Assembly (NCBI GenBank): GCA_958510875.1
Contig: OY294070.1
Span: 3,968,001-4,032,000, forward strand
Direction: 5' to 3'
From: Endomychus coccineus
Lineage: Eukaryota > Arthropoda > Insecta > Coleoptera > Endomychidae
DNA length: 64,000 nucleotides
The notes under the pieces were generated by a model, which did no database searches, was not told the origin of the DNA, and worked only from the letters and a program-made list of their open reading frames with translations. The position numbers were made by a program, and so were the translations under genes. Below are positions 1-64,000 of this stretch, piece by piece. The stretch's first letter is position 1, and each line of letters starts with the position of its first letter.

Positions 1-103
1 ACGGGCCAGCTTTGCGTGTGGATTTTCTTTTGACAAGGGTTTTTTTCCAAGATGTGATATATTCGGATATAGCGTGGCTCATACGTGGCAGAAGTACTAT
101 AAC

Positions 104-143
104 TAAGAAACATTAATCCTTATCCACTAAAAATACTGTTAAA
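104..143. repeat. Short repeat also present at 4478-4517
   Basis: This stretch and 4478-4517 match over about 40 bases with only a few differences (both contain CCTTATCCACTAAAAATACT). The copy here runs straight into the hammerhead-like motif at 139-182, so it is probably part of a Penelope-like terminal repeat. The second copy is then a detached fragment. Confidence 0.55.
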
Positions 144-182
144 GTACAGAGGACCTTTCGGCTACCAAGTAGCCATCATCAG
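139..182 (-). ncRNA. Hammerhead-ribozyme-like motif, Penelope-like family 2
   Basis: Read on the minus strand, the core CTGATGA (182-176) is followed by a six-base-pair stem II, GGCTAC/GTAGCC with a TTG loop (174-160), then GAAA (159-156) and a GTC triplet. One extra base lies between the core and stem II. I do not see complementary stem I strands on either side, so self-cleavage is doubtful for this copy. Penelope-like elements are known to carry hammerheads in their terminal repeats. Confidence 0.45.
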
Positions 183-482
183 AGTTATCTAAATTATGAA
201 TCAAAATGTGCCTGTTCAAATACTATTTGGGCGATAATAAAGTTTATACATTTCTATTCCTTCTAAATTACCTAGATATTTGTCTGTACTAGGTTTTGAA
301 ACTGATAAACTTTCTTGAGAAATGGTGTGACCTGCTAACGCTGATTTTTCTTTATATGAGCAAAATGTTCTAACGCTAAGCCTAACTTTTTACCAATGTC
401 TCATTCCAGACACCCCTTCCATAATTTCTCAGCTGTTACCTGCCAAAAACATTTCAATGGACTTATTTCCGTTAATTGATTT

Positions 483-1430
483 TTGTCTATCTTCATCATA
501 TTTTCTATACGATGGCAAGTTTTCGAGCAGTCCTCGGATGCTACCATGGGTTCCCCACTTTCTCCGATCATAGCTAATATCTTCATGGAAACTTTTGATC
601 AAGATGCTGTTGACTCATCTGTTCTCAAGCCGAAATGTTGTTTCAGATATGTCGACGATACTTTTGTTGTTTGGGGAGCATTTTGTTCCCTTCCTCAATC
701 ATATAAATTCATTATACCTCAATATCTTTTTCACCATGGAAGTTGAATAGAAAGGTTCATTCCCTTTCTGTTACACTAATGGGGTGTATTTTATTTACGT
801 GGACTGTATATTGATGATTATGATGTCTATATAAAAAACGCTGCATGTCGACGGTCCAGAACATAACATCTGGTTCCTCTACAACTCGGCGTTCTGCAGA
901 CTATACAGACTGATTATATTTAGTTCAAAACACTTTCCTAGATGTAAAAGTTAGTCGACAGACTGACGGTACTTTGGGACATTATGTGTATCAAAAACCC
1001 AGTTGTACCGATATATACCTCAATGGCCTTTCTCACCACCATCCTGCCCAAAAGCAAACTGTCATAAACTTCTTGGTCCACAGAGCTGTCAACTTATCAG
1101 CTTTCATCTGTCTTATTAGCAAATAATTTCTCACATTAAAACATTCAAAAAACCACAAAGAATTCCACTTTGCACATGATCACACAACGGCAGGGTTAGG
1201 TGCCAGAACGGAGTCAACCTCCGGTATGAAGGCGGAAAACTGTATAGAGAGATGGTTTTTCCCCACAATAAATACCGCTACAGAAAACAGAAGAATCAGT
1301 TTCAGATCAAGCCTTTAGCTTGCCCTGAAGATGCCACTTGTAATGATTGACGAAACGTCGGCACCAAGTCGTGCGATTGTGACGCAGAATCCATCCGGAA
1401 GCCGAGAATTTTCAAGATTAGCTATCCGCT
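483..1430 (+). mobile_element. Penelope-like element relic A (reverse transcriptase)
   Basis: The open stretch 483-746 contains the Penelope-type motif MGSPLSPIIANIFME and the catalytic YVDD at 648-659. A second piece at about 940-1115, in another frame, contains DGTLGHYVYQKP and the following HHHPAQK, which match the C-terminal part of PLE reverse transcriptases. Frameshifts and stops separate the pieces. No GIY-YIG endonuclease domain follows, so an internal deletion around 1130-1170 is likely. The 3' side ends in a terminal-repeat-like segment with a hammerhead-like core at 1325. The element is dead. Confidence 0.75.
1325..1356 (+). ncRNA. Degenerate hammerhead-like core of PLE relic A
   Basis: CTGAAGA (1325-1331) and GAAAC (1352-1356) sit at the spacing of a hammerhead core. 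This lies in the position expected for a PLE terminal repeat. The stem II segment between them does not pair convincingly, so this is a decayed motif rather than a working ribozyme. Confidence 0.3.
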
Positions 1431-2817
1431 GAAGTCAACTCTTCAACAAATCCCTTAATTTATAAGTGAACTATAAACGAACAATAAGAAAATACGTTTT
1501 ACGTTTGTTTTCAGCGATAACACTCCTTACTGCAATTGTTTGCATTGTTATTTCCGGTTCCCACATAAATTGTTTGAGACATTCTTCCCCAAATGCCTAT
1601 TATATGATAGCCTGTAGGAAATCTTAAGGTAACAACGAAGTGACGTGCTCTCCTTGGAAAATAAAACAATTTTCAAAATAAAATTCATCTTATTTATTTC
1701 AGAAATATGACACACATCTTTTACTTAACGTCAAATACTTATTACTGGATTACTGATGATGGTTCGATTAGCTCATCTAGTCTGACAAGCCCTGCAATTG
1801 AAAACACATTGTCTATTACATACAATTTTACTGTTCATTAGTTTCGGAATTTAGTAGGTAAAGGCATAATTTCCACTTTTGACTGAAACATTTATTCATT
1901 AATTTTAACATCAACAGGATAGAGAGTGTTATCGACTAAATTACTTCGAAGTTATTTTTGATACAAAATATTCTGAAATTCACTTTTTTTTACTTTGAAG
2001 TGAATTTTCTAGAAATTGATTTGGCAAATGTTCAAAAAAACGGGAGCCATTCGGCCATTCGATGAGCTTTGATCTTATTTTGGCCTTATATACCTTCCGA
2101 AGTGTTTAATATTTCATTGCGCTACTTTCCATACTCTGGGGAAAGTTCAAAGGTCTCAATGTGAACTAACATACAGGATAAGTCATTGCTATTGGGACAA
2201 CGGCAGATTATTTGAACCAAAGATACCTTAATAAAATATTGCTGTTGAAAAAGATGCAAGGCCTTCATAAATTATTACCTAATTTGTCACAGAGGAGGCA
2301 ATGAAAATGATTTTGTCTATCATTTCATAATTCATTACAAGAATTTACATATAATTTGATATTTAATTGGAAATATCTCAGAAATTAATGATTTTAGGTC
2401 TAAGAGTGCCTGATGAAAATGAAATGTCTATTCATTTTTTGAAATAAAATACAATACAAGATTTCATTTTGAAAAAATTGGGAAAACATGGTGTCCCAAT
2501 CTTGACTCGCTCTCTATCCAGTTGTTGCAATATTCAAAAATAGCAGGTTGTCATAAAACTGGACCAATGTCACATAATTATGCATGCAATAAATAATAAA
2601 TTAATGTCAGGTTGTTTCATTTGGAGTATGATACAGGTCATGGAAGTCGTAACGGTGAAGATAAACATATATTTAAGAAAATATATGTTTTGTTCTCCCT
2701 AGTAATATGGAACAACCTGTACATATAATAATTTAAAATGTAACTTTACAGATGTCTACAATATTCGCACTGTCGCAGCCTGTATATTGTTAAGCTTTTA
2801 ATAACAAACCTACTTAC
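1431..2817. other. Non-coding stretch, nothing recognised
   Basis: This is AT-rich sequence with no open frame or domain that I recognise. The part around 2375-2430 resembles one arm of the palindrome at 12890-13330 (shared words such as GATTTTAGG and GTGCCT). The end near 2700-2730 resembles other repeat ends in the window that read as CCTGTACATA. It is probably old repeat sequence. Confidence 0.4.
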
Positions 2818-2922
2818 CAATTGTAATCTCATTTTTTCAATTCCTCTTTCAATTGCTTCAATATCAGCTTCGTCTATTGGTTGCCTTGGTTCAAGTAATG
2901 ATCCCATTGTTTCACAAATAAC
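2818..2922 (-). CDS. Orphan internal exon, unknown gene
   Basis: On the minus strand an acceptor (pyrimidine-rich, ending TTTTAG) precedes 2922 and a strong donor GTAAGT follows 2818. The 105 bases between are open as 35 codons in phase 0 at both ends. The peptide begins VICETMGSLLEPRQPI and ends EAIERGIEKMRLQL; it is acidic and probably helical. I do not recognise the protein. The partner exons must lie further down the minus strand, outside the window, or up the strand in sequence that I could not read as coding. It does not resemble the missing choline kinase C-terminus. A chance open frame between splice-like sites is possible. Confidence 0.45.
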
Positions 2923-5229
2923 CTAAAATTCAGAAGTTCGTATGTGCAATTGAGAGTTTCAATGTGGTACTGAATTTGTAAATGGCTCTCAAATGGCATG
3001 TCTAATAACACCATGACTAAATATGGGTGATTCGGGAAGTGACCAACAACTTTCAAAATTAATGCTGTACTGTGAGTATCTCATAATAAGTCACTTCAAT
3101 ACAGCTTGATTGAATTAACGTCAGTTCTTGTTGGACAAACGTAGTTAATTTTGAGGAAACCATCTTGGGAATAATGATTTTTATGATTTTGATTTCAATT
3201 AAGCATCATTCAAAAATCATGCTGGATTGAAAATTGAATTGGACATTGTCTTTCAACTGTGTTAGCTTTATATCAATTTAAAAATGAAAAACCCAATATT
3301 TTTTACTTCGAAATAGAACCATAGATGAATAATAAATTAATCAGAATCCATAATTGGCAATTCACATCACTCGCCACATGTATGTGGTCTATTTTTTACG
3401 TTTTACTCTACTAATATAATATACAGAATTTACTATTAAACTGTGCAAATTTTAGTTTAGCCCATTATTTTGTTTCAATGGTTTTATACTATCATGTGTT
3501 TACAACAAAGGTAAGCTACGCCACTAAACTTGCTTATTGGTTTTGGCTTACATTTTGTCAAGACTAGAGGCTCTATAAATAACAAAATATAGCTCCTGGT
3601 GTTGACGTTGAAGCTATTATTAGGAATATTACCAAAAATGTAATATAAATGTATTTGCCTTGAAAGACCACATGAGTTCTGATTTATCTACATCGTCAGT
3701 GTCACTTTCACTTTTTTATTTCTAAATTTTATTCACCTCTTGTCTTTAAATTGTTTTTAACTTTGTTTGCTACAAGTTCATATGAATGTTTTTTATTCTT
3801 ATTTCTTCTAATTCTTTTAATAGTCTTCTTCATCTTCGGAAAGTCACTAGTCAAGTAACAAGTGCACTTTCCGGTGGTTTACACATGGCAAGTTTAAGGG
3901 CGGCCAAATGTAGACGTAGCTTAAGATAGATTTGGAACTAGAAAATCAAGTACAGCTTTTTCCCACTGGTGATTTCTGAAGCTTTTTTTGCCCCTATTTC
4001 AGTTCTACCGAGGATGGACACTTACTTATCGAAATACGTATTCACTTAACAAAATATTATCGTAATCTAAAAGTATGTTCGAGTTAAATTCATTAAGCTG
4101 AACAATTTTGATGGGCAAATTCTAGAGACTATCTTAGATGGAGATTTTCTAAAAATACCACGTTAGGATAAGACAATATTTCAAAATAACAATTTAATTT
4201 TACCATGAAAATCACAAACACCACCAGCAACTGGAAGAATAGGCCGTTATACATCTTTACAAATGTTCAATGATAAAATTCTTAAAGAACTGTTGGAACG
4301 ACACACTGTTGTCCGTTTATATAACCCTCGTTGAAGCTGATTACTTAAGGAAAAACTGACGGATTACTTTTCCGTGTTCGATTTTATCGATTCCACAATA
4401 ATTACGATATGAAGAATAACTTAATGCAATTCTTATTTTTAAAAACACTTATACTATAACAGGAAGTGCAACACTATAAGAAATATTCACCCTTATCCAC
4501 TAAAAATACTATTAAAGCACTACTCAGTCTGACGTATTGTCACCTTGACTCCAACTACTGCCCTGTTCCCGGTTTTTAAATTTAATAATATTGGTTATGA
4601 AAGACAGCGTTAACGTTGTTAAAAATGAAGCCAGATGGGAAGACTATATAAATATCCTACATTTATAACAGGAGAGCGACATTTTAACACAGACAAGGGC
4701 CGACAAAATTTCAATTCCCCCCCTGTCTTCCTCATCAATTTGGACAGGTGGAATGTGCTTAAAGTTAGATTCTTCACTTTCGCGTGAACACTGAAAGAAT
4801 TAAAACGACAGATTCACTTTAATAAGTTTATTTCAGGATACATCATACATATTTCTCAGACTGAGGAAATTGGACATTCTGTTACTATATATACAGACAA
4901 TGCTTTCACAATGAAAAATTGGTTGTTTTCGAACAAATTTAGTTCTTAGATAACAGTTCCTCATTACAAACTCTAAATCCTAAAACTAAAATAATATCTA
5001 GATTGTAACTGAAAATAAATATATTTTTTGAGCGATTAAAATGAGAAAATTATAATCTACAAACTTCTTCCATTCACCTAAAAAAATACTTTTCCATTTG
5101 TTTTATATCACAAAGTAAGCAGGAAGTCAATTTCCTTTGGATCTTCAAAACAAACTAGTTTTCTGAAGACCAATAAAACATTACAAAATTCCAAATTTAT
5201 CATTTTATATTTCACAGAATGGATGAGAA
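2923..5229. other. Non-coding stretch with scattered repeat pieces
   Basis: No gene was recognised. The 4478-4517 segment repeats 104-143. The remainder is AT-rich without long open frames. Confidence 0.4.
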
Positions 5230-6700
5230 AAAGCTTGATAGATTTGGAGTGATAATTTAAGTCGAGCAAAATATCCGACAAGCCAGGGATTCTGATTTAG
5301 GTTTTATTGCACTAAATGCAAGACGACATGGTGGGACCTTCAACCAACACGGATCCCTGATAACAACTATCATTATGCCAATACGCTTGACTTATTCCTC
5401 ACTAACAATGCAGATCCCAATGAAGTAAAGGTCTGTGCACCATTAGGAACTCAGACCATTCACTCATCACTACGACCTGTTCTTATATCACTCCATGAAC
5501 CAATCCAATACCTCCGTGCATAGTTTGGCATTACAACTCAGCCGACTGGGACGGTCTTCGCATGTTTTTCTCCGAGTATCATTGGAGAAGCGTATGTTTT
5601 GAATCTGATAACCCAACGCAATGTGCCTAGACATTTAGTATAGCATCAGGCTAGGAATGGAAACTTACATACCTCATACCAACAAATCATTATCATATGG
5701 TGAACGATGGCTCAATAGGGCCATCTGCTTGATCTTAAGACCAATAGGGCCAAACGGAATTCTACATGTCATTCTCAAGGAATGCGGGCCAGAGTTAACA
5801 CCAATTTTCTGCAGGTTGTTTATTTTTTATACAAACTTGGTGTATTTCCTTCCATCTGGAAGACAGCTAGAGTCCAATCAATTCCGAAAAAAGGAAAGAA
5901 GACCCTCCTAATAATTATAGCCCCGTAGCACTATTCTCTGTGATATCTAAGCAATTAACTCTTAGCTTTAGAGAGCTCCAAGATCGTGACTCACCGGCAA
6001 TATGGCTTTCGTCAGCAGATGTCAACAGGAGATCTGCTTGCCTACGTCACATGTATTGGTAGAAATCAATAAGAAAATATCCGGAATCTCTGGATGTTGC
6101 ATTGGATACCTCCAAAGCATTTGACCGAGTCTGGCTTCTTAGGAAACTTCCGTCATATGGTTTTCCGCCTCAACTTACTATCGAGTCTTCTTCATGTGGA
6201 GTATCCTCCAATGCAATGGCTATTAACGCTGTTGTTCTACAGAGGTCTGTGTTGGCACCAAATTTGTTTCTCCTCCATATCAAAGATCTGTTGGAAGTGG
6301 CCACCTGCCTCGCCAACAGCTTTGCAGATGATGGTACACTTCATACCGCTATCTCAACTAGAACCCCTATTCCATCCAATGAAGCCAGAAGAGCGATACA
6401 GAGACTGATTGACGCAATTCATGGAGATCTGGCAACGATTTTGAGATGAGGATCTGATAATCTAGTAGTGTTTAATGCAACCAAAACTCAAGCTTGCATC
6501 TTCTCCATTGCGTCTATTGTGAAACCGCTTCACAAACACTTGGTTTTCTATTCCGTGCCAAGAGATACTTCACATCCCAGACACTCCTAATAACCTACAA
6601 AGCACATATTCGACCTGTCCTCCCGTAATGCTCACTTGTTTGGAGTTCGTCTCCCAAACATACGCTGAAGCCAAGGTCTTGATACTTGCTCTCTTCTCAT
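5230..6700 (+). mobile_element. Non-LTR retrotransposon relic (reverse transcriptase)
   Basis: Plus-strand pieces in shifting frames match a Jockey/I-type polymerase. PNNYSPVALFSVISK at about 5907 corresponds to the usual NYRPI motif. MDTSKAFDRVW begins at 6102. A VLAPNLFLLHIKDLL block and FADDGTLHT follow, the latter being the catalytic A-D-D box. Pieces near 6540-6670 resemble the C-terminal thumb and the SHTLK-type segment also seen at 8200-8496 on the other strand. A possible endonuclease remnant lies at 5290-5420 but is weak. Many stops make it dead. Confidence 0.7.
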
Positions 6701-7239
6701 TTTATGTTCAAAGTCGTACTACCCGCTTAAGAGAAACTATGCCAATTCCTTATCATTAGACAGAATATGCTATCCATGCACCTCGAAATACCATGTGTAC
6801 TCTTATCAATAATATTCCTCTTGACGTTGACCTTTTTCAATATATCATCATCAAAGTTGAAATCTATTTTAAGACGTACTTATTTTGCATTTTCTATTTT
6901 GTTTCTGTTCTCCATTATTTGTTTGGAATAGTATTAACTCTGTTGCTGTTGATGAATTCAATTAATGTTTCAAATTCCACATGGTTTACTTTCTTCTGGG
7001 ATAATATAAAGAAGTAATATCAGTCTGATTAATTGAATTCAACGTGGTCAGGCATGAGAGCGTCATTTTTATCAAACCACTTGTTGATAACAAAGTTTTA
7101 CTATTTCATAATATATATCATTATATTTCCTTCAGATACGTAGAAGTTTCGATTCACTTACGTGATAAGAAAAAGAGGAAACTTACACATCAAATACAAT
7201 TTTCTCTATAGTTAAGAACTTTTCTTTTTAAGCTTTGAC
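6701..7239. other. Non-coding stretch
   Basis: The only open frame (6793-7017) encodes a low-complexity hydrophobic peptide without homology that I recognise. Nothing else was seen. Confidence 0.4.
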
Positions 7240-8200
7240 TACACCAGAGGGTGGATGTTTGTAGAGGAGATAGGCATTCGAATTGTTCATGAAGGTTTGG
7301 AGATTATAGACTTAGGGAAAGACCGCACTAGGTAAAAAGTTTCACAACTTTGCTGTTCGATAGAAAATTGAAGTCTGGTAGAAAGAAATTCGGCAGGATT
7401 CAAGCTTGACAATGAAGGGCTGACTAGCTTAAACTCGTATAGTTCGCTTATCGGGACTCTCGTGCATGGGCGCCGACTCCATGGGGCCCAAGGGGCTCGA
7501 GCCCCCCAATGTTGTGGGAAGGGGGGCTCAGCCCCCCCAATGTACAGAAAGGCGGACTCGGCCCCCTTCCCAAAAAAGTACAATTCAAACCATAAACAAA
7601 CTATTAAAAACTGTAAAAAAACTTTCGTATCTATATTTTGCACAAAACTTATTCACTTGCACAAACGATTACATAATCTACTGCCTTTCTAATGTAATGA
7701 AGTTTTGTTGTGGAAAACAATCGTCAAGCATCTTTGGGGGAGTCGGGGAATTTTCAGTTTGTGCGTAAACGCACCATCACTGGCAACACTGGTAGCTAGT
7801 ACCGGGATTACCTGGTTCACCGCTGGCGGCACTGAGTTGGGCAGGGGAGTGCAGAGCGGGCACAATGAACAGTAATGTCATCAGTAACTGTAGCTTTATT
7901 CTAATTTGTAAATAAATCTTAAGAAGTTTAGCAATACAAAACCTAAACTGACAGTTTCCGTAGTTTTAACGATAATCAACAGTTTAAAACTGTTGATCGT
8001 TAATAGGACGATTCAAGTAAAATGTTCAACCTTGACCATTACCCCCCCCCCCCCCCCCATCAATCACTTTCAGGCCCCCCAATAATTTAAAAAAGTCGGT
8101 GCCCATGGTCTCGTGGTGGAACAGACGAGATTTCTGATGAACAACGACCATGGAACTATCTATAGAAAAGGTAGAGATCGCCTACCTTTCTACGATGTTC
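7240..8200. repeat. Interspersed repeat, interrupted by a DNA element
   Basis: The segments 7240-7464 and 8108-8200 together match 44287-44525, including the words GTAGGCATTCGAAT-like, TCTCGTGG and CGAGATTTCT. A shorter reverse-orientation match lies near 63050-63225. The copy here is split by the insertion at 7465-8107. The copy at 44 kb is unsplit and gives the empty site. The class of this older repeat is unknown. Confidence 0.6.
7465..8107. mobile_element. Non-autonomous DNA element with CATGGGC ends
   Basis: The ends are inverted repeats: CATGGGCGCCGAC on the left and GTCGGTGCCCATG on the right. They are flanked by CTCTCGTG and GTCTCGTG, a hAT-like 8-base target duplication with one mismatch. 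The sister repeat at 44.4 kb has the uninterrupted site. Inside are C-rich blocks (GGGGGGCTCAGCCCCCCC-like at 7523-7540) and a run of 17 C at 8042-8058. No transposase frame is present, so it would have needed an enzyme in trans. Confidence 0.65.
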
Positions 8201-8496
8201 TAGAATCTAGACATGTCAATAAATTCGTAAAGTGTGACAACAATCAGACGAATAGCGTTCTTCTGGATAAAATTTAAAAGCTTCAGCGTATGTTTGAGAG
8301 CCGAACTCCAAGCATGTACTCCACGACTTTGTATGAGAAGTTGCTGGGATGTAAAGTAGCTCTTGGCAAGGAATAGAAAACCAAGTCTTAGTGCAGCGGT
8401 TTTTGCAATGGACCTCACATGATCGTGTTCGCCTAAAGTAGTCCCGCCGGGGGCGAATAAAAATTCTGCCTCTGCGTGGGTAAAATACTGCACCAC
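8200..8496 (-). mobile_element. Non-LTR retrotransposon C-terminal fragment
   Basis: The minus-strand frame contains LGFLFLAKSYFTSQQLL and SSALKHTLKLLNFIQKNAIRL. This is the post-catalytic region of Jockey-type polymerases and the same family as the relic at 5230-6700. It is a truncated fragment. Confidence 0.65.
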
Positions 8497-8669
8497 ATGG
8501 CTTTACTCCTCAAGTCCGGTGTCTGTGCTTCCTATCCCAGGTCTCTGGATGAAGGATTCGCGACCAGGTCAATGATATGTTGTAGGCCGATGAGATGAGG
8601 CCGACGGCTACTCGTCAAACAAAAGCTGTTAAGTGACACGACCACGAGTAGGCAGGGGGAGAGGGGCTC

Positions 8670-8718
8670 AAAACGACAAGTATATTTGTAAATAATTTAC
8701 AAATATACCTGTCGTTTT
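8670..8718. repeat. Near-perfect palindrome at the 5' end of PLE B
   Basis: The left arm starts AAAACGACAAG and the right arm ends CTGTCGTTTT; they pair over about 24 bases around position 8694. The right arm is the start of the reverse transcriptase homology (FTNIPVVLAL from 8696). The left arm is therefore a short inverted copy of it, a typical scar of 5' inversion during PLE insertion. Confidence 0.7.
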
Positions 8719-9416
8719 GGCATTGAATTGCATCAAAAAACGTTGGGCAGAGATTAAAAACCACACACCTCTTGATCAATCGGATTTTATAAATGCGGTA
8801 AAGTTTTGTTTAGAATGCACTTATTTTCAGTACGGTGAGCAATATTTTGGACAAATTTTCGGCACAGCAATGGGATCTCCTATTTCAGCTACCATTGCTA
8901 ACCTCGTTATGGAATGCCTAGAGGAATCCGTTATAAATTCATTAGATTTTCAGCCTGTATTCTTTAAACGGTATGTAGATGATTGCCTTATGTGTGTTCC
9001 CAACGATAAAATTCAATATGTGATTAATAAATTTAACAATTTCCACTGTAAACTTCAATTCACTTGTGAAATAGAAATAAACAAAAACATAAATTTCCTA
9101 GATATGAACATTAGGCATGATGCAGATGGAAAAATAAAAACTTCTTGGTTTACTAAAGAAGTTTGGTCTCAACGTTATCTTCATTTCAATTCCGTTGCAC
9201 CAGCTTGTTATAAAAAAAAGTGTCATAAACAGCCTTACAGACCGCGCGATAAAATTGTCCCACGCAGATGACCGCCCCAAGAATTTAAATATTGTTCGTA
9301 ATACACTAGAAATGCATGGCTACCCAAAAACGTTCTTCAATCCTATCATTAAAGAGAGAATAAACAAAATCTATAATGGTTCTTCATATAAAAATAACGT
9401 AATACAGACAATTATA
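8696..9416 (+). pseudogene. PLE B reverse transcriptase, frameshifted
   Basis: This is the C-terminal two thirds of a Penelope-type reverse transcriptase, which copies element RNA into DNA. Visible motifs are GTAMGSPISATIANLVME at about 8862-8916 and the catalytic YVDDC at about 8970-8984. The open frame breaks in an eight-A run at 9212-9219; element D has seven A at this point and continues in frame. A small deletion near 9396 relative to D removes about eight more bases. The N-terminal part is missing because of 5' truncation. Confidence 0.8.
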
Positions 9417-9502
9417 TAACTTTACCATACATTCCGGAGACCTCAGAAAAAATTAAGAAATGTTTGAAAAAGTACGATATAAATGTTGCGCATAAACCTA
9501 CT

Positions 9503-10392
9503 CAAAGATATAAGTGTTCTTTCCCGGAAAATCGTATATATATACATATAAATTAAGACATTTTCCTTCATTGGAGGTTTTCAGCCACTATTTTTCTCGT
9601 AATCTACAGAAACTTTCTGCATTTTCAAACCTTAAGTCGGAAAAAAAATACCAAATCTCAAAAAAATCCATAAAATGACTGTACTAATAGTGGAAACTCA
9701 TACAAATTTTATTTTTATTATACTTATTAGTATAAAGATACATTTATGCAGACTGTAAGGCATATGAGAAAAAACTGCATATATTGATAATTTTCAGGAT
9801 AGTACATCCGACTTATGCTGAATATGATGCAAAAGGAGAAACTCCTGTACTTTCTTCTGTACTGCGAAATATAAAAGGCCAATTGTTAGACCACGTAACA
9901 GAAGAAAATCGTGACAAAAAATATTATTCGGCTTTCAGTCAAAGCGAAAAACAAAAGTTCGTTTCATACACCGAAAAGAACATTTTCCGTGGGGTCGCGT
10001 TAAATCATAAAAAATTTACCGATATCACTTATTTTTTGGTTTCACATACTCTACTATAATCGTACTGTCTGCCTTAATCTTCTGGACAGTGAACAATCAA
10101 GCATAAACATAGTGACTTTTCATGATCTAATCAAGTTAAATTGAATTTTTATATACTGTGTTCCTCTCTGGAACAGCCGAATAGTATAATGTAATGCCAA
10201 ATGTTACAATCGAAATAAAACACAAATTTGAAAATGTCAATGTGTGACAGAACAATTGTCAGTAATTGAACTTTATAGTTCGTGTAAATTAAATTTGCGT
10301 TTTATGTCATTATCCAGTTTTTTCTTTTAAATGAATTTACGTTAAGTAATCCATAGAGATATAGAAAAGTTAAGTTCTGGGTACTTAAGCTT
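9503..10392. mobile_element. Insertion inside PLE B, unclassified
   Basis: The boundaries follow from comparison with element D, where CATAAACCTACT runs directly into AACTGTGTTGGG. About 890 bases are extra here. No clear terminal repeats or target duplication could be found. The inserted sequence has an open frame (9784-10059, 91 codons with a GETPVLSSVLRNIKGQLLDH block) directly after an acceptor-like TTTTCAG. It may be an unknown transposon or a piece of captured exon. I do not recognise the protein. Confidence 0.5.
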
Positions 10393-10773
10393 AACTGTGT
10401 TGGGAAATATTTCTCAAATCTAAAACCTGTAATACCTAAAGATAAACAAACCCACACAGTATATAAATTGAATTGTTTAGATTGTGATGGAACTTATAAT
10501 GGAATCTCTAAACAATATTTACAAAAAAGAATGTACGGCCATAAGTATAGCACGAGAAATAATAACTTAGAAAATTCCACCGCCCTTGCTAAACACTGCT
10601 TTGATTATAACCATCAATTTGATTACAAAAATGTCAATATTTTAACTAAAGAAACCAATTATTATAAAAGATCTATCCTGGGGATGATTCACATAAAACG
10701 GGATTCCAATTCTGTGAACCATAGGAATGATATTCAGGGATTGAGCCAGATTTATACTAACTTGATTAATTAA
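10391..10773 (+). pseudogene. PLE B GIY-YIG endonuclease with altered active site
   Basis: The frame LNCLDCDGTYNGISKQYLQKRMYGHK carries the Tyr and Arg of the GIY-YIG nuclease fold, which nicks target DNA for Penelope-like elements. In element D the later motif reads RSILEMIHIKR, where the Glu is the expected metal ligand. Here it reads RSILGMIHIKR, so this Glu has become Gly. Together with the upstream insertion and frameshift this makes the copy non-autonomous. Confidence 0.75.
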
Positions 10774-11141
10774 AACTCTTGCAAATTCCTACATACGTCT
10801 TTATAATGTTAAAAGTATAGGAAGAACGCTTAAAGTAAATTCCAATGTAGGTCTAAAACCTTTTCAAGTACGTCATAAATCTACATCTGGTTCTAGTAAA
10901 TATCAACAAATAGCTTCGAACTTCAGTTGCTTTGAGACCATAGCAATATGCGTTTGTATATTATGAGAATTTTACTGAACAGTGGATTCTTGTTACAAAA
11001 AAATTATACTTTAATATTAACGATACAATTTTCGATTATTCGTGGTTCTGTTCGTTTCGACGGCGTGGGTTTTTTGATTGAAAATTGTGCGATATGGACG
11101 CTTGTGCTAATTAGTTTAATTAACCCCTTTTTACATAATAA

Positions 11142-11183
11142 GTCTTCTGATGAAGGTCGTGAGACCGAAACGTACGTAAAGAC
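11142..11183 (+). ncRNA. Hammerhead ribozyme candidate, PLE B terminal repeat
   Basis: Stem I strands are GTCTT (11142-11146) and AAGAC (11179-11183), which pair perfectly. Between them are CTGATGA (11147-11153), stem II GGTC-GTGA-GACC (11155-11166), GAAA (11167-11170) and a very short stem III CGTACG ending in the GTA cleavage triplet (11176-11178). One extra base separates the core from stem II. A minimal stem III is a known trait of PLE hammerheads. The predicted cut is after 11178. Confidence 0.7.
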
Positions 11184-11484
11184 GAAAATTTAAAACAGAG
11201 AGTTATTGTGACCTATTTCCCGAGAATTTTTATATATAGAAAAGAATAATGATAATCGTTTGATATTAGAAAGTATCCAAATTAATAAACAATTGTGTTG
11301 ATGATAAAATTGATTCTAATCTTTCAAAACTTTATAATAATTTAATTCAAACTTAACTAAATTCAAATATATTGTATTAACACTTTCTTAATTCAACCTA
11401 ACTCACTTTTCTTAATTCAACCTAAAAAGATAATATGTTATCTGACATGGTTAAATTTATGACAGCGACAGTTATCATTGAAAA

Positions 11485-11769
11485 ATGCAATATGAAGCTG
11501 AGGATAGTATTCCTCAAGACATCTTAGAATCCCCCAAGCTGGTATCGCTAAATCTTCTGCCAATTATATTTTGTGAAAGATACGAGAAAGAGTACGAGTT
11601 TTTTTTTAAATTTCTGGAGGAAAATCTTAATAACTTGTTAAGAGAGTTTTCTAAGGGGGTAGTAAGAAAAAGAATTTATGTGTTTCGGCAATTTTCAATT
11701 TTCTTCAGAGTGACTGAATGTCCCGAGTGGGACATTTTTGAAAAACTCACTCAATATAATGAATTTTGA
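11485..11769 (+). pseudogene. Crypton recombinase N-terminal fragment
   Basis: The 94-codon frame contains DSIPQDILESPKLVSLNLLP. It aligns with the start of the Crypton protein at 36936 (NTPPDVAESAKIVTLNLLP), followed by a KYE-like helix in both. The catalytic exon is absent, so this is a truncated relic of a related element. Confidence 0.65.
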
Positions 11770-12480
11770 CTTACCTTTTTACTCACGCTTCGTCCGCATA
11801 GACACTGTTGAAGGGAAGGTATTGATATAAATAAAAGAAATAAAGTTGTTATTCAACGAAATAAATATTTATTTACAAAACGTAAGTTTATTATAAATAC
11901 ATTTTTGGTGATGTATTCTTTCAATGACCACCATAAGTACACAGTATCCTAAGCACGTCGTTACATGCCGTCCACAGTCCTCTATTTTACAATACACAGC
12001 CTTTTCCTATCGAAGAATACACCACCGAATATACTGAATAATAATAATATTCGCAATACTTTCGATAAGTCGCTTTACAAATACAAATACTAACGTCATC
12101 TTGATCGGTCGATGAGTCTTGTCATAAGATCCTTCGGTTTAATCCCATCTTAAGTCATAATAGTTTGAATAAGTAGATGTTGCAGAGATTTAAGGCCGTC
12201 AGACAGAAAGTATATCACAACAAGTGAGTGTGTTTACGTGATAAAATATAATTTACAGAAGATTCGAGCACGCTTCATTTTGTGATAATTCAGAGCGTGT
12301 CTTCCAGTTTTCTCTTTGTGGTCACTCTAGAGGACAATTGTTGTTTCAATTCGAAATAGGATTGAAGGCGAGAGGTGCCGTATTCCTGAAAGGAAAGTTC
12401 ATTCGATTAAATTCGGAAAGAGATATTGGTTTGGTTTAGTGTCGCCATTAAGAAGCCTCACATTCCCCGTGTTACTTTTT
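11770..12480. other. Non-coding, possible LTR
   Basis: No coding sequence was seen. The segment ends directly before a primer-binding-site-like sequence at 12481, so part of it may be an LTR. I could not find a matching second LTR to prove this. Confidence 0.35.
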
Positions 12481-12720
12481 TGGCGCCCAACGTGGGGCCT
12501 CTTATGTTTCTCCAGAGACCCGCTACCAGATTGACATACTTGGCTTGGGCTATCAAGCTACAGAGGTCGAGGTTGTCTTTTTCTAAGACACTCGGAATAA
12601 TGAATGACCATTGAATAAAATTATTAGCGTCCAAATGTTACAAGTGGGACACCTATTCATAGATGGCGTGAGATATTTCGGTCTTTTTACCACGTGTTAG
12701 GTTACCTTCAACAGAGATCC
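12481..12720 (+). repeat. LTR-retrotransposon leader copy 1
   Basis: TGGCGCCCAACGTGGGGCC at 12481 has the form of a tRNA-primed binding site. It is followed by about 230 bases that recur at 14518-14760, including GACCCGCTACCAGATTGACA, with one indel. The tail (GGTCTTTTTACCACGT) also recurs at 40870-40910. No gag or pol follows. Confidence 0.55.
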
Positions 12721-12889
12721 TTCAGTTACGTTGCAAACTTGCTAGTTCCACTGAAGAGCTTTATGAGACGAGCGAAACAGCTGTCTGGAACTATACGTTT
12801 GTGACGTTACTGATTGATCTGGACTAGAAAGACCTTATCATTGTTATCTGTCAAAAGTCAACATGAGATAAATTAGAATATTCATATAT

Positions 12890-13330
12890 TCATTTGTTTT
12901 CTAATTCTCTTGAATTAATTTTTTTCAAATAGCAGCCCATATTTTTATTTCCACCATTAGATTGACCGATTGATTCTCATTAAAGAGGATATGAAGTATT
13001 AAGGACCTAAAATTGGTATTTTTCGAAGAGATCAAAATAAACAGATTTTATACAAAATTGGGAGTATTTATAGAAAAAACCGTAGATTGATACCGTACAA
13101 ATGTGTTTTGCAAGGTATCAGTCAACTGTTTTTTTATAACTCCTTGCAATTTTGCATCAAATCTTGTTTCTTATTTCCTCAAAAGATATCGATTTTAGGC
13201 CCATAGTGCCTCATATATTTTCTATCGAGAATCAATGGAGAACCAGATGCAGAAAAAAACATATTGGGGTTGTTTCAAGACATGAAGTTATTGAGATTTT
13301 GAATTTTCCACTTTCGTTCTAAGTAGATGA
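12890..13330. repeat. Long imperfect palindrome
   Basis: The sequence is self-complementary around 13102-13103. GGACCTAAAAT at 13003 pairs with the region ending at 13202, and CCGATTGATTCTCAT at 12966 pairs with GAGAATCAATGG at 13227-13238. Pairing with indels continues outward to roughly 12890 and 13330. This is a foldback or MITE-like structure in the 3' flank or last intron of the kinase gene. No transposase is present. Confidence 0.65.
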
Positions 13331-13498
13331 AGTAAGCCTGCAACCAAAGATGCAAAAAATTGGGTGTTCTTTTTTGAAGAAACATTCTACCAAAAATTCA
13401 AAATAAATTCTAACGGGTAGGTTGAAAACGAACGGCCTGTATATGCAGATGTCTACCAACCATTCACCAATCACTCAATACTGTATTGACAATCTTAC

Positions 13499-13794
13499 CC
13501 AATATCCGAACGGGATGGTTGACGTCTCTTGATTGACAAACGCCCACAGACACCAGAAAATATGCGAAACCAGCGTGAAAACTTCCACTTCCTGGAGAAC
13601 CTTGGCGGGATTTTCGTCTGAACCGCTTTCTTTCAAGTATTCGGTGACGAAACGTAGTCTCTGTTGTTCAGTAGGATAGTTCTGCATGTTTTTGGAGAAG
13701 AACGGCGCCTGTTTCTCTGTATAATCGTAGATCCATTCGACGAAATGGTTGGCGATATCGAACGCCCTGTAGTTATAAGAGCAATATTCGAAAT
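13499..13794 (-). CDS. Choline/ethanolamine kinase exon 4
   Basis: The exon completes the split Asp codon to give DFEYCSYNYRAFDIANHFVEW, the choline kinase signature that follows the catalytic loop; its first Asp binds magnesium. EVEVFTLVSHIFWCLWAFVNQ and IPFGYW follow. It ends in phase 0 before GTAAGA at 13498. The family normally continues for about 20 residues with a pattern like YAxxRFxxYFxxK. A weak candidate, AYFIYLERKW after an acceptor at 13337, lacks the RF pair, so the true last exon remains unlocated. Confidence 0.92.
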
Positions 13795-15648
13795 CTGCGG
13801 AAAATGAAAAGCGTGCGTTAAAAACTCACTCCTTGAAATTGTCTCAGAATTAATGTTTCGACGTCTTCAACAAATATATGAACTGTCAAGTCGATTGGAT
13901 AAAATATAGAAATATACTTATTACCCGGAAATACTGGGTGTTGCCAACTGTTGTAACAAAGGTATTTCATGTGTGATTATAAAGATTTCATTTTAAAAGT
14001 AACTTGTAATAGGATACTTTGTTACTATACATTTCATTCGGACATGAGCCTAAAAGTAATTCTTTTCGAAGAACAAATGTAATGTTATTTTTAAGTCAAT
14101 TCAGAGCATCGGCAAAGTTACTGGTTTGGTTCTTACTACCCTGATAGGAAGTTATAAATCTATCAATTTATAAAGACTAGAAATGTTGAAGAAAACGAAT
14201 GAGTGTTAAGATCGTTGAATGACCTAGCAAATTATGGTCACATGCTCCGGGCCTAAAACGAAGGTTTTCCTATGTTGACTACAAATACAAGTGCCCAGAT
14301 TGTGAACCGCATCAGGGTCTTCATAGTTTCAATTCAATTTGTAATAAGAATTTAACAGTATCCTCTATCATTCTCAGACTAACTATTGTTTGTTCATGAC
14401 AAATATCAGATACTTTTAATCACTCAACCATAAACTCAAAATCATATCAGGCATCTCGAACTAAGAGATTTTAGTTTTGTACAGTTTGAGAAATCATAGT
14501 TTGATTTCTACTTACAGTGGCACCCAACGTGGGGCCTCTTCTGTTTCTCCGGAGACCCGCTACCAGATTGACATACTTAGCTTGGGCTACCAAACTACAG
14601 CGGTCGAGGTTGCCTCTTTCTAAGATTAAATATCTCACAACAGTTATCGGAATAATAAATGATCATTAAATAAAATTATTAACGTCCAAACGTTACAAGT
14701 GGGACATCTATTCATTGATGGCGTGAGATATTTCGGTCTTGAAGAGATTTTATGAAATTTTCTGAAGAAATCATACCTTTACCAGAGTGATAAATTATTC
14801 TGAAAGGTATTATTATAGCTTAGCTCGTAAACAAAATTAAAAGAGCATGTTATTGTGGAGCACCACGTCAAACAATTAGTTTCAATGGATTTTAAAACGC
14901 GTAATTTGGACATTATTCCAATTTGAACTAATTTGATATGGTTTTAATTTTTACTTATAATAACACTGCATATTTTACTTTCAATTACCCTCGTTGTTGA
15001 ATTGTGCCGAGTGTTATCTATGTAATAAAATTGAATTATTCAGTATTCGTCGTTAGGGTTCATAATTAGTATTATTATCGTATTTTTTATATTATATATA
15101 ATATCTAGGCCAAGATAAACATTCTACTTGTACGCCCGTTCAATGTCCTCTAAAATTTTGGATTTTTTATTTATTTATCATATTATATGATTATTTATTG
15201 TATAATGAATTGCTGTCTCCAACATTATTGACTGAAAACCCACGTTCTGGGTTTGAATTACAAGCCACTGAATCTATTGTTTAGTTTAGTAGTGATTAGG
15301 AAGATATCTGCGTCGCTATTAAAGCGATGGTCCAGTTACAATAAATTCGATAAATTGCATTGTATTCCCATTTTATATCTGAGTTAGTTTTAAAACAGTT
15401 GGCGATCATCAATGTTCGGTTGGTTGCGTTAAAGCGAAGTGAAATGAACAAAGCCACAAAGGTGTATCTCAGTTTGAGTAAACCTTGTATAGACTGGTTC
15501 CTCAAAATTTTTGACATACTAAGTAAGGAATTTGATTCAGATTTCTCTGCAGCCTGATTGTATTAGACTGCCGCCCTTAGGTCACGACCTATAGAGCCTA
15601 TTGGCCAATCCAACAGCGTAGGTATATGAACCATCCTCGTATTCTTAC
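13795..15648. other. Kinase intron 3
   Basis: The intron is non-coding apart from the LTR leader copy at 14518-14760. Nothing else was recognised. Confidence 0.6.
14518..14760 (+). repeat. LTR-retrotransposon leader copy 2
   Basis: TGGCACCCAACGTGGGGCC at 14518 opens a copy of 12481-12720. It contains the same GACCCGCTACCAGATTGACA block and an extra AT-rich piece near 14627-14650. It lies inside intron 3 of the kinase gene, antisense to the gene. Confidence 0.55.
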
Positions 15649-15910
15649 CTATAATAATTATTTTCGGTTTCAACCCGCTTCGTTCTGAGTCTCTGCAAAT
15701 GAGAATATTCCCTTCCTGTAAGTCGTTATGACAAAACACGACCGGACTCTTTTCCATCTCGATCCTGTTCCGCAACCAGACGATCTCTTCTTCCAGATTA
15801 ACATTCGGTAAGCATTCCTTGAATTCTTTGGATTTGATCTGCGTCCCACATGACTTCATCCATCTGTTGATGGTGTTCCAAAGCCAACTGGGTTCCTTGT
15901 GCAAAGGAAC
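15649..15910 (-). CDS. Choline/ethanolamine kinase exon 3
   Basis: The frame starts VPLHKEPSWLWNTINRW straight after an acceptor (GATTTTATAG). It contains VVFCHNDLQEGNILI, the catalytic loop of the choline kinase family, where the Asp is the base and the Asn binds metal. It ends at KPKIIII plus one base G before donor GTAAGA. That base begins the Asp codon completed in exon 4. The junction with exon 2 is seamless compared with the family, so no exon is missing between them. Confidence 0.93.
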
Positions 15911-16409
15911 CTATAAAATCAAAATTCACCATGTACTAGCCAGTTTGATGCTACAATCTTTCGCAATGAAAAAGACTACATGTTTTTTGCATTTGTCATT
16001 TATCGTATCATCAAAATATGGGATTTGATTTGAGATAAGATAGTTTTGGAGTGAGTAAATGTTTGAGACGTGCTTACAAAAGATATTGCACAGTTATATA
16101 ACGTCTGAACCATAAACGATTTGAAATTAAAACTGGAAGAACCAAAAATATAATAAACGGATACTATAACGTAATTAAATTGATCGATTTTACAACAAAC
16201 TGACCACAAACAGGAAAAAAAAACATTTGAAGGGTTATCCAAATAATTTTTTTGTCTTTGAACTCCACCTTCCCTGATAGATGAAACTATTCCATTTGCC
16301 GAAGAGGAAATCTTGGGATGCTGGTTTCAAACCAATATACTATCTGTATGTCATGGTCATCAGACTCATGTAAACGTATGGTAAGGCACTGGAGTCATGG
16401 ACAATTACC

Positions 16410-16700
16410 TCACAATGTGTTCTCGATTGTGAAGGAACTAACGGCACTAGTAAAGAACCCCAATGGTAGAAATCCTACTTGATCTACATCCTCTTCATAT
16501 CTATTAGGAGAGAGGGCAAAATACAGTCTCCAAGCTGAAGGAACGGCAGAACATGTTCTCCCGAACCAGCAAAATTTGGCCCACTCTTTCAGTTCTCTAA
16601 TCGTGCCAGATTTCTCGACACAAACCTTTCCCTTTAAACAGGCCCAAAGAAAAAAGTTCAATGGTGTTAAATCGCAAGGTCTATCGAAGTCATTTTCTGA
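16410..16700 (-). mobile_element. DDE transposase C-terminal relic 1
   Basis: The minus-strand frame reads DLTPLNFFLWACLKGKVC. This is the third-Asp block of the insect Tc1/mariner-like family also present at 54160-56464, where it reads DLTPCDFFLWGALKSKVY. The catalytic Asp is replaced by Asn here. It is a short relic in kinase intron 2. Confidence 0.6.
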
Positions 16701-17029
16701 GAGATAAACACGACCAGTAAATTTAGTTTGAGGTTGAGTGATTGTTCAACGTGCTGTATGCAGCTCCATCCTGTTGAAATCACACGTCATTCAAGTTCTT
16801 TGGAAGAAGTAGTTAAGAATCTCCCGAGAGCGTAGCGTACACCTTAAAGAAGTACATGTTGATTTTTACTACCGACTACGCCAATTTTGTCGATTTACAA
16901 ATATCAGCCTTCTCCCTGTATATATTCCGTCATAGTTAACATGCAAATGGACCGCAATTCAAATCATTCACATGTTATATTCATTGCAAATTCATTTAAG
17001 AAACGAGATTTTTCTTATGCAAAAAATCC

Positions 17030-17420
17030 ACGATATTTTTATGGACATACGATAAACGAACACCTTGGCTATCCTTGTAGATGGTCATCCTTTTCAGGAA
17101 AGTTTTCATCATATTCTGGCCCATTAGCCTACACCTTATGTTCAACGTAGTCCCAAATAAAAAAATCTAAAGGTGTTAAGTTGCACGATTTAGGTACCCA
17201 ATCAAAAAACGTAAGGCTTTGTGCGTGGTTTTCAATTCTTGTGTGAACTGAACCTTGTAAGCATCGACGCCAAGACTGGTTGTTGTCATGCCTAATTGCT
17301 AATGACATCTTCGTAGCAGCAATATTTTCAGCCGATCTGTCTGATCTACAATTAGAGTATGATCTGGTGAAGAACAGGGCCTCAAAAATATAACGAACAA
17401 TGAAATTACGTCATTTCCTG
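17030..17420 (-). mobile_element. DDE transposase C-terminal relic 2
   Basis: The minus-strand frame reads CNLTPLDFFIWDYVEHKV followed by a stop. This is a second, separately decayed copy of the same transposase block, with further fragments up to about 17420. There is no intact frame. Confidence 0.5.
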
Positions 17421-18841
17421 AATTACTTATACGAATAATGAAATGATTCAGAAAAACCTAATCTAAAAAACGAAAATCTCCAGAACAGTTATTCAATAAC
17501 ATAATACCGTATTGTATTAACTTAATATATCTACACTATCGCAAAAAGTCTTCAATATGAATTCAAACAATCTTATCGCAAATTAAATTTTAATTCTGAT
17601 AATACTATCGCAAAAGTTTATTAAACTTCTTTTAGAGACTCGAATACATAAATACACAGAAAAATATGACATAAGCGTCGTTATCTCTGAAATACCTTTC
17701 TGCTAAAATAGGTATTAGTTTGAAAATACTTGTATAATAATTTCACTACTTATAAATTATAATGTCCAACAATTGGGAATAGATTATCTTAGGCTAAATG
17801 TATGAAATGAACGTGAATGATTATTATTATTCATAAATTAACATAACAAATCGAGTACAGATTATGAAAATAGACGTTTTGACAGTTTTCTCCAAATTAT
17901 AACAATAAAACGTGAAATAAAAATACTTTGAAAATATTACATGATTTTTATCATTTATTACCATTTAAAAAAATGTCCATTTCTATGGGAAAACGTAAAA
18001 TAAAAATAATTGGAAAATATCGCATGATTTTTATTACTACCTTTTGACACCTACATGAATTCTTTCATGATAAATATTTTAATATATTCTCAAAGTCTAT
18101 CAGAGTCAAATGAGAATTACTTTCATTAAAAAGTATTTATTGATAATTTTATTTCACATTTAATTCAATTTTTAGCACTTACATGCAGTTTTTGGTGACA
18201 AATTTTGGTTTACAATTAAAAAAATAATTAACGTAGTCGAAACCTGTCAAAACATGAAATATAAGATACATATTATATTTCGTACTCAACTTTATCCTGA
18301 CGTAGGAATAGCTGCCAACATACAAATAAAGCAAAAAACATGTGTCCCAAAAATATTAAATCATATAATGAAATCCTACGCTTGGATTCGTCCGCTGTGG
18401 CGCTCATATAGAGGGCGAGGCCAAACGCTATGTGCCCTCTGGAATCAAAACCAACTGTATCACAGCTTGCTAGAACATAACAAGAAGATTCCCCATATGT
18501 GTGTGATATGATTTGTAAACAATTCACTGACCCATGCGATAAATATTACATTTCAATATTTTTTACAAAAGTCTCTATAACATATATAGTAAATATTTTA
18601 TTCAACTACATAATAATTAATCTGCAGCTGTAAAATAATGCCCAGAAACTGTCACAAATTTTAATAAAACAAATAAATACTCTCAACTCAGTTTAATTGA
18701 GATGAAATCTTGAATTACTATATTATATCATTAATTAATTATATATTCAAAAATTGTGTCGATACAATTACAATTATCAAAATTTCATCTCAATACTATA
18801 GAAGAAAAGTTGACTTGAATCTATATTATTGGATAATATAT
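17421..18841. other. AT-rich intron sequence
   Basis: This part of kinase intron 2 has no recognised feature. The segment 18340-18530 is more GC-rich than its surroundings but has no domain. Confidence 0.4.
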
Positions 18842-19860
18842 AAATTCTCGGGAAATAGGTCACACTAACACATATGCTTGTTATTTTCATCTTTACGTAC
18901 GTTTCGGTCTCACGACCATCATCAGAAAACGTATCGATGTCTAAAACGGGATTTTTTAAAACTAACTGTAAGATCTAATGAATTTATTACAGATTCCTTT
19001 AGCCATTTCATAACTAGGTTAGCAACAGCAGCTGAAATAGGAGATCCCATTGCTATGCCGAATATTTGCCCAAAATATTTCTCACAATATTGAAAATAAG
19101 TGCATTCTAAAACAAAACTGTACTGCATTTATAAATTCAGATTGATCTGGAGGTGTGTGGTTTTTAATCTCTGCCTAACGTTTTTTGATACTACTCCAAA
19201 ACTACTGGTATATTTTTAAATAAAGAAACAACGTCCAAGGAATTTAATATATGATCTACGGATAGGGATAGATTTTTTATAACTTCATTAAAATGCCATG
19301 AGTCTTTCACATGAAAGTAATTTTTGCCTATTATATTCTTGATAGATTTTGATGAAAATTTTGATAAAAGGTAGGCGCCCATAGATATAAGGTGCTTGCC
19401 CATTATGGCAAATTAATTTATCCGTTCAATAGGGATTGTCTTATTTTTGTACCATTTATTTATTTATTTATTCATGTCATTTTGTACTGATAATGTAGGG
19501 TCATATTTAAGTTGTTTCATCATTTAACAGATTTTCTATTTTGTTTTCGTTGTAATCTCTATGCATTATCACGATTTTATTACATTTGTTCGCGTTCAAA
19601 ACTAATATTTGAGGGTTAGCATCTAAAAACTCTTTAATCTGTGATAGTTGAAACGATTTTTTGCTATGCCTATTTCTGCTTTCTGTTTATTTTTTTTATT
19701 TGACAAGATGTTACAAATTTTATTTCTAATTAAATTTTTTTCCTCTAAATTTTTATTTCTAATTCCGCATTCTAAATTAGCAATTATATTGTCGATAGGC
19801 AAATTTTTATTATCAGGCAATGCAAGAATCATCAATAATTATTGGATATAACAGAATTGA
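18842..19860 (-). mobile_element. Penelope-like element C, internally deleted
   Basis: On the minus strand the order is an N-terminal part (ALPDNKNLPIDNIIANLE near 19830), finger-domain pieces (KNIPVVLE near 19200), and an RT block with FGIAMGSPISAAVANLVM near 19060-19010. It then jumps to the terminal repeat with a hammerhead motif, ending at 18842 in TATAAATTCTCGGGAAATAGG. The YVDD box and the GIY-YIG domain are missing, which indicates an internal deletion. Frames are broken. It lies in kinase intron 2. Confidence 0.75.
18889..18930 (-). ncRNA. Hammerhead ribozyme candidate, PLE C terminal repeat
   Basis: Read on the minus strand, GTTTT precedes CTGATGA. Stem II is GGTC-GTGA-GACC, then GAAA, CGTACG, the triplet GTA and AAGAT. 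Stem I pairs with two G-T wobbles. The fold is the same as at 11142-11183 but weaker. Confidence 0.55.
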
Positions 19861-22480
19861 ACGTGGATTCAAAAAATAAACAATCCTAAATGAAGCAATA
19901 TTAATTCAACGAATTATTAAAAAATTGGATAGTTAACTTTGTTACTAAGAGCTATGTAATATAACATATTTTTTGAACTTTTTAATCGTTGGAAATATCA
20001 TGTTTTCATTTCTAAATGAAAATTCTGAAAATCATTTTAGAGCATAAAATATAATATGTATAAATAAATCTGAAAAACTTCTTGGATGTAAATGAGAAAC
20101 TTCTATCATTTTATCTAATTTTAATTCACTTATCATCGCCATATATTTTTAAGTAGAAGCAGCTTATATAATATTCTAGAAACTAGAAGGTTGATGTGCA
20201 AAATCTAAAAAAAACTTATATGAATTGATTTTGTACGAATTGTTTTTTTTTTAATTGCATAAATACGTTTTTGTTTAATCGTATTAAAGGATCAAAATGA
20301 TAATATATTATTATAATGAAAACGATTAAATGTGCCTAATAATATTTCATCTACATTTCATAATAAATTTCGTTCATGAAATGTTATTAGGATAAAATAT
20401 TTAGGAAAAAATGTCAAGCGCAACCTTGAAAAACGAATAAAGTTTATGATTTCTTTTCTGACTAATTTATAATGCTTTAGATTAATTATTAAACAGGTCA
20501 TAATCACGCAATGAGGAGCCACTAATTTTTAGAACTCATTATGGAAGAATACCAGAACATTGTTCAAAACATTCCGTCGATTATATCTTGTACTATTAAT
20601 TTAACATTTGAACATTTCTCATGAAACGAATGAGTTGTTTAGAAAAGTTAAAATATTTAATATGATAATTAAATTGATGCATTATTTCCCTGGAAAATTT
20701 TTAGTCTAATTATTATTCATTTTACAATTAATTCTTGATTTCAAATATAATATGTTAACTTTTACGTAATTTTTCCTTCAATAAGATAATTATATGTCCA
20801 CATATAGTTTTACCAACATTTTACTATTATTCGATGTTTTCCAGCAAAATTCAAACCACATAAGTTATTATGATGTTTTATGGCCACAACAACAAATGTT
20901 TATATTAATAGCTTTATTTAATATTTTTTCTGAATTTTCATTCATATGCAAAAACCAATATTTAAGTATCATCATTCTTTGATAGATTTTTATTACGTAC
21001 ATATGTCAAATCTTGAATTAGGTATTAGGAATAAAATATACGAGGTATTTCAAATAGTAGTACGAGTAGCGTGGGAACGAGGAAAAAAAGTATAAAATAT
21101 TAAATCGTTTTATTTCTTATTATTCACAAATTGATACAGACCGTTAAATTAGTTTAGTTTTTTTATGAATATTCACGATGCAGAAAATATTAATAATGTT
21201 TTCCAATCTATTGTATCTACATCATTACATTTTTTATAGATATTTTTTTCTGAATTTATAGAAGATTTATTAAAGTTATTAAATAGCATATTTAATGAAA
21301 ACATATTACCGACAGGTGAAGGAATAATTTTTTTTAAATAACAGCAGCCAAGTTTTCAAGTACTGAATTGAACGACTCAAATGAACCAAAACATTATAAT
21401 TATCATTTCCTGTCTAAAAGCATTAATTATTTTTTTATTATGCAATATTACAAAAATGTACTTATTCCAATAATAAACCCTGTTGATTATAGCTGGTAGA
21501 AAAATAGTTAAACTTAAAAAAATATCTCAATTGGAGCATCATTAAAAATTTCAATATTGAACATGTGGCGAAATTTTAATTTGCACATGATCAAATATTA
21601 ACTTCTCACATGACTTTGTGACGTATTTCCCCGTTTTATTGAACCATTCTTTTTTTAATTAAGTTCAAAGATGATATATTTATTATTGTTTTAATCTAAA
21701 TTGTATTTTAACGGAAGGAACGAATCAACAAATAAAGTAAACATTCAGAAATAAAATTCATTAGAGCAAACAAATGTTTCTTCAATATTCAGGCGTCATA
21801 CAATCTTACGTAATATCTCAAGGTCGGGCGATTTTTCCTCACTTCCTAAAATGACACATTCAATTGAAAAATTCATTGACCCAATGTAAAATTTAACCGT
21901 TTTTTATATTTTTATACAGGAAAATTATTCCATAGTATAAATTTGTCAATTTCAGGAATTTTCTCTTCTATGTGTATATTTATGAACAAACTAATTCAAT
22001 AATAACTGTATTGTATATTTTAATAATCCGATGATGAAACTTGAGTAAACAATATACTTCTATGGAACGCTATTAGTAAACAAAGTTTATCGAAATGTTT
22101 TATTCTATAATTACGCTTACTCATGAACTATACAGTTCAATTAGGGAGCATAGTTTAGATATCTAGTTGATGTATTGATTCTTAAATTACCATTCGAAAG
22201 AAAAAGTTTAAATTTAGATGGACAAGCTGTAGTCACATACAAGAAAATTTCCAATAATATTTCCAGTTTACTTCGAAATATATAAATATTTGATTATATC
22301 ATATTTTTTTATATTTATATAATTGTACCATTAATTTACTCTTATTTAAGGGATGTGTACTTGATGTAAAATAATTTTTTTGTGGAATAACTAAATAAAA
22401 CACAAAAATTTAATTTGTTTGTTTCCATATTTATACAAAAAGTGATCATTCATTAACGGAAAAAGTTGATAGCTAGCTAA
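19861..22480. other. AT-rich intron sequence
   Basis: This is a very AT-rich part of kinase intron 2. Open frames here are short and low in complexity. No element or gene was recognised. Confidence 0.45.
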
Positions 22481-23100
22481 CTTACTGTCTAGCTATCAGA
22501 TGATTAATAAATTCAATATTGGCAATATTGTAGCTTTTTAAGGCAGGGTGACATAATGCGGTCGCTTTGGTTTTAATCGGCGTCGAATCGATCCAACAGC
22601 TCTGAATAATATACGCCAATGATCGTTTTGCCCTATTATAGTTAATCGGTTTGGACGATATCTTGTGCATTCCAAAAAACTCTCGCTATGACTTTGTTGG
22701 CCGATAAACCTACGTTGGCCTTTTTCAGCTTCAATTCGCGATGACAAGTCCACTATTTCGACTGTTCTTTGGTCTCTGGTGTCTCTGAACAGAAGAGCAT
22801 AAGAGAGATGACTGGCATCCTAACCGGTCAATGTCGTCTTAACAAACACATCACAGATGACCCAATATGTAGGAAATGCACAGGCGGAGGAAACTGCCTC
22901 CGTTGGAATGCCCAGCATTGGCAACCGAAGTGTCGATCTCAGGCATCGACATTTCGGAGAAATAAAACTGCTCCCAGAAGAACTTATGGAAGCCAGCGCT
23001 GGCAATATTCTGGGTTTCTGGCGGGCGACAAACCTGCTAGAATAGAATAGGCTTCTGAGCACGGGGCGCACAATGGGCCCAACTAAGTGGCCTAAGTGAT
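22480..23100 (+). mobile_element. Non-LTR retrotransposon 3' fragment
   Basis: Plus-strand IREMTGILTGQCRLNKHI and DDPICRKC match the C-terminal zinc-knuckle-like tail of the relic at 60590-61620 (IRELTGILTGHSRFNK, DDPVCRKC). The shared 3' sequence GGGCCCAACTAAGTGGC follows near 23070. The part before 22750 is of uncertain origin. Confidence 0.6.
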
Positions 23101-24375
23101 GAAGATACTTTTCATCTTGCCCCGGTATCTGTCAGATGGTATATTTCCGATGACGATAAAACAAACCACTACAGTAAAATACGAGACAAGAAATAATATA
23201 AACACGAGATAAAATGTTATAGTGAAATAACAATTCATACATAGTGAGATAACACTTCCCTTCATTAATGAAAATAATGATAATTTATAATAATACAATT
23301 CGACTTTTCATGACCTTTTGAGTTAAATATATACCGAATTACTTTTGAGGACATGAACCTTTGAAATCCAACTTCCGGATGCATCAAGAAAAACTTTCCA
23401 ACTCATAATATATTTAAATGATTCAAGAAATTATAAATAATAACCGCCTTGAATACGTACTTCACAATTATACTGATGGCTTCTAATTTCAAATTATTTA
23501 CAGGATATATGTTTTATTTTCTAACAAATAATTTTAATTTTTCAAGATAATATCTACCTTAAAAATTCTTGATGGTTATTCGCAAAACACTGCTTCAGTT
23601 CAGCACAATGCAAATTGCCAATTTAATACACATTAGCACAAGTTTCCATTTACTAATAATCATCATTTCTGAAGGCCAAATAAAAGATCCCAACCACATA
23701 AATCATGTAATATTCATTCCAACTAAAAGTATAATCGTTTATTTAGAATTCTTCATGAATTATTCATAAACTTCGAAACAATAAAATGCATCTATCTACA
23801 ATAAATTCATACAAGTAAAATCCATTCGGTTGCACATAAATAAAACAAGGTTTAATTATTTCATTCGGCAACATATAAACCTTGTACGCATCAACGATTC
23901 TGTCGAATAAAATTTTCAACCTTCATTAGACGTAAAAACCATGATTTCAATCAGTGATGATGGTCAGAAAAAATTACAAAACATAATTTTAATATTTTAA
24001 AACATGGATACATATCTAAAGCTTCTCTAAATAAGATTTCACTTGCCCATATTCAATATAATGACAACAAATTGATTTAATTTGGTCCTTCGAGCCGAGA
24101 ATATGGATTTTCATTGTTTAAAGGCACGCACGAATAACCTCAAATTTTGGTAACATAACATCTGCTATCGCATACCTCGTATACCATACTGGATTGTACG
24201 ATATTAGAGACCTCTGTAAAGCATACAAGTATATCTTTTGATATACGGTATGACGTGAAAACGCATGAGTCAGGAAAAAAAATAAATTTAATTAGAAATA
24301 AATAATGGAAAAATCGTTACCTCGTCTAGCTAAAAGAATGAAAACGATATAGGAAAATGCAGAGAAAAATCTTAC
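23101..24375. other. AT-rich intron sequence
   Basis: This is the part of kinase intron 2 next to exon 2. Nothing was recognised. Confidence 0.45.
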
Positions 24376-24694
24376 CTCCATTTCGTGTATAGCGGCCATT
24401 TTTTGTGCAATTTGCGTTGACAGTTCTTTGTCGGCCAGTTCGGAATTCAATAGAGGGCGCGCGTTGATGTACTGCTCTATACGTCCGCCGGGGAAGATAC
24501 CGTGAAGTTTGGGTCCTAGGCCCCTTTCGGATAGGAGAGTAAAGATGACGCTGTCGGTGATCAGATTTTCTATGCCTCTCTCGCCGTGGGTTTTTCCGTA
24601 GACGCGGAGAAGTACTTCCTTTGGTTCGTTCTGACATTTTTCCTCCAGGTAGTCGGGTAAAGAGACGTGATATAGAAGATTGGTTAAGCCACCA
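24376..24694 (-). CDS. Choline/ethanolamine kinase exon 2
   Basis: After acceptor CTATTACAG the split Ser codon is completed and the frame reads GGLTNLLYHVSLPDYLEE. This is the glycine-rich ATP-binding loop of the family. It continues through VLLRVYGKTHGERG, which carries the ATP-contacting Arg, then IEQYINARPLLNSEL and IAQKMAAIHEME. The exon ends in phase 0 before GTAAGA. It is noticeably richer in G and C than the surrounding intron. Confidence 0.93.
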
Positions 24695-27684
24695 CTGTAA
24701 TAGATAAGAACAAGAATGTAACGTACTAGAATGAATAATGTTGTATGAAGAATAAAAATTAAACAATATATTATCTTTGTTAAATATCAATCTGTTGATT
24801 GGGATTTCAAAACAAACAATATCGAACGTTACGTCCATTAGTAAAAAGATTATTTCGGACAGATTAATTACTACTGAAGTGGAAAAGTTTAATAATAAAT
24901 GTGAAATTACCACAATTATAGATAGGTACACTGCTGACAGACTGGTTTTTCCATATTCTAATTGTGATTAAATAGATAATTTGAAGAGTTCACTGATTTC
25001 TGTTGTTCTGTTGATTCGAGATATTTCAATCCCTGGAGTTTTTTTGTTTAGCAGAAATCTATTGGTATGTACAAGTATTGCATGAAATTGTAAATTGTCT
25101 CCGAGATTGTCCCAGTAAAATCACTATGCCGGTTGACCGTTAACTCAGTAATTTTTTTTATAGAGAATTCAAGTCTATACGAAAAAGGTCCTCCAATCTA
25201 GCTCCATTTCGATAAGCGTTTCCAATTGAACACATTGATTGGTCAATCCTTATTGATTCCCTTATTGCTAATTCAGAATTTACCGTTTAGTCATGCGAAA
25301 TACGTCCACCAAGTGGATGTGCGAAATTGCGTCGAAATCATATTTGGTTTAACCCGAATGATCCAACCCACGAGTGAATTTAAACGAAAGCGATATATAT
25401 CAGTGGAGTCATTCAATGGTCACACCACATAGTTCCAAAGGACTCGCGTGATAATACATCATTAACATTACAAATGCCATACTTTTGATAAAAATAGTCA
25501 ACTTGAATAATTTACGAGAGAGATAGAGATAACGAATATATTAATTTTTGCATGGTCACGTAACAGTTAAATGTACGATTACGTCACAAGGACGCAGTGT
25601 GCCTACTCGCGAAATGTGATACGAGGTCGAAGACCGTTTTAATGAGTCGCCGGCAATTTTTTAAGATCATTGAAATGTGCGAAAAAGTAGCCTACACATT
25701 TATATTTTTAAATTTCAAATTAATATCATTTAAGTTTGAATATGGTTTAGTTCACCAAATCCCGTTAAATCGGTACTATCATGTTTCTAGGTCAAAGGTT
25801 ACAATCATCTTCAGGCATATATAAAATGGCCGCCTTGAAGAAAATTTGTATCAACGTTTTTCAAAAAAAGTAAATTTGTCAAAATTGTTACCATATTTAT
25901 AAGCAATAGTGTAACTTCTTAAATAGACATTTTATAAGTTCAAAAAAAATACATACACTAGTGTTGTATTTTTTCAACAGTCATTTATTTTTTGTGCAAT
26001 AAAGACAACTTTAAAAATTTTATTTAATCATAGAGATAAATTATTTAAAATAGCCCACAATTTGTAGTGAAATAGTAAGACATTTTGAAATATCTTTATA
26101 CTGCCCAAAAACGTATACAAAATTGATTAAATTGTGTCTCTTGCAGTTTCTGTAATTTCTGAATGATATCTAGATTCAGTACAACTTCTCTTTTTCTTGC
26201 ACCAGAGATGCAGTTAACAACGGAGAGTTGTCAAGTGAGAGTGGTATTTGTTCTCGCTTAATCTACTGTTCATTATGAAAATAACTTCAAGGACAAAACA
26301 ACTTGTTGAAGCAGGTAAGGAAATTACACAATCTGCCGCTGAGGATTTCATTTTAGATCAGGTGGGTTTTATAATCTTAACCCTCGTCACAAAATACAAC
26401 AGAAGTTGTGTGGAATAATATTGAAGTTTTTCATATAAACAAGGAAAACAAAAATAGAATTTTTAGAAAGAAAGTTTTGAAGACACCATGCTCAAAATCA
26501 CAACTTGTCAAAAAAATGCTACAACAAATAACCTGCCATTGGCATATAACGAAAAACCGAAAATTGCTTGTTCAGCCTTTTGTCGCATATTCCCCAACAT
26601 TACCATCAATTTTATACAAACCTAATTGAAAAAAGGACACCAAAATGAAATGAATGAAGAAAGTGAGTGATTCGTTGGTTGGTTCTTGTGTAGAAGTTAA
26701 TTAGATTCAAAGTTGTTTAGAATTTCAAATTTATATTAAAAAAATGTTGGAATTATTTTTATACTTACATAGATTTACTAGGGTTTTTTAATAAAAATAG
26801 TACTTTTTTGAATAAACATGTAGGAAAACTCAGTGCAACAGTAAGACAAATGTGAAGAAAAAAGATTTAAGCTAAAAAAAATTGCCATAATTCATATGCA
26901 ATAGTAAGACAAATTTGACAAAATATCATTCTCATTTTGTCAAATTTTACAACAAATAATCATAGTTTACGTGTAAAATGAAGATAAGTTAGAGCGAATA
27001 TCAGGACAAACCAAAATGTTGAAACAAAAATCTGGTTCAAGACAGTCAACTTCAAATTTAACAAACAACAACAACTTTAACAACAACAAACTTCATGAAA
27101 GCTTAAAACTAGTAGCATAAGCTCAGTTTATAAGTTCGTTGATTCTAAAAAGCTGTTTTGATTATTTATATTAATAACAATATACGATTTTTCAAACTTT
27201 AAAACTCGTTTATCTCAAAACTATGTTTTTGATTGCCCACTGCCTTCCAAGATAGTCATCTCCTTCGAAATGAACAAGGTTGACAAAAGAAACTCTTAAA
27301 ATGTCTTACTTAGCTCTAGGCCCAGGAACGAATGATTCAAGTATGTGAAATATCGCACGTATTATATCCCACAAGGCAAAAACAAACAATTTATCAACTA
27401 CTACCGTTTTTCAGATAATGTCCTAAAAGATAAACACGTTCAAAATGAAACGCAATTTATTTCAACTAGCATCAACATTGCGCGAATAAGTTTTAATTAA
27501 GCGTCCAGATATCGAGGTGTTCCAGGATATGGTACCGCAAAAACCAGATATAATTAGTTTATCGATCTATATTTAGACTTACGATTGTTTATTAAAACTT
27601 ATACATCACATTAAATGGTTATATAATTCTTGAAGTAGCAGGAAAACATTATAGTTCGACAATATTTTGAATCATCTTTCGGCA
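24695..27684. other. Kinase intron 1, part without clear elements
   Basis: It is mostly AT-rich. A possible decayed exon or element start lies at 26275 (MKITSRTKQLVEAG, then open to GTGGGT near 26362). The family is not recognised and it reaches no domain. Confidence 0.35.
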
Positions 27685-28168
27685 TTTCAAAAATAAAACG
27701 TGTCTTATACTTTTGCAGTTAGCCCGATACGAATCTTCATACTTTATTGTTACACAAACCTATTGTACTATTCCCTATTTCAAATTAAATAGCTTTCAGA
27801 CAGTGTATTTACGATTCCAAAGAGTTAATTGGCGCAGTCGGTCGGTTCATGTCGATAAAATGTAGAAGCTCCAAAACCAATGAAGAAGAATTGGAGTTAA
27901 AAGATGTCAACTACCTTACTATACCCGGCAGTTGAGTTAATGAGGGAAGGAATGATATAATTCATACAAATATATAATTTGAAGCTTATACTAATGCGTC
28001 CTCTTTCAGCATTATCAGCATTTGAAACATAAAAGTCACTGTTTTATATCTTTGTAGTTTGTCAGATTAAAATCTTCATAATCAAATAAACCTATTGTAC
28101 CATTCCCAATTTGAGATTAAATTATTTAAAAATGGATTAATTTCAAAGAGTTAATTGGCGCAGTTGGT
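27685..28168 (+). repeat. Two LTR ends with primer-binding sites
   Basis: TGGCGCAGTCGGT at 27830 and TGGCGCAGTTGGT at 28156 each follow the word AAAGAGTTAAT. About 150 bases upstream of each are similar (AAACCTATTGTAC with flanking AT-rich sequence). This primer-binding-site form is typical of gypsy-group retrotransposons of the 17.6/297 type. These are two LTR 3' ends in the same direction without internal genes, inside kinase intron 1 and antisense to it. Confidence 0.5.
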
Positions 28169-29984
28169 AGGATAGCCGCGATTATTTATCGCACATATAA
28201 TATTCGTACCGACGATTAATTAGTTATCGTTCTGCTTCATGTAAGACAACAATCTAAAACGTGTAATTCTATCCGATTCTTTTTTTGAATCGTTGATATT
28301 TTTCTTTCTCTTCTACAAAAGTTCTACCTCAATCCTGGAAAGCACATGGAATTTCTACGATATATTTTCCTGTATAATATTCCAGTGGTGCCCAATAAGA
28401 TTTAAATCCGGAAAAATTAAAGGCCCTTCGAAAAAAAATTAAATATATTTGAATCGTCATGGCACTGAATTTTGGGTTGATTGAACTTTTCATCGTCTAC
28501 CGATATTATAGAATCATCTAAATTGGTATAATAACGAGAACCTCAATAAAATTGAGTTTGAATTCGATTCGCGATTTGCATTTATTTCATGTCATTAAAA
28601 TTAATTTTCCCTTGAAGGAACTAATTGTTGCAGAATTTTTCCAGTTAATGTTAATCTATAATTATTGGCTCATTACAAAGAATTGCTAAATTGCTATGTT
28701 GTTTCCTTACGGCCAAAACAATAATTATGACGTAAATACGGCAAATAAATTCTTAGAAAAACCACAACAAACATACTTGGTCACGATAGATGTTTCACAA
28801 AATATAAACAGTAGTTTAATTCTAGCTCCACAACTGGGGAATTACATTGTACGATTAAAAAAAATTGCGACCATCGTGATTGCTAAATTACATATCAAGG
28901 TGAACGTGAAATTGATTCTGTCTATAATGAGACTGAGTGATAAGTTTAGCCCTGAATTTAGATGACGAACTTACAAAGAAACCATTTGCAATGGTTGAAT
29001 TTGCAAGAATGATGGGAGCAGCCAATTCGAATGCATTATGTATTCGAAATGCACTTAAACATGCATAATCATATCCGCCCTTTTGGTTCCTTTTCTTTGC
29101 GATGTGATTCCAGAGGATTTAGATGCAAAAGGGCGGAAGTGGACTACTATTTTTTGTCAATTCCGTTTGACTTTTTATGCATACCCCAATCGATTGACAA
29201 ATGTATGATACTGAAGGCCAACTTGTAGACATTACTGGGATCATTTGTCTACTTCAATTGCAGTAAATTTGCCAAACTCTGACTAGTCGATAATAACAAT
29301 GTTACTACATCCGTATCTGTTATCCAAGCATTCCAAGGCGAAATGGATCTTGACCAATGCTTTCAAGTCTGGTGAACTTCCTCGGAAATGTACGAGAAGT
29401 TGTAAATAAGTCACTGTTTATTTATTCGTTTCTCATGCAACATACTTTAAGGTCATAAAAACAGCTCGTCGTATCGATAAAGAAACAGACCTTCAAATTT
29501 GAAACAGACTACTAGAAGTAAACATTGGGTTAAAGTTAGCAAGTTCCGTCTGGCTTCGAAGCAAATGAATAGATTTGACTTCTTTTGGTTGACAGATGAT
29601 GGCTCGACCTCTTCAAGTTACAAAATGTGTCGAAAACGTACAAAACAGTCACGGTGAAGGATTCGAAGTGAAAGCAGCTTTGCCGAAGGAGCAAAAAGAG
29701 CTCTGAATTTTGATTTTTCGTCTTGAGTATTTCAGAACAGAGCAAATTATTGTAATTTTACATACAACTTCCCTACATTTCAATTCATGATTCACTCAAT
29801 TTCTACCTCTCTTCTGTTTCCCTATAGTAGAAGTATTATAAAAGATAATTCCATTAAAACCCATGTAACAAGACAAGTGTACCTCGAAACTAGTATTAGA
29901 AATCCATAGCACCATAAGCTAAGCAGGATATTACATGACGTCGTCAGCCATATCACATTAGTGTAACTAATAAAGTTTGGACAA
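28169..29984. other. Intron sequence, no recognised element
   Basis: Short open frames at 28696 and 29031 show no domain that I recognise. It may hold remains of the LTR element just upstream. Confidence 0.35.
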
Positions 29985-31556
29985 CTCGATCGAAGAAATA
30001 TGATAACAAGAATGGTTAAGTAATCTGTGGCTATGTGGAACAAAGAGGCTGTAGGAAAAGCAACACCAGAAATATGGGCAAAGACTATTCGACATACTAA
30101 GAAAGAAATACAACGCTGGTGGGACGCTCCTTGAGAACGACAGGTGGAATTCCGTCTGGTCACACTTTTTAAATAATAAATTTAGAACTCGATAATAATA
30201 ATGCTGATAAATATACTCGTACAGCCGACATACCGGCTAGCTTAAGTCATCCTGAGGAAATTAATAATTACTTTTGTTCTGTTTAGCTCTTCAGATAACA
30301 TGGTTAATAGCTTGAAAGGTAGAAAATATGATATCCAATATTCTTTCAATTTTGTTCTTACGACGCCAGGTAAGGTTAGATCTGTTGTGCAATGGATGGG
30401 TTCGGAAGTATATGGTAGCGATGGGATCAATTCCAAAATGTTGAAACTATGTTTGCCCACTATTTGCTTACATTTGACACAAATAATTAATTGGTACCTG
30501 GAGATGGGATTCTTCCCGACCTTATGGAAAATTTCCATTGTGAAGCCCTTACCTAAAGTCACTGGTCCTGAGGCATATTCCGATTTAAGACCAATTAGTA
30601 TTATACCACTGTGTGGTAAAGTCCTGGAAAAGATTCTATACAGACAGATCTAGACATATATTACTGAAGTAGGAATTGTTTCTGATCTGCAATCTGGATT
30701 TAGAAGAGGCCATAGTCTTGGCTAATATTGTGGATGATATCATGAGAAGTATAGGCCTAGGACATGCATCTGCATTGGTATTATTAGATTTTTCAAAAGC
30801 CTTTGATACGCTGAACCACTCCTATCTAGTAGCCAAGTTGAGGTTTTATGGTTTCAGCGATGAGTATATAATTTTTGTATGTCTTATCTTGGTGAGAGGA
30901 CACATATTGTTGAATGCAGAGGTGAAAGGTCTTCGGTTCATTATATTACTTCTGGGGTTCCTCAGAGTTATATGCTTGGTCCCTTACTGTTTCTGATCTA
31001 TACGACCGATATGTTTGAGAGTATACGCCAGTCTAAGATGCAGATGTTTGCTGATGAGACTCATATTCCGTCTGTCTTTTTACCTGGGGACGTTATACGT
31101 GCTGCTACTGCTTTGAATCGTGACTTGGCTTCTATTTCTGTTTATGCGCGGGAAAATAATCTTAAATTGAATCCAAAGAAGTGTATGTATATGGTGTTCT
31201 CTCCTAGGAACAGCAGAACATATATCCTCCAGAACTTTAGGTTGATGATTGACGGTGAGCTTATTAAGACGTGGAGGCTGAGAGACAGAATATTTTCGGA
31301 GGACAGACAGTGTGTTTTCATTTCTCATCGACAGACTGGATCGTCATTTTTCTTGTTTGTATCAGTTTAATTTAGGCTTAGATTTAGAATTTGTATTTAA
31401 TTTTTTTTGTATAGTGATTTTACCTTTTATTTTACCTGTGCATAGCGGGGTGTAATTTTGCTCGTCTGGGGGGGTCAAGTTGAGTAGCTTATGCTAGATC
31501 TTCGCCTCCCATTAGAGTATTTGTATTCTTAATAAAGTTATATTATTATTATAAAT
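29985..31556 (+). mobile_element. Jockey/CR1-like non-LTR retrotransposon, decayed
   Basis: Reverse transcriptase pieces occur in shifting frames. SHPEEINNYFCSV lies near 30240, GSDGINSKMLKLCLP near 30418, and YSDLRPISIIPLCGKVLEK near 30580. ALVLLDFSKAFDTLNHS lies near 30770, and MQMFADETHIPSV near 31037 is the catalytic box with DD changed to DE. The element ends with AATAAAG and a short TTATTA-type tail near 31553, so the 3' end is complete. Stops, frameshifts and the altered catalytic Asp make it inactive. It lies in kinase intron 1, antisense to the gene. Confidence 0.75.
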
Positions 31557-32673
31557 ACAGTACTACGAGTGGTGTTTAATATCTTCAAAGTTCGGTCTAG
31601 TTTTTAGTGGATATATTTTAGTTTTCTAGTCTTTCAGTTAAGTTAAATGTTAAAATTAAAGTTTGAGGGAGTCTATAATTCTGTGTTGTCGGTTAATGTG
31701 TGCAATATTTAAAGGTACTACAGTGTGTAAAGCAGTGAAGTGAAGCAGTGTTGACACCACGTATAAATTGAATGTACAGTATTCTGTGCAGCTAATGAAC
31801 TGCCTGGAATTACAGCAAAATTGTAGCAATTTAGCGGTCGCCTATAGTATAATACTATTTGGTCAGGTACTTTTGTAAAGGGTACATTTTATTGTTTGTA
31901 CAACCTTGCTTCTACTTCAAGACAGGTAGAACAAACGTCCGAAAGTGAGGCTGAACAATTTGGGTTGAGAACGAATCGTAATCCTGAAAAGAAAACTGCA
32001 AGAGTCAGTGTAACTGTTTTTTCTCATGATCCATTGCGACAGACCGAATACTGGCTTCTAATTGGCTTTCGTGGAGTTGTCCACTCTTGAAACGAAATCG
32101 CGTTGGTGCAAAACGTTTTTGAAACTAATGAAATAATGAAGTTGTTCGTCTTTGATAACAAACCCCTCAAATGTTATATATATTACCCACAAAGGCAATT
32201 CTAGAGACACCTAATTATCTTTGTGTTTTGCTCTAAGTATTACTGAAAATTCATTATTTTTCATTCTGAGTGAAAATAACGAAACTTTTATTTCAGCAAA
32301 TATACTTAAGATTGTGATTAATACTTATAGAAGGCTGGCTGTTTCGCCATCATGTCACATTTGAAAGTTGGCAAAGAAGTCACATCTACGAATCCTGTTG
32401 CAAAAGAACGCTTGTGTAATAGACCTTACGATGTTATTCCTCAAGCAATCAACAAATCTTTGGCTCTAAAATAGCGGCAAGTTATTTGTATATCGTAGCT
32501 GAAATAGCTTAATAGATAACGTAAACAGCCTGGTCTCGAGTCTATTGAAATAGTCTGCTGTATAACAGACCTACTACGCCCTGTAGCAATTTATAGAATG
32601 TTAAACGTAACAAATTATCGATTATTTTCAAAAACTACCTTGTACGAATAATTATTATGACTTTATGACTCAC
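31557..32673. other. Intron 1 next to exon 1
   Basis: Non-coding sequence; no element was recognised. Confidence 0.4.
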
Positions 32674-32849
32674 CTAATGTGTTTGAAGACGATATTTTTC
32701 GAATTAACACATTTCCATGTTCCATTTAGATAGTCTTTGCATACTCTGGAAGCGAAGTCTTTCATCTCAGTGTGATCTCCAGGCATCTGTGCACATAAAA
32801 AACTACTAGAACCAGCTAAAGAAGATTTGGATGTGGAAGGTCGGGCCAT
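32674..32849 (-). CDS. Choline/ethanolamine kinase exon 1
   Basis: The ATG at 32849 starts MARPSTSKSSLAG. A Ser-rich leader is followed by DFASRVCKDYLNGTWK, the N-terminal helix region of choline kinases, and then VFKHI. The exon ends with two bases of a split codon (AG) before donor GTGAGT at 32673. A longer reading would need a TTG start, so the ATG at 32849 is preferred; a second ATG (QMPGDH) lies 21 codons in. The 5' untranslated region and promoter lie above 32849. I see no TATA-type element that decides the start. Confidence 0.88.
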
Positions 32850-34735
32850 TAATTTCAATAGAAAATCGCGAAAAATCAGTATTTACAATGAAACAGAATT
32901 TTCAATAGGGATAGTTTAATTTTAATATCAGTGGTAGATACTTAATTGCCAATTAATTACCCTAATTTTTATTGCAAGAGATCGGATCAATATTGAGCAT
33001 TTCGCAAACACCGACAGTTTGAACATTTGCTTGTGATGCTCCTGTATCCAGTCGCTTTTGTACCATTTACCAACGATGTGAAAGTCGATAATTCAACGCA
33101 GACGTACACGTACAAATTCTAAAGGTTTCGATTCGACCTACTGTTTGTTTATCAATACTATCTCGAGGATATAGGTTAGGACTGAATATAATGAAACTTA
33201 CCTTTCTGTTGTTTATGTTAGTCATGTCGTTTGGGTAAAATATCGCGTAACGCCGACAACAAATTCCTTAAGACGAAGCACAGAAATATATATTAGAGAT
33301 TCAACTATTTCAACTCGATAAACGAATATTATCGGATTTGATTATTGTCAAAGTATGAGTATCGATTGATACTGAGCGATAAGTGAGTCGTGCAATACGT
33401 TCCTCAAAGCTCAACACTTCGAACGAGAATGAATGAGTCTGGGGCGATCGCGTTTGCGTTTAGCCTGGCGCCCGCTGAGTAAGCTAAGTAGTTAGGTAGA
33501 CGTAATGCTCAGGAAATGTGTATCGTACGATGTCTTGATGTCTATAAAAAGCAATAATTCATTATACATTACTTTACTAGCACAGACATTAATCATAGTA
33601 GTTGTATAATAGCATGCATCTGTGGAAATAGTGCGAATCTGTGAATACCGCATTTCGCATTACAAATTCGCCGCACTTAAAGTATTCCATAGACTACAGA
33701 GCAACTTCAATACTTTTTGACGTACTTAAGCAAGGTATGCACTACAAGATTTACTTGCAATTCATTCGAACAACTTTTATTCGTGTTTATGTTTAATGTC
33801 CAGATAGCTTATTTAACACTATTTAATATATTGTATGATGAAACTATTATGAAGCATCAGAAATGGTAAACCAAGATTAGGATATTTACCTTCCAAATCG
33901 CTTGAGGCTTCTATTATGAAGGAAATGATACGTGAAAAATATTTTTGACACGTACCCCTTTTATTTCACTAGACACCTATGGAAGGTAAGTGGAGCGATA
34001 AACGCTAGTCTTAATCAGAGAAACTCGTACTCAACAACAATAAAATATTCAATAAACAACAATTAAAAGATAATGATAATAATAAAAAGAATATTATAAT
34101 TAACTTTATTGCTAATATTATAAAATTATCAATAAGAATAACCTAAGAAAGAAGCCTAAAGTTAAATAAAATTACCTAGGAGAATCCAAATTAACTAAGC
34201 TGAAGAAATGAAGCTAAAGTTATTAAAACGATTTCCCACCCAAGATGAACCTAGAGAACCCAAAAGCTATGAACTGATTGAATGTATTATTAGCTTGAAC
34301 TTGAATAAGACTGATTTGAATAAAACTGAAACTCTGATCTAAGCGAAAACACCCTCTTATCAAAAACACTCTGAATAATCTATTAAAATTAATTCAATTG
34401 AAAATAACAAAGTGCCACGTGATTTTCCAAGAGACTAATTCAAGTTAGAAAATATAACTGAAGGTTTTTCCGCGTTTTGTTGATATTTATAATGCGTCCT
34501 TTTTCCGCAATTAGGGAAGGATCCCCGAATTGTATAAGCAATGATTTTACTTATAGTGATCCTGATTTTAATTTTGTACCAATGATATTACCAGTAAATT
34601 TGGAAGAATGGTTAAACCAATAAGCAGTGAGATAGTTTATAATTCTTTTCCTCTCTTTTCAGATCTCTAATTCAGAATGTATACGGTGGGGGTTTCTAAA
34701 CTTATCTGTACTTTTCTAAATATTACTAACTGATT
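32850..34735. other. 5' flank of the kinase gene
   Basis: The kinase promoter should lie here. A locally GC-richer patch at about 33410-33490 contains GGGGCGATCGCG and CCTGGCGCCC and could mark the promoter or first untranslated exon. I see no decisive element. The remainder is AT-rich. Confidence 0.35.
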
Positions 34736-35225
34736 TGAATGTACATATTCTTTCAACTATAATCAAGACTATATTTAATTACAATCTTGATGATCAGATA
34801 CTACGTTACGTCCTGATTTACGCCTGATACATTTTGATTAATTGTGTAACTTATGAAAGAAAGACGTATAAAACAAAAGATGGTTCACATTAAGATTTAT
34901 CATGTAGCTAACCGTTAGTTTCTCATTCTATATTGGTTATTGATCTTGACAGGTTTATGATTTCCTTTACAACCAAACTTTTGTGAACTTATTGACACCT
35001 TGAAGCGAGTGTGAAACCAATTTATGTTTATTTTAAGAAATTTGTTTACTATTCCTCACGCTAAAATTTGTTATTGATACTAAACAGAAAACATGTGGCG
35101 AACCCCAATGGATTCTTGTTACTTTGCTTTGATATATTTTAATTTTACAGGAAACCTTGATTTTCTAAATATGATTTCGTTTTTTTAATTTTGAAAATAA
35201 CTTGTACATAACCTTTATTACACTA
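34736..35225. repeat. Interspersed repeat, copy 1
   Basis: This matches 45541-46065 over almost its full length, starting GAATGTACATATT and ending CTTGTACATAACC-like TTATTACACTA. It is non-coding. The ends are not clear inverted repeats. The class is unknown. Confidence 0.65.
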
Positions 35226-35870
35226 GAAATGAGGCAAAATAGCATGAATCCAGCTATACGTCTCACTTTTCCCAAAATCCTCATCTCTGATAGAGGAGAT
35301 TGAAGCAACGTAACTCTCTTTCTACTTCCACCAGGTGGGCTTGTATGGTTCACAGACAAGTTCAAGGTAGGTCAGGCTACTGGAGCGGGAGTGTACCTAA
35401 AAAAGTCACAGGTCCCTATCTCAGTGACCCTAGGCGCTTACTGCGCGGATACACTGGCGGAACTACAGCTAAGAGAAATAAAGTTCAACTCATCTGGGTT
35501 CCTGGACACAGTGGAGTTGAAGGTAATGAAATGATCGACTCCCTGGTCAGGCGGGGGTCAGCTAGCGCCCCTGTCGGACCGGAACCAATGGTCGCCTCAT
35601 CAAATTGGGCAGGGGTCTCGCCCATCTGGGCCAACTGAACAAAGAGTGGTATGGACTATGGCGAAAATTACCACGCCTAAGGCAAGTAAAGCTCTTTGTC
35701 AAAGAGCCTGTCTCTAGGCTCTCATAGAAACTCCTTTCTCTAAACAGAAGGGACATTGGAGAAATGACTGGAAACCTAACGAGTGACTGTCATTTTAACA
35801 AACACCTTCATACTATGGGCATCGCAGAAGATCCTGTATGTAGGAAAAATAATGATGACATTATCACCTT
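35226..35870 (+). mobile_element. Non-LTR retrotransposon RNase H fragment
   Basis: The plus strand has LVWFTDKFKVGQATGAGVY near 35338, the start of an RNase H domain, and VQLIWVPGHSGVEGNEMIDS near 35484, its C-terminal His/Asp block. A TGNLTSDCHFNKHLHTMGIAEDPVCRK-like tail begins near 35770. It is the same family as 60590-61620. The frame is interrupted. Confidence 0.7.
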
Positions 35871-36839
35871 TGGCAACGGAACTGGTAAACGTTCATATCA
35901 ATTGATTATGCTTACACGTTAGAATACCTCGTTATCTATAAATTAGATAGCCCTTATCAGCAGCGATGACTTATATGTCATTAGTTCTAATCCCGCTATC
36001 ATCGTATCGCAGGAAGCTGGATATAATTCGGTTACTGCCCATGACACAATATTACGTTAGACAATGTCCTATCTAGTATTATTTCCTACACGAAGAAAAC
36101 AAGACTTAAATATGTCCAAAACAATCCGTATAATGTTATTATTGGCATGAAATTGCTATGAATCATATTCAATGATGAATTTAAACAAAAACAAGCCTAT
36201 CATCATTTAAAGTGAATAAGATAAGGAATACTTACCGAACGTAAATATGTTTTATCGTGGTTGTATTTTATTGGGTACGGATTAACATCAGATTTCCATG
36301 TACAAATCAAATGTTATTATCTTGCTACTTTCCAGAATACCTTACGATAATCCATTTCACACTATACGAATACGCACATAATTCGACGAATCTTGAAGAA
36401 TATTTTCAGCTAAGACATGCTATTTTATTTATTTATCACTGCATCCAATACCAAGTCGTCCGTTAAGACGGTGCTTCTTCAGGTCATCATTACTCAAGTC
36501 AGTTTATTATTTTTTTCTAAATGTTTTTTTGTTCCTACCCTCAAAGTTTATTCAAAACTCATACGCAGTAAGAGACATATTTCTGACAGTGTGTAATTTG
36601 AAACAAGAAAAATCGAAAATCACAATTTGCACTTGGAAGAAGGTGTACCTATTGCATTTACATACGTTTGTTATTTGGATTGAGGGAAAAACACATAGGA
36701 GGAACTGTTAATACATGAGAAAATGTTCTTTGTAGCTTTTTCTTTGAGTGCCAGAACCGGAACTTTCAAATGGTGCTCAAATGCATTTTTCTACAAACGC
36801 TTAACAAAGTAGCCTTTGACGCTTTCAGATTTCAACGCA
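35871..36839. other. Intergenic sequence
   Basis: No gene or element was recognised. Confidence 0.4.
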
Positions 36840-36935
36840 AAGTTGACGTTTTCCGTGAAATGTCATTTTGTGACAGCATTTGCGCTCTAAAGCGGAAATA
36901 TTTCGAAAACGCTCGCTTCTCCAACGTATTTCTGC

Positions 36936-37361
36936 ATGATGATTGATGATAGTGACAGTGAATTATCAAACACTCCTCCTGATGTAGCAGAAAGTGCAAA
37001 AATTGTTACTTTGAATCTCCTACCAGAGAAATCAAGGAAGAAATATGAATTACAATACGGTAAATTCATGACGTGCTGCCAGTCGAAGAAGGTGAATAAG
37101 TATTCAGAAAACGTATTACTGGCTTATTTTGGAGAAAAATCATTGATTTGTAAGTCATCAATTCTTTGGTCTTCGTATTCGATGATACGGACATGCTTGA
37201 ATGTTAAAAATAACATCGAAATCAATAAGTATCCTAAACTTATCGCATTTCTGAAGAAACAGTCTGTTGGATATAAAGCGAAAAAATCCAAAACATTCAC
37301 CACTGAAGATATTCACAAATTTTTACAAGAAGCGCCCGATGAAGAATATGTACTAAAAAAG
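36936..37361 (+). CDS. Crypton recombinase exon 1
   Basis: ATG at 36936 opens 142 codons: an acidic start, then DVAESAKIVTLNLLPEKSRKKY. The region up to NSLICKSSILWSSYSMIRT-like helices resembles the SAM-like core-binding domain of tyrosine recombinases. It ends in phase 0 at KK before donor GTAAAT. If the intron were retained the frame would close a few codons later (VNFNISCS), so splicing is needed for a full protein. Confidence 0.75.
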
Positions 37362-37481
37362 GTAAATTTTAATATTTCATGCTCTTAGTAGTTTGAGAAG
37401 CGGTTAGTATTTTTTTGAATTTAGTGCAATTTGGTTAGCATAGACATTTGGAATAGCTATTAATTGCAGTTTTTTTTATAG

Positions 37482-38165
37482 GTTATTCTAATTATGGGTA
37501 TTGCTGGTGCCTGCAGGCGCCATGAGTTGGTCAAAATGGAGATTGGTGACATAGAAGATAAGGATTCTATTTTAATAGTCCGAATTCCCGATTCAAAAAC
37601 GAGAATAAGCCGTGTTTTTACGATTGTTGGTCATAATGAAGAGAATTCAGTTGATTATCTTTCAATTTGTAAAAAATATATTGCACTCAGAAAACATTGT
37701 CTGAATAACAATACTGTCCAACGTCTATTTTTACGTTATGAAAAAGGTAGATGTATGAAACAAGTTGTGGGTATGAATACAATCGGCAAGACTCCCAGTG
37801 ACATTGCTGAATATTTGAAATTGCCCGAGCATAATTTATATACTGGACACTGTCTCCGACGAACCTCTGCTACTTTATTGGTGAATGGTGGAGGTGACCT
37901 AATACAACTGAAAAAACATGGTGGATGGAAAAGTAACAATGTAGCAGAAGGCTACATAGATGATTCAATCAACAATAAGATTGAAACTACCAAGAGAATA
38001 TTCTCAAGACCATCTACATCTCGTTCTGTAGATTTCCAATATTCGGGGGAATTAATGTTAGATAAATCTACTGATCGTCCATCAGGTTCAGGAATAATAA
38101 TTAAAGAGTGTCACAATTGTACATTCAATTTTAGTGTAGTCAATGATAAATTAAATCAACATTAA
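37482..38165 (+). CDS. Crypton recombinase exon 2, catalytic domain
   Basis: After acceptor TTTTTTTATAG the frame starts VILIMGIAGACRRHELVKM, which contains the first catalytic Arg (box I). TGHCLRRTSATLL supplies the His-x-x-Arg pair. LKKHGGWKS is the His/Trp box and VAEGYIDDS holds the nucleophilic Tyr. Together they complete the tyrosine-recombinase set in about 227 codons. A Cys/His-poor tail with KECHNCTFNFSVV ends the protein. The same exon pattern occurs in many insect genomes as unnamed genes, so domestication cannot be excluded. Confidence 0.82.
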   Translation, partial: VILIMGIAGACRRHELVKMEIGDIEDKDSILIVRIPDSKTRISRVFTIVGHNEENSVDYLSICKKYIALRKHCLNNNTVQRLFLRYEKGRCMKQVVGMNTIGKTPSDIAEYLKLPEHNLYTGHCLRRTSATLLVNGGGDLIQLKKHGGWKSNNVAEGYIDDSINNKIETTKRIFSRPSTSRSVDFQYSGELMLDKSTDRPSGSGIIIKECHNCTFNFSVVNDKLNQH

Positions 38166-38264
38166 TCAGGAATATATAAACTGTACTTGATGTACTTTTG
38201 TTGAATAAAGCATCTGGTGTTTTTTCTTTTTTTTTCTGAAAACTGCGTTTGTAGAAAAAATCTT

Positions 38265-38388
38265 GTGTGTATTTCGAGCACAAAGTGTCATTGTCGCTCT
38301 CCAAAGATTACCGCGCTCCGCTTTGCGTCGCGCGGTAACTCTCTTTGTCGAGCGACAATATATCACTTTGCGCTCTTAATACACAAAT
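38265..38388. repeat. GC-rich palindrome 3' of the Crypton
   Basis: The two arms, roughly 38265-38315 and 38331-38388, pair through ATTGTCGCTC with GAGCGACAAT, TTACCGCG with CGCGGTAA, and GCACAAAGTG with CACTTTGCGC, around a short GC-rich loop. It is sharply more GC-rich than its neighbours. It could be the recombination site or a transcript end of the element. Confidence 0.65.
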
Positions 38389-38400
38389 AGCTATTAAGAG

Positions 38401-39579
38401 GAATCGCTTAAATTTGAGAAGCTTTCGGTTCAGATTTCTGGTCTCCTCCCAAACGATAGTATCTTTGTAGACGTGGAATTTGTTTTATCCCTACATTACA
38501 CTAACATTATAAAAAAAATCCAGAAGAAAACGCACCATTAGTATAAACAAAATGGAAAAATTGTATCACTACTAGGAAATTAGGAAAAGCAATTAATTAC
38601 AGTAAAAAACTTGTGATGATAAATGAATGGAGGGAGTCAGGTTCCTGAAGAACTCAGCCAGCTACATTAACAGAAACGGAAGTATGTAGATTGATGTAAA
38701 AAAGGAAAAGAGAGACAATCTGAAGCAAAGTACTTAGAACTACCATGGTCAAACGGATAACTAATGGCCGCACCAAAATTAGATGATTTGTACCTAATTC
38801 TCTTGGCAGTTCTCTCTTTTTACACGAATCTTATCGGAGATAACAATCTAGAAAAGACATAAACGAATTACATAGTGTCTTGAATCCGTTCATGTCTTTT
38901 TCTAGTATTATCTCCGCTAAGATTGATATAAAAATACATATTGACTTGGACTTCCAGGCTTATTTCTATTGCACAAGAAAAGTGGTGGTTGAATTAGCTA
39001 GAGGAAACAAACTTCAGCTACTGTACGTAACTGTCCGCTATGGCGTGAAAGGAAACGGCACTCATAGCCCCGATCCAACGAGCTGACAAAAGGATTGTGT
39101 CGAGCAACGGGGTATCCAAATACCCCCTTTGGCTAAGTGCGCTGATCTTATTAAGCACGCTACCATCTCAACCAACACCGATACCAAACAGTGTGAACTT
39201 CAACAAACGAACGAGAAACGTTTTGGCATTCGATAAACTGCAATAAAATAGCACCTGGCATAGATCTAAGGGGTAAGTGAAGCTTCATATCATTTAGATT
39301 GTGAGATGTAAAAATATTCTCCGAATGTGTAGCAGCAGCGGGTATCAGGCTAGTTACCTTATATATTCCAATTAGGAAAATTAGTAGAGTGAGATGGGAA
39401 GAAAGGAAACAAAAGAACATGCAAAATAAATGAATAAATAATCCACTAAAATCAATTTATTTCGAACGAGTTGCTAACGTGACATACAAACAATTAATTA
39501 ATTAGTGGATTAAATTATCATAAATCAGTTAGAATTATCCAGGGCATTTCGATATTCAATTAGTTTGCGTTCCACAACT
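38401..39579. other. Intergenic sequence before the Gr locus
   Basis: No gene was recognised. Faint polymerase-like words near 39040-39150 on the minus strand (GGIWIPRC) may be a short retrotransposon scrap. The promoter of Gr exon A should lie just before 39580. Confidence 0.35.
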
Positions 39580-40458
39580 ATGGCAACGCGAATACGCTCC
39601 GATCTTCAGCTTGTAAAGCTGCTTCATAAGATCAGTGCAATCTACGGTTTGATGCCTTTGGCCCTTATGAAAAGAAACCGTTACAATCATCTGTATTTAC
39701 ATAAAATCTACGTCTTCCTCGTTTTCGGTTTTTCGATGTCGGCCATTACGCTTTACTTTGGCATGCATTTGATCTATGAAATTTATCCAGGATTCACCTA
39801 TAGGATTTTGAAGCTCGGTACCGACATCATATTTGTTGTGAATACAGCAGTCCTATTCATCACAGTTATCGCAAACCAGCAGCATTGGGACTTGCTGTAC
39901 CAATGTATAGACGTTTTGGACGAAAAACTGGAAAATAACGTAAGGACACCATTGAAAGACGCAATGTTCCGTTTATTAATGACCATTCTACTAATCTACA
40001 TAAACTTAGCCATACCCATAATCGAATTCCATTCGCTGCAAGAAATTAATGTGATGATTTGCGTGAATTTAATCGTAAAAACATTGATGTTTTTTTTTCA
40101 CATTCTGACGCTTCTGGTAACTTTGGCCTTGCTAGTGCTGCTACGAAACAGATACGTGGATTTGACTTTTCTGATTGAGCACTATCGTGATCTTTCTGAT
40201 GAACGACAACCAGAACAAGCTCCGATACGTTTGAACGTGACCTCATTTGATGACTACTTCGGAGAACTAACTATACATGTCCAAGTGCTGTTTGAAGCGG
40301 TCGAATGTTTCGATAAAATACACGGCAGGATCGTTTTTTGTCTGATTGTAGGTCCCGTGGTTCACGCGCTGGCTTTGATCAATGCTCATCTGCTGGCCAG
40401 AAATCTTGGACAAGATGAATGGTTCACCTCGAGCGTTCCTGTGATTTTATTCATTGTG
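39580..40458 (+). CDS. Gustatory receptor 5' exon A
   Basis: ATG at 39580 starts MATRIRSDLQLVKLLHKISAIYGLMPLAL. The open frame begins 15 bases earlier but only at a TTG. Hydrophobic segments fall near residues 42-66, 82-100, 130-150 and 155-185, then near 250-268 and 284-293. It carries IYGL near residue 21, shared with B and F. It ends in phase 0 at ILFIV before GTAAGT. It is the most diverged of the set. An acceptor-like site only 49 bases downstream (40508) offers a second, truncating splice choice; joining to 63471 would need a 23-kb intron. Confidence 0.85.
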
Positions 40459-40507
40459 GTAAGTAAATACGTTTGATGTATTGGACTAAATCATTTTATC
40501 TTCACAG

Positions 40508-40576
40508 ATTTTCGCAAGCTCAAAGCTGGTAGTATTACACTACCACAATTTTTGTATGGAAGATGGACGCTATTGA
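40508..40576 (+). pseudogene. Possible relic private 3' exon of Gr A
   Basis: A 49-base sequence from GTAAGT (40459) to TTATCTTCACAG (40507) has the look of a minimal insect intron. The following frame IFASSKLVVLHYHNF continues in phase 0 with hydrophobic character like the start of the shared exon (IFTCDSII), then stops after 22 codons. No TYxxxxxQF follows. A CR1-like element begins at about 40637, so the remainder may have been lost. The match is weak. Confidence 0.3.
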
Positions 40577-40636
40577 ATCATACAAAATTTCAACTGCATC
40601 ATAAAGTTCACTTAATGTCCGCAAGGCATAAAGTAG

Positions 40637-43250
40637 ATAGAATAGAATAGAAATATGTATTGCTTATAACTACACAGTTTTGGCAGTGTCAGGATCAAGA
40701 TGGATAAAATATGGTAATATAACAAATACAGAATACACTTGCAGCATACTACAATTTAAAAAATTATAATTAAAAAATTCACAAACAGAATAAAAACAGT
40801 TCTGTGTCAGAAATGATTTTGCAACCTTTCTAAATGGTGAAGAGCAAGTCCACTGACTACATATATCCATAGATATCGTGAGCTATTTTGGTCTTTTTAC
40901 CACGTTGTAGGTCATTAAAATTTGAATCCGACAGTGCATTTCTTAGTCTTAAAACGTGGAATGGAGTTAGTATTTATTGCATGTATTGTTTATATTTGTC
41001 AAATAAAATATATTTTATATTTGTAAGTAAATTTAGGTAATAATTAGGGTATATGGAACACAGAATGAACATAACAAATTTGAGTGGACATGTATGACAT
41101 ACCATACAAAATTTATATAAAGCTATTCAAGATTATTTAAAACAAATAATTGGCCAATGGGGCAACAAAAATTCTTTTATCGAGTAGAATGCATGACTAT
41201 GAAAGAATTTTTTTAATGTGGATTTAGAAACATTGAGTGAACACTCTTTTAGCTTCTTGGGTAGCTTGTTCATAAATATTTTACTATAACAGTTACCAGA
41301 AGAGCGACTCGAATTTAATCTTAAGTAGTCAATATGAATATTATGGCAACATCTAGTGTTATATATAATTGTGCAGATTATTATTAAAAATATGTGTGTC
41401 AGATGACATACCCATTAGAATACAATTATAAATATATAGTGACGGAAAAGTCACAATTTTGGAATCAATAAAACTGTTTCTAACGTCATCTCGAAAACGT
41501 TTCTTTGTTAAGATTCTCAACACTTTGAGGGCGAAAAATCATATCCGAATGAGGTGAATTACCCCAGCCTGTCAGGGCATATGACATATGCGACTGAGTA
41601 AAGGCCAGTAGTTTACTAAATTTCTTATCAAGAAAATATTTTCTGAGATTTTGTTAGCTACACTGTCAACATGACACTCCCAACTAAGAACTGGATCAAA
41701 TAAGATACCCAAAAATTTTATTTAGTCAAGGTTTCCAAAAGTAATGCTTCTGTGTGTTAATAGCATTATACCAGTTTTGTCATGGTTTACGGACAGTTCA
41801 TTTGCACGAAACCAGTCAACAAGACTTTCTTGGGAATCACTCAAGCAAGCCAGCAAATTCCTTTCGTTGTTCTCGCTTCGAACCATACTGATGTCATCGG
41901 CAAAGAGCTGGAGATCTGCCGCTCCCATCGCCTGAACTAGATCATTAATGAAAATGAGGAACAGTAGCAGACCAAGGGTAGTACCCTGTGGAAGTTCACT
42001 GACAACCTCACCATGTTGCGAGGAGGTTCCATTGATGACAGTGTGCTATTTTCGGTTGAATGAAAAATTAAATTACAACTGTTATGAAATTTGTAAAATT
42101 TTAGTTTATCAACAAGAATAGAAAGAGAAACCAGGTCAAAAGCTTTGCTTAGGTCACAAAAGAATGTGCCTACGATAAACCCTTATTCCATACCGCTTAC
42201 AATGATCTCTATAAGTTTATTTACAGCATCACTGGTGCTCCTACTTTTACGGAAGCCAAACTGATTGCAATAAAAAATGTTTGACTTTTCAAAATAGTCG
42301 GCTATCTGATACGTCAAGCACGATTCAAAACTTTTGAAAAAAATGGAACCATAGCTATTGGTCTATAATTGTTCATGTCGTCTTTAGATCCCTTTTTATT
42401 CACAGGAATAACCTTCGTAATTTTAAGAGCACCAGGGTATATTCCGGCGTCTATAGATTGATTTAATAAATTGGTTAACGGATAAATACGAAAGGTAAAT
42501 TACATTCTTAATTAGGTTATAATGGTCTTTACTTTTTTTATTTTATATTTTGTTAATTACATCTCTTACATGGATACACGAAACGTGAGAGAATGAGACT
42601 GACTTAAGATTTATCTTTTCCTAAAATGTTTAATATTTCGTATAAGATTTTTTTAATTTAGGTATTTATGATTTGATCTCTAAAGGAATATTTAAAAAGA
42701 ATGAATTTAACTAATTTGGGTCCAGTGTTGCTGAATTATTATTCTTATTCTTCTTTCCATTGTTAGCATGAAATATATCCCAATATGGTTATGGTTATTT
42801 CAATTAATTTATACTTAAAAAGTTCATTATTGTAAGATCTTTTACCAGAAAAAAGAATCGTTTTAATCTCTTCATCGTTGGGAAAATTAGATTTAAGTTC
42901 CCCCAAGAATCTTAGACATTCTCTCTTGTTGGAAGCTCGTCATAAACCAACTAAGCTGTAAGCTGTTTGATGAGGCTTGGGCCTATTTAACCTTAGCAGG
43001 GAAAGACACATTGACAGCTTCAACAAAAATTTGGATGAATTTGTTAAAGTTTCCATTGATATCTAAGTTATTATTACCAACAAAGCCCCAATTTGCCCTT
43101 TAAATGATGTTATAAAAAGTCTCCATATCTAATTCAGTAATAGACCTGTTCAATCCTGTTTTTCCTCAATCCATTTTAATACCAACTGCCCTATGAGTTG
43201 TTGTATTCGTCGTACAGACGTCTGAAGTGTCGTGCGTCCATTTGCAATAA
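40637..43250 (-). mobile_element. CR1-like non-LTR retrotransposon, decayed
   Basis: On the minus strand reverse transcriptase blocks appear in order: NNYRPIAMVPFFSKVL near 42370, NQFGFRKSRSTSDAV near 42260, CDLSKAFDLV near 42150, and LQLFADDISMV (catalytic A-D-D) near 41905-41870. SVNHDKTGIMLL lies near 41790. Thumb-like pieces follow to about 41030, and a short TTCTA-type repeat tail at 40637-40655 marks the 3' end. Frames are broken. It sits between Gr exons A and B, inside any intron joining A to the shared exon. Confidence 0.7.
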
Positions 43251-43381
43251 ATCATTCTTCATGTTTATCTTGGTCATGCTAGTTGATATCGATTAAGTTA
43301 TCTAGAAAATCATCTAAGCTTGACCTCAACCAACTAAACTATTATTACGTTATTATCCCCGCATTCCTCGATCTCTACACA

Positions 43382-44275
43382 ATGACTAGACTACAAGGAG
43401 AACGAATTGATGTAATGGCTCTTGTGTTAATTCAGAAACTGAGCGTTATCTATGGTCTCGCACCTTGGTCCAATCTGAAGATGCTGGGATTCGTGCACAT
43501 CGTCTGGTACAAAGTTTACGCCTCTGTCATCTGTTGTATAACCAGCGTCATCACCGTAGTGGAATTTATAAATCACATCAATACCCGGTGGAACTCTAAA
43601 GAAAATATAACTACATTAGCCATGGAATCCTTTGCTAGATGTAGCTATCTTTCAACGACTGTCGCGATTTTTGTTACGATTTTAGGGAGACAAAACATCT
43701 GGAGAGATATAAGTGATTCAATCGAAATTTTGGATAAGAGACTGGTTAATACAAGAGCAGCATGTAGAGATAGATGGCATTCTCTTCTGGTTGCCATTGG
43801 TACAAGCTGTGTGTTTGCGGCTGTTTCTATATCATCACCGATATACCAGTTTTTCGCGATCGACAAGTTCAATTTCGACAACATCATCTTTAATATAACC
43901 GTGGCACAAGTGAGGATAAATAATGCGATAGTGATTCTGATTATGTACGTCACGTTGAGAATAATTCAGTACAGATACGAAGATCTTATTCGCATTATCG
44001 AAGACTACAAGAACTTTCGTAGTGGCAATAGAAAATTGCGAAAACTGTATCTGATAGTTTTGTTCGCGGATTATTTTCCAGCGTTGGTGCGACACCACGA
44101 ATGCTTGTTTGGAATCGTTCAAAGTTTCGATAAGCTCTTCGGGTTCTTGATGTTTTGCACGATTGCTTGTCCTCTGGTTTACGTTTTGCGTTTGTGTAAT
44201 GTGTTGTTGGCGCATGAGGAGGTGACTAAGCATGAGATAATTTCACGAAGCTTACCAGTAGCCTGCTATATGGTG
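43382..44275 (+). CDS. Gustatory receptor 5' exon B
   Basis: The start is placed at ATG 43382 (MTRLQGERIDVMALVLIQKL), because IQKLSVIYGLAPWSNLKMLG then aligns with the start of exon F (IQKWGIIYGLAPWANLRTLG). An upstream extension to 43283 has no counterpart. The 298 codons contain six hydrophobic segments, a loop with FADYFPALVRHHECLF matching LADYFPALTKCHRQLF in F, and end at ACYMV in phase 0 before GTAAGT. The frame runs on only 25 codons past the donor, without a Gr C-terminus. Confidence 0.88.
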
Positions 44276-44286
44276 GTAAGTTTGAT

Positions 44287-44525
44287 TTTCTTATACTTTA
44301 ACTACACGAGAGGGAAACCTATAAAGTTCGAAAAACAACGTATGAGTTAGCGGTGGAATATTGGGAGAGAAGGTAGGCATTCGAATATTTCTTGAACGTT
44401 TGGAGGTTATGGTCCATCTATCTGGAATCTCTCGTGGAGGAACAATAGACGAGATTTCTAATGAACGTCGACCATGGAAATATCTAAAGAAAATGGAGAG
44501 ATCGGCCACCTTTCTACGATATTAA
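44287..44525. repeat. Interspersed repeat, uninterrupted copy
   Basis: Homologous to 7240-7464 plus 8108-8200. The site corresponding to the insertion at 7465 is intact here near TCTCGTGGAGG. A partial reverse copy lies at about 63050-63225. Confidence 0.6.
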
Positions 44526-44579
44526 CAACGCAGTTCTATTTTGAATTCAAGTTGTCCAATTTGCTCAAATTTTAGAACG

Positions 44580-44598
44580 GGCCCCACGTTGGGAGCCA
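44580..44598 (-). repeat. Isolated primer-binding-site-like sequence
   Basis: On the minus strand it reads TGGCTCCCAACGTGGGGCC, one base different from the leader at 12481 in its first 18. No leader or LTR homology was found around it. Confidence 0.35.
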
Positions 44599-44908
44599 AT
44601 GTATGATAATACATTATAACAGTACGTACCTTATTCCTTGTTGCTATCTCATCAAAATTAATTACATTATCTTTCGCACAGGTGAACTAGTGAACTGTAA
44701 GAATTATTGAGAAACAATCAAACGTGCTTCCATGATACATGACATCCCACATACTACGTTGTTTAAATCGTGAAACAAGAATTTCGGACACTTCTGCCGG
44801 TTAAAAATGTATGACTTGGATATATATTTATAACGAGAAAATGCACTCAAAATGGCCTCTGGCTTGTGACTTCACGTTTCGAGCGCGCATCCCAAAAATT
44901 GTCTAGAG

Positions 44909-45545
44909 CAGGGCTCTCCAAAATGTCATTAATCCGGCCCGCGAAAGCTAGTGGCTCATTCTTGTTATTGTTGTTGTGATCAGTTGGATAAAAATGCACA
45001 GAATGATAATAACTCGGTTTTATTTACGTACTGGGTAAAGCTTAATGACAAGTAAAATACGCAGAAAATTTAACTTAAGTATAATAACTAACAAATAATT
45101 GAAATAAAATTCCACTGATATTATAAACATTATAGCATATGAACATATAAACATATAATATTTAAAAATTATAACGTTTAAAATACTAATAAGACAATGA
45201 TTCTAGACCCAGGTATGAATTACATATAAATTCTCGAGAAAAAGGTGCCCCATTTCCCGAGAATCTATATGTAACTAATGAAATTTATGTAATTGTGATT
45301 TTCCACTGACAATAGCTGTGGGTTTTCTTCTTGAAATTTCAAATTCAGTTTCGTTCATATGTTTTGTCAACTCGACATAGGATGCTAACTTTCACAGCCA
45401 ATCGCTATTTTATAATTCGGTAAGAGGGCATTTTTTGATCATTTCTCCATCAGGGTATGGTTTTCCACGTTTCGCAATTTGAATAGCCACACGTAAGTTG
45501 GCACGAGTTGCAGCCTCTTGTTCAGTATTGAGTTTTCTATTTGAA
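44909..45545 (-). mobile_element. hAT element remnant
   Basis: The left edge CAGGGCTCTCCAAAA followed by CGGCCCGC resembles the CAGGGGTCTCCAAACT...CGGCCCGC ends of widespread hAT elements. On the minus strand at 45545-45415, EQEAATRANLRVAIQIAKRG and GKPYPDGEMIKKC match the N-terminal part of a hAT transposase of the GTF2I/SCAND3-like group. The rest is missing. A tiny PLE insertion lies inside it. Confidence 0.55.
45206..45277. mobile_element. Miniature PLE insertion, two terminal ends only
   Basis: TAGACCCAGGTATGAATTAC here matches the left edge of PLE D (TTGACCCAGTATGAATTAT at about 48555). The right half, TTTCCCGAGAATCTATATG, matches a PLE right edge. The two halves form an inverted repeat (45220-45243 with 45252-45273) and nothing lies between, so this is a PLE reduced to its ends. 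Confidence 0.55.
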
Positions 45546-46065
45546 TGTACATATTATTTCAACTATAATCAAGACTATATTTAATTACAATTTTGATGCA
45601 TAGATAGTACGTTACGTCCCGCTTTACGTGTGACACATTCTGATTAATTCTGTAACTTATGAAAGAAAGACGTGTAAAACATAAAATGGTTCACATTAAG
45701 ATTTATCATGTAGCTACCTATTAGTTCCCCGTCCTATTTTGGTTATTGATCTTCACAGGCTTATGATTTCCTTTACAACCACACATTTGTCAACTTATTG
45801 CAACCCTTTTAACCATATCAGCTATGGTATCATATCACCCACCTTGAAGCGAGTGAAACTAATTTTGTGTTTATTTTAAGAAATTCGTCCACTATTTCCC
45901 ACGATAAAATGTGTTATTGATGATAAACAGTAAACATGTGGCAAGCCCCTTAGGGTTCTTGTTACTTTGCTTTGAGATATTTAAATTTTACATGAAACTT
46001 TAATTTTCTAAATATGATTTACTTTTTTTAATATTGGGAATAACCTGTACATAACCCTTATTACA
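45541..46065. repeat. Interspersed repeat, copy 2
   Basis: Matches 34736-35225 with small indels, including an extra stretch near 45805-45840. It ends shortly before the duplicated region that carries Gr exon C. Confidence 0.65.
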
Positions 46066-46268
46066 CTATCCGCTAGTTGATTAATTGCCTCGGAATGTAA
46101 GCATCGAATTTGGAACGTCCTGTACATTTAGAGAAAGAAAGAATACTAATCACATGATTTACTTTATCGTGATCAACTATTATTCAGTTATAGTCACGCT
46201 AATTAAAATATGTTCATTTTATCGTTGAAGTGGTTGCTCCAACTCGATCAAACCGCCGACACACAATT

Positions 46269-47132
46269 ATGGGTGAGAAAATTTGCAGCCGTCTCGATTT
46301 GAAACTGCTGAAATTTGTCCAGAAATTTGGAATTATATCCGGAGGTTATCCCTTGTATAACATACAGAATGTCTCAATCTATTACTTAACGGCTTATAGA
46401 ATGTACATTTACTTCATATTTATATCTACAGTTGTAGTTATAATCGAACATCTTTACAACTATAGTCAAAAGTGGACTAGAATCACCAATATTGCAACTA
46501 CCCTTTGTTCAACAGTATGCTCAACCATCAACGAAGCTTCACTCTACTTCTTGACTTTCAGACATAGTCATAACTGGAAACTGTTCTTCAAACTACTCAA
46601 TTATTTGGATAGCAAGATCTTAGTCGTCGAAGAAGATTACGTTCAACATGCAGTCATTAAACTAATGATTATCATTCTCTTTCTATTTTTAGTGGTATTC
46701 ATGCCAGTCTATAATCTCTTCGTGAACCGATATTTAAAATTGGATGATATCGAATTGTCTTTATTGAGAAGCCATGCATTCCAGACCACCGTATACTTGT
46801 ACGTGATGCTAAAGCTAATAAACAATAAATACGCTGATTTGAACTACATGGTGGTGAACTACGGCCGTCCCTCCAGTACGGCTCGAAGGACCAAAAGAAG
46901 AATATATCATACAGGGAGTCTTAAGAACTATTTTTTGGATATCACCAAGTACCACAGAGTCTTGGTGAGATTGGTTAAATGTTATAACGATATGTTTGGA
47001 TGGTCTATGTACAGCTTTATTGTATCTACATCTGTTTACTTATTGCATGTCTTCGAAGATGATATGTTCAAGAAGGAACTTGACGTTGCAGAGCTATATG
47101 GTACCTTCATTCCAATTATAATCTATGGACTG
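46269..47132 (+). CDS. Gustatory receptor 5' exon C
   Basis: ATG at 46269 starts MGEKICSRLDLKLLKFVQKFG; an earlier in-frame start would be a GTG. The 288 codons are open to the donor, with hydrophobic segments near residues 43-60, 76-92, 128-146, 165-185, 245-262 and 275-288. It ends at IIIYGL in phase 0 before GTGAGT. It is nearly identical to D and E. The frame after the donor ends quickly in ELGN and is intron sequence. Confidence 0.88.
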
Positions 47133-47339
47133 GTGAGTATTACAATTAGCTTCGATAAAATTGAACTAGGAAACTGATAAACCAAAGACGAATTAAAAAA
47201 TGAAGAATTGAAGAAGATCCAATTACTGGATAGAAATAAAACGATCACTGGCAGATCTAAGAATAAACGAAGAAGCCAAACACTGCAGGTTGAGAGGTTA
47301 CATTAAAAGGTTTGAATTAGTACAGGTTTCTCCAAACTA

Positions 47340-48544
47340 CGGCCCGCCAGTGTCATCAATCCGGCTCGCGACAGTTTAGAACAGTTTTTTTTTCTAAGCG
47401 ATGCAAAGAAGCTCGTGTATTTCCTAAAGCGAAAAAGAATAACCCGACAAACATGTCTGATATTAGAGATCTAAGCATCCTGCCAGCTTTATCCAAAGTA
47501 CTGGAAAAAGCTATCCAAACTCGAATAAACAAATTCGTTCAGGACAAAAACGTACTACCCAAAGTACAATCGGGCTTTACCCGGGACAGATCTACCACCA
47601 CAGCACTAAGAAACATTGTAGATGACATAATAAGAAGTACTGATGTAGATCAGGTGACTGCCCTAATTTTATTAGATTCCAGTAGGGCGTTTGACACCAT
47701 TAGTCACAAGTTACTATGTGCCAAACTAGAATATGTGGGGTGAACAAGCCGTACGGATGATGGGAAACTACATTGATGGTAGATCGCAGCTGATTGTGCT
47801 TGACGGCTGCGTGTCGGAAAAATTGAACGTTGATAAAGGTGTCCCACAGGGTTCATTACTGGGACCTCTCTCATATAATACATATACATTGGATCTCATT
47901 GATTCCTGGAGACATTGTAACGCACAATCTTATGCAGATGACACGCAGCTGTACAAGTCATTCCCGTTGGGGTTTTGTAAACCATCTATCCATCTTATCA
48001 ACGAGGATCTAAACAACCTTGTCCAACGTGCTGAAGAACACAATCTAACAATTAATCGTTCTGAATCATATGTGTTGTACTTTGGAAAAAAAAATGACAG
48101 GTCAAAGATCGAAAACTTACTCATCCCGATTGTTATAAAAAATCAAACGCTAGAGGTTAAAACCTCTGTTAAAAATTTAGGAGTAACTATAGATAGCGAT
48201 CTCAAATTTACAGAGCACATTAATAGAATCGTAAGCGGTTAAGCTACGGAACACTGAAACATCCCTATAACTACAAAGACCGTCTTCCTTGCAACACTAA
48301 AGCTCTTTTATGTAGCTCCTTAATAATCTCTAGGTTTGATTACGCTGATATGGTGTATGGGCCTGCGCTGGATAGAGATACCTCAACAAAGATCGAAGAA
48401 ATACAAAAATCTGGCTTACGTTTCATCTTCAAAATAAGACGACGAGAACCGATTTCACATAAGCTGCGAGAGCTTGGTTGGTTGACAATGGAGCAGCGAA
48501 GGCGTCAACATTTAGCAATTGTTACAAAAAAACTACTGACTATC
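47340..48544 (+). mobile_element. Jockey-like reverse transcriptase fragment, unit 1
   Basis: Blocks MSDIRDLSILPALSKVLEKA, QSGFTRDRSTTTALRN, LLDSSRAFDTISHK, GVPQGSLLGPLSYNTY and SYADDTQLY are in order, covering the fingers, palm and part of the thumb of a Jockey-type polymerase. A five-base deletion near 47736 relative to unit 2 splits the frame. It is preceded by a hAT-end-like CTCCAAACTACGGCCCGC at about 47331. The 5' endonuclease part is missing. Confidence 0.8.
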
Positions 48545-48626
48545 TAATAAGATTCTTGACCCAGTATGAATTATATATAAAAATTCTCGGGAAATAGGTC
48601 ACCATAACACTTTGTTTTAGATATTC

Positions 48627-48668
48627 GTCTTTACGTACGTTTCGGTCTCACGACCATCATCAGAAGAC
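48627..48668 (-). ncRNA. Hammerhead ribozyme candidate, PLE D inverted end
   Basis: Minus strand: GTCTT, CTGATGA, extra T, stem II GGTC-GTGA-GACC, GAAA, CGTACG, GTA, AAGAC. Stem I (GTCTT with AAGAC) pairs perfectly. It is the mirror of the motif at 50629-50670 in the same element. Confidence 0.68.
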
Positions 48669-49226
48669 TCACTATGTCTAAAAAGGGGTTTATTAAAACT
48701 AATTATAGCACAAGCGTCCAAATCGCACAATTTAACTTCAATCAAAAGAGCCCATGCCGTCGAAACGAACAGAACTACGAATAATCGAAATTGTATCGTC
48801 AGTATTAAAGTATAAAAATTTTTTTTTGTAGTAAGAATCCGCTATTCAGTAATATTATTAAAATATATGAGTGCATATTGATTGGTATTCTCACAACAAC
48901 TGAGACGAACGAAGTTATTTGTCAAGTATCTGCTTTCGAAACCAGATGTGTAGGATTTATGAGTAGGTACTTAAGAACGGTTTCAGACCTGTACTGGAAA
49001 TTACTATTACGAATTCTTCCTAAAAACATTTTCAACAATTATAAAGACGTATGTAAGAATTTGCAAGAGATTATTTAATCAAATTAGTATAAATATTACT
49101 TAGATTTTGTGTGTCTACCCTATGATTAACAGATTTGGGGTCCCGTTTTATGTGAATCATATCCAGGATAGATCTTTTATAATAATTGGTTTCCTTAGTT
49201 AAGATATTAACGTTTTTGTAATCAAA

Positions 49227-50225
49227 TTGATTGCTAACCTCGTTATGGAGTGCCTAGAGGAATCTGTTATGAGTTCATTAGATTTTCGGCCTGTATTCTT
49301 TAAACGGTATGTAGACGATTGCCTTATGTGTGTTCCCAACGATAAAATTCAATATGTAATTGATAAATTTAACAATTTCCACTGTGAACTTCAATTCTCT
49401 TGTGAAATAGAATTAAACAATAACATAAATTTCCTAGATATGAACATTAGGCATGATGCAGATGGAAAAATAAAAACCTCTTGGTTTACTAAAGAAGTAT
49501 GGTCTCAACGTTATCTTCACTTCAATTCCGTTGCACCAGCTTGTTATAAAAAAAGTGTCATAAACAGCCTTACAGATCGCGCGATAAAATTGTCCCACGC
49601 AGATGACCGCCCCAAAAATTTAAAAATTGTTCGTAATACACTAGAATTGAATGGCTACCCAAAAACTTTTTTCAATCCTATCATTAAAGAAAGAATAAAC
49701 AAAATCTATAATGGTTCGTCGTATAAAAATAACATAAAAGGTAATACAGACAATTTTATAACTCTACCTTACATTCCGGAGACCTCAGAGAAAATCAAAA
49801 AATGTTTGAAAAAGTATGATATAAAGGTTGCGCATAAACCTACTAACTGTGTTGGGAAATATTTCTCAAATCTAAAACCTTTAATACCCAAAGATAAACA
49901 AACCCACACAGTGTATAAATTGAATTGTTTAGATTGTGATGGAACCTATACTGGAATCTCTAAACAATATTTACAAAAAAGAATGTACGGCCAAAAATAT
50001 AGCACAAGAAATAACAACTTAGAAAATTCCACCGCCCTTGCTAAGCATTGCTTTGATTATAACCATCAATTTGATTACAAAAATGTTAATATCTTAACTA
50101 AGGAAACCAATTATTATAAAAGATCTATCTTGGAGATGATTCACATAAAACGGGACCCCAAATCTGTTAAACATAGGGTAGACACACAAAATCTAAGTCA
50201 TATTTATACTAATTTGATTAAATAA
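49227..50225 (+). CDS. PLE D polymerase-endonuclease, 5'-truncated
   Basis: An uninterrupted frame of 332 codons fuses the C-terminal part of a Penelope reverse transcriptase (IANLVMECLEESV, catalytic YVDDC near 49312) to a GIY-YIG endonuclease (DCDGTYTGISKQYLQKRMYG near 49937, RSILEMIHIKR near 50120 with the metal-binding Glu kept). The N-terminal part, including the MGSP motif, is missing through 5' truncation, so it cannot act alone. No stop or frameshift has accumulated, which fits a young insertion. Confidence 0.88.
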   Translation: MIANLVMECLEESVMSSLDFRPVFFKRYVDDCLMCVPNDKIQYVIDKFNNFHCELQFSCEIELNNNINFLDMNIRHDADGKIKTSWFTKEVWSQRYLHFNSVAPACYKKSVINSLTDRAIKLSHADDRPKNLKIVRNTLELNGYPKTFFNPIIKERINKIYNGSSYKNNIKGNTDNFITLPYIPETSEKIKKCLKKYDIKVAHKPTNCVGKYFSNLKPLIPKDKQTHTVYKLNCLDCDGTYTGISKQYLQKRMYGQKYSTRNNNLENSTALAKHCFDYNHQFDYKNVNILTKETNYYKRSILEMIHIKRDPKSVKHRVDTQNLSHIYTNLIK

Positions 50226-50628
50226 TCTCTTGCAAATTCTTACATACGTCTTTATAATTGTTGAAAATGTTTTTAGGAAGAATTCGTAATAGTAATTTTC
50301 CAGTACAGGTCTGAAACCTTTCTTAAGTACCTAGTCATAAATCCTACACATCTGGCTTCGAAAGCAGATACTTGACAAATAACTTCGTTCTTCTCAGTTG
50401 TTGTGAGAATACCAATCAATATGCACTCATATATTTTAATAATATTACTGAATAGCGGATTCTTACTACAAAAAAAAATGGTTATACTTTAATACTGACG
50501 ATACAATTTCGATTATTCGTAGTTCTGTTCGTTTCGACGGCGTGGGCTCTTTTGATTGAAGTTAAATTGTGCGATTTGGACGCTTGTGCTATAATTAGTT
50601 TTAATAAACCCCTTTTTAGACATAGTGA

Positions 50629-50670
50629 GTCTTCTGATGATGGTCGTGAGACCGAAACGTAAGTAAAGAC
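50629..50670 (+). ncRNA. Hammerhead ribozyme candidate, PLE D 3' end
   Basis: GTCTT (50629-50633), CTGATGA (50634-50640), extra T, stem II GGTC-GTGA-GACC (50642-50653), GAAA (50654-50657), short CGTAAG, triplet GTA ending at 50665, and AAGAC (50666-50670). Stem I pairs perfectly. The stem III palindrome is weakened (CGTAAG instead of CGTACG) compared with the other copies. Confidence 0.65.
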
Positions 50671-51407
50671 GAATATTTAAAACAAAGTGTTATTGTGACC
50701 TATTTCCCGAGAATTTTTATATATAACTACTGACTATCAAATGTTCTGAGTACCTACACAATAAGTGAATTACTCGTGACCAGATTCATTCACGCAATAT
50801 TAGGTATCCACAAACTCTCTCCATATCTGGTCTTTCAATATGTTGTTCAAAAAATCTTCCACATATTCTGCATGTCATTTGTACATTGGGAAGGTCAGAC
50901 TGACTTCTTTTCCAAAATTTAAAACTACGCAAGCTAAAATCTCTGTAATTGATATATGAGTAACCCACATACTTTATTAATTGATACTTTTTTCTCAATT
51001 TACACTTTGTGAATATATATTTTAAAAGTATAATCAATTGTAAAAACTGTGTAAGGCTAGGACGTTGAGTGGAAGAACACCACACTGATGGTGAACTCCG
51101 CCTAATAAAGCCGGTATCACATTACATACTTCCCCTGTACTAAATACAATGAGGGTAGTAAAATCTGAAATGTTTCTTAAGAGTCGACATTTTAAAAGCT
51201 ATATCCGCCAGCCAGTTGATTATTCTCCTCGGGATGTAAGCATCGAATTTGGAACGTTCTGTACATTTAGAGAAAGAAAGAATACTAATCACATGATTTA
51301 CTTTATCGTGATCAACTATTATTCAGTTATAGTCACGCTAATTAAAATATGTTCATTTTATCGTTGAAGCGGTTGCTCCAACTCGATCAAACCGCCGACA
51401 CACAATT

Positions 51408-52271
51408 ATGGGTGAGAAAATTTGCAGCCGTCTCGATTTGAAACTGCTGAAATTTGTCCAGAAATTTGGAATTATATGCGGAGGTTATCCCTTGTATAAC
51501 ATACAGAATGTGTCAATCTATTACCTAACGCCTTATAGAATTTACATTTACTTCATATTTATATCTACAGTTGTAGTTATAATCGAACATCTTTACAACT
51601 ATAGTCAAAAGTGGACTAGAATCACCAATATTGCAACTACCCTTTGTTCAACAGTATGCTCAACCATCAACGAAGCTTCACTCTACTTGTTGACTTTCAG
51701 ACATAGTCATAACTGGAAACTGTTCTTCAAACTACTCAATTATTTGGATAGCAAGATCTTAGTCGTCGAAGAAGATTACGTTCAACATGCAGTCATTAAA
51801 CTAATGATTATCATTCTCTTTCTATTTTTAGTGGTATTCATGCCAGTCTATAATCTCTTCGTGAACCGATATTTAAAATTAGATGATATCGAATTGTCTT
51901 TATTGAGATGCCATGCATTCCAGACCACCGTATACTTGTACGTGATGCTAAAGCTAATAAACAATAAATACGCTGATTTGAACTACATGGTGGTGAATTA
52001 CGGCCGTCCCTCCAGTACGGCTCGAAGGACCAAAAGAAAAATATATCATACAGGGAGTCTTAAGAACTATTTTCTGGATATCACCAAGTACCACAGAGTC
52101 TTGGTGAGATTGGTTAAATGTTATAACGATATGTTTGGATGGTCTATGTACAGCTTTATTGTATCTACATCTGTTTACTTATTGCTTGTCTTCGAAGATG
52201 ATATGTTCAAGAAGGAACTTGACGTTGCAGAGCTATAAGGTATCATCATTCCAATTATAATCTATGGACTG
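51408..52271 (+). pseudogene. Gustatory receptor 5' exon D, one premature stop
   Basis: The full exon is present and nearly identical to C, from MGEKICSRLDLKLLKFVQKFG to YGL before donor GTGAGT. Codon 277 is TAA at 52236-52238, where C has TAT. That ends the frame about 11 codons before the donor, so any transcript would lack the last two membrane segments. All other reading is open and the donor is intact, so loss is very recent. A polymorphism or an assembly error is possible. Confidence 0.88.
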
Positions 52272-52639
52272 GTGAGTATTACAATCAGCTTCGATAAAAT
52301 TGAACTAGGAAACTGATAAACCAAAGACGAATTATTTGTGATTATGTGAAATGTGAACGGGGTTTCTTGTCTGCGATTTTTGCCCAAACCTAATATGTAA
52401 TTCTAATCACGGCCGATTTCCATGTCATTTATACACAAACTTTGTGCGCTGGAAGTAATCTAATGCTTAATAAGTACCAGTACCATATTGGAAGAACTCA
52501 AAAATGAAGAATACAAAAAAGATCCAATTACTGGATAGAAATAAAACGATTACTGGCAGATCTAAAAATAAACGAAGAAGCCAAACACTGCGGGTTGAGA
52601 GGTTACATTAAAAGGTTTGAATTAGTACAGGTTTCTCCA

Positions 52640-53880
52640 AACTACGGCCCGCGTGCCAAATCCGGCCCGCCAGTGTCATCAATCCGGCTCGCGACAGTTT
52701 AGAACAGTTTTTTTTTCTAAGCGATGCAAAGAAGCTCGTGTATTTCCTAAAGCGAAAAAGAATAACCCGACAACCATGTCTGACATTAGAGGTCTAAGCA
52801 TCCTGCCAGCTTTATCCAAAGTACTGGAAAAAGCTATCCAAACTCAAATAAACAAATTCGTTCAGGACAAAAACGTACTACCCAAAGTACAATCGGGCTT
52901 TACCCGGGACAGATCTACCACCACAGCACTAAGAAACATTGTAGATGACATAATAAGAAGTACTGATGCAGATCAGGTGACTGCCCTAATTTTATTAGAT
53001 TCCAGTAGGGCGTTTGACACCATTAGTCACAAGTTACTATGTGCCAAACTAGAATATGTGGGATTTTGTGAACAAGCCGTACGGATGATGGGAAACTACA
53101 TTGATGGTAGATCGCAGCTGATTGTGCTTGACGGCTGCGTGTCGGAAAAATTGAACGTTGATAAAGGTGTTCCACAGGGTTCATTACTGGGACCTCTCTC
53201 ATATAATACATATACATTGGATCTCATTGATTCCTGGAGACATTGTAACGCACACTCTTATGCAGATGACACGCAGCTGTACAAGTCATTCCCGTTGGGG
53301 TTTTGTAAACCATCTATCCGTCTTATCAACGAGGATCTAAACAACCTTGTCCAACGTGCTGAAGAACACAATCTAACAATTAATCTTTCTGAATCATATG
53401 TGTTGTACTTTGGAAAAAAAAATGACAGGTCAAAGATCGAAAACTTACTCATCCCGATTGTTATAAAAAATCAAACGCTAGAGGTTAAAACCTCTGCTAA
53501 AAATTTAGGAGTAACTATAGATAGCGATCTCAAATTTACAGAGCACATTAATAGAATCGTAAGCGGTTAAGCTACGGAACACTGAAACATCCCTATAACT
53601 ACAAAGACCGTCTTCCTTGCAACACTAAAGCTCTTTTATGTAGCTCCTTAATAATCTCTAGGTTTGATTACGCTGATGTGGTGTATGGGCCGTAGCTGGA
53701 TAGAGATACCTCAACAAAGATCGAAAAAATACAAGAATCTGGCTTACGTTTCATCTTCAAAATAAGACGACGAGAACCGATTTCACATAAGCTGCGAGAG
53801 CTTGGTTGGTTGACAATGGAGCAGCGAAGGCGTCAACATTTAGCAATTGTTACAAAAAAACTACTGACTATCAAATGTTC
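52640..53880 (+). mobile_element. Jockey-like reverse transcriptase fragment, unit 2
   Basis: This is the copy in unit 2 with an uninterrupted frame to 53570. It has MSDIRGLSILPALSKVLEKA, SSRAFDTISHK, GVPQGSLLGPL and HSYADDTQLY, with catalytic D-D intact. It is preceded by hAT-end-like sequence with two CGGCCCGC words. The endonuclease is missing and the frame after the thumb is broken, so it is a passive passenger of the duplication. Confidence 0.8.
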
Positions 53881-54159
53881 TGAGTACCTACACAATAAGT
53901 GAATTACTCGTGACCAGATTCACTCACGCAATATTAGGTATCCACAAACTCTCTCCATACCTGGTCTTTCAATATGTTGTTCAAAAAATCTTTCACATAT
54001 TCTGCATGCCATTTGTACATTGGGATCCCTGTGAACATCAGACTGACTTCTTTTCCAAAATTTAAAACTACGCAAGCTAAAATCTCTGTAATTGATATAT
54101 GAGTAACCCACATACTTTATTAATTGATACTTTTTTCTCAATTTACACTTTGTGAATAT

Positions 54160-56464
54160 GCAGGGTGTCCTCGAACTGCGTGGCCAAAATAAAACCGAAG
54201 ATTCTTTGATTCGAAAAAAAGTTGATGAGCCTTTTTACTTTTGTCTCAAGTGTCTTGTTTACCCCGTAGAGGGCTTCAAAATTGCAAAAATAATTTTGTT
54301 TTTTCGGTATAACTTGAGAACGTGATGAAGAACTTTTACAATATTTAGCAGGTGAGTTACTGTAAATAATGGCTATTTTTGAGAGTGGAGCACAGAGCCT
54401 TAGAGACCATAGAAATGGCAAAATGTAACGGGAAAAGTGTCCAGAACTTTTTTGTGGTCAATGTAATTCACTCGATATTCTTTATGTAGTTAGCTTATCT
54501 AATTTGAAAACTTTTCTTACTCTTAGAATATTTTGATAAAATCAACGGATTAGCTTGAAAAAATTAATTTTCGAGTCACTGCAATTTTGGCTCACTAATT
54601 TTACTTGATTAAAATACCTTAGTTGCCTTTGCTTTTCTAATGTCATTTTGGCATTTGAAGAATTTATTCTCAAAACTGTCAGTTTTTATTTTGCTTTCCG
54701 TAAAAATTTTATAAAATTATGGCTCAAAATTTCACTAACACTGAAATGGTTGATGTGTTATTGATTTATGGACTTTGTAGTTGCAATGGCCGGAGAAGGG
54801 AAAGATATCCACATCGCAGAATTCCAAATCGGCAAACCTTCGCGAAACTGGCAAATTTGAAGCAAATCGCAGAGAAACTGGACGCAGACGGACAAGAAGG
54901 ACGTTAGAGCTCGAAGAAGCGATACTGGAAGCGGTTGAAACTGAACCTGGGATAAGCACACTACGTTTGGGACTTCGTATTGGAGCCTCAAAATCATTAG
55001 TTCATAATGTACTGAAAGAAGAACTGTTGTATCCCTATCATATTAAAACAGTTCAAGACTTATTGCCCATGGATCCAGGTCATCGGCTAGATTTCTGTCG
55101 GCTTATTGTCCAAAGACAAAACGCAAACCCCAATTTTTGTAGAAGAATTCTGTTCACGGACGAAGATACTTTCACGAGATGTGCTCTTTTTAACCTCCAT
55201 AATGAACATTTCTATGTTGATGAAAATCCTCATGAAACGGAAGTTACATATTTTCAGAATCAAACTAAAATCAATGTTTGGGTTGGAATTGTGGATAACT
55301 TTATTATTGGCCCTACCGTTATACCCGATCGATTGAACGGGGAGAACTACTTGAACTTTTTGGAACAAAGGCTACTTGAACTGTTGGAAGACTTGCCCTT
55401 ACACATTCGTTGTGGCCTGGTTTATCCATGATGGTGCATTTCACATTAGCTGTGAGGCGACATTTGAATGCGGAATATCCAGATCGCTGGATAGGTAGAG
55501 GACACGATGCACCAGTGAACTGGCCGGCCCGCTCCCCTGATTTGACGCCCTGCGACTTCTTTCTATGGGGCGCTTTGAAGTCGAAAGTTTATGCAGCTCC
55601 ATTAAACACACGAGAGGAATTGTTGCAACGAATTAATCATGAAGCGGATTTATTGAAGAATGATCCTGAAGTACTAGCCAGAGTTCAATCCAATTTCTTG
55701 AAACGAATTAATTTGTGTATTCAGGAAAATGGGCAACATTTCGAACGATTGATGCCTTAGCGATTTCCCAAAAAGTTTTGTTGTTTCTTTTAATTTAGCA
55801 TTTGTTTTTCCTAAATAATCACATCGTTTCCCCATTTCTATTGTTTTTATTATTCGTGTTTTACCGAGATATTAACCATTTCAGTGTTAGTGAAATTTTG
55901 AGCCATAATTTTTACGGAAAGCAAAGTAAAAACTGACAGTTTTGAGAATAAATTCTCCAAATGCCAAAATGACATTAGAAAAGCAAGGGCAACTAAGGTA
56001 TTTTAATCAAGTAAAATTAGTAAGCCAAAATTGCAGAGACTCGAAAATTATTTTTTTCAAGCTAATCCGTTGATTTTATCAAAATTTTCTAAGAGTAAGA
56101 AAAGTTTTCAAATTAGATAAGCTATCTACATAAAAAATATCGAGTGAATTACATCGACCACAAAAAAGTTCTGGACACTTTTCCCGTTACATCCTCAAGT
56201 TTGAGCCATTTCTATGGTCTCTAAGGCTCTATGCTCCGCTCTCAAAAACGGCTATTATTGACAGTAACTCACTTGCCAAATATTGTGAAAGTCCTCCATC
56301 ACGTTCTCAAGTTATACCAAAAAAACAAAATTATTTTTACAACTTTGAAGCCGTCTACCGGCTAAACAAGACACTTGAGGCAAAAGTAAAAAGGCTCATC
56401 AAATTTTTTTCGAATCAAAGAATCTTCGGTTTTATTTTAGCCACGCAGTTCGAGGACATCCTGT
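54160..56464 (+). mobile_element. Tc1/mariner-like element with ~590-base inverted ends
   Basis: The ends CAGGGTGTCCTCGAACTGCG (54161) and CGCAGTTCGAGGACATCCTG (to 56463) are inverted repeats. Pairing continues inward to 54751 and 55874, so each arm is about 590 bases. The left arm includes the first codons of the transposase. The flanks are AT-rich (ATAT on both sides), and the sister tail at about 51017 has no insertion. This dates the insertion after the unit 1/2 split or to one lineage. Confidence 0.85.
54719..55760 (+). pseudogene. DDE transposase, frameshifted
   Basis: ATG at 54719 opens MAQNFTNTEMVDVLLIYGLC, a helix-turn-helix start (DUF4817-like family). The frame shifts near 54850 into RRETGRRRTRRTLELEEAIL and LLYPYHIKTVQDLLP, then RILFTDEDTFTR with the first catalytic Asp. 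A second shift near 55415 gives HDGA with the second Asp. A third leads to RWIGRGHDAPVNWPARSPDL and DLTPCDFFLWG with the third. All three acidic residues survive but at least three frameshifts make it inactive. The same family left relics at 16410 and 17030. Confidence 0.8.
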
Positions 56465-56595
56465 ATATTTAAAAATATAATCAATTGTAAAAACTGTGTA
56501 AGGCTAGGACGTTGAGTGGAAGAACACCACACTGATGGTGAACTCCGCCTAATAAAGCCGGTATCACATTACATACTTCCCCTGTACTAAGTACA

Positions 56596-57778
56596 ATGAG
56601 GGTAGTAAAATCTGAAATGTTTCTTAAGAGTCGACATTTTAAAAGCTATATCCGCCAGCCAGTTGATTATTCTCCTCGGGATGTAAGCATCGAATTTGGA
56701 ACGTTCTGTACATTTAGAGAAAGAAAGAATACTAATCACATGATTGACTTTATCGTGATCAACTATTATTCAGTTATAGTCACGCTAGTTAAAATATGTT
56801 CATTTTATCGTTGCCGCGGTTGCTCCAACTCGATCAAACCGCCAACACACAATTATGGGTGAAAAAACTTGCAGCCGTCTCGATTTGAAACTGCTGAAAT
56901 TTGTCCAGAAATTTGGAATTATATCCGGAGGTTATCCCTTGTATAACATACAGAATGTGTCAATCTATTACCTAACGGCTTATAGAATGTACATTTACTT
57001 CATATTTATATCTACAGTTGTAGTTATAATCGAAAATCTTTACAACTATAGTCAAAAGTGGACTGGAATCACCAATATTGCAACTACTCTTTGCACAATA
57101 TTATGCTCAACTATCAACGAAGCTTCACTCTTCTTGTTGACTTTCAGACATAGTCATAACTGGGAACTGCTCTTCAAACTACTCAATTATTTGGATAGCA
57201 AGATCTTAGTCGTCGAAGAAGATTACGTTCAACATGCAGTCATTAAACTTATGATTATCATTCTCTTTCTATTTTTAGTGGTATTCAGGCCAGTCTATAA
57301 TCTCTTCGTGAACCGATATTTAAAATTGGATGATATCGGATTGTCTTTATTGAGAAGCCATGCATTCCAGACCACCGTATACTTGTACGTGATGCCAAAG
57401 CTAATAAACAATAAATACGCTGATTTGAACTACATGGTGGTGAACTACGGCCGTCCCTCCAGTACGGCTCGAAGGACCAAAAGAAGAATATATCATACAG
57501 GGAGTCTTGAAAACTATTTTCTGGATATCACCAAGTACCACAGAGTCCTGGTGAGATTGGTTAAATGTTATAACGACATGTTTGGATGGTCTATGTACAG
57601 CTTTATTGTATCTACATTTGTTTACTTCTTGCTTATCTTCGAAGATGATATGTTCAACAAGGAACTTGACGTTGAAGAACTCTGTAGTAAGATCATTCCA
57701 GTTATAATCTATGGACTGGTAAGTATTACAATTAGGTTCGATATAATTGAACTAGGAAACTGATAAACCAAAGACGAA
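56596..57778 (+). repeat. Tandem Gr duplication unit 3, partial
   Basis: Homology to units 1 and 2 runs from GAGGGTAGTAAAATCTGAAATG-type sequence through Gr exon E to about 57778 and then stops. The reverse transcriptase fragment is absent here. Confidence 0.8.
56855..57718 (+). CDS. Gustatory receptor 5' exon E
   Basis: ATG at 56855 starts MGEKTCSRLDLKLLKFVQKFG. The 288 codons are open and co-linear with C and D, with scattered substitutions (for example CTILCSTINEASLFLL where C has CSTVCSTINEASLYFL). It ends at IIYGL in phase 0; the donor is GTAAGT, stronger than GTGAGT in C and D. It would need a 5.75-kb intron to reach the shared exon. The exon is functional by sequence. Confidence 0.88.
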
Positions 57779-57789
57779 TTATTATGCAG

Positions 57790-59043
57790 TAGACCCTTGA
57801 CCATATTTTCTACGAATAGTAGCTTACTGAGGATTAGCTTCCCACAACACCACTCGATTTACAAGAACGTCTTATTTGCTAACTCTTACATTCCGCTTAG
57901 CGAGTACTTTGGTAGGAGCTATCGAAGAAGGCAAGGTGACTCTGTTGCCGGTCCGTCTAGGATGGATAGGAAAATGTTCATGGAAGATGCAATTAGTCGT
58001 AGTGCATAGTAGAGACCAAATGGAATGAAGAGAATCTTGCACAATTCCTTCCCAATCTTGAATACGAAGATTCCGTGTTTTCAGTGTCAAGCTAACGGTT
58101 TTCCATAATGTTTCATTAAATTGTTCTATCTAACCCATTTCCTTGAGGGTTGAAGCAATTATATTTGCATTTAGAAGAGATTCAAGTTCTTTACGCATGA
58201 AAGAGGTTCCTCGATCGGAGTAGGTGTCCCAAAAGTATAGCAAAGATGCTTCAATTCATGCATTTAATTACAATAGCTGCTGAAATATCTCTGCAGGCAT
58301 AGGCGAATGTAGATCAAAAGAATTCGTCAATGATGCTCAGTATGTATCGATATTTAGGCAGTCAAACGGAGATGTAGCTTTGATAAGAATCCCTTCAGTT
58401 TTAAAATATCTGGGTTTTACCTCTGCGCACCTAGAACAACTGGCAGTGAGTTTTCTAACATCATCCAGCAAATATGGCAGGTTTTTACTGCTCAACCATA
58501 GAACATAAACGTTACGCCCGGGTGACCCAATGATTGGTGGAGCTCAGATAATTCTGTGTTATGGGTTGCACTTCAGACTAAGGTGTCAGCCTAGACATTC
58601 TCCCTTCCCCTGGACTATAAGTAATATCAAACGAAAACGGGGCCAATTTCAATCTCCAACGAGTAATCTTTTCATTTTCTAGTTTACTAGCATATTTTTT
58701 GCTAAAATAAACGACAGCGCCTCTTGGTCTGTAATAAGATTGAAGTACTTTCCAGGTCCTAAGCGATTCTGACATGGCTGCAGCCCCTTTTTCAATTGAT
58801 GTGTGTCCCTTCTCAAATTTGTTCAACGTCTTTGAAAAGAACGCTACAGGGAACCCCTCTTGGCTCAGAATCGCACCAATAGCCACATCAGAGACATTCG
58901 TTTCCACCACCAGAAGAGAAATATTTTTCGCAGTTGTAACCATGGAGTTCAAATATTGCCAAAGACCTTCAAGTGGAAAAGAACGACAGTCTGAAAGCTT
59001 ATTGATCTTATCTGAAAAATGTGATATCCACTTTGAATCGTAA
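57790..59043 (-). mobile_element. Gypsy-type polymerase relic (RNase H, integrase)
   Basis: On the minus strand, CRSFPLEGLWQYL and VVETNVSDVAIGAILSQEG near 58990-58860 are the end of the reverse transcriptase and start of RNase H. FSKTLNKFEKGHTSIEK and FDITYSPGEG follow. LSELHQSLGHPG near 58540 and CSRCAEVKPRYFKTEG near 58440 are the integrase zinc-binding part. SLHSIWSLLCTTTNCIFHE near 58050 belongs to the integrase C-terminal region. Many stops are present. The RNase H end (58747-59043) was duplicated with Gr F to 61781-62077. Confidence 0.75.
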
Positions 59044-59999
59044 GCGAAAAAACACAGAACTCTTTACAGGAAGGCGGTATCTTGAGGCAATGAATGGTAA
59101 TGATAATAGAGATAAGGTTAAAATTGCTCTTTATTCTGTTGATTTCTATTCATAATTTTGTGAAGGTCAACTTGACAGCAGTTGTCAGTATATAGGTCCG
59201 AAATACATTATGTAAACCATTTGGATATGAAAGACCCGAATTCTTAAAACTCCATCTCAATATATCTCTTAAAGTCCTAGTGTACATATACCCCCAAAAT
59301 ATAGTATACAATGCAATCGGCTATGTTTATATTTTTTAACACCCTCACACCCTGTATATAAGAATATTAATTATTCTCAGTGTAGACATGATCTATTTCT
59401 CGATCGCTTACATATTTTATAATTAACGATAACTACAGCTTTAGCAAATATGTTCAAATATTTCATCTATTAAATATAATGTATTATTTGTAATTATAAA
59501 CGAAAGTATACATATCGATTGGGTTATTTCGAATCTAAAACATCAAGGTACTATTAGCGTTAATGAAAACATGAGAACCGTTCAACCTACACGTAGAGAC
59601 CTGGAATGTTTCATATTCATTCAGAAATGGGGCATTATCTATGGCTTGGCGCCATGGGCTAATCTAAGAACCCTTGGTGTTAACCACATTCGCTTGTATA
59701 AATTGTACGCAGTTTTGATGAATCTTTTCATGGCGGCTTTGACGGTCTTCTTCATACACTATGAGATAATAAATTGGGATACTAAAATGGTCTTTACTTC
59801 ATCGGCGATCAAGGTTAGCACTATATCATCTATTGTAATGTACCAAGGTATCGATACTATGATGTTATATGGCAATAAAGATAACTGGAATGCTATTGAT
59901 GGTCTCGTAACAAATTTAGACGCAGTCTTTGTTGAACTGAACGTAGTACGTGAGGAAAAGAAGATAACTCGTCTCATCAACATACTCGTGAAGGGTCTA
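58747..59999 (+). repeat. Gr F duplication, copy 1
   Basis: This segment (gypsy RNase H piece, about 530 bases of upstream sequence, Gr F start) recurs at 61781-62980. The upstream region from 59045 to 59570 holds no gene. Its close conservation with the second copy comes from the duplication and does not by itself show a promoter. Confidence 0.85.
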
Positions 60000-60425
60000 T
60001 TGATTATTGCTGGATTTTTATTACCAGTCACTCAATGCTTATTGCTGGATAAATGGAACTTTACGAAGGTAGCTTCCCAAATTTTATACTCTCTAGGGAG
60101 GGTGAATTTTTCCATTATGGCCACAATGACATATTCCATATTGAGATTGAACAATAATAGGTACAAGAATTTGAGAAAACTATTTGTCATCAACAAGGAT
60201 CGATGCAGAAACCCTGATTATTTGGCTGACTACTTTCCTGCTTTGACCAAGTGTCACAGGCAACTTTTTGAAATTGTTATATATTCCGAAAAACTGATAA
60301 GATGGCAAATGTTCGGTTGGACAATTGGTAGTGTTGTGTTCATCCTAGAAATTTTGAATAAGGTTTTAATCATAGGAGATGGCTATACTATAGCAGGTAT
60401 CGTTGCAGTTCCTCTGGGATTTATC
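59571..60425 (+). CDS. Gustatory receptor 5' exon F
   Basis: ATG at 59571 starts MRTVQPTRRDLECFIFIQKW and continues GIIYGLAPWANLRTLG. The 285 codons contain six hydrophobic segments and the conserved loop LADYFPALTKCHRQLFEIVI. The exon ends at VPLGFI in phase 0 before GTAAGT at 60426. It is the closest intact 5' exon to the shared 3' exon (3.0-kb intron). The frame happens to stay open for 47 codons past the donor (to 60569), but that tail has no Gr motif and is intron sequence. Confidence 0.9.
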
Positions 60426-60589
60426 GTAAGTTGTTATCTTATACGTACAAGATTGAGAAGAGTTTTGAATACTGTTTGGTATCTCAATGACTACATAGAT
60501 ACATGGTTAGGTAATGCTGTACCACAACCCTGTTCTCGGGTATCTACTGCTGTAATAAATTTTAGATAAGCTGTAGTAAATTGTACTAG

Positions 60590-61620
60590 GACTGGTATGT
60601 CCCAGCGTCCCCTGGATCGACTGCAGCGGCTTGCATGCGTGAGTATATTGAGCGGTGTGAATTCGGCACCAACGAGAGCCCTTGAAACTCTCGCCGGATC
60701 ATCACTTTTATGTAAAAACTAAGGCCATGAGTACGGCGTATAAGTTAAAGGGCCTAGGTCACCGAACCAAAATGTACTACTCTCGTGGACACTTAGCGAT
60801 TTCAAGTGAATGTTCCATACCAGAAATGAAGCAAGATAGTCTGATTCCAGCTATATGTCTCACTTCTTCCAAAATCCTCATCCCGGATAGAGGAGACTGG
60901 AGTAACGAAACTCTCACCCTACTGCCCCAGGTGGGCACGTATGGTTCACAGCTGGGTTCAAGGTAGGTCAAGCTTCTGGGGTGGTAGCGTATCTGAACAA
61001 GGCAAAGATCACTATCTCAGTGACCCTAAGTGCTTACTGCACGATCTTCCAGGCGGAGGTTTGACAAGAAACTGGCAGCTCTCAAATCACCCAGAGTTAC
61101 ATCAAGGCTTCTCAAAGAATGAAGAGACACACTAGCTGAACTAGCCAGAAGAAATGAAGTTCAACTCCTCTAGAACGAATGAGGCAGGTTTAGCTCTCCA
61201 CCAAAGAGCATGTGCCTAGACTCTCAAAGAAACTCCTTTCTCTGAACAGAAGGGACATCAGAGAGTTGACTGGAATTCTAACTGGTCACAGTCGTTTTAA
61301 CAAATACCTTCGTACTATGGGCATCACTGATGATCCTGTATGTAGGAAATGCAGAGGGACGGAAGAAATTGCCTCTCACATCCTGAGGGAATTCCCTGCA
61401 TTGGCACCCTCCAAGTACCATTACTTCGGCGAAGCAAACCACTCCCAGAAGAACTTACGGAAGCCAGCACTGGCAATATTCTGGGTTTTGGCTGTCCACA
61501 AACCTGCTAGAATGGAATAGGCTTCTGACCGAAGTGCGTACAATGGGCCCAACTAAGTGGCTTAAGTGCATTTGGGGACTATGCCTTTTTCCCTCAAATA
61601 ATGATGATGATGAATAAATT
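60590..61620 (+). mobile_element. Non-LTR retrotransposon 3' part (RNase H type)
   Basis: Plus-strand RLQRLACVSILSGVNSAPTR near 60622, KAMSTAYKLKGLG near 60721, IRELTGILTGHSRFNKYL near 61255 and DDPVCRKCRGTEEIASHIL near 61325 match the region after the catalytic core, through RNase H to the C-terminal tail. The 3' end has GGGCCCAACTAAGTGGC and an ATGATG repeat near 61600. It is the same family as 22480-23100 and 35226-35870. It is broken by several stops. Confidence 0.7.
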
Positions 61621-61780
61621 GCAATTAATGTGATGAAATTCCCACATAATTTTTTTGGTGGTGTGCTAAAAAGGCTGTTGCAGCATTAGGTACATAAACT
61701 TCCTACAAGCAATAAGATTGGAAAAACTGCTTCAGCCGTTGATCATTAAGACGGAAGAAGATACAATATACCTCTTAACA

Positions 61781-62980
61781 ACTTTCCAGGTCCTAAGCGA
61801 TTCTGACATGGCTGCAGCCTCTTTTTCAATTGATGTGTGTCCCTTCTCAAATTTGTTCAACGTCTTTGAAAAGAACGCTACAGGGAACCCCTCTTGGCTC
61901 AGAATCGCACCAATAGCCACATCAGAGACATTCGTTTCCACCACCAGAAGAGAAATATTTTTCGCAGTTGTAACCATGGAGTTCAAATATTGCCAAAGAC
62001 CTTCAAGTGGAAAAGAACGACAGTCTGAAAGCTTATTGATCTTATCTGAAAAATGTGATATCCACTTTGAATCGTAAGCGAAAAAACACAGAACTCTTTA
62101 CAGGAAGGCGGTATCTTGAGGCAATGAATGGTAATGATAATAGAGATAAGGTTAAAATTGCTCTTTATTCTGTTGATTTCTATTCATAATTTTGTGAAGG
62201 TCAACTTGACAGCAGTTGTCAGTATATAGGTCCGAAATACATTATGTAAACCATTTGGATATGAAAGACCCGAATTCTTAAAACTCCATCTCAATATATC
62301 TCTTAAAGTCCTAGTGTACATATACCCCCAAAATATAGTATACAATGCAATCGGCTATGTTTATATTTTTTAACACCCTCACACCCTGTATATAAGAATA
62401 TTAATTATTCTCAGTATAGGCATGATCTATTTCTCGATCGTTTACATATTTTATAATTAACGATAACTACAGCTTTAGCAAATATGTTCAAATATTTCAT
62501 AATTTCATCCATTAAACAATGTGTGTTATTTGTATTTATAGAAAAAAGCATATAACATATCGATTGAGTTATTTCGAAATTAAAACATCAAGGTACTATT
62601 AGCGTTAATAAAAACATGAGAAACGTTCAACCTACACGTAGGGACCTGGAATGTTTCATATTCATCAAGAAATGGGGCATTATCTATGGCCTGGCGGCCT
62701 TGTCTAATTTAAGAACCCTTGGTGTTAACCACATTCGTTTGTTTCAATTTTATGCAATTTTAATGAATCTTTTCATGGCGGCTTTGATGGTTTTCTACAT
62801 ACACAACGAGATAATAAATTGGGATACTACAATTTTCTTTACCACATCGGTGATCAAGGTTATCACTCTATTTTGAGGTATAACATGCCACGGTATCGAG
62901 ACGCCGTCTTTGTTGAAAGGAACGTTGAACGTGAGGAAAAGAAAATAACTCTTCTCATCAAGATACTCGTGAACGGTCTA
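61781..62980 (+). repeat. Gr F duplication, copy 2
   Basis: Copy of 58747-59999 with the gypsy RNase H scrap (61781-62077), the same upstream sequence and the truncated Gr G. The break at the right end falls at GGTCTA, where the CCTAA repeat begins. Confidence 0.85.
62616..62980 (+). pseudogene. Gustatory receptor 5' exon G, truncated
   Basis: The frame starts MRNVQPTRRDLECFIFIKKW and follows F for 86 codons to KVITLF, then a TGA. Homology resumes after an internal deletion of about 70-80 bases relative to F (bases near 59849-59928 are missing) and ends at GGTCTA (62980), about 143 codons into F. The donor is lost, so G cannot contribute a receptor. Confidence 0.88.
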
Positions 62981-62993
62981 ACCTAACCTAACC
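62978..62993. repeat. Short CCTAA repeat at the Gr G breakpoint
   Basis: CTAACCTAACCTAACC is about three units of the insect telomere repeat (TTAGG on the other strand), located exactly where homology to Gr F stops. It is short enough to be chance. Confidence 0.45.
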
Positions 62994-63470
62994 ATCTCTG
63001 ATAACGTCACGTGGTCGCACCACATTTAAAAATATGGAAGAGGTGAATACTTCTATATGTTTGTTTGACAAAGTTTTTCCCAATCATTGTTCTATCCAAC
63101 GGCAAAGTTGTAGAACTCTTTGCCTAATGAGGTCTTTCCTGATGGGTATAACCTCTCCCGACATCCCATCGCTGGCTCATTCGATGTTCTACAAGCATTA
63201 TAGGTTTTCCTCTCATGTGGTACAAATAAAAAAGTTGAATCATTCGAACGCAGGATATTCTATAACAACATGATAATCATGCTTCCAGTTGATTATTATA
63301 TAGGATATGTGGTAATTGTGAAGCATAGGAATCAATAGGAACTTGGGAATTAACATCAAAGGTTCCTACATTTTCCCGAGAATATATGAGACTTGAAATT
63401 GTTTTTTAAATAATTTTTACCCATATAGCGTACACTGGAATGTTTATTCAGACTTCTATTTTATTTTCAG
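62994..63470. other. Intron sequence before the shared Gr exon
   Basis: A reverse-oriented partial copy of the repeat at 44287-44525 lies near 63050-63225, and a PLE-end-like TTTCCCGAGAATATATGAG at about 63378. The acceptor of the shared exon, a pyrimidine-rich tract ending TTTTATTTTCAG, ends at 63470. Confidence 0.55.
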
Positions 63471-63737
63471 ATCATGCTTGTGTTGATCTTCACATGCGAT
63501 TCGATCATCAATGAAAACGAAAACCTATTTCAAGCTTGCCTGAAACTGCAAGAAGATTTCTTCCTTTCAGGCTACGAGAATAAAGACTTGGATCAGTTCA
63601 CACAAGAAGTGAAAGTACTTAAGCCATATTTCACCGGTGCTGGGTATTTCAACATTGACAGGACAACCTTGTTGACTATTCTAGAAGCGCTAACTACCTA
63701 CTTCATAGTGATTGTACAGTTTAATCAAAAAATCTAG
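63471..63737 (+). CDS. Gustatory receptor shared 3' exon
   Basis: After acceptor TTTTATTTTCAG the exon opens in phase 0 with IMLVLIFTCDSIINENEN. It continues LFQACLKLQEDFF, a helical intracellular loop, and ends with ALTTYFIVIVQFNQKI and a TAG. TYFIVIVQF is the Gr family signature T-Y-(5 residues)-Q-F inside the last membrane segment. The 88 codons complete any of exons A, B, C, E or F to a full-length receptor. The ATG at its second codon is internal and not a start. No poly(A) signal was obvious in the remaining 260 bases. It is the only exon of this kind that I found. Confidence 0.92.
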   Translation: MMLVLIFTCDSIINENENLFQACLKLQEDFFLSGYENKDLDQFTQEVKVLKPYFTGAGYFNIDRTTLLTILEALTTYFIVIVQFNQKI

Positions 63738-64000
63738 ATACTGCATTCACATATCATTCGATCCAAATGAAAATAGATTTCTTACAATTTCTCTCTATAA
63801 CATAAGAACAAAGACAATATCATCTAGCGTGCAAGGTATAACGCTCAATCGTGACGTCACAAGCCAGAGGCTATGTTTCTTTGCTGTTGAGTGTATTGTT
63901 GTTACTTATTATACAGCACATTTTCCATCCAATTTGTTCTAGTTTCAAAATAATTGACACAATTTGCCTATCTAGCTGAAATAATGTTTTCCCTTATACC
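63738..64000. other. 3' flank of the Gr locus
   Basis: This should hold the 3' untranslated region. No AATAAA and no further gene was recognised. Confidence 0.4.

Follow-up and report, generated by a model that had tools for sequence, protein, structure and literature searches.

The exons of the locus and their predicted joined products

The window analysed here is the whole stretch C5:3968001-4032000 (64 kb) of a genome that comprises 906 Mb on 129 contigs. It carries seven copies of a gustatory receptor (GR) 5' exon on the + strand, between positions 39580 and 62876, and behind them a single 3' exon, T1. Five copies (A, B, C, D and E) are intact, being open from the ATG to a GTRAGT donor. 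The remaining two are not: C2 has an in-frame stop 12 codons before its donor, and F is truncated. Transposable-element sequences are also present between A and T1. The features are as follows, in positions of the window and with a slash at the exon end of each donor.

39580..40458, + strand: first exon A, 293 codons, predicted to span TM1 to mid-TM6, donor GTG/GTAAGT, intact
43382..44275, + strand: first exon B, 298 codons, donor GTG/GTAAGT, intact
46269..47132, + strand: first exon C, 288 codons, donor CTG/GTGAGT, intact
51408..52271, + strand: dead first-exon copy C2, TAA at 52236-52238 (codon 277 of 288), donor CTG/GTGAGT retained
56855..57718, + strand: first exon D, a copy of C, 288 codons, donor CTG/GTAAGT, intact
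59571..60425, + strand: first exon E, 285 codons, donor ATC/GTAAGT, intact
62568..62876, + strand: dead truncated copy F of E, without donor; ATG at 62616, frame end at 62876, patchy homology to E as far as about 62980
63471..63737, + strand: putatively shared 3' exon T1, predicted to hold the rest of TM6, an intracellular segment and TM7 with TYFIVIVQF, and the stop

An earlier note on this DNA had proposed up to seven alternative first exons at the locus. Seven copies are indeed present, five of which are usable, C2 carrying a nonsense codon and F being truncated without a donor. The donor positions that it gave (40458, 44275, 47132, 57718 and 60425) were confirmed by GTRAGT donors, and its acceptor position by the phase 0 acceptor TTTTATTTTCAG directly before 63471. 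It had also placed the phase 0 donors of all first exons at the same point of the protein. The donors of A, B, C, D and E do share a single alignment column, C2 matches C over the duplicated unit described below, and the donor is in phase 0 in all six donor-bearing copies (A, B, C, C2, D and E); F, which has no donor, falls outside this pattern. The window has only 23 GTRAGT sites in the 64 kb of its + strand, and the presence of this motif in one column of four diverged exons is therefore not due to chance. On the acceptor side, 6 of the 1259 AG sites in 40459-64000, T1's among them, equal or better the T1 acceptor by three simple criteria.

Joined to T1 and counted from the first ATG, A, B, C, D and E give proteins of 381, 386, 376, 376 and 373 amino acids, respectively, in agreement with the normal receptor length of 373-386 residues claimed before. 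Of the joined proteins, A+T1, B+T1, C+T1 and E+T1 were scanned, and all four match Pfam 7tm_7. For B+T1, the only joined protein whose coverage of the profile is known, the match reached 65.9 bits over profile positions 7-369 of 370 (cut-off 26.6). T1 alone scored 44.1 bits (profile positions 285-369) and exon A alone 26.7 bits, just at the cut-off of 26.6; B, C, D and E each alone had no listed match to 7tm_7 at E up to 1. Comparison of B+T1 with a large protein set gave 2187 word-sharing candidates, of which none had an E at or below 0.001, and the analysis accordingly drew on no relatives from outside.

A profile of the four joined proteins matched solved gustatory receptors weakly, these making up 5 of the 10 sequences listed (E 0.003-0.03); the remaining five were unrelated, with E near 1. 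The TYFIVIVQF of T1 aligned, again weakly, with the end of the solved gustatory receptors. In the match to 8zdz the exon junction falls within a hydrophobic stretch preceding a common cysteine, a stretch which, on our assumption about the naming of the structure, we take to be TM6. With the junction so placed, the variable part would run from TM1 to mid-TM6 and the shared part would comprise the rest of TM6 and TM7.

Search for further 3' exons within and beyond the window

Only one exon with the TYxxxxxQF signature had been seen before, and the strict motif does occur just once within 39580-63737, at 63696 in T1. A looser pattern gave a single QF match besides T1 on the + strand of this interval, at 41773; it was rejected as a last exon because it lies antisense within a reverse-transcriptase ORF. 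A 3'-exon profile built by iteration over four clusters of the same genome had no match between A and T1 at E up to 1. A lenient tblastn search of the same interval with six 3' exons gave, at best, a minus-strand match with E 0.77 and a + strand match with E 8.1, the second lying inside a reverse-transcriptase ORF.

In the same tblastn search, 3' exons from other families detected T1-T5 in all 20 pairs, with E below 1e-5 in 11, below 1e-3 in 17 and 0.19 in the worst case (Tb vs T2). Private 3' exons are detectable where they are present, given that four more 3' exons were found downstream of T1. The 3' exons of outside lineages share 24-31% identity with T1 and were still detected by tblastn, so private 3' exons of A, B and C, if kept or recently lost, would be expected to be visible. 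Small split 3' exons are a blind spot, as they can escape the profile; those at C1:8.8 Mb were nearly missed (E 0.72). Behind each of the near relatives G, H, K, b1 and b2 the 3' exon is unsplit. The check proposed earlier, which was to look for another 3' exon amid the 5' exons, was thus negative by motif, profile and tblastn, with that blind spot, and a model in which each first exon has a private 3' exon appears disfavoured. The best supported interpretation is the shared 3' exon proposed earlier, with five rather than seven usable first exons: one GR locus in which the alternative first exons A-E, each with its own putative promoter, would be spliced to one shared terminal exon. We give this reading a probability of roughly 0.85.

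The window stops 263 bp past the end of T1, and the array continues beyond it, outside the view of the earlier note. Downstream of T1 there are five further 5' exons and four further 3' exons, some of them broken, which were paired by adjacency:

C5:4033971: 5' exon G, before T2 at 4038442
C5:4040456: 5' exon H, before T3 at 4042577
C5:4048207-4049272: 5' exon I, split over two frames, before T4
C5:4054641-4055521: 5' exon J, split over two frames
C5:4055882: 5' exon K, before T5 at 4058955

T4 is missing the initial 15 residues of T1, and no phase 0 acceptor was listed for it at the place matching that of T1. Upstream of A, back to C5:3958001, neither the 5' nor the 3' profile had a match at E up to 1. 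From these downstream pairings and the lack of matches upstream of A, the window holds the many-to-one end of the array, the other end being nearly one-to-one.

With further 3' exons so close, some 5' exons might skip T1 in favour of those past the window (T2 at C5:4038442 and others), which would give combinatorial receptors with different C-termini. T2 has a matching phase 0 acceptor just 7 kb on, and its peptide is 94% identical to that of T1. However, the T1 acceptor is nearer, G sits directly before T2, and nothing seen in the sequence favours a bypass; we consider such skipping very improbable.

Descent, duplication and selection of the 5' and 3' exons

A maximum likelihood tree was built from 16 of 18 aligned 5' exons, leaving out C2 and the identical a4; F, I, J and the exons of contig C2 are absent from the set of 18. 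A, B, C, D, E and G stood apart from H, K, b1, b2 and the exons at C1:8.8 Mb with a support of 98/98, in a tree for which the program warned of long branches. The mutual residue identity of A, B, C and E is 20-28%, and dS is saturated in all six pairs. A-E hence form one clade with four deeply diverged lineages, yet there is a single 3' exon behind them.

Recent duplication is seen around exon C, to which D is 91% identical at the amino acid level:

46072..47195, + strand: duplicated 5' unit of 1124 bp without 3' exon, copies at 51211-52334 and 56658-57781

The unit consists of about 200 bp of upstream sequence, exon C and about 60 bp past the donor. Over these 1124 bp, identity among the C, C2 and D units is 95-98% (C2-C, 98% at the nucleotide level), and behind both C and C2 lies a common stretch, 96% identical, with a reverse-transcriptase ORF. 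Similarly, the head-to-tail pair J and K represents a duplication of some 1.16 kb that comprises the 5' exon only, and there is no 3' exon between E and F. As the C/C2/D, J/K and E/F copies have none, 5' units duplicate without 3' exons. New receptors would then be born by duplication of the 5' unit alone (from C to C2 and D) and would be lost singly, by nonsense mutation as in C2 or by truncation as in F.

One exon has been copied to give T1, T2 and T4, and one 5' exon to give E, G and I before them, but the two sets of copies differ in their genealogy. Distances in the 5' part are 0.062 (0.047-0.075) for E-G and 0.131 (0.110-0.151) for E-I, while in the 3' part they are 0.140 (0.106-0.174) for T1-T2 and 0.041 (0.023-0.059) for T1-T4. 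The bootstrap ranges do not overlap; the 5' parts pair E with G and the 3' parts pair T1 with T4. Separate duplication or gene conversion of the 5' and 3' modules would explain these discordant genealogies. Faster decay was considered as their source and rejected: I and T4 are broken, yet decay would not bring T4 nearer to T1. It is conceivable, and we propose it tentatively, leaning against it, that the 5' and 3' exons of the array evolve as independent modules, with 'heads' being copied or converted among neighbouring 'tails'. If so, such an array would by its nature share a tail, and the genes with private tails would be heads that happen to precede a copied tail. This modular exchange is the part of the analysis most deserving a further look.

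The duplicated E-T1 type of gene also bears on another explanation, in which A-D are orphaned first exons whose private 3' exons were lost through deletion or transposon insertion, with only E (and G and I) using T1-type exons. The copies T1/T2/T4 and E/G/I in the array, the transposable-element sequences between A and T1, and the death of two of the seven copies are all as this explanation would have it. However, three deep lineages (A, B and C/D) would each have had to lose a 3' exon without a findable relic while nonetheless keeping frames of 288-298 codons and GTRAGT donors, and the same layout is found in two other clusters. The selection data point the same way. The dN/dS of C-D is 0.48 (from 39 changes; with a neutral share of 0.79, binomial p 0.03), which is a weak test because C-C2 gives 0.47 on 14 changes although C2 is dead (C2-D, 0.58). 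In simulations, most neutral frames were broken by 0.1-0.2 substitutions per site and those of this length outlasted 0.2 substitutions per site in 1% or fewer of the runs; since neutral frames so rarely survive, A and B were under selection until recently. We therefore judge orphaned first exons to be unlikely.

Elsewhere in the array the pattern is different. The dN/dS is about 1.0 for E-G and 1.6 for H-K (in this set H and K end 6 bases beyond their preferred donor ATG/GTTAGT, which leaves A-E unaffected), allowing for relaxed or positive selection, or decay, on these 5' exons; for E itself, selection may be relaxed or positive. T1-T2 has 10 synonymous vs 5 non-synonymous changes, with multi-change codons scored as non-synonymous, against 14 vs 52 in E-G (Fisher p 0.0011). 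T3-T5 has 5 synonymous vs 13 non-synonymous changes (p 0.04 vs T1-T2, p 0.28 vs H-K). By these counts a constrained 3' exon is evident in T1-T2 and not in T3-T5.

In a single locus with five alternative first exons, every first exon would bring a start codon of its own and, most likely, a promoter immediately before it. From any one promoter, the transcript would be spliced from the donor of its first exon to the sole acceptor, at 63471, as much as 23 kb away, and the first exons further downstream, being first exons without a used acceptor, would be lost with the intron. The predicted products are five receptors that differ from TM1 to mid-TM6, the ligand-facing part, and are identical from mid-TM6 to TM7, on the pore side; they may differ in expression and in ligands. 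The sequences before the first exons are at most suggestive of promoters. Within 250 bp before 16 of the 18 first exons (C2 and a4 left out; the near-copies C/D and E/G counted separately and so not independent), the initiator- and TATA-like patterns TCAKTY, TCAGT, TCAGTY and TATAWA were found before 12, 7, 4 and 8 of the 16, respectively, against background rates of 0.36, 0.26, 0.14 and 0.32.

The locus would add a clear example of GR variation confined to the ligand-facing part, with a constant pore side. Shared-tail and private-tail arrangements adjoin in one array, with copies of the same exons, which makes possible a direct comparison of why some chemoreceptor arrays share a tail. It also calls for caution in annotation, as a gene count by 3' exon overlooks four of the five predicted receptors here.

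Similar clusters in the same genome and known systems

The many-to-one layout, as judged from exon order, is also that of two further GR clusters of the same genome, at C1:8.80-8.83 Mb and C1:52.82-52.87 Mb, and probably of a third. The clusters compared were:

C1:8802655-8822327: seven intact first exons, all with a phase 0 donor, two of them identical
C1:52821001-52871000, minus strand: three 3' exons and seven first exons, each of the latter open and with a GTRAGT donor in phase 0
C2:75.28-75.35 Mb: first-exon frames of greater length, five in all, with a single group of split 3' pieces
C1:47.12-47.15 Mb: two 3' exons vs three first exons, of which one first exon is broken

With the array described above, the five clusters account for 23 of the 44 domain matches listed, the genome holding at least 44. 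At C1:8.8 Mb, of which 40 kb were read, there were three 3' profile matches: a minus-strand pair at E 0.59, and a + strand match at 8826682 (E 0.72). Through the + strand match two pieces of a split shared 3' part were recognised, one at 8825535-8825624 and one from 8826703 reading CAAAGSSYLFVMLQFEF; an additional shared exon was sought between the first exons and 8825535 and was not found. At C1:52821001-52871000 a row of four first exons precedes the 3' exon starting at 52833612, and one of the three 3' exons fits the second half of the profile only.

In the vertebrate UGT1A and clustered protocadherin loci, promoter choice picks one first exon, which is spliced to one or more constant 3' exons. 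These loci resemble the present one in their variable first exons; they are not homologous to it, and the promoters here are putative.

Among insect GRs the architecture of alternative 5' exons and a shared 3' part is on record (PMC2204066, PMC6720082, PMC6307266). Drosophila Gr39a is described as combining three small conserved exons with four large alternative ones, a fifth large exon being present in other species, and as having undergone duplications, losses and pseudogenisation (PMC2204066). As in that account, several large 5' exons, presumably mutually exclusive, here precede a conserved 3' part, exons have been duplicated, lost and pseudogenised within the locus, and some large exons are under weaker constraint or positive selection there, as may be the case here (PMC2204066). 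The differences from Gr39a as described are that its shared 3' part consists of three small exons, compared with one unsplit exon here (PMC2204066), and that copies with their own 3' exon directly adjoin the shared locus here.

Parallels in architecture also come from beetles. Tribolium Gr214 is reported with 30 alternative 5' exons and three shared 3' exons, compared with five intact first exons and one 3' exon here; in both, a long 5' exon encodes most of the receptor and the C-terminal 3' part is common (PMC6720082). The same source gives splice variants as 39% of the GRs in A. glabripennis and L. decemlineata, with up to 17 variants from one gene in Anoplophora (AglaGr99) and 13 in Leptinotarsa (LdecGr48), and states that none were seen in A. 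planipennis (PMC6720082). The GR splice variants of Dendroctonus ponderosae are described there as coming mostly from genes of two exons, a unique N-terminal one and a common C-terminal one, which is the layout found here; from these genes, AglaGr99 and LdecGr48, as reported, the present locus differs in numbers and species only (PMC6720082). Its layout is thus of an already known kind, ordinary for insect GRs and repeated in the same genome, and the arrangement is the less surprising for being both documented and recurrent.

Probable mobile-element sequence around the first exons

Window 37482-38162, + strand: ORF with a tyrosine recombinase domain of the phage-integrase type (Pfam PF00589, 4e-9)
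Window 47187-48548 and 52491-53876: paired stretches at 96% identity carrying reverse-transcriptase ORFs (self-comparison)
Window 48571-50726 and 54149-56475: long inverted repeats whose arms measure 239-430 nt and are 91-98% complementary
Window 58747-59046 and 61781-62080: a 300-nt sequence present in two identical copies, part of an ORF that encodes a retroelement-type RNase H domain

Exon A is closely preceded by the tyrosine recombinase ORF, perhaps derived from a tyrosine-recombinase transposon; a Pfam scan of the ORF preceding it (36891-37385) returned zero matches. The first reverse-transcriptase stretch comes after exon C and its partner after C2, the dead copy of C, and a domain scan of this second copy identified RVT_1 (1e-26). 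The inverted-repeat elements are probably transposons inside introns, and the ORFs that they enclose gave no match in a Pfam scan.

Possible recent duplication or conversion, and divergence

C1:8808428-8809357 (L016:2428-3357) and C1:8811478-8812407 (L016:5478-6407): two gustatory receptor (GR) first exons at another locus
C5:4040456 (L009:8456) onward: 5' exon H
C5:4055882 (L011:3882) onward: 5' exon K

One RNase H stretch precedes E and the other F, the truncated dead copy of E. These stretches showed 0 differences, whereas E and F diverge by ~11% (compared part only), which suggests either that the event was recent or that a conversion tract lies here. At C1:8.8 Mb, codon comparison of the two first exons found all 310 codons identical, suggestive of very recent duplication or gene conversion. 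Between H and K, 49.5 non-synonymous vs 8.5 synonymous changes were counted (dN/dS = 1.6), and this high non-synonymous share marks the two exons as possibly under positive or relaxed selection.
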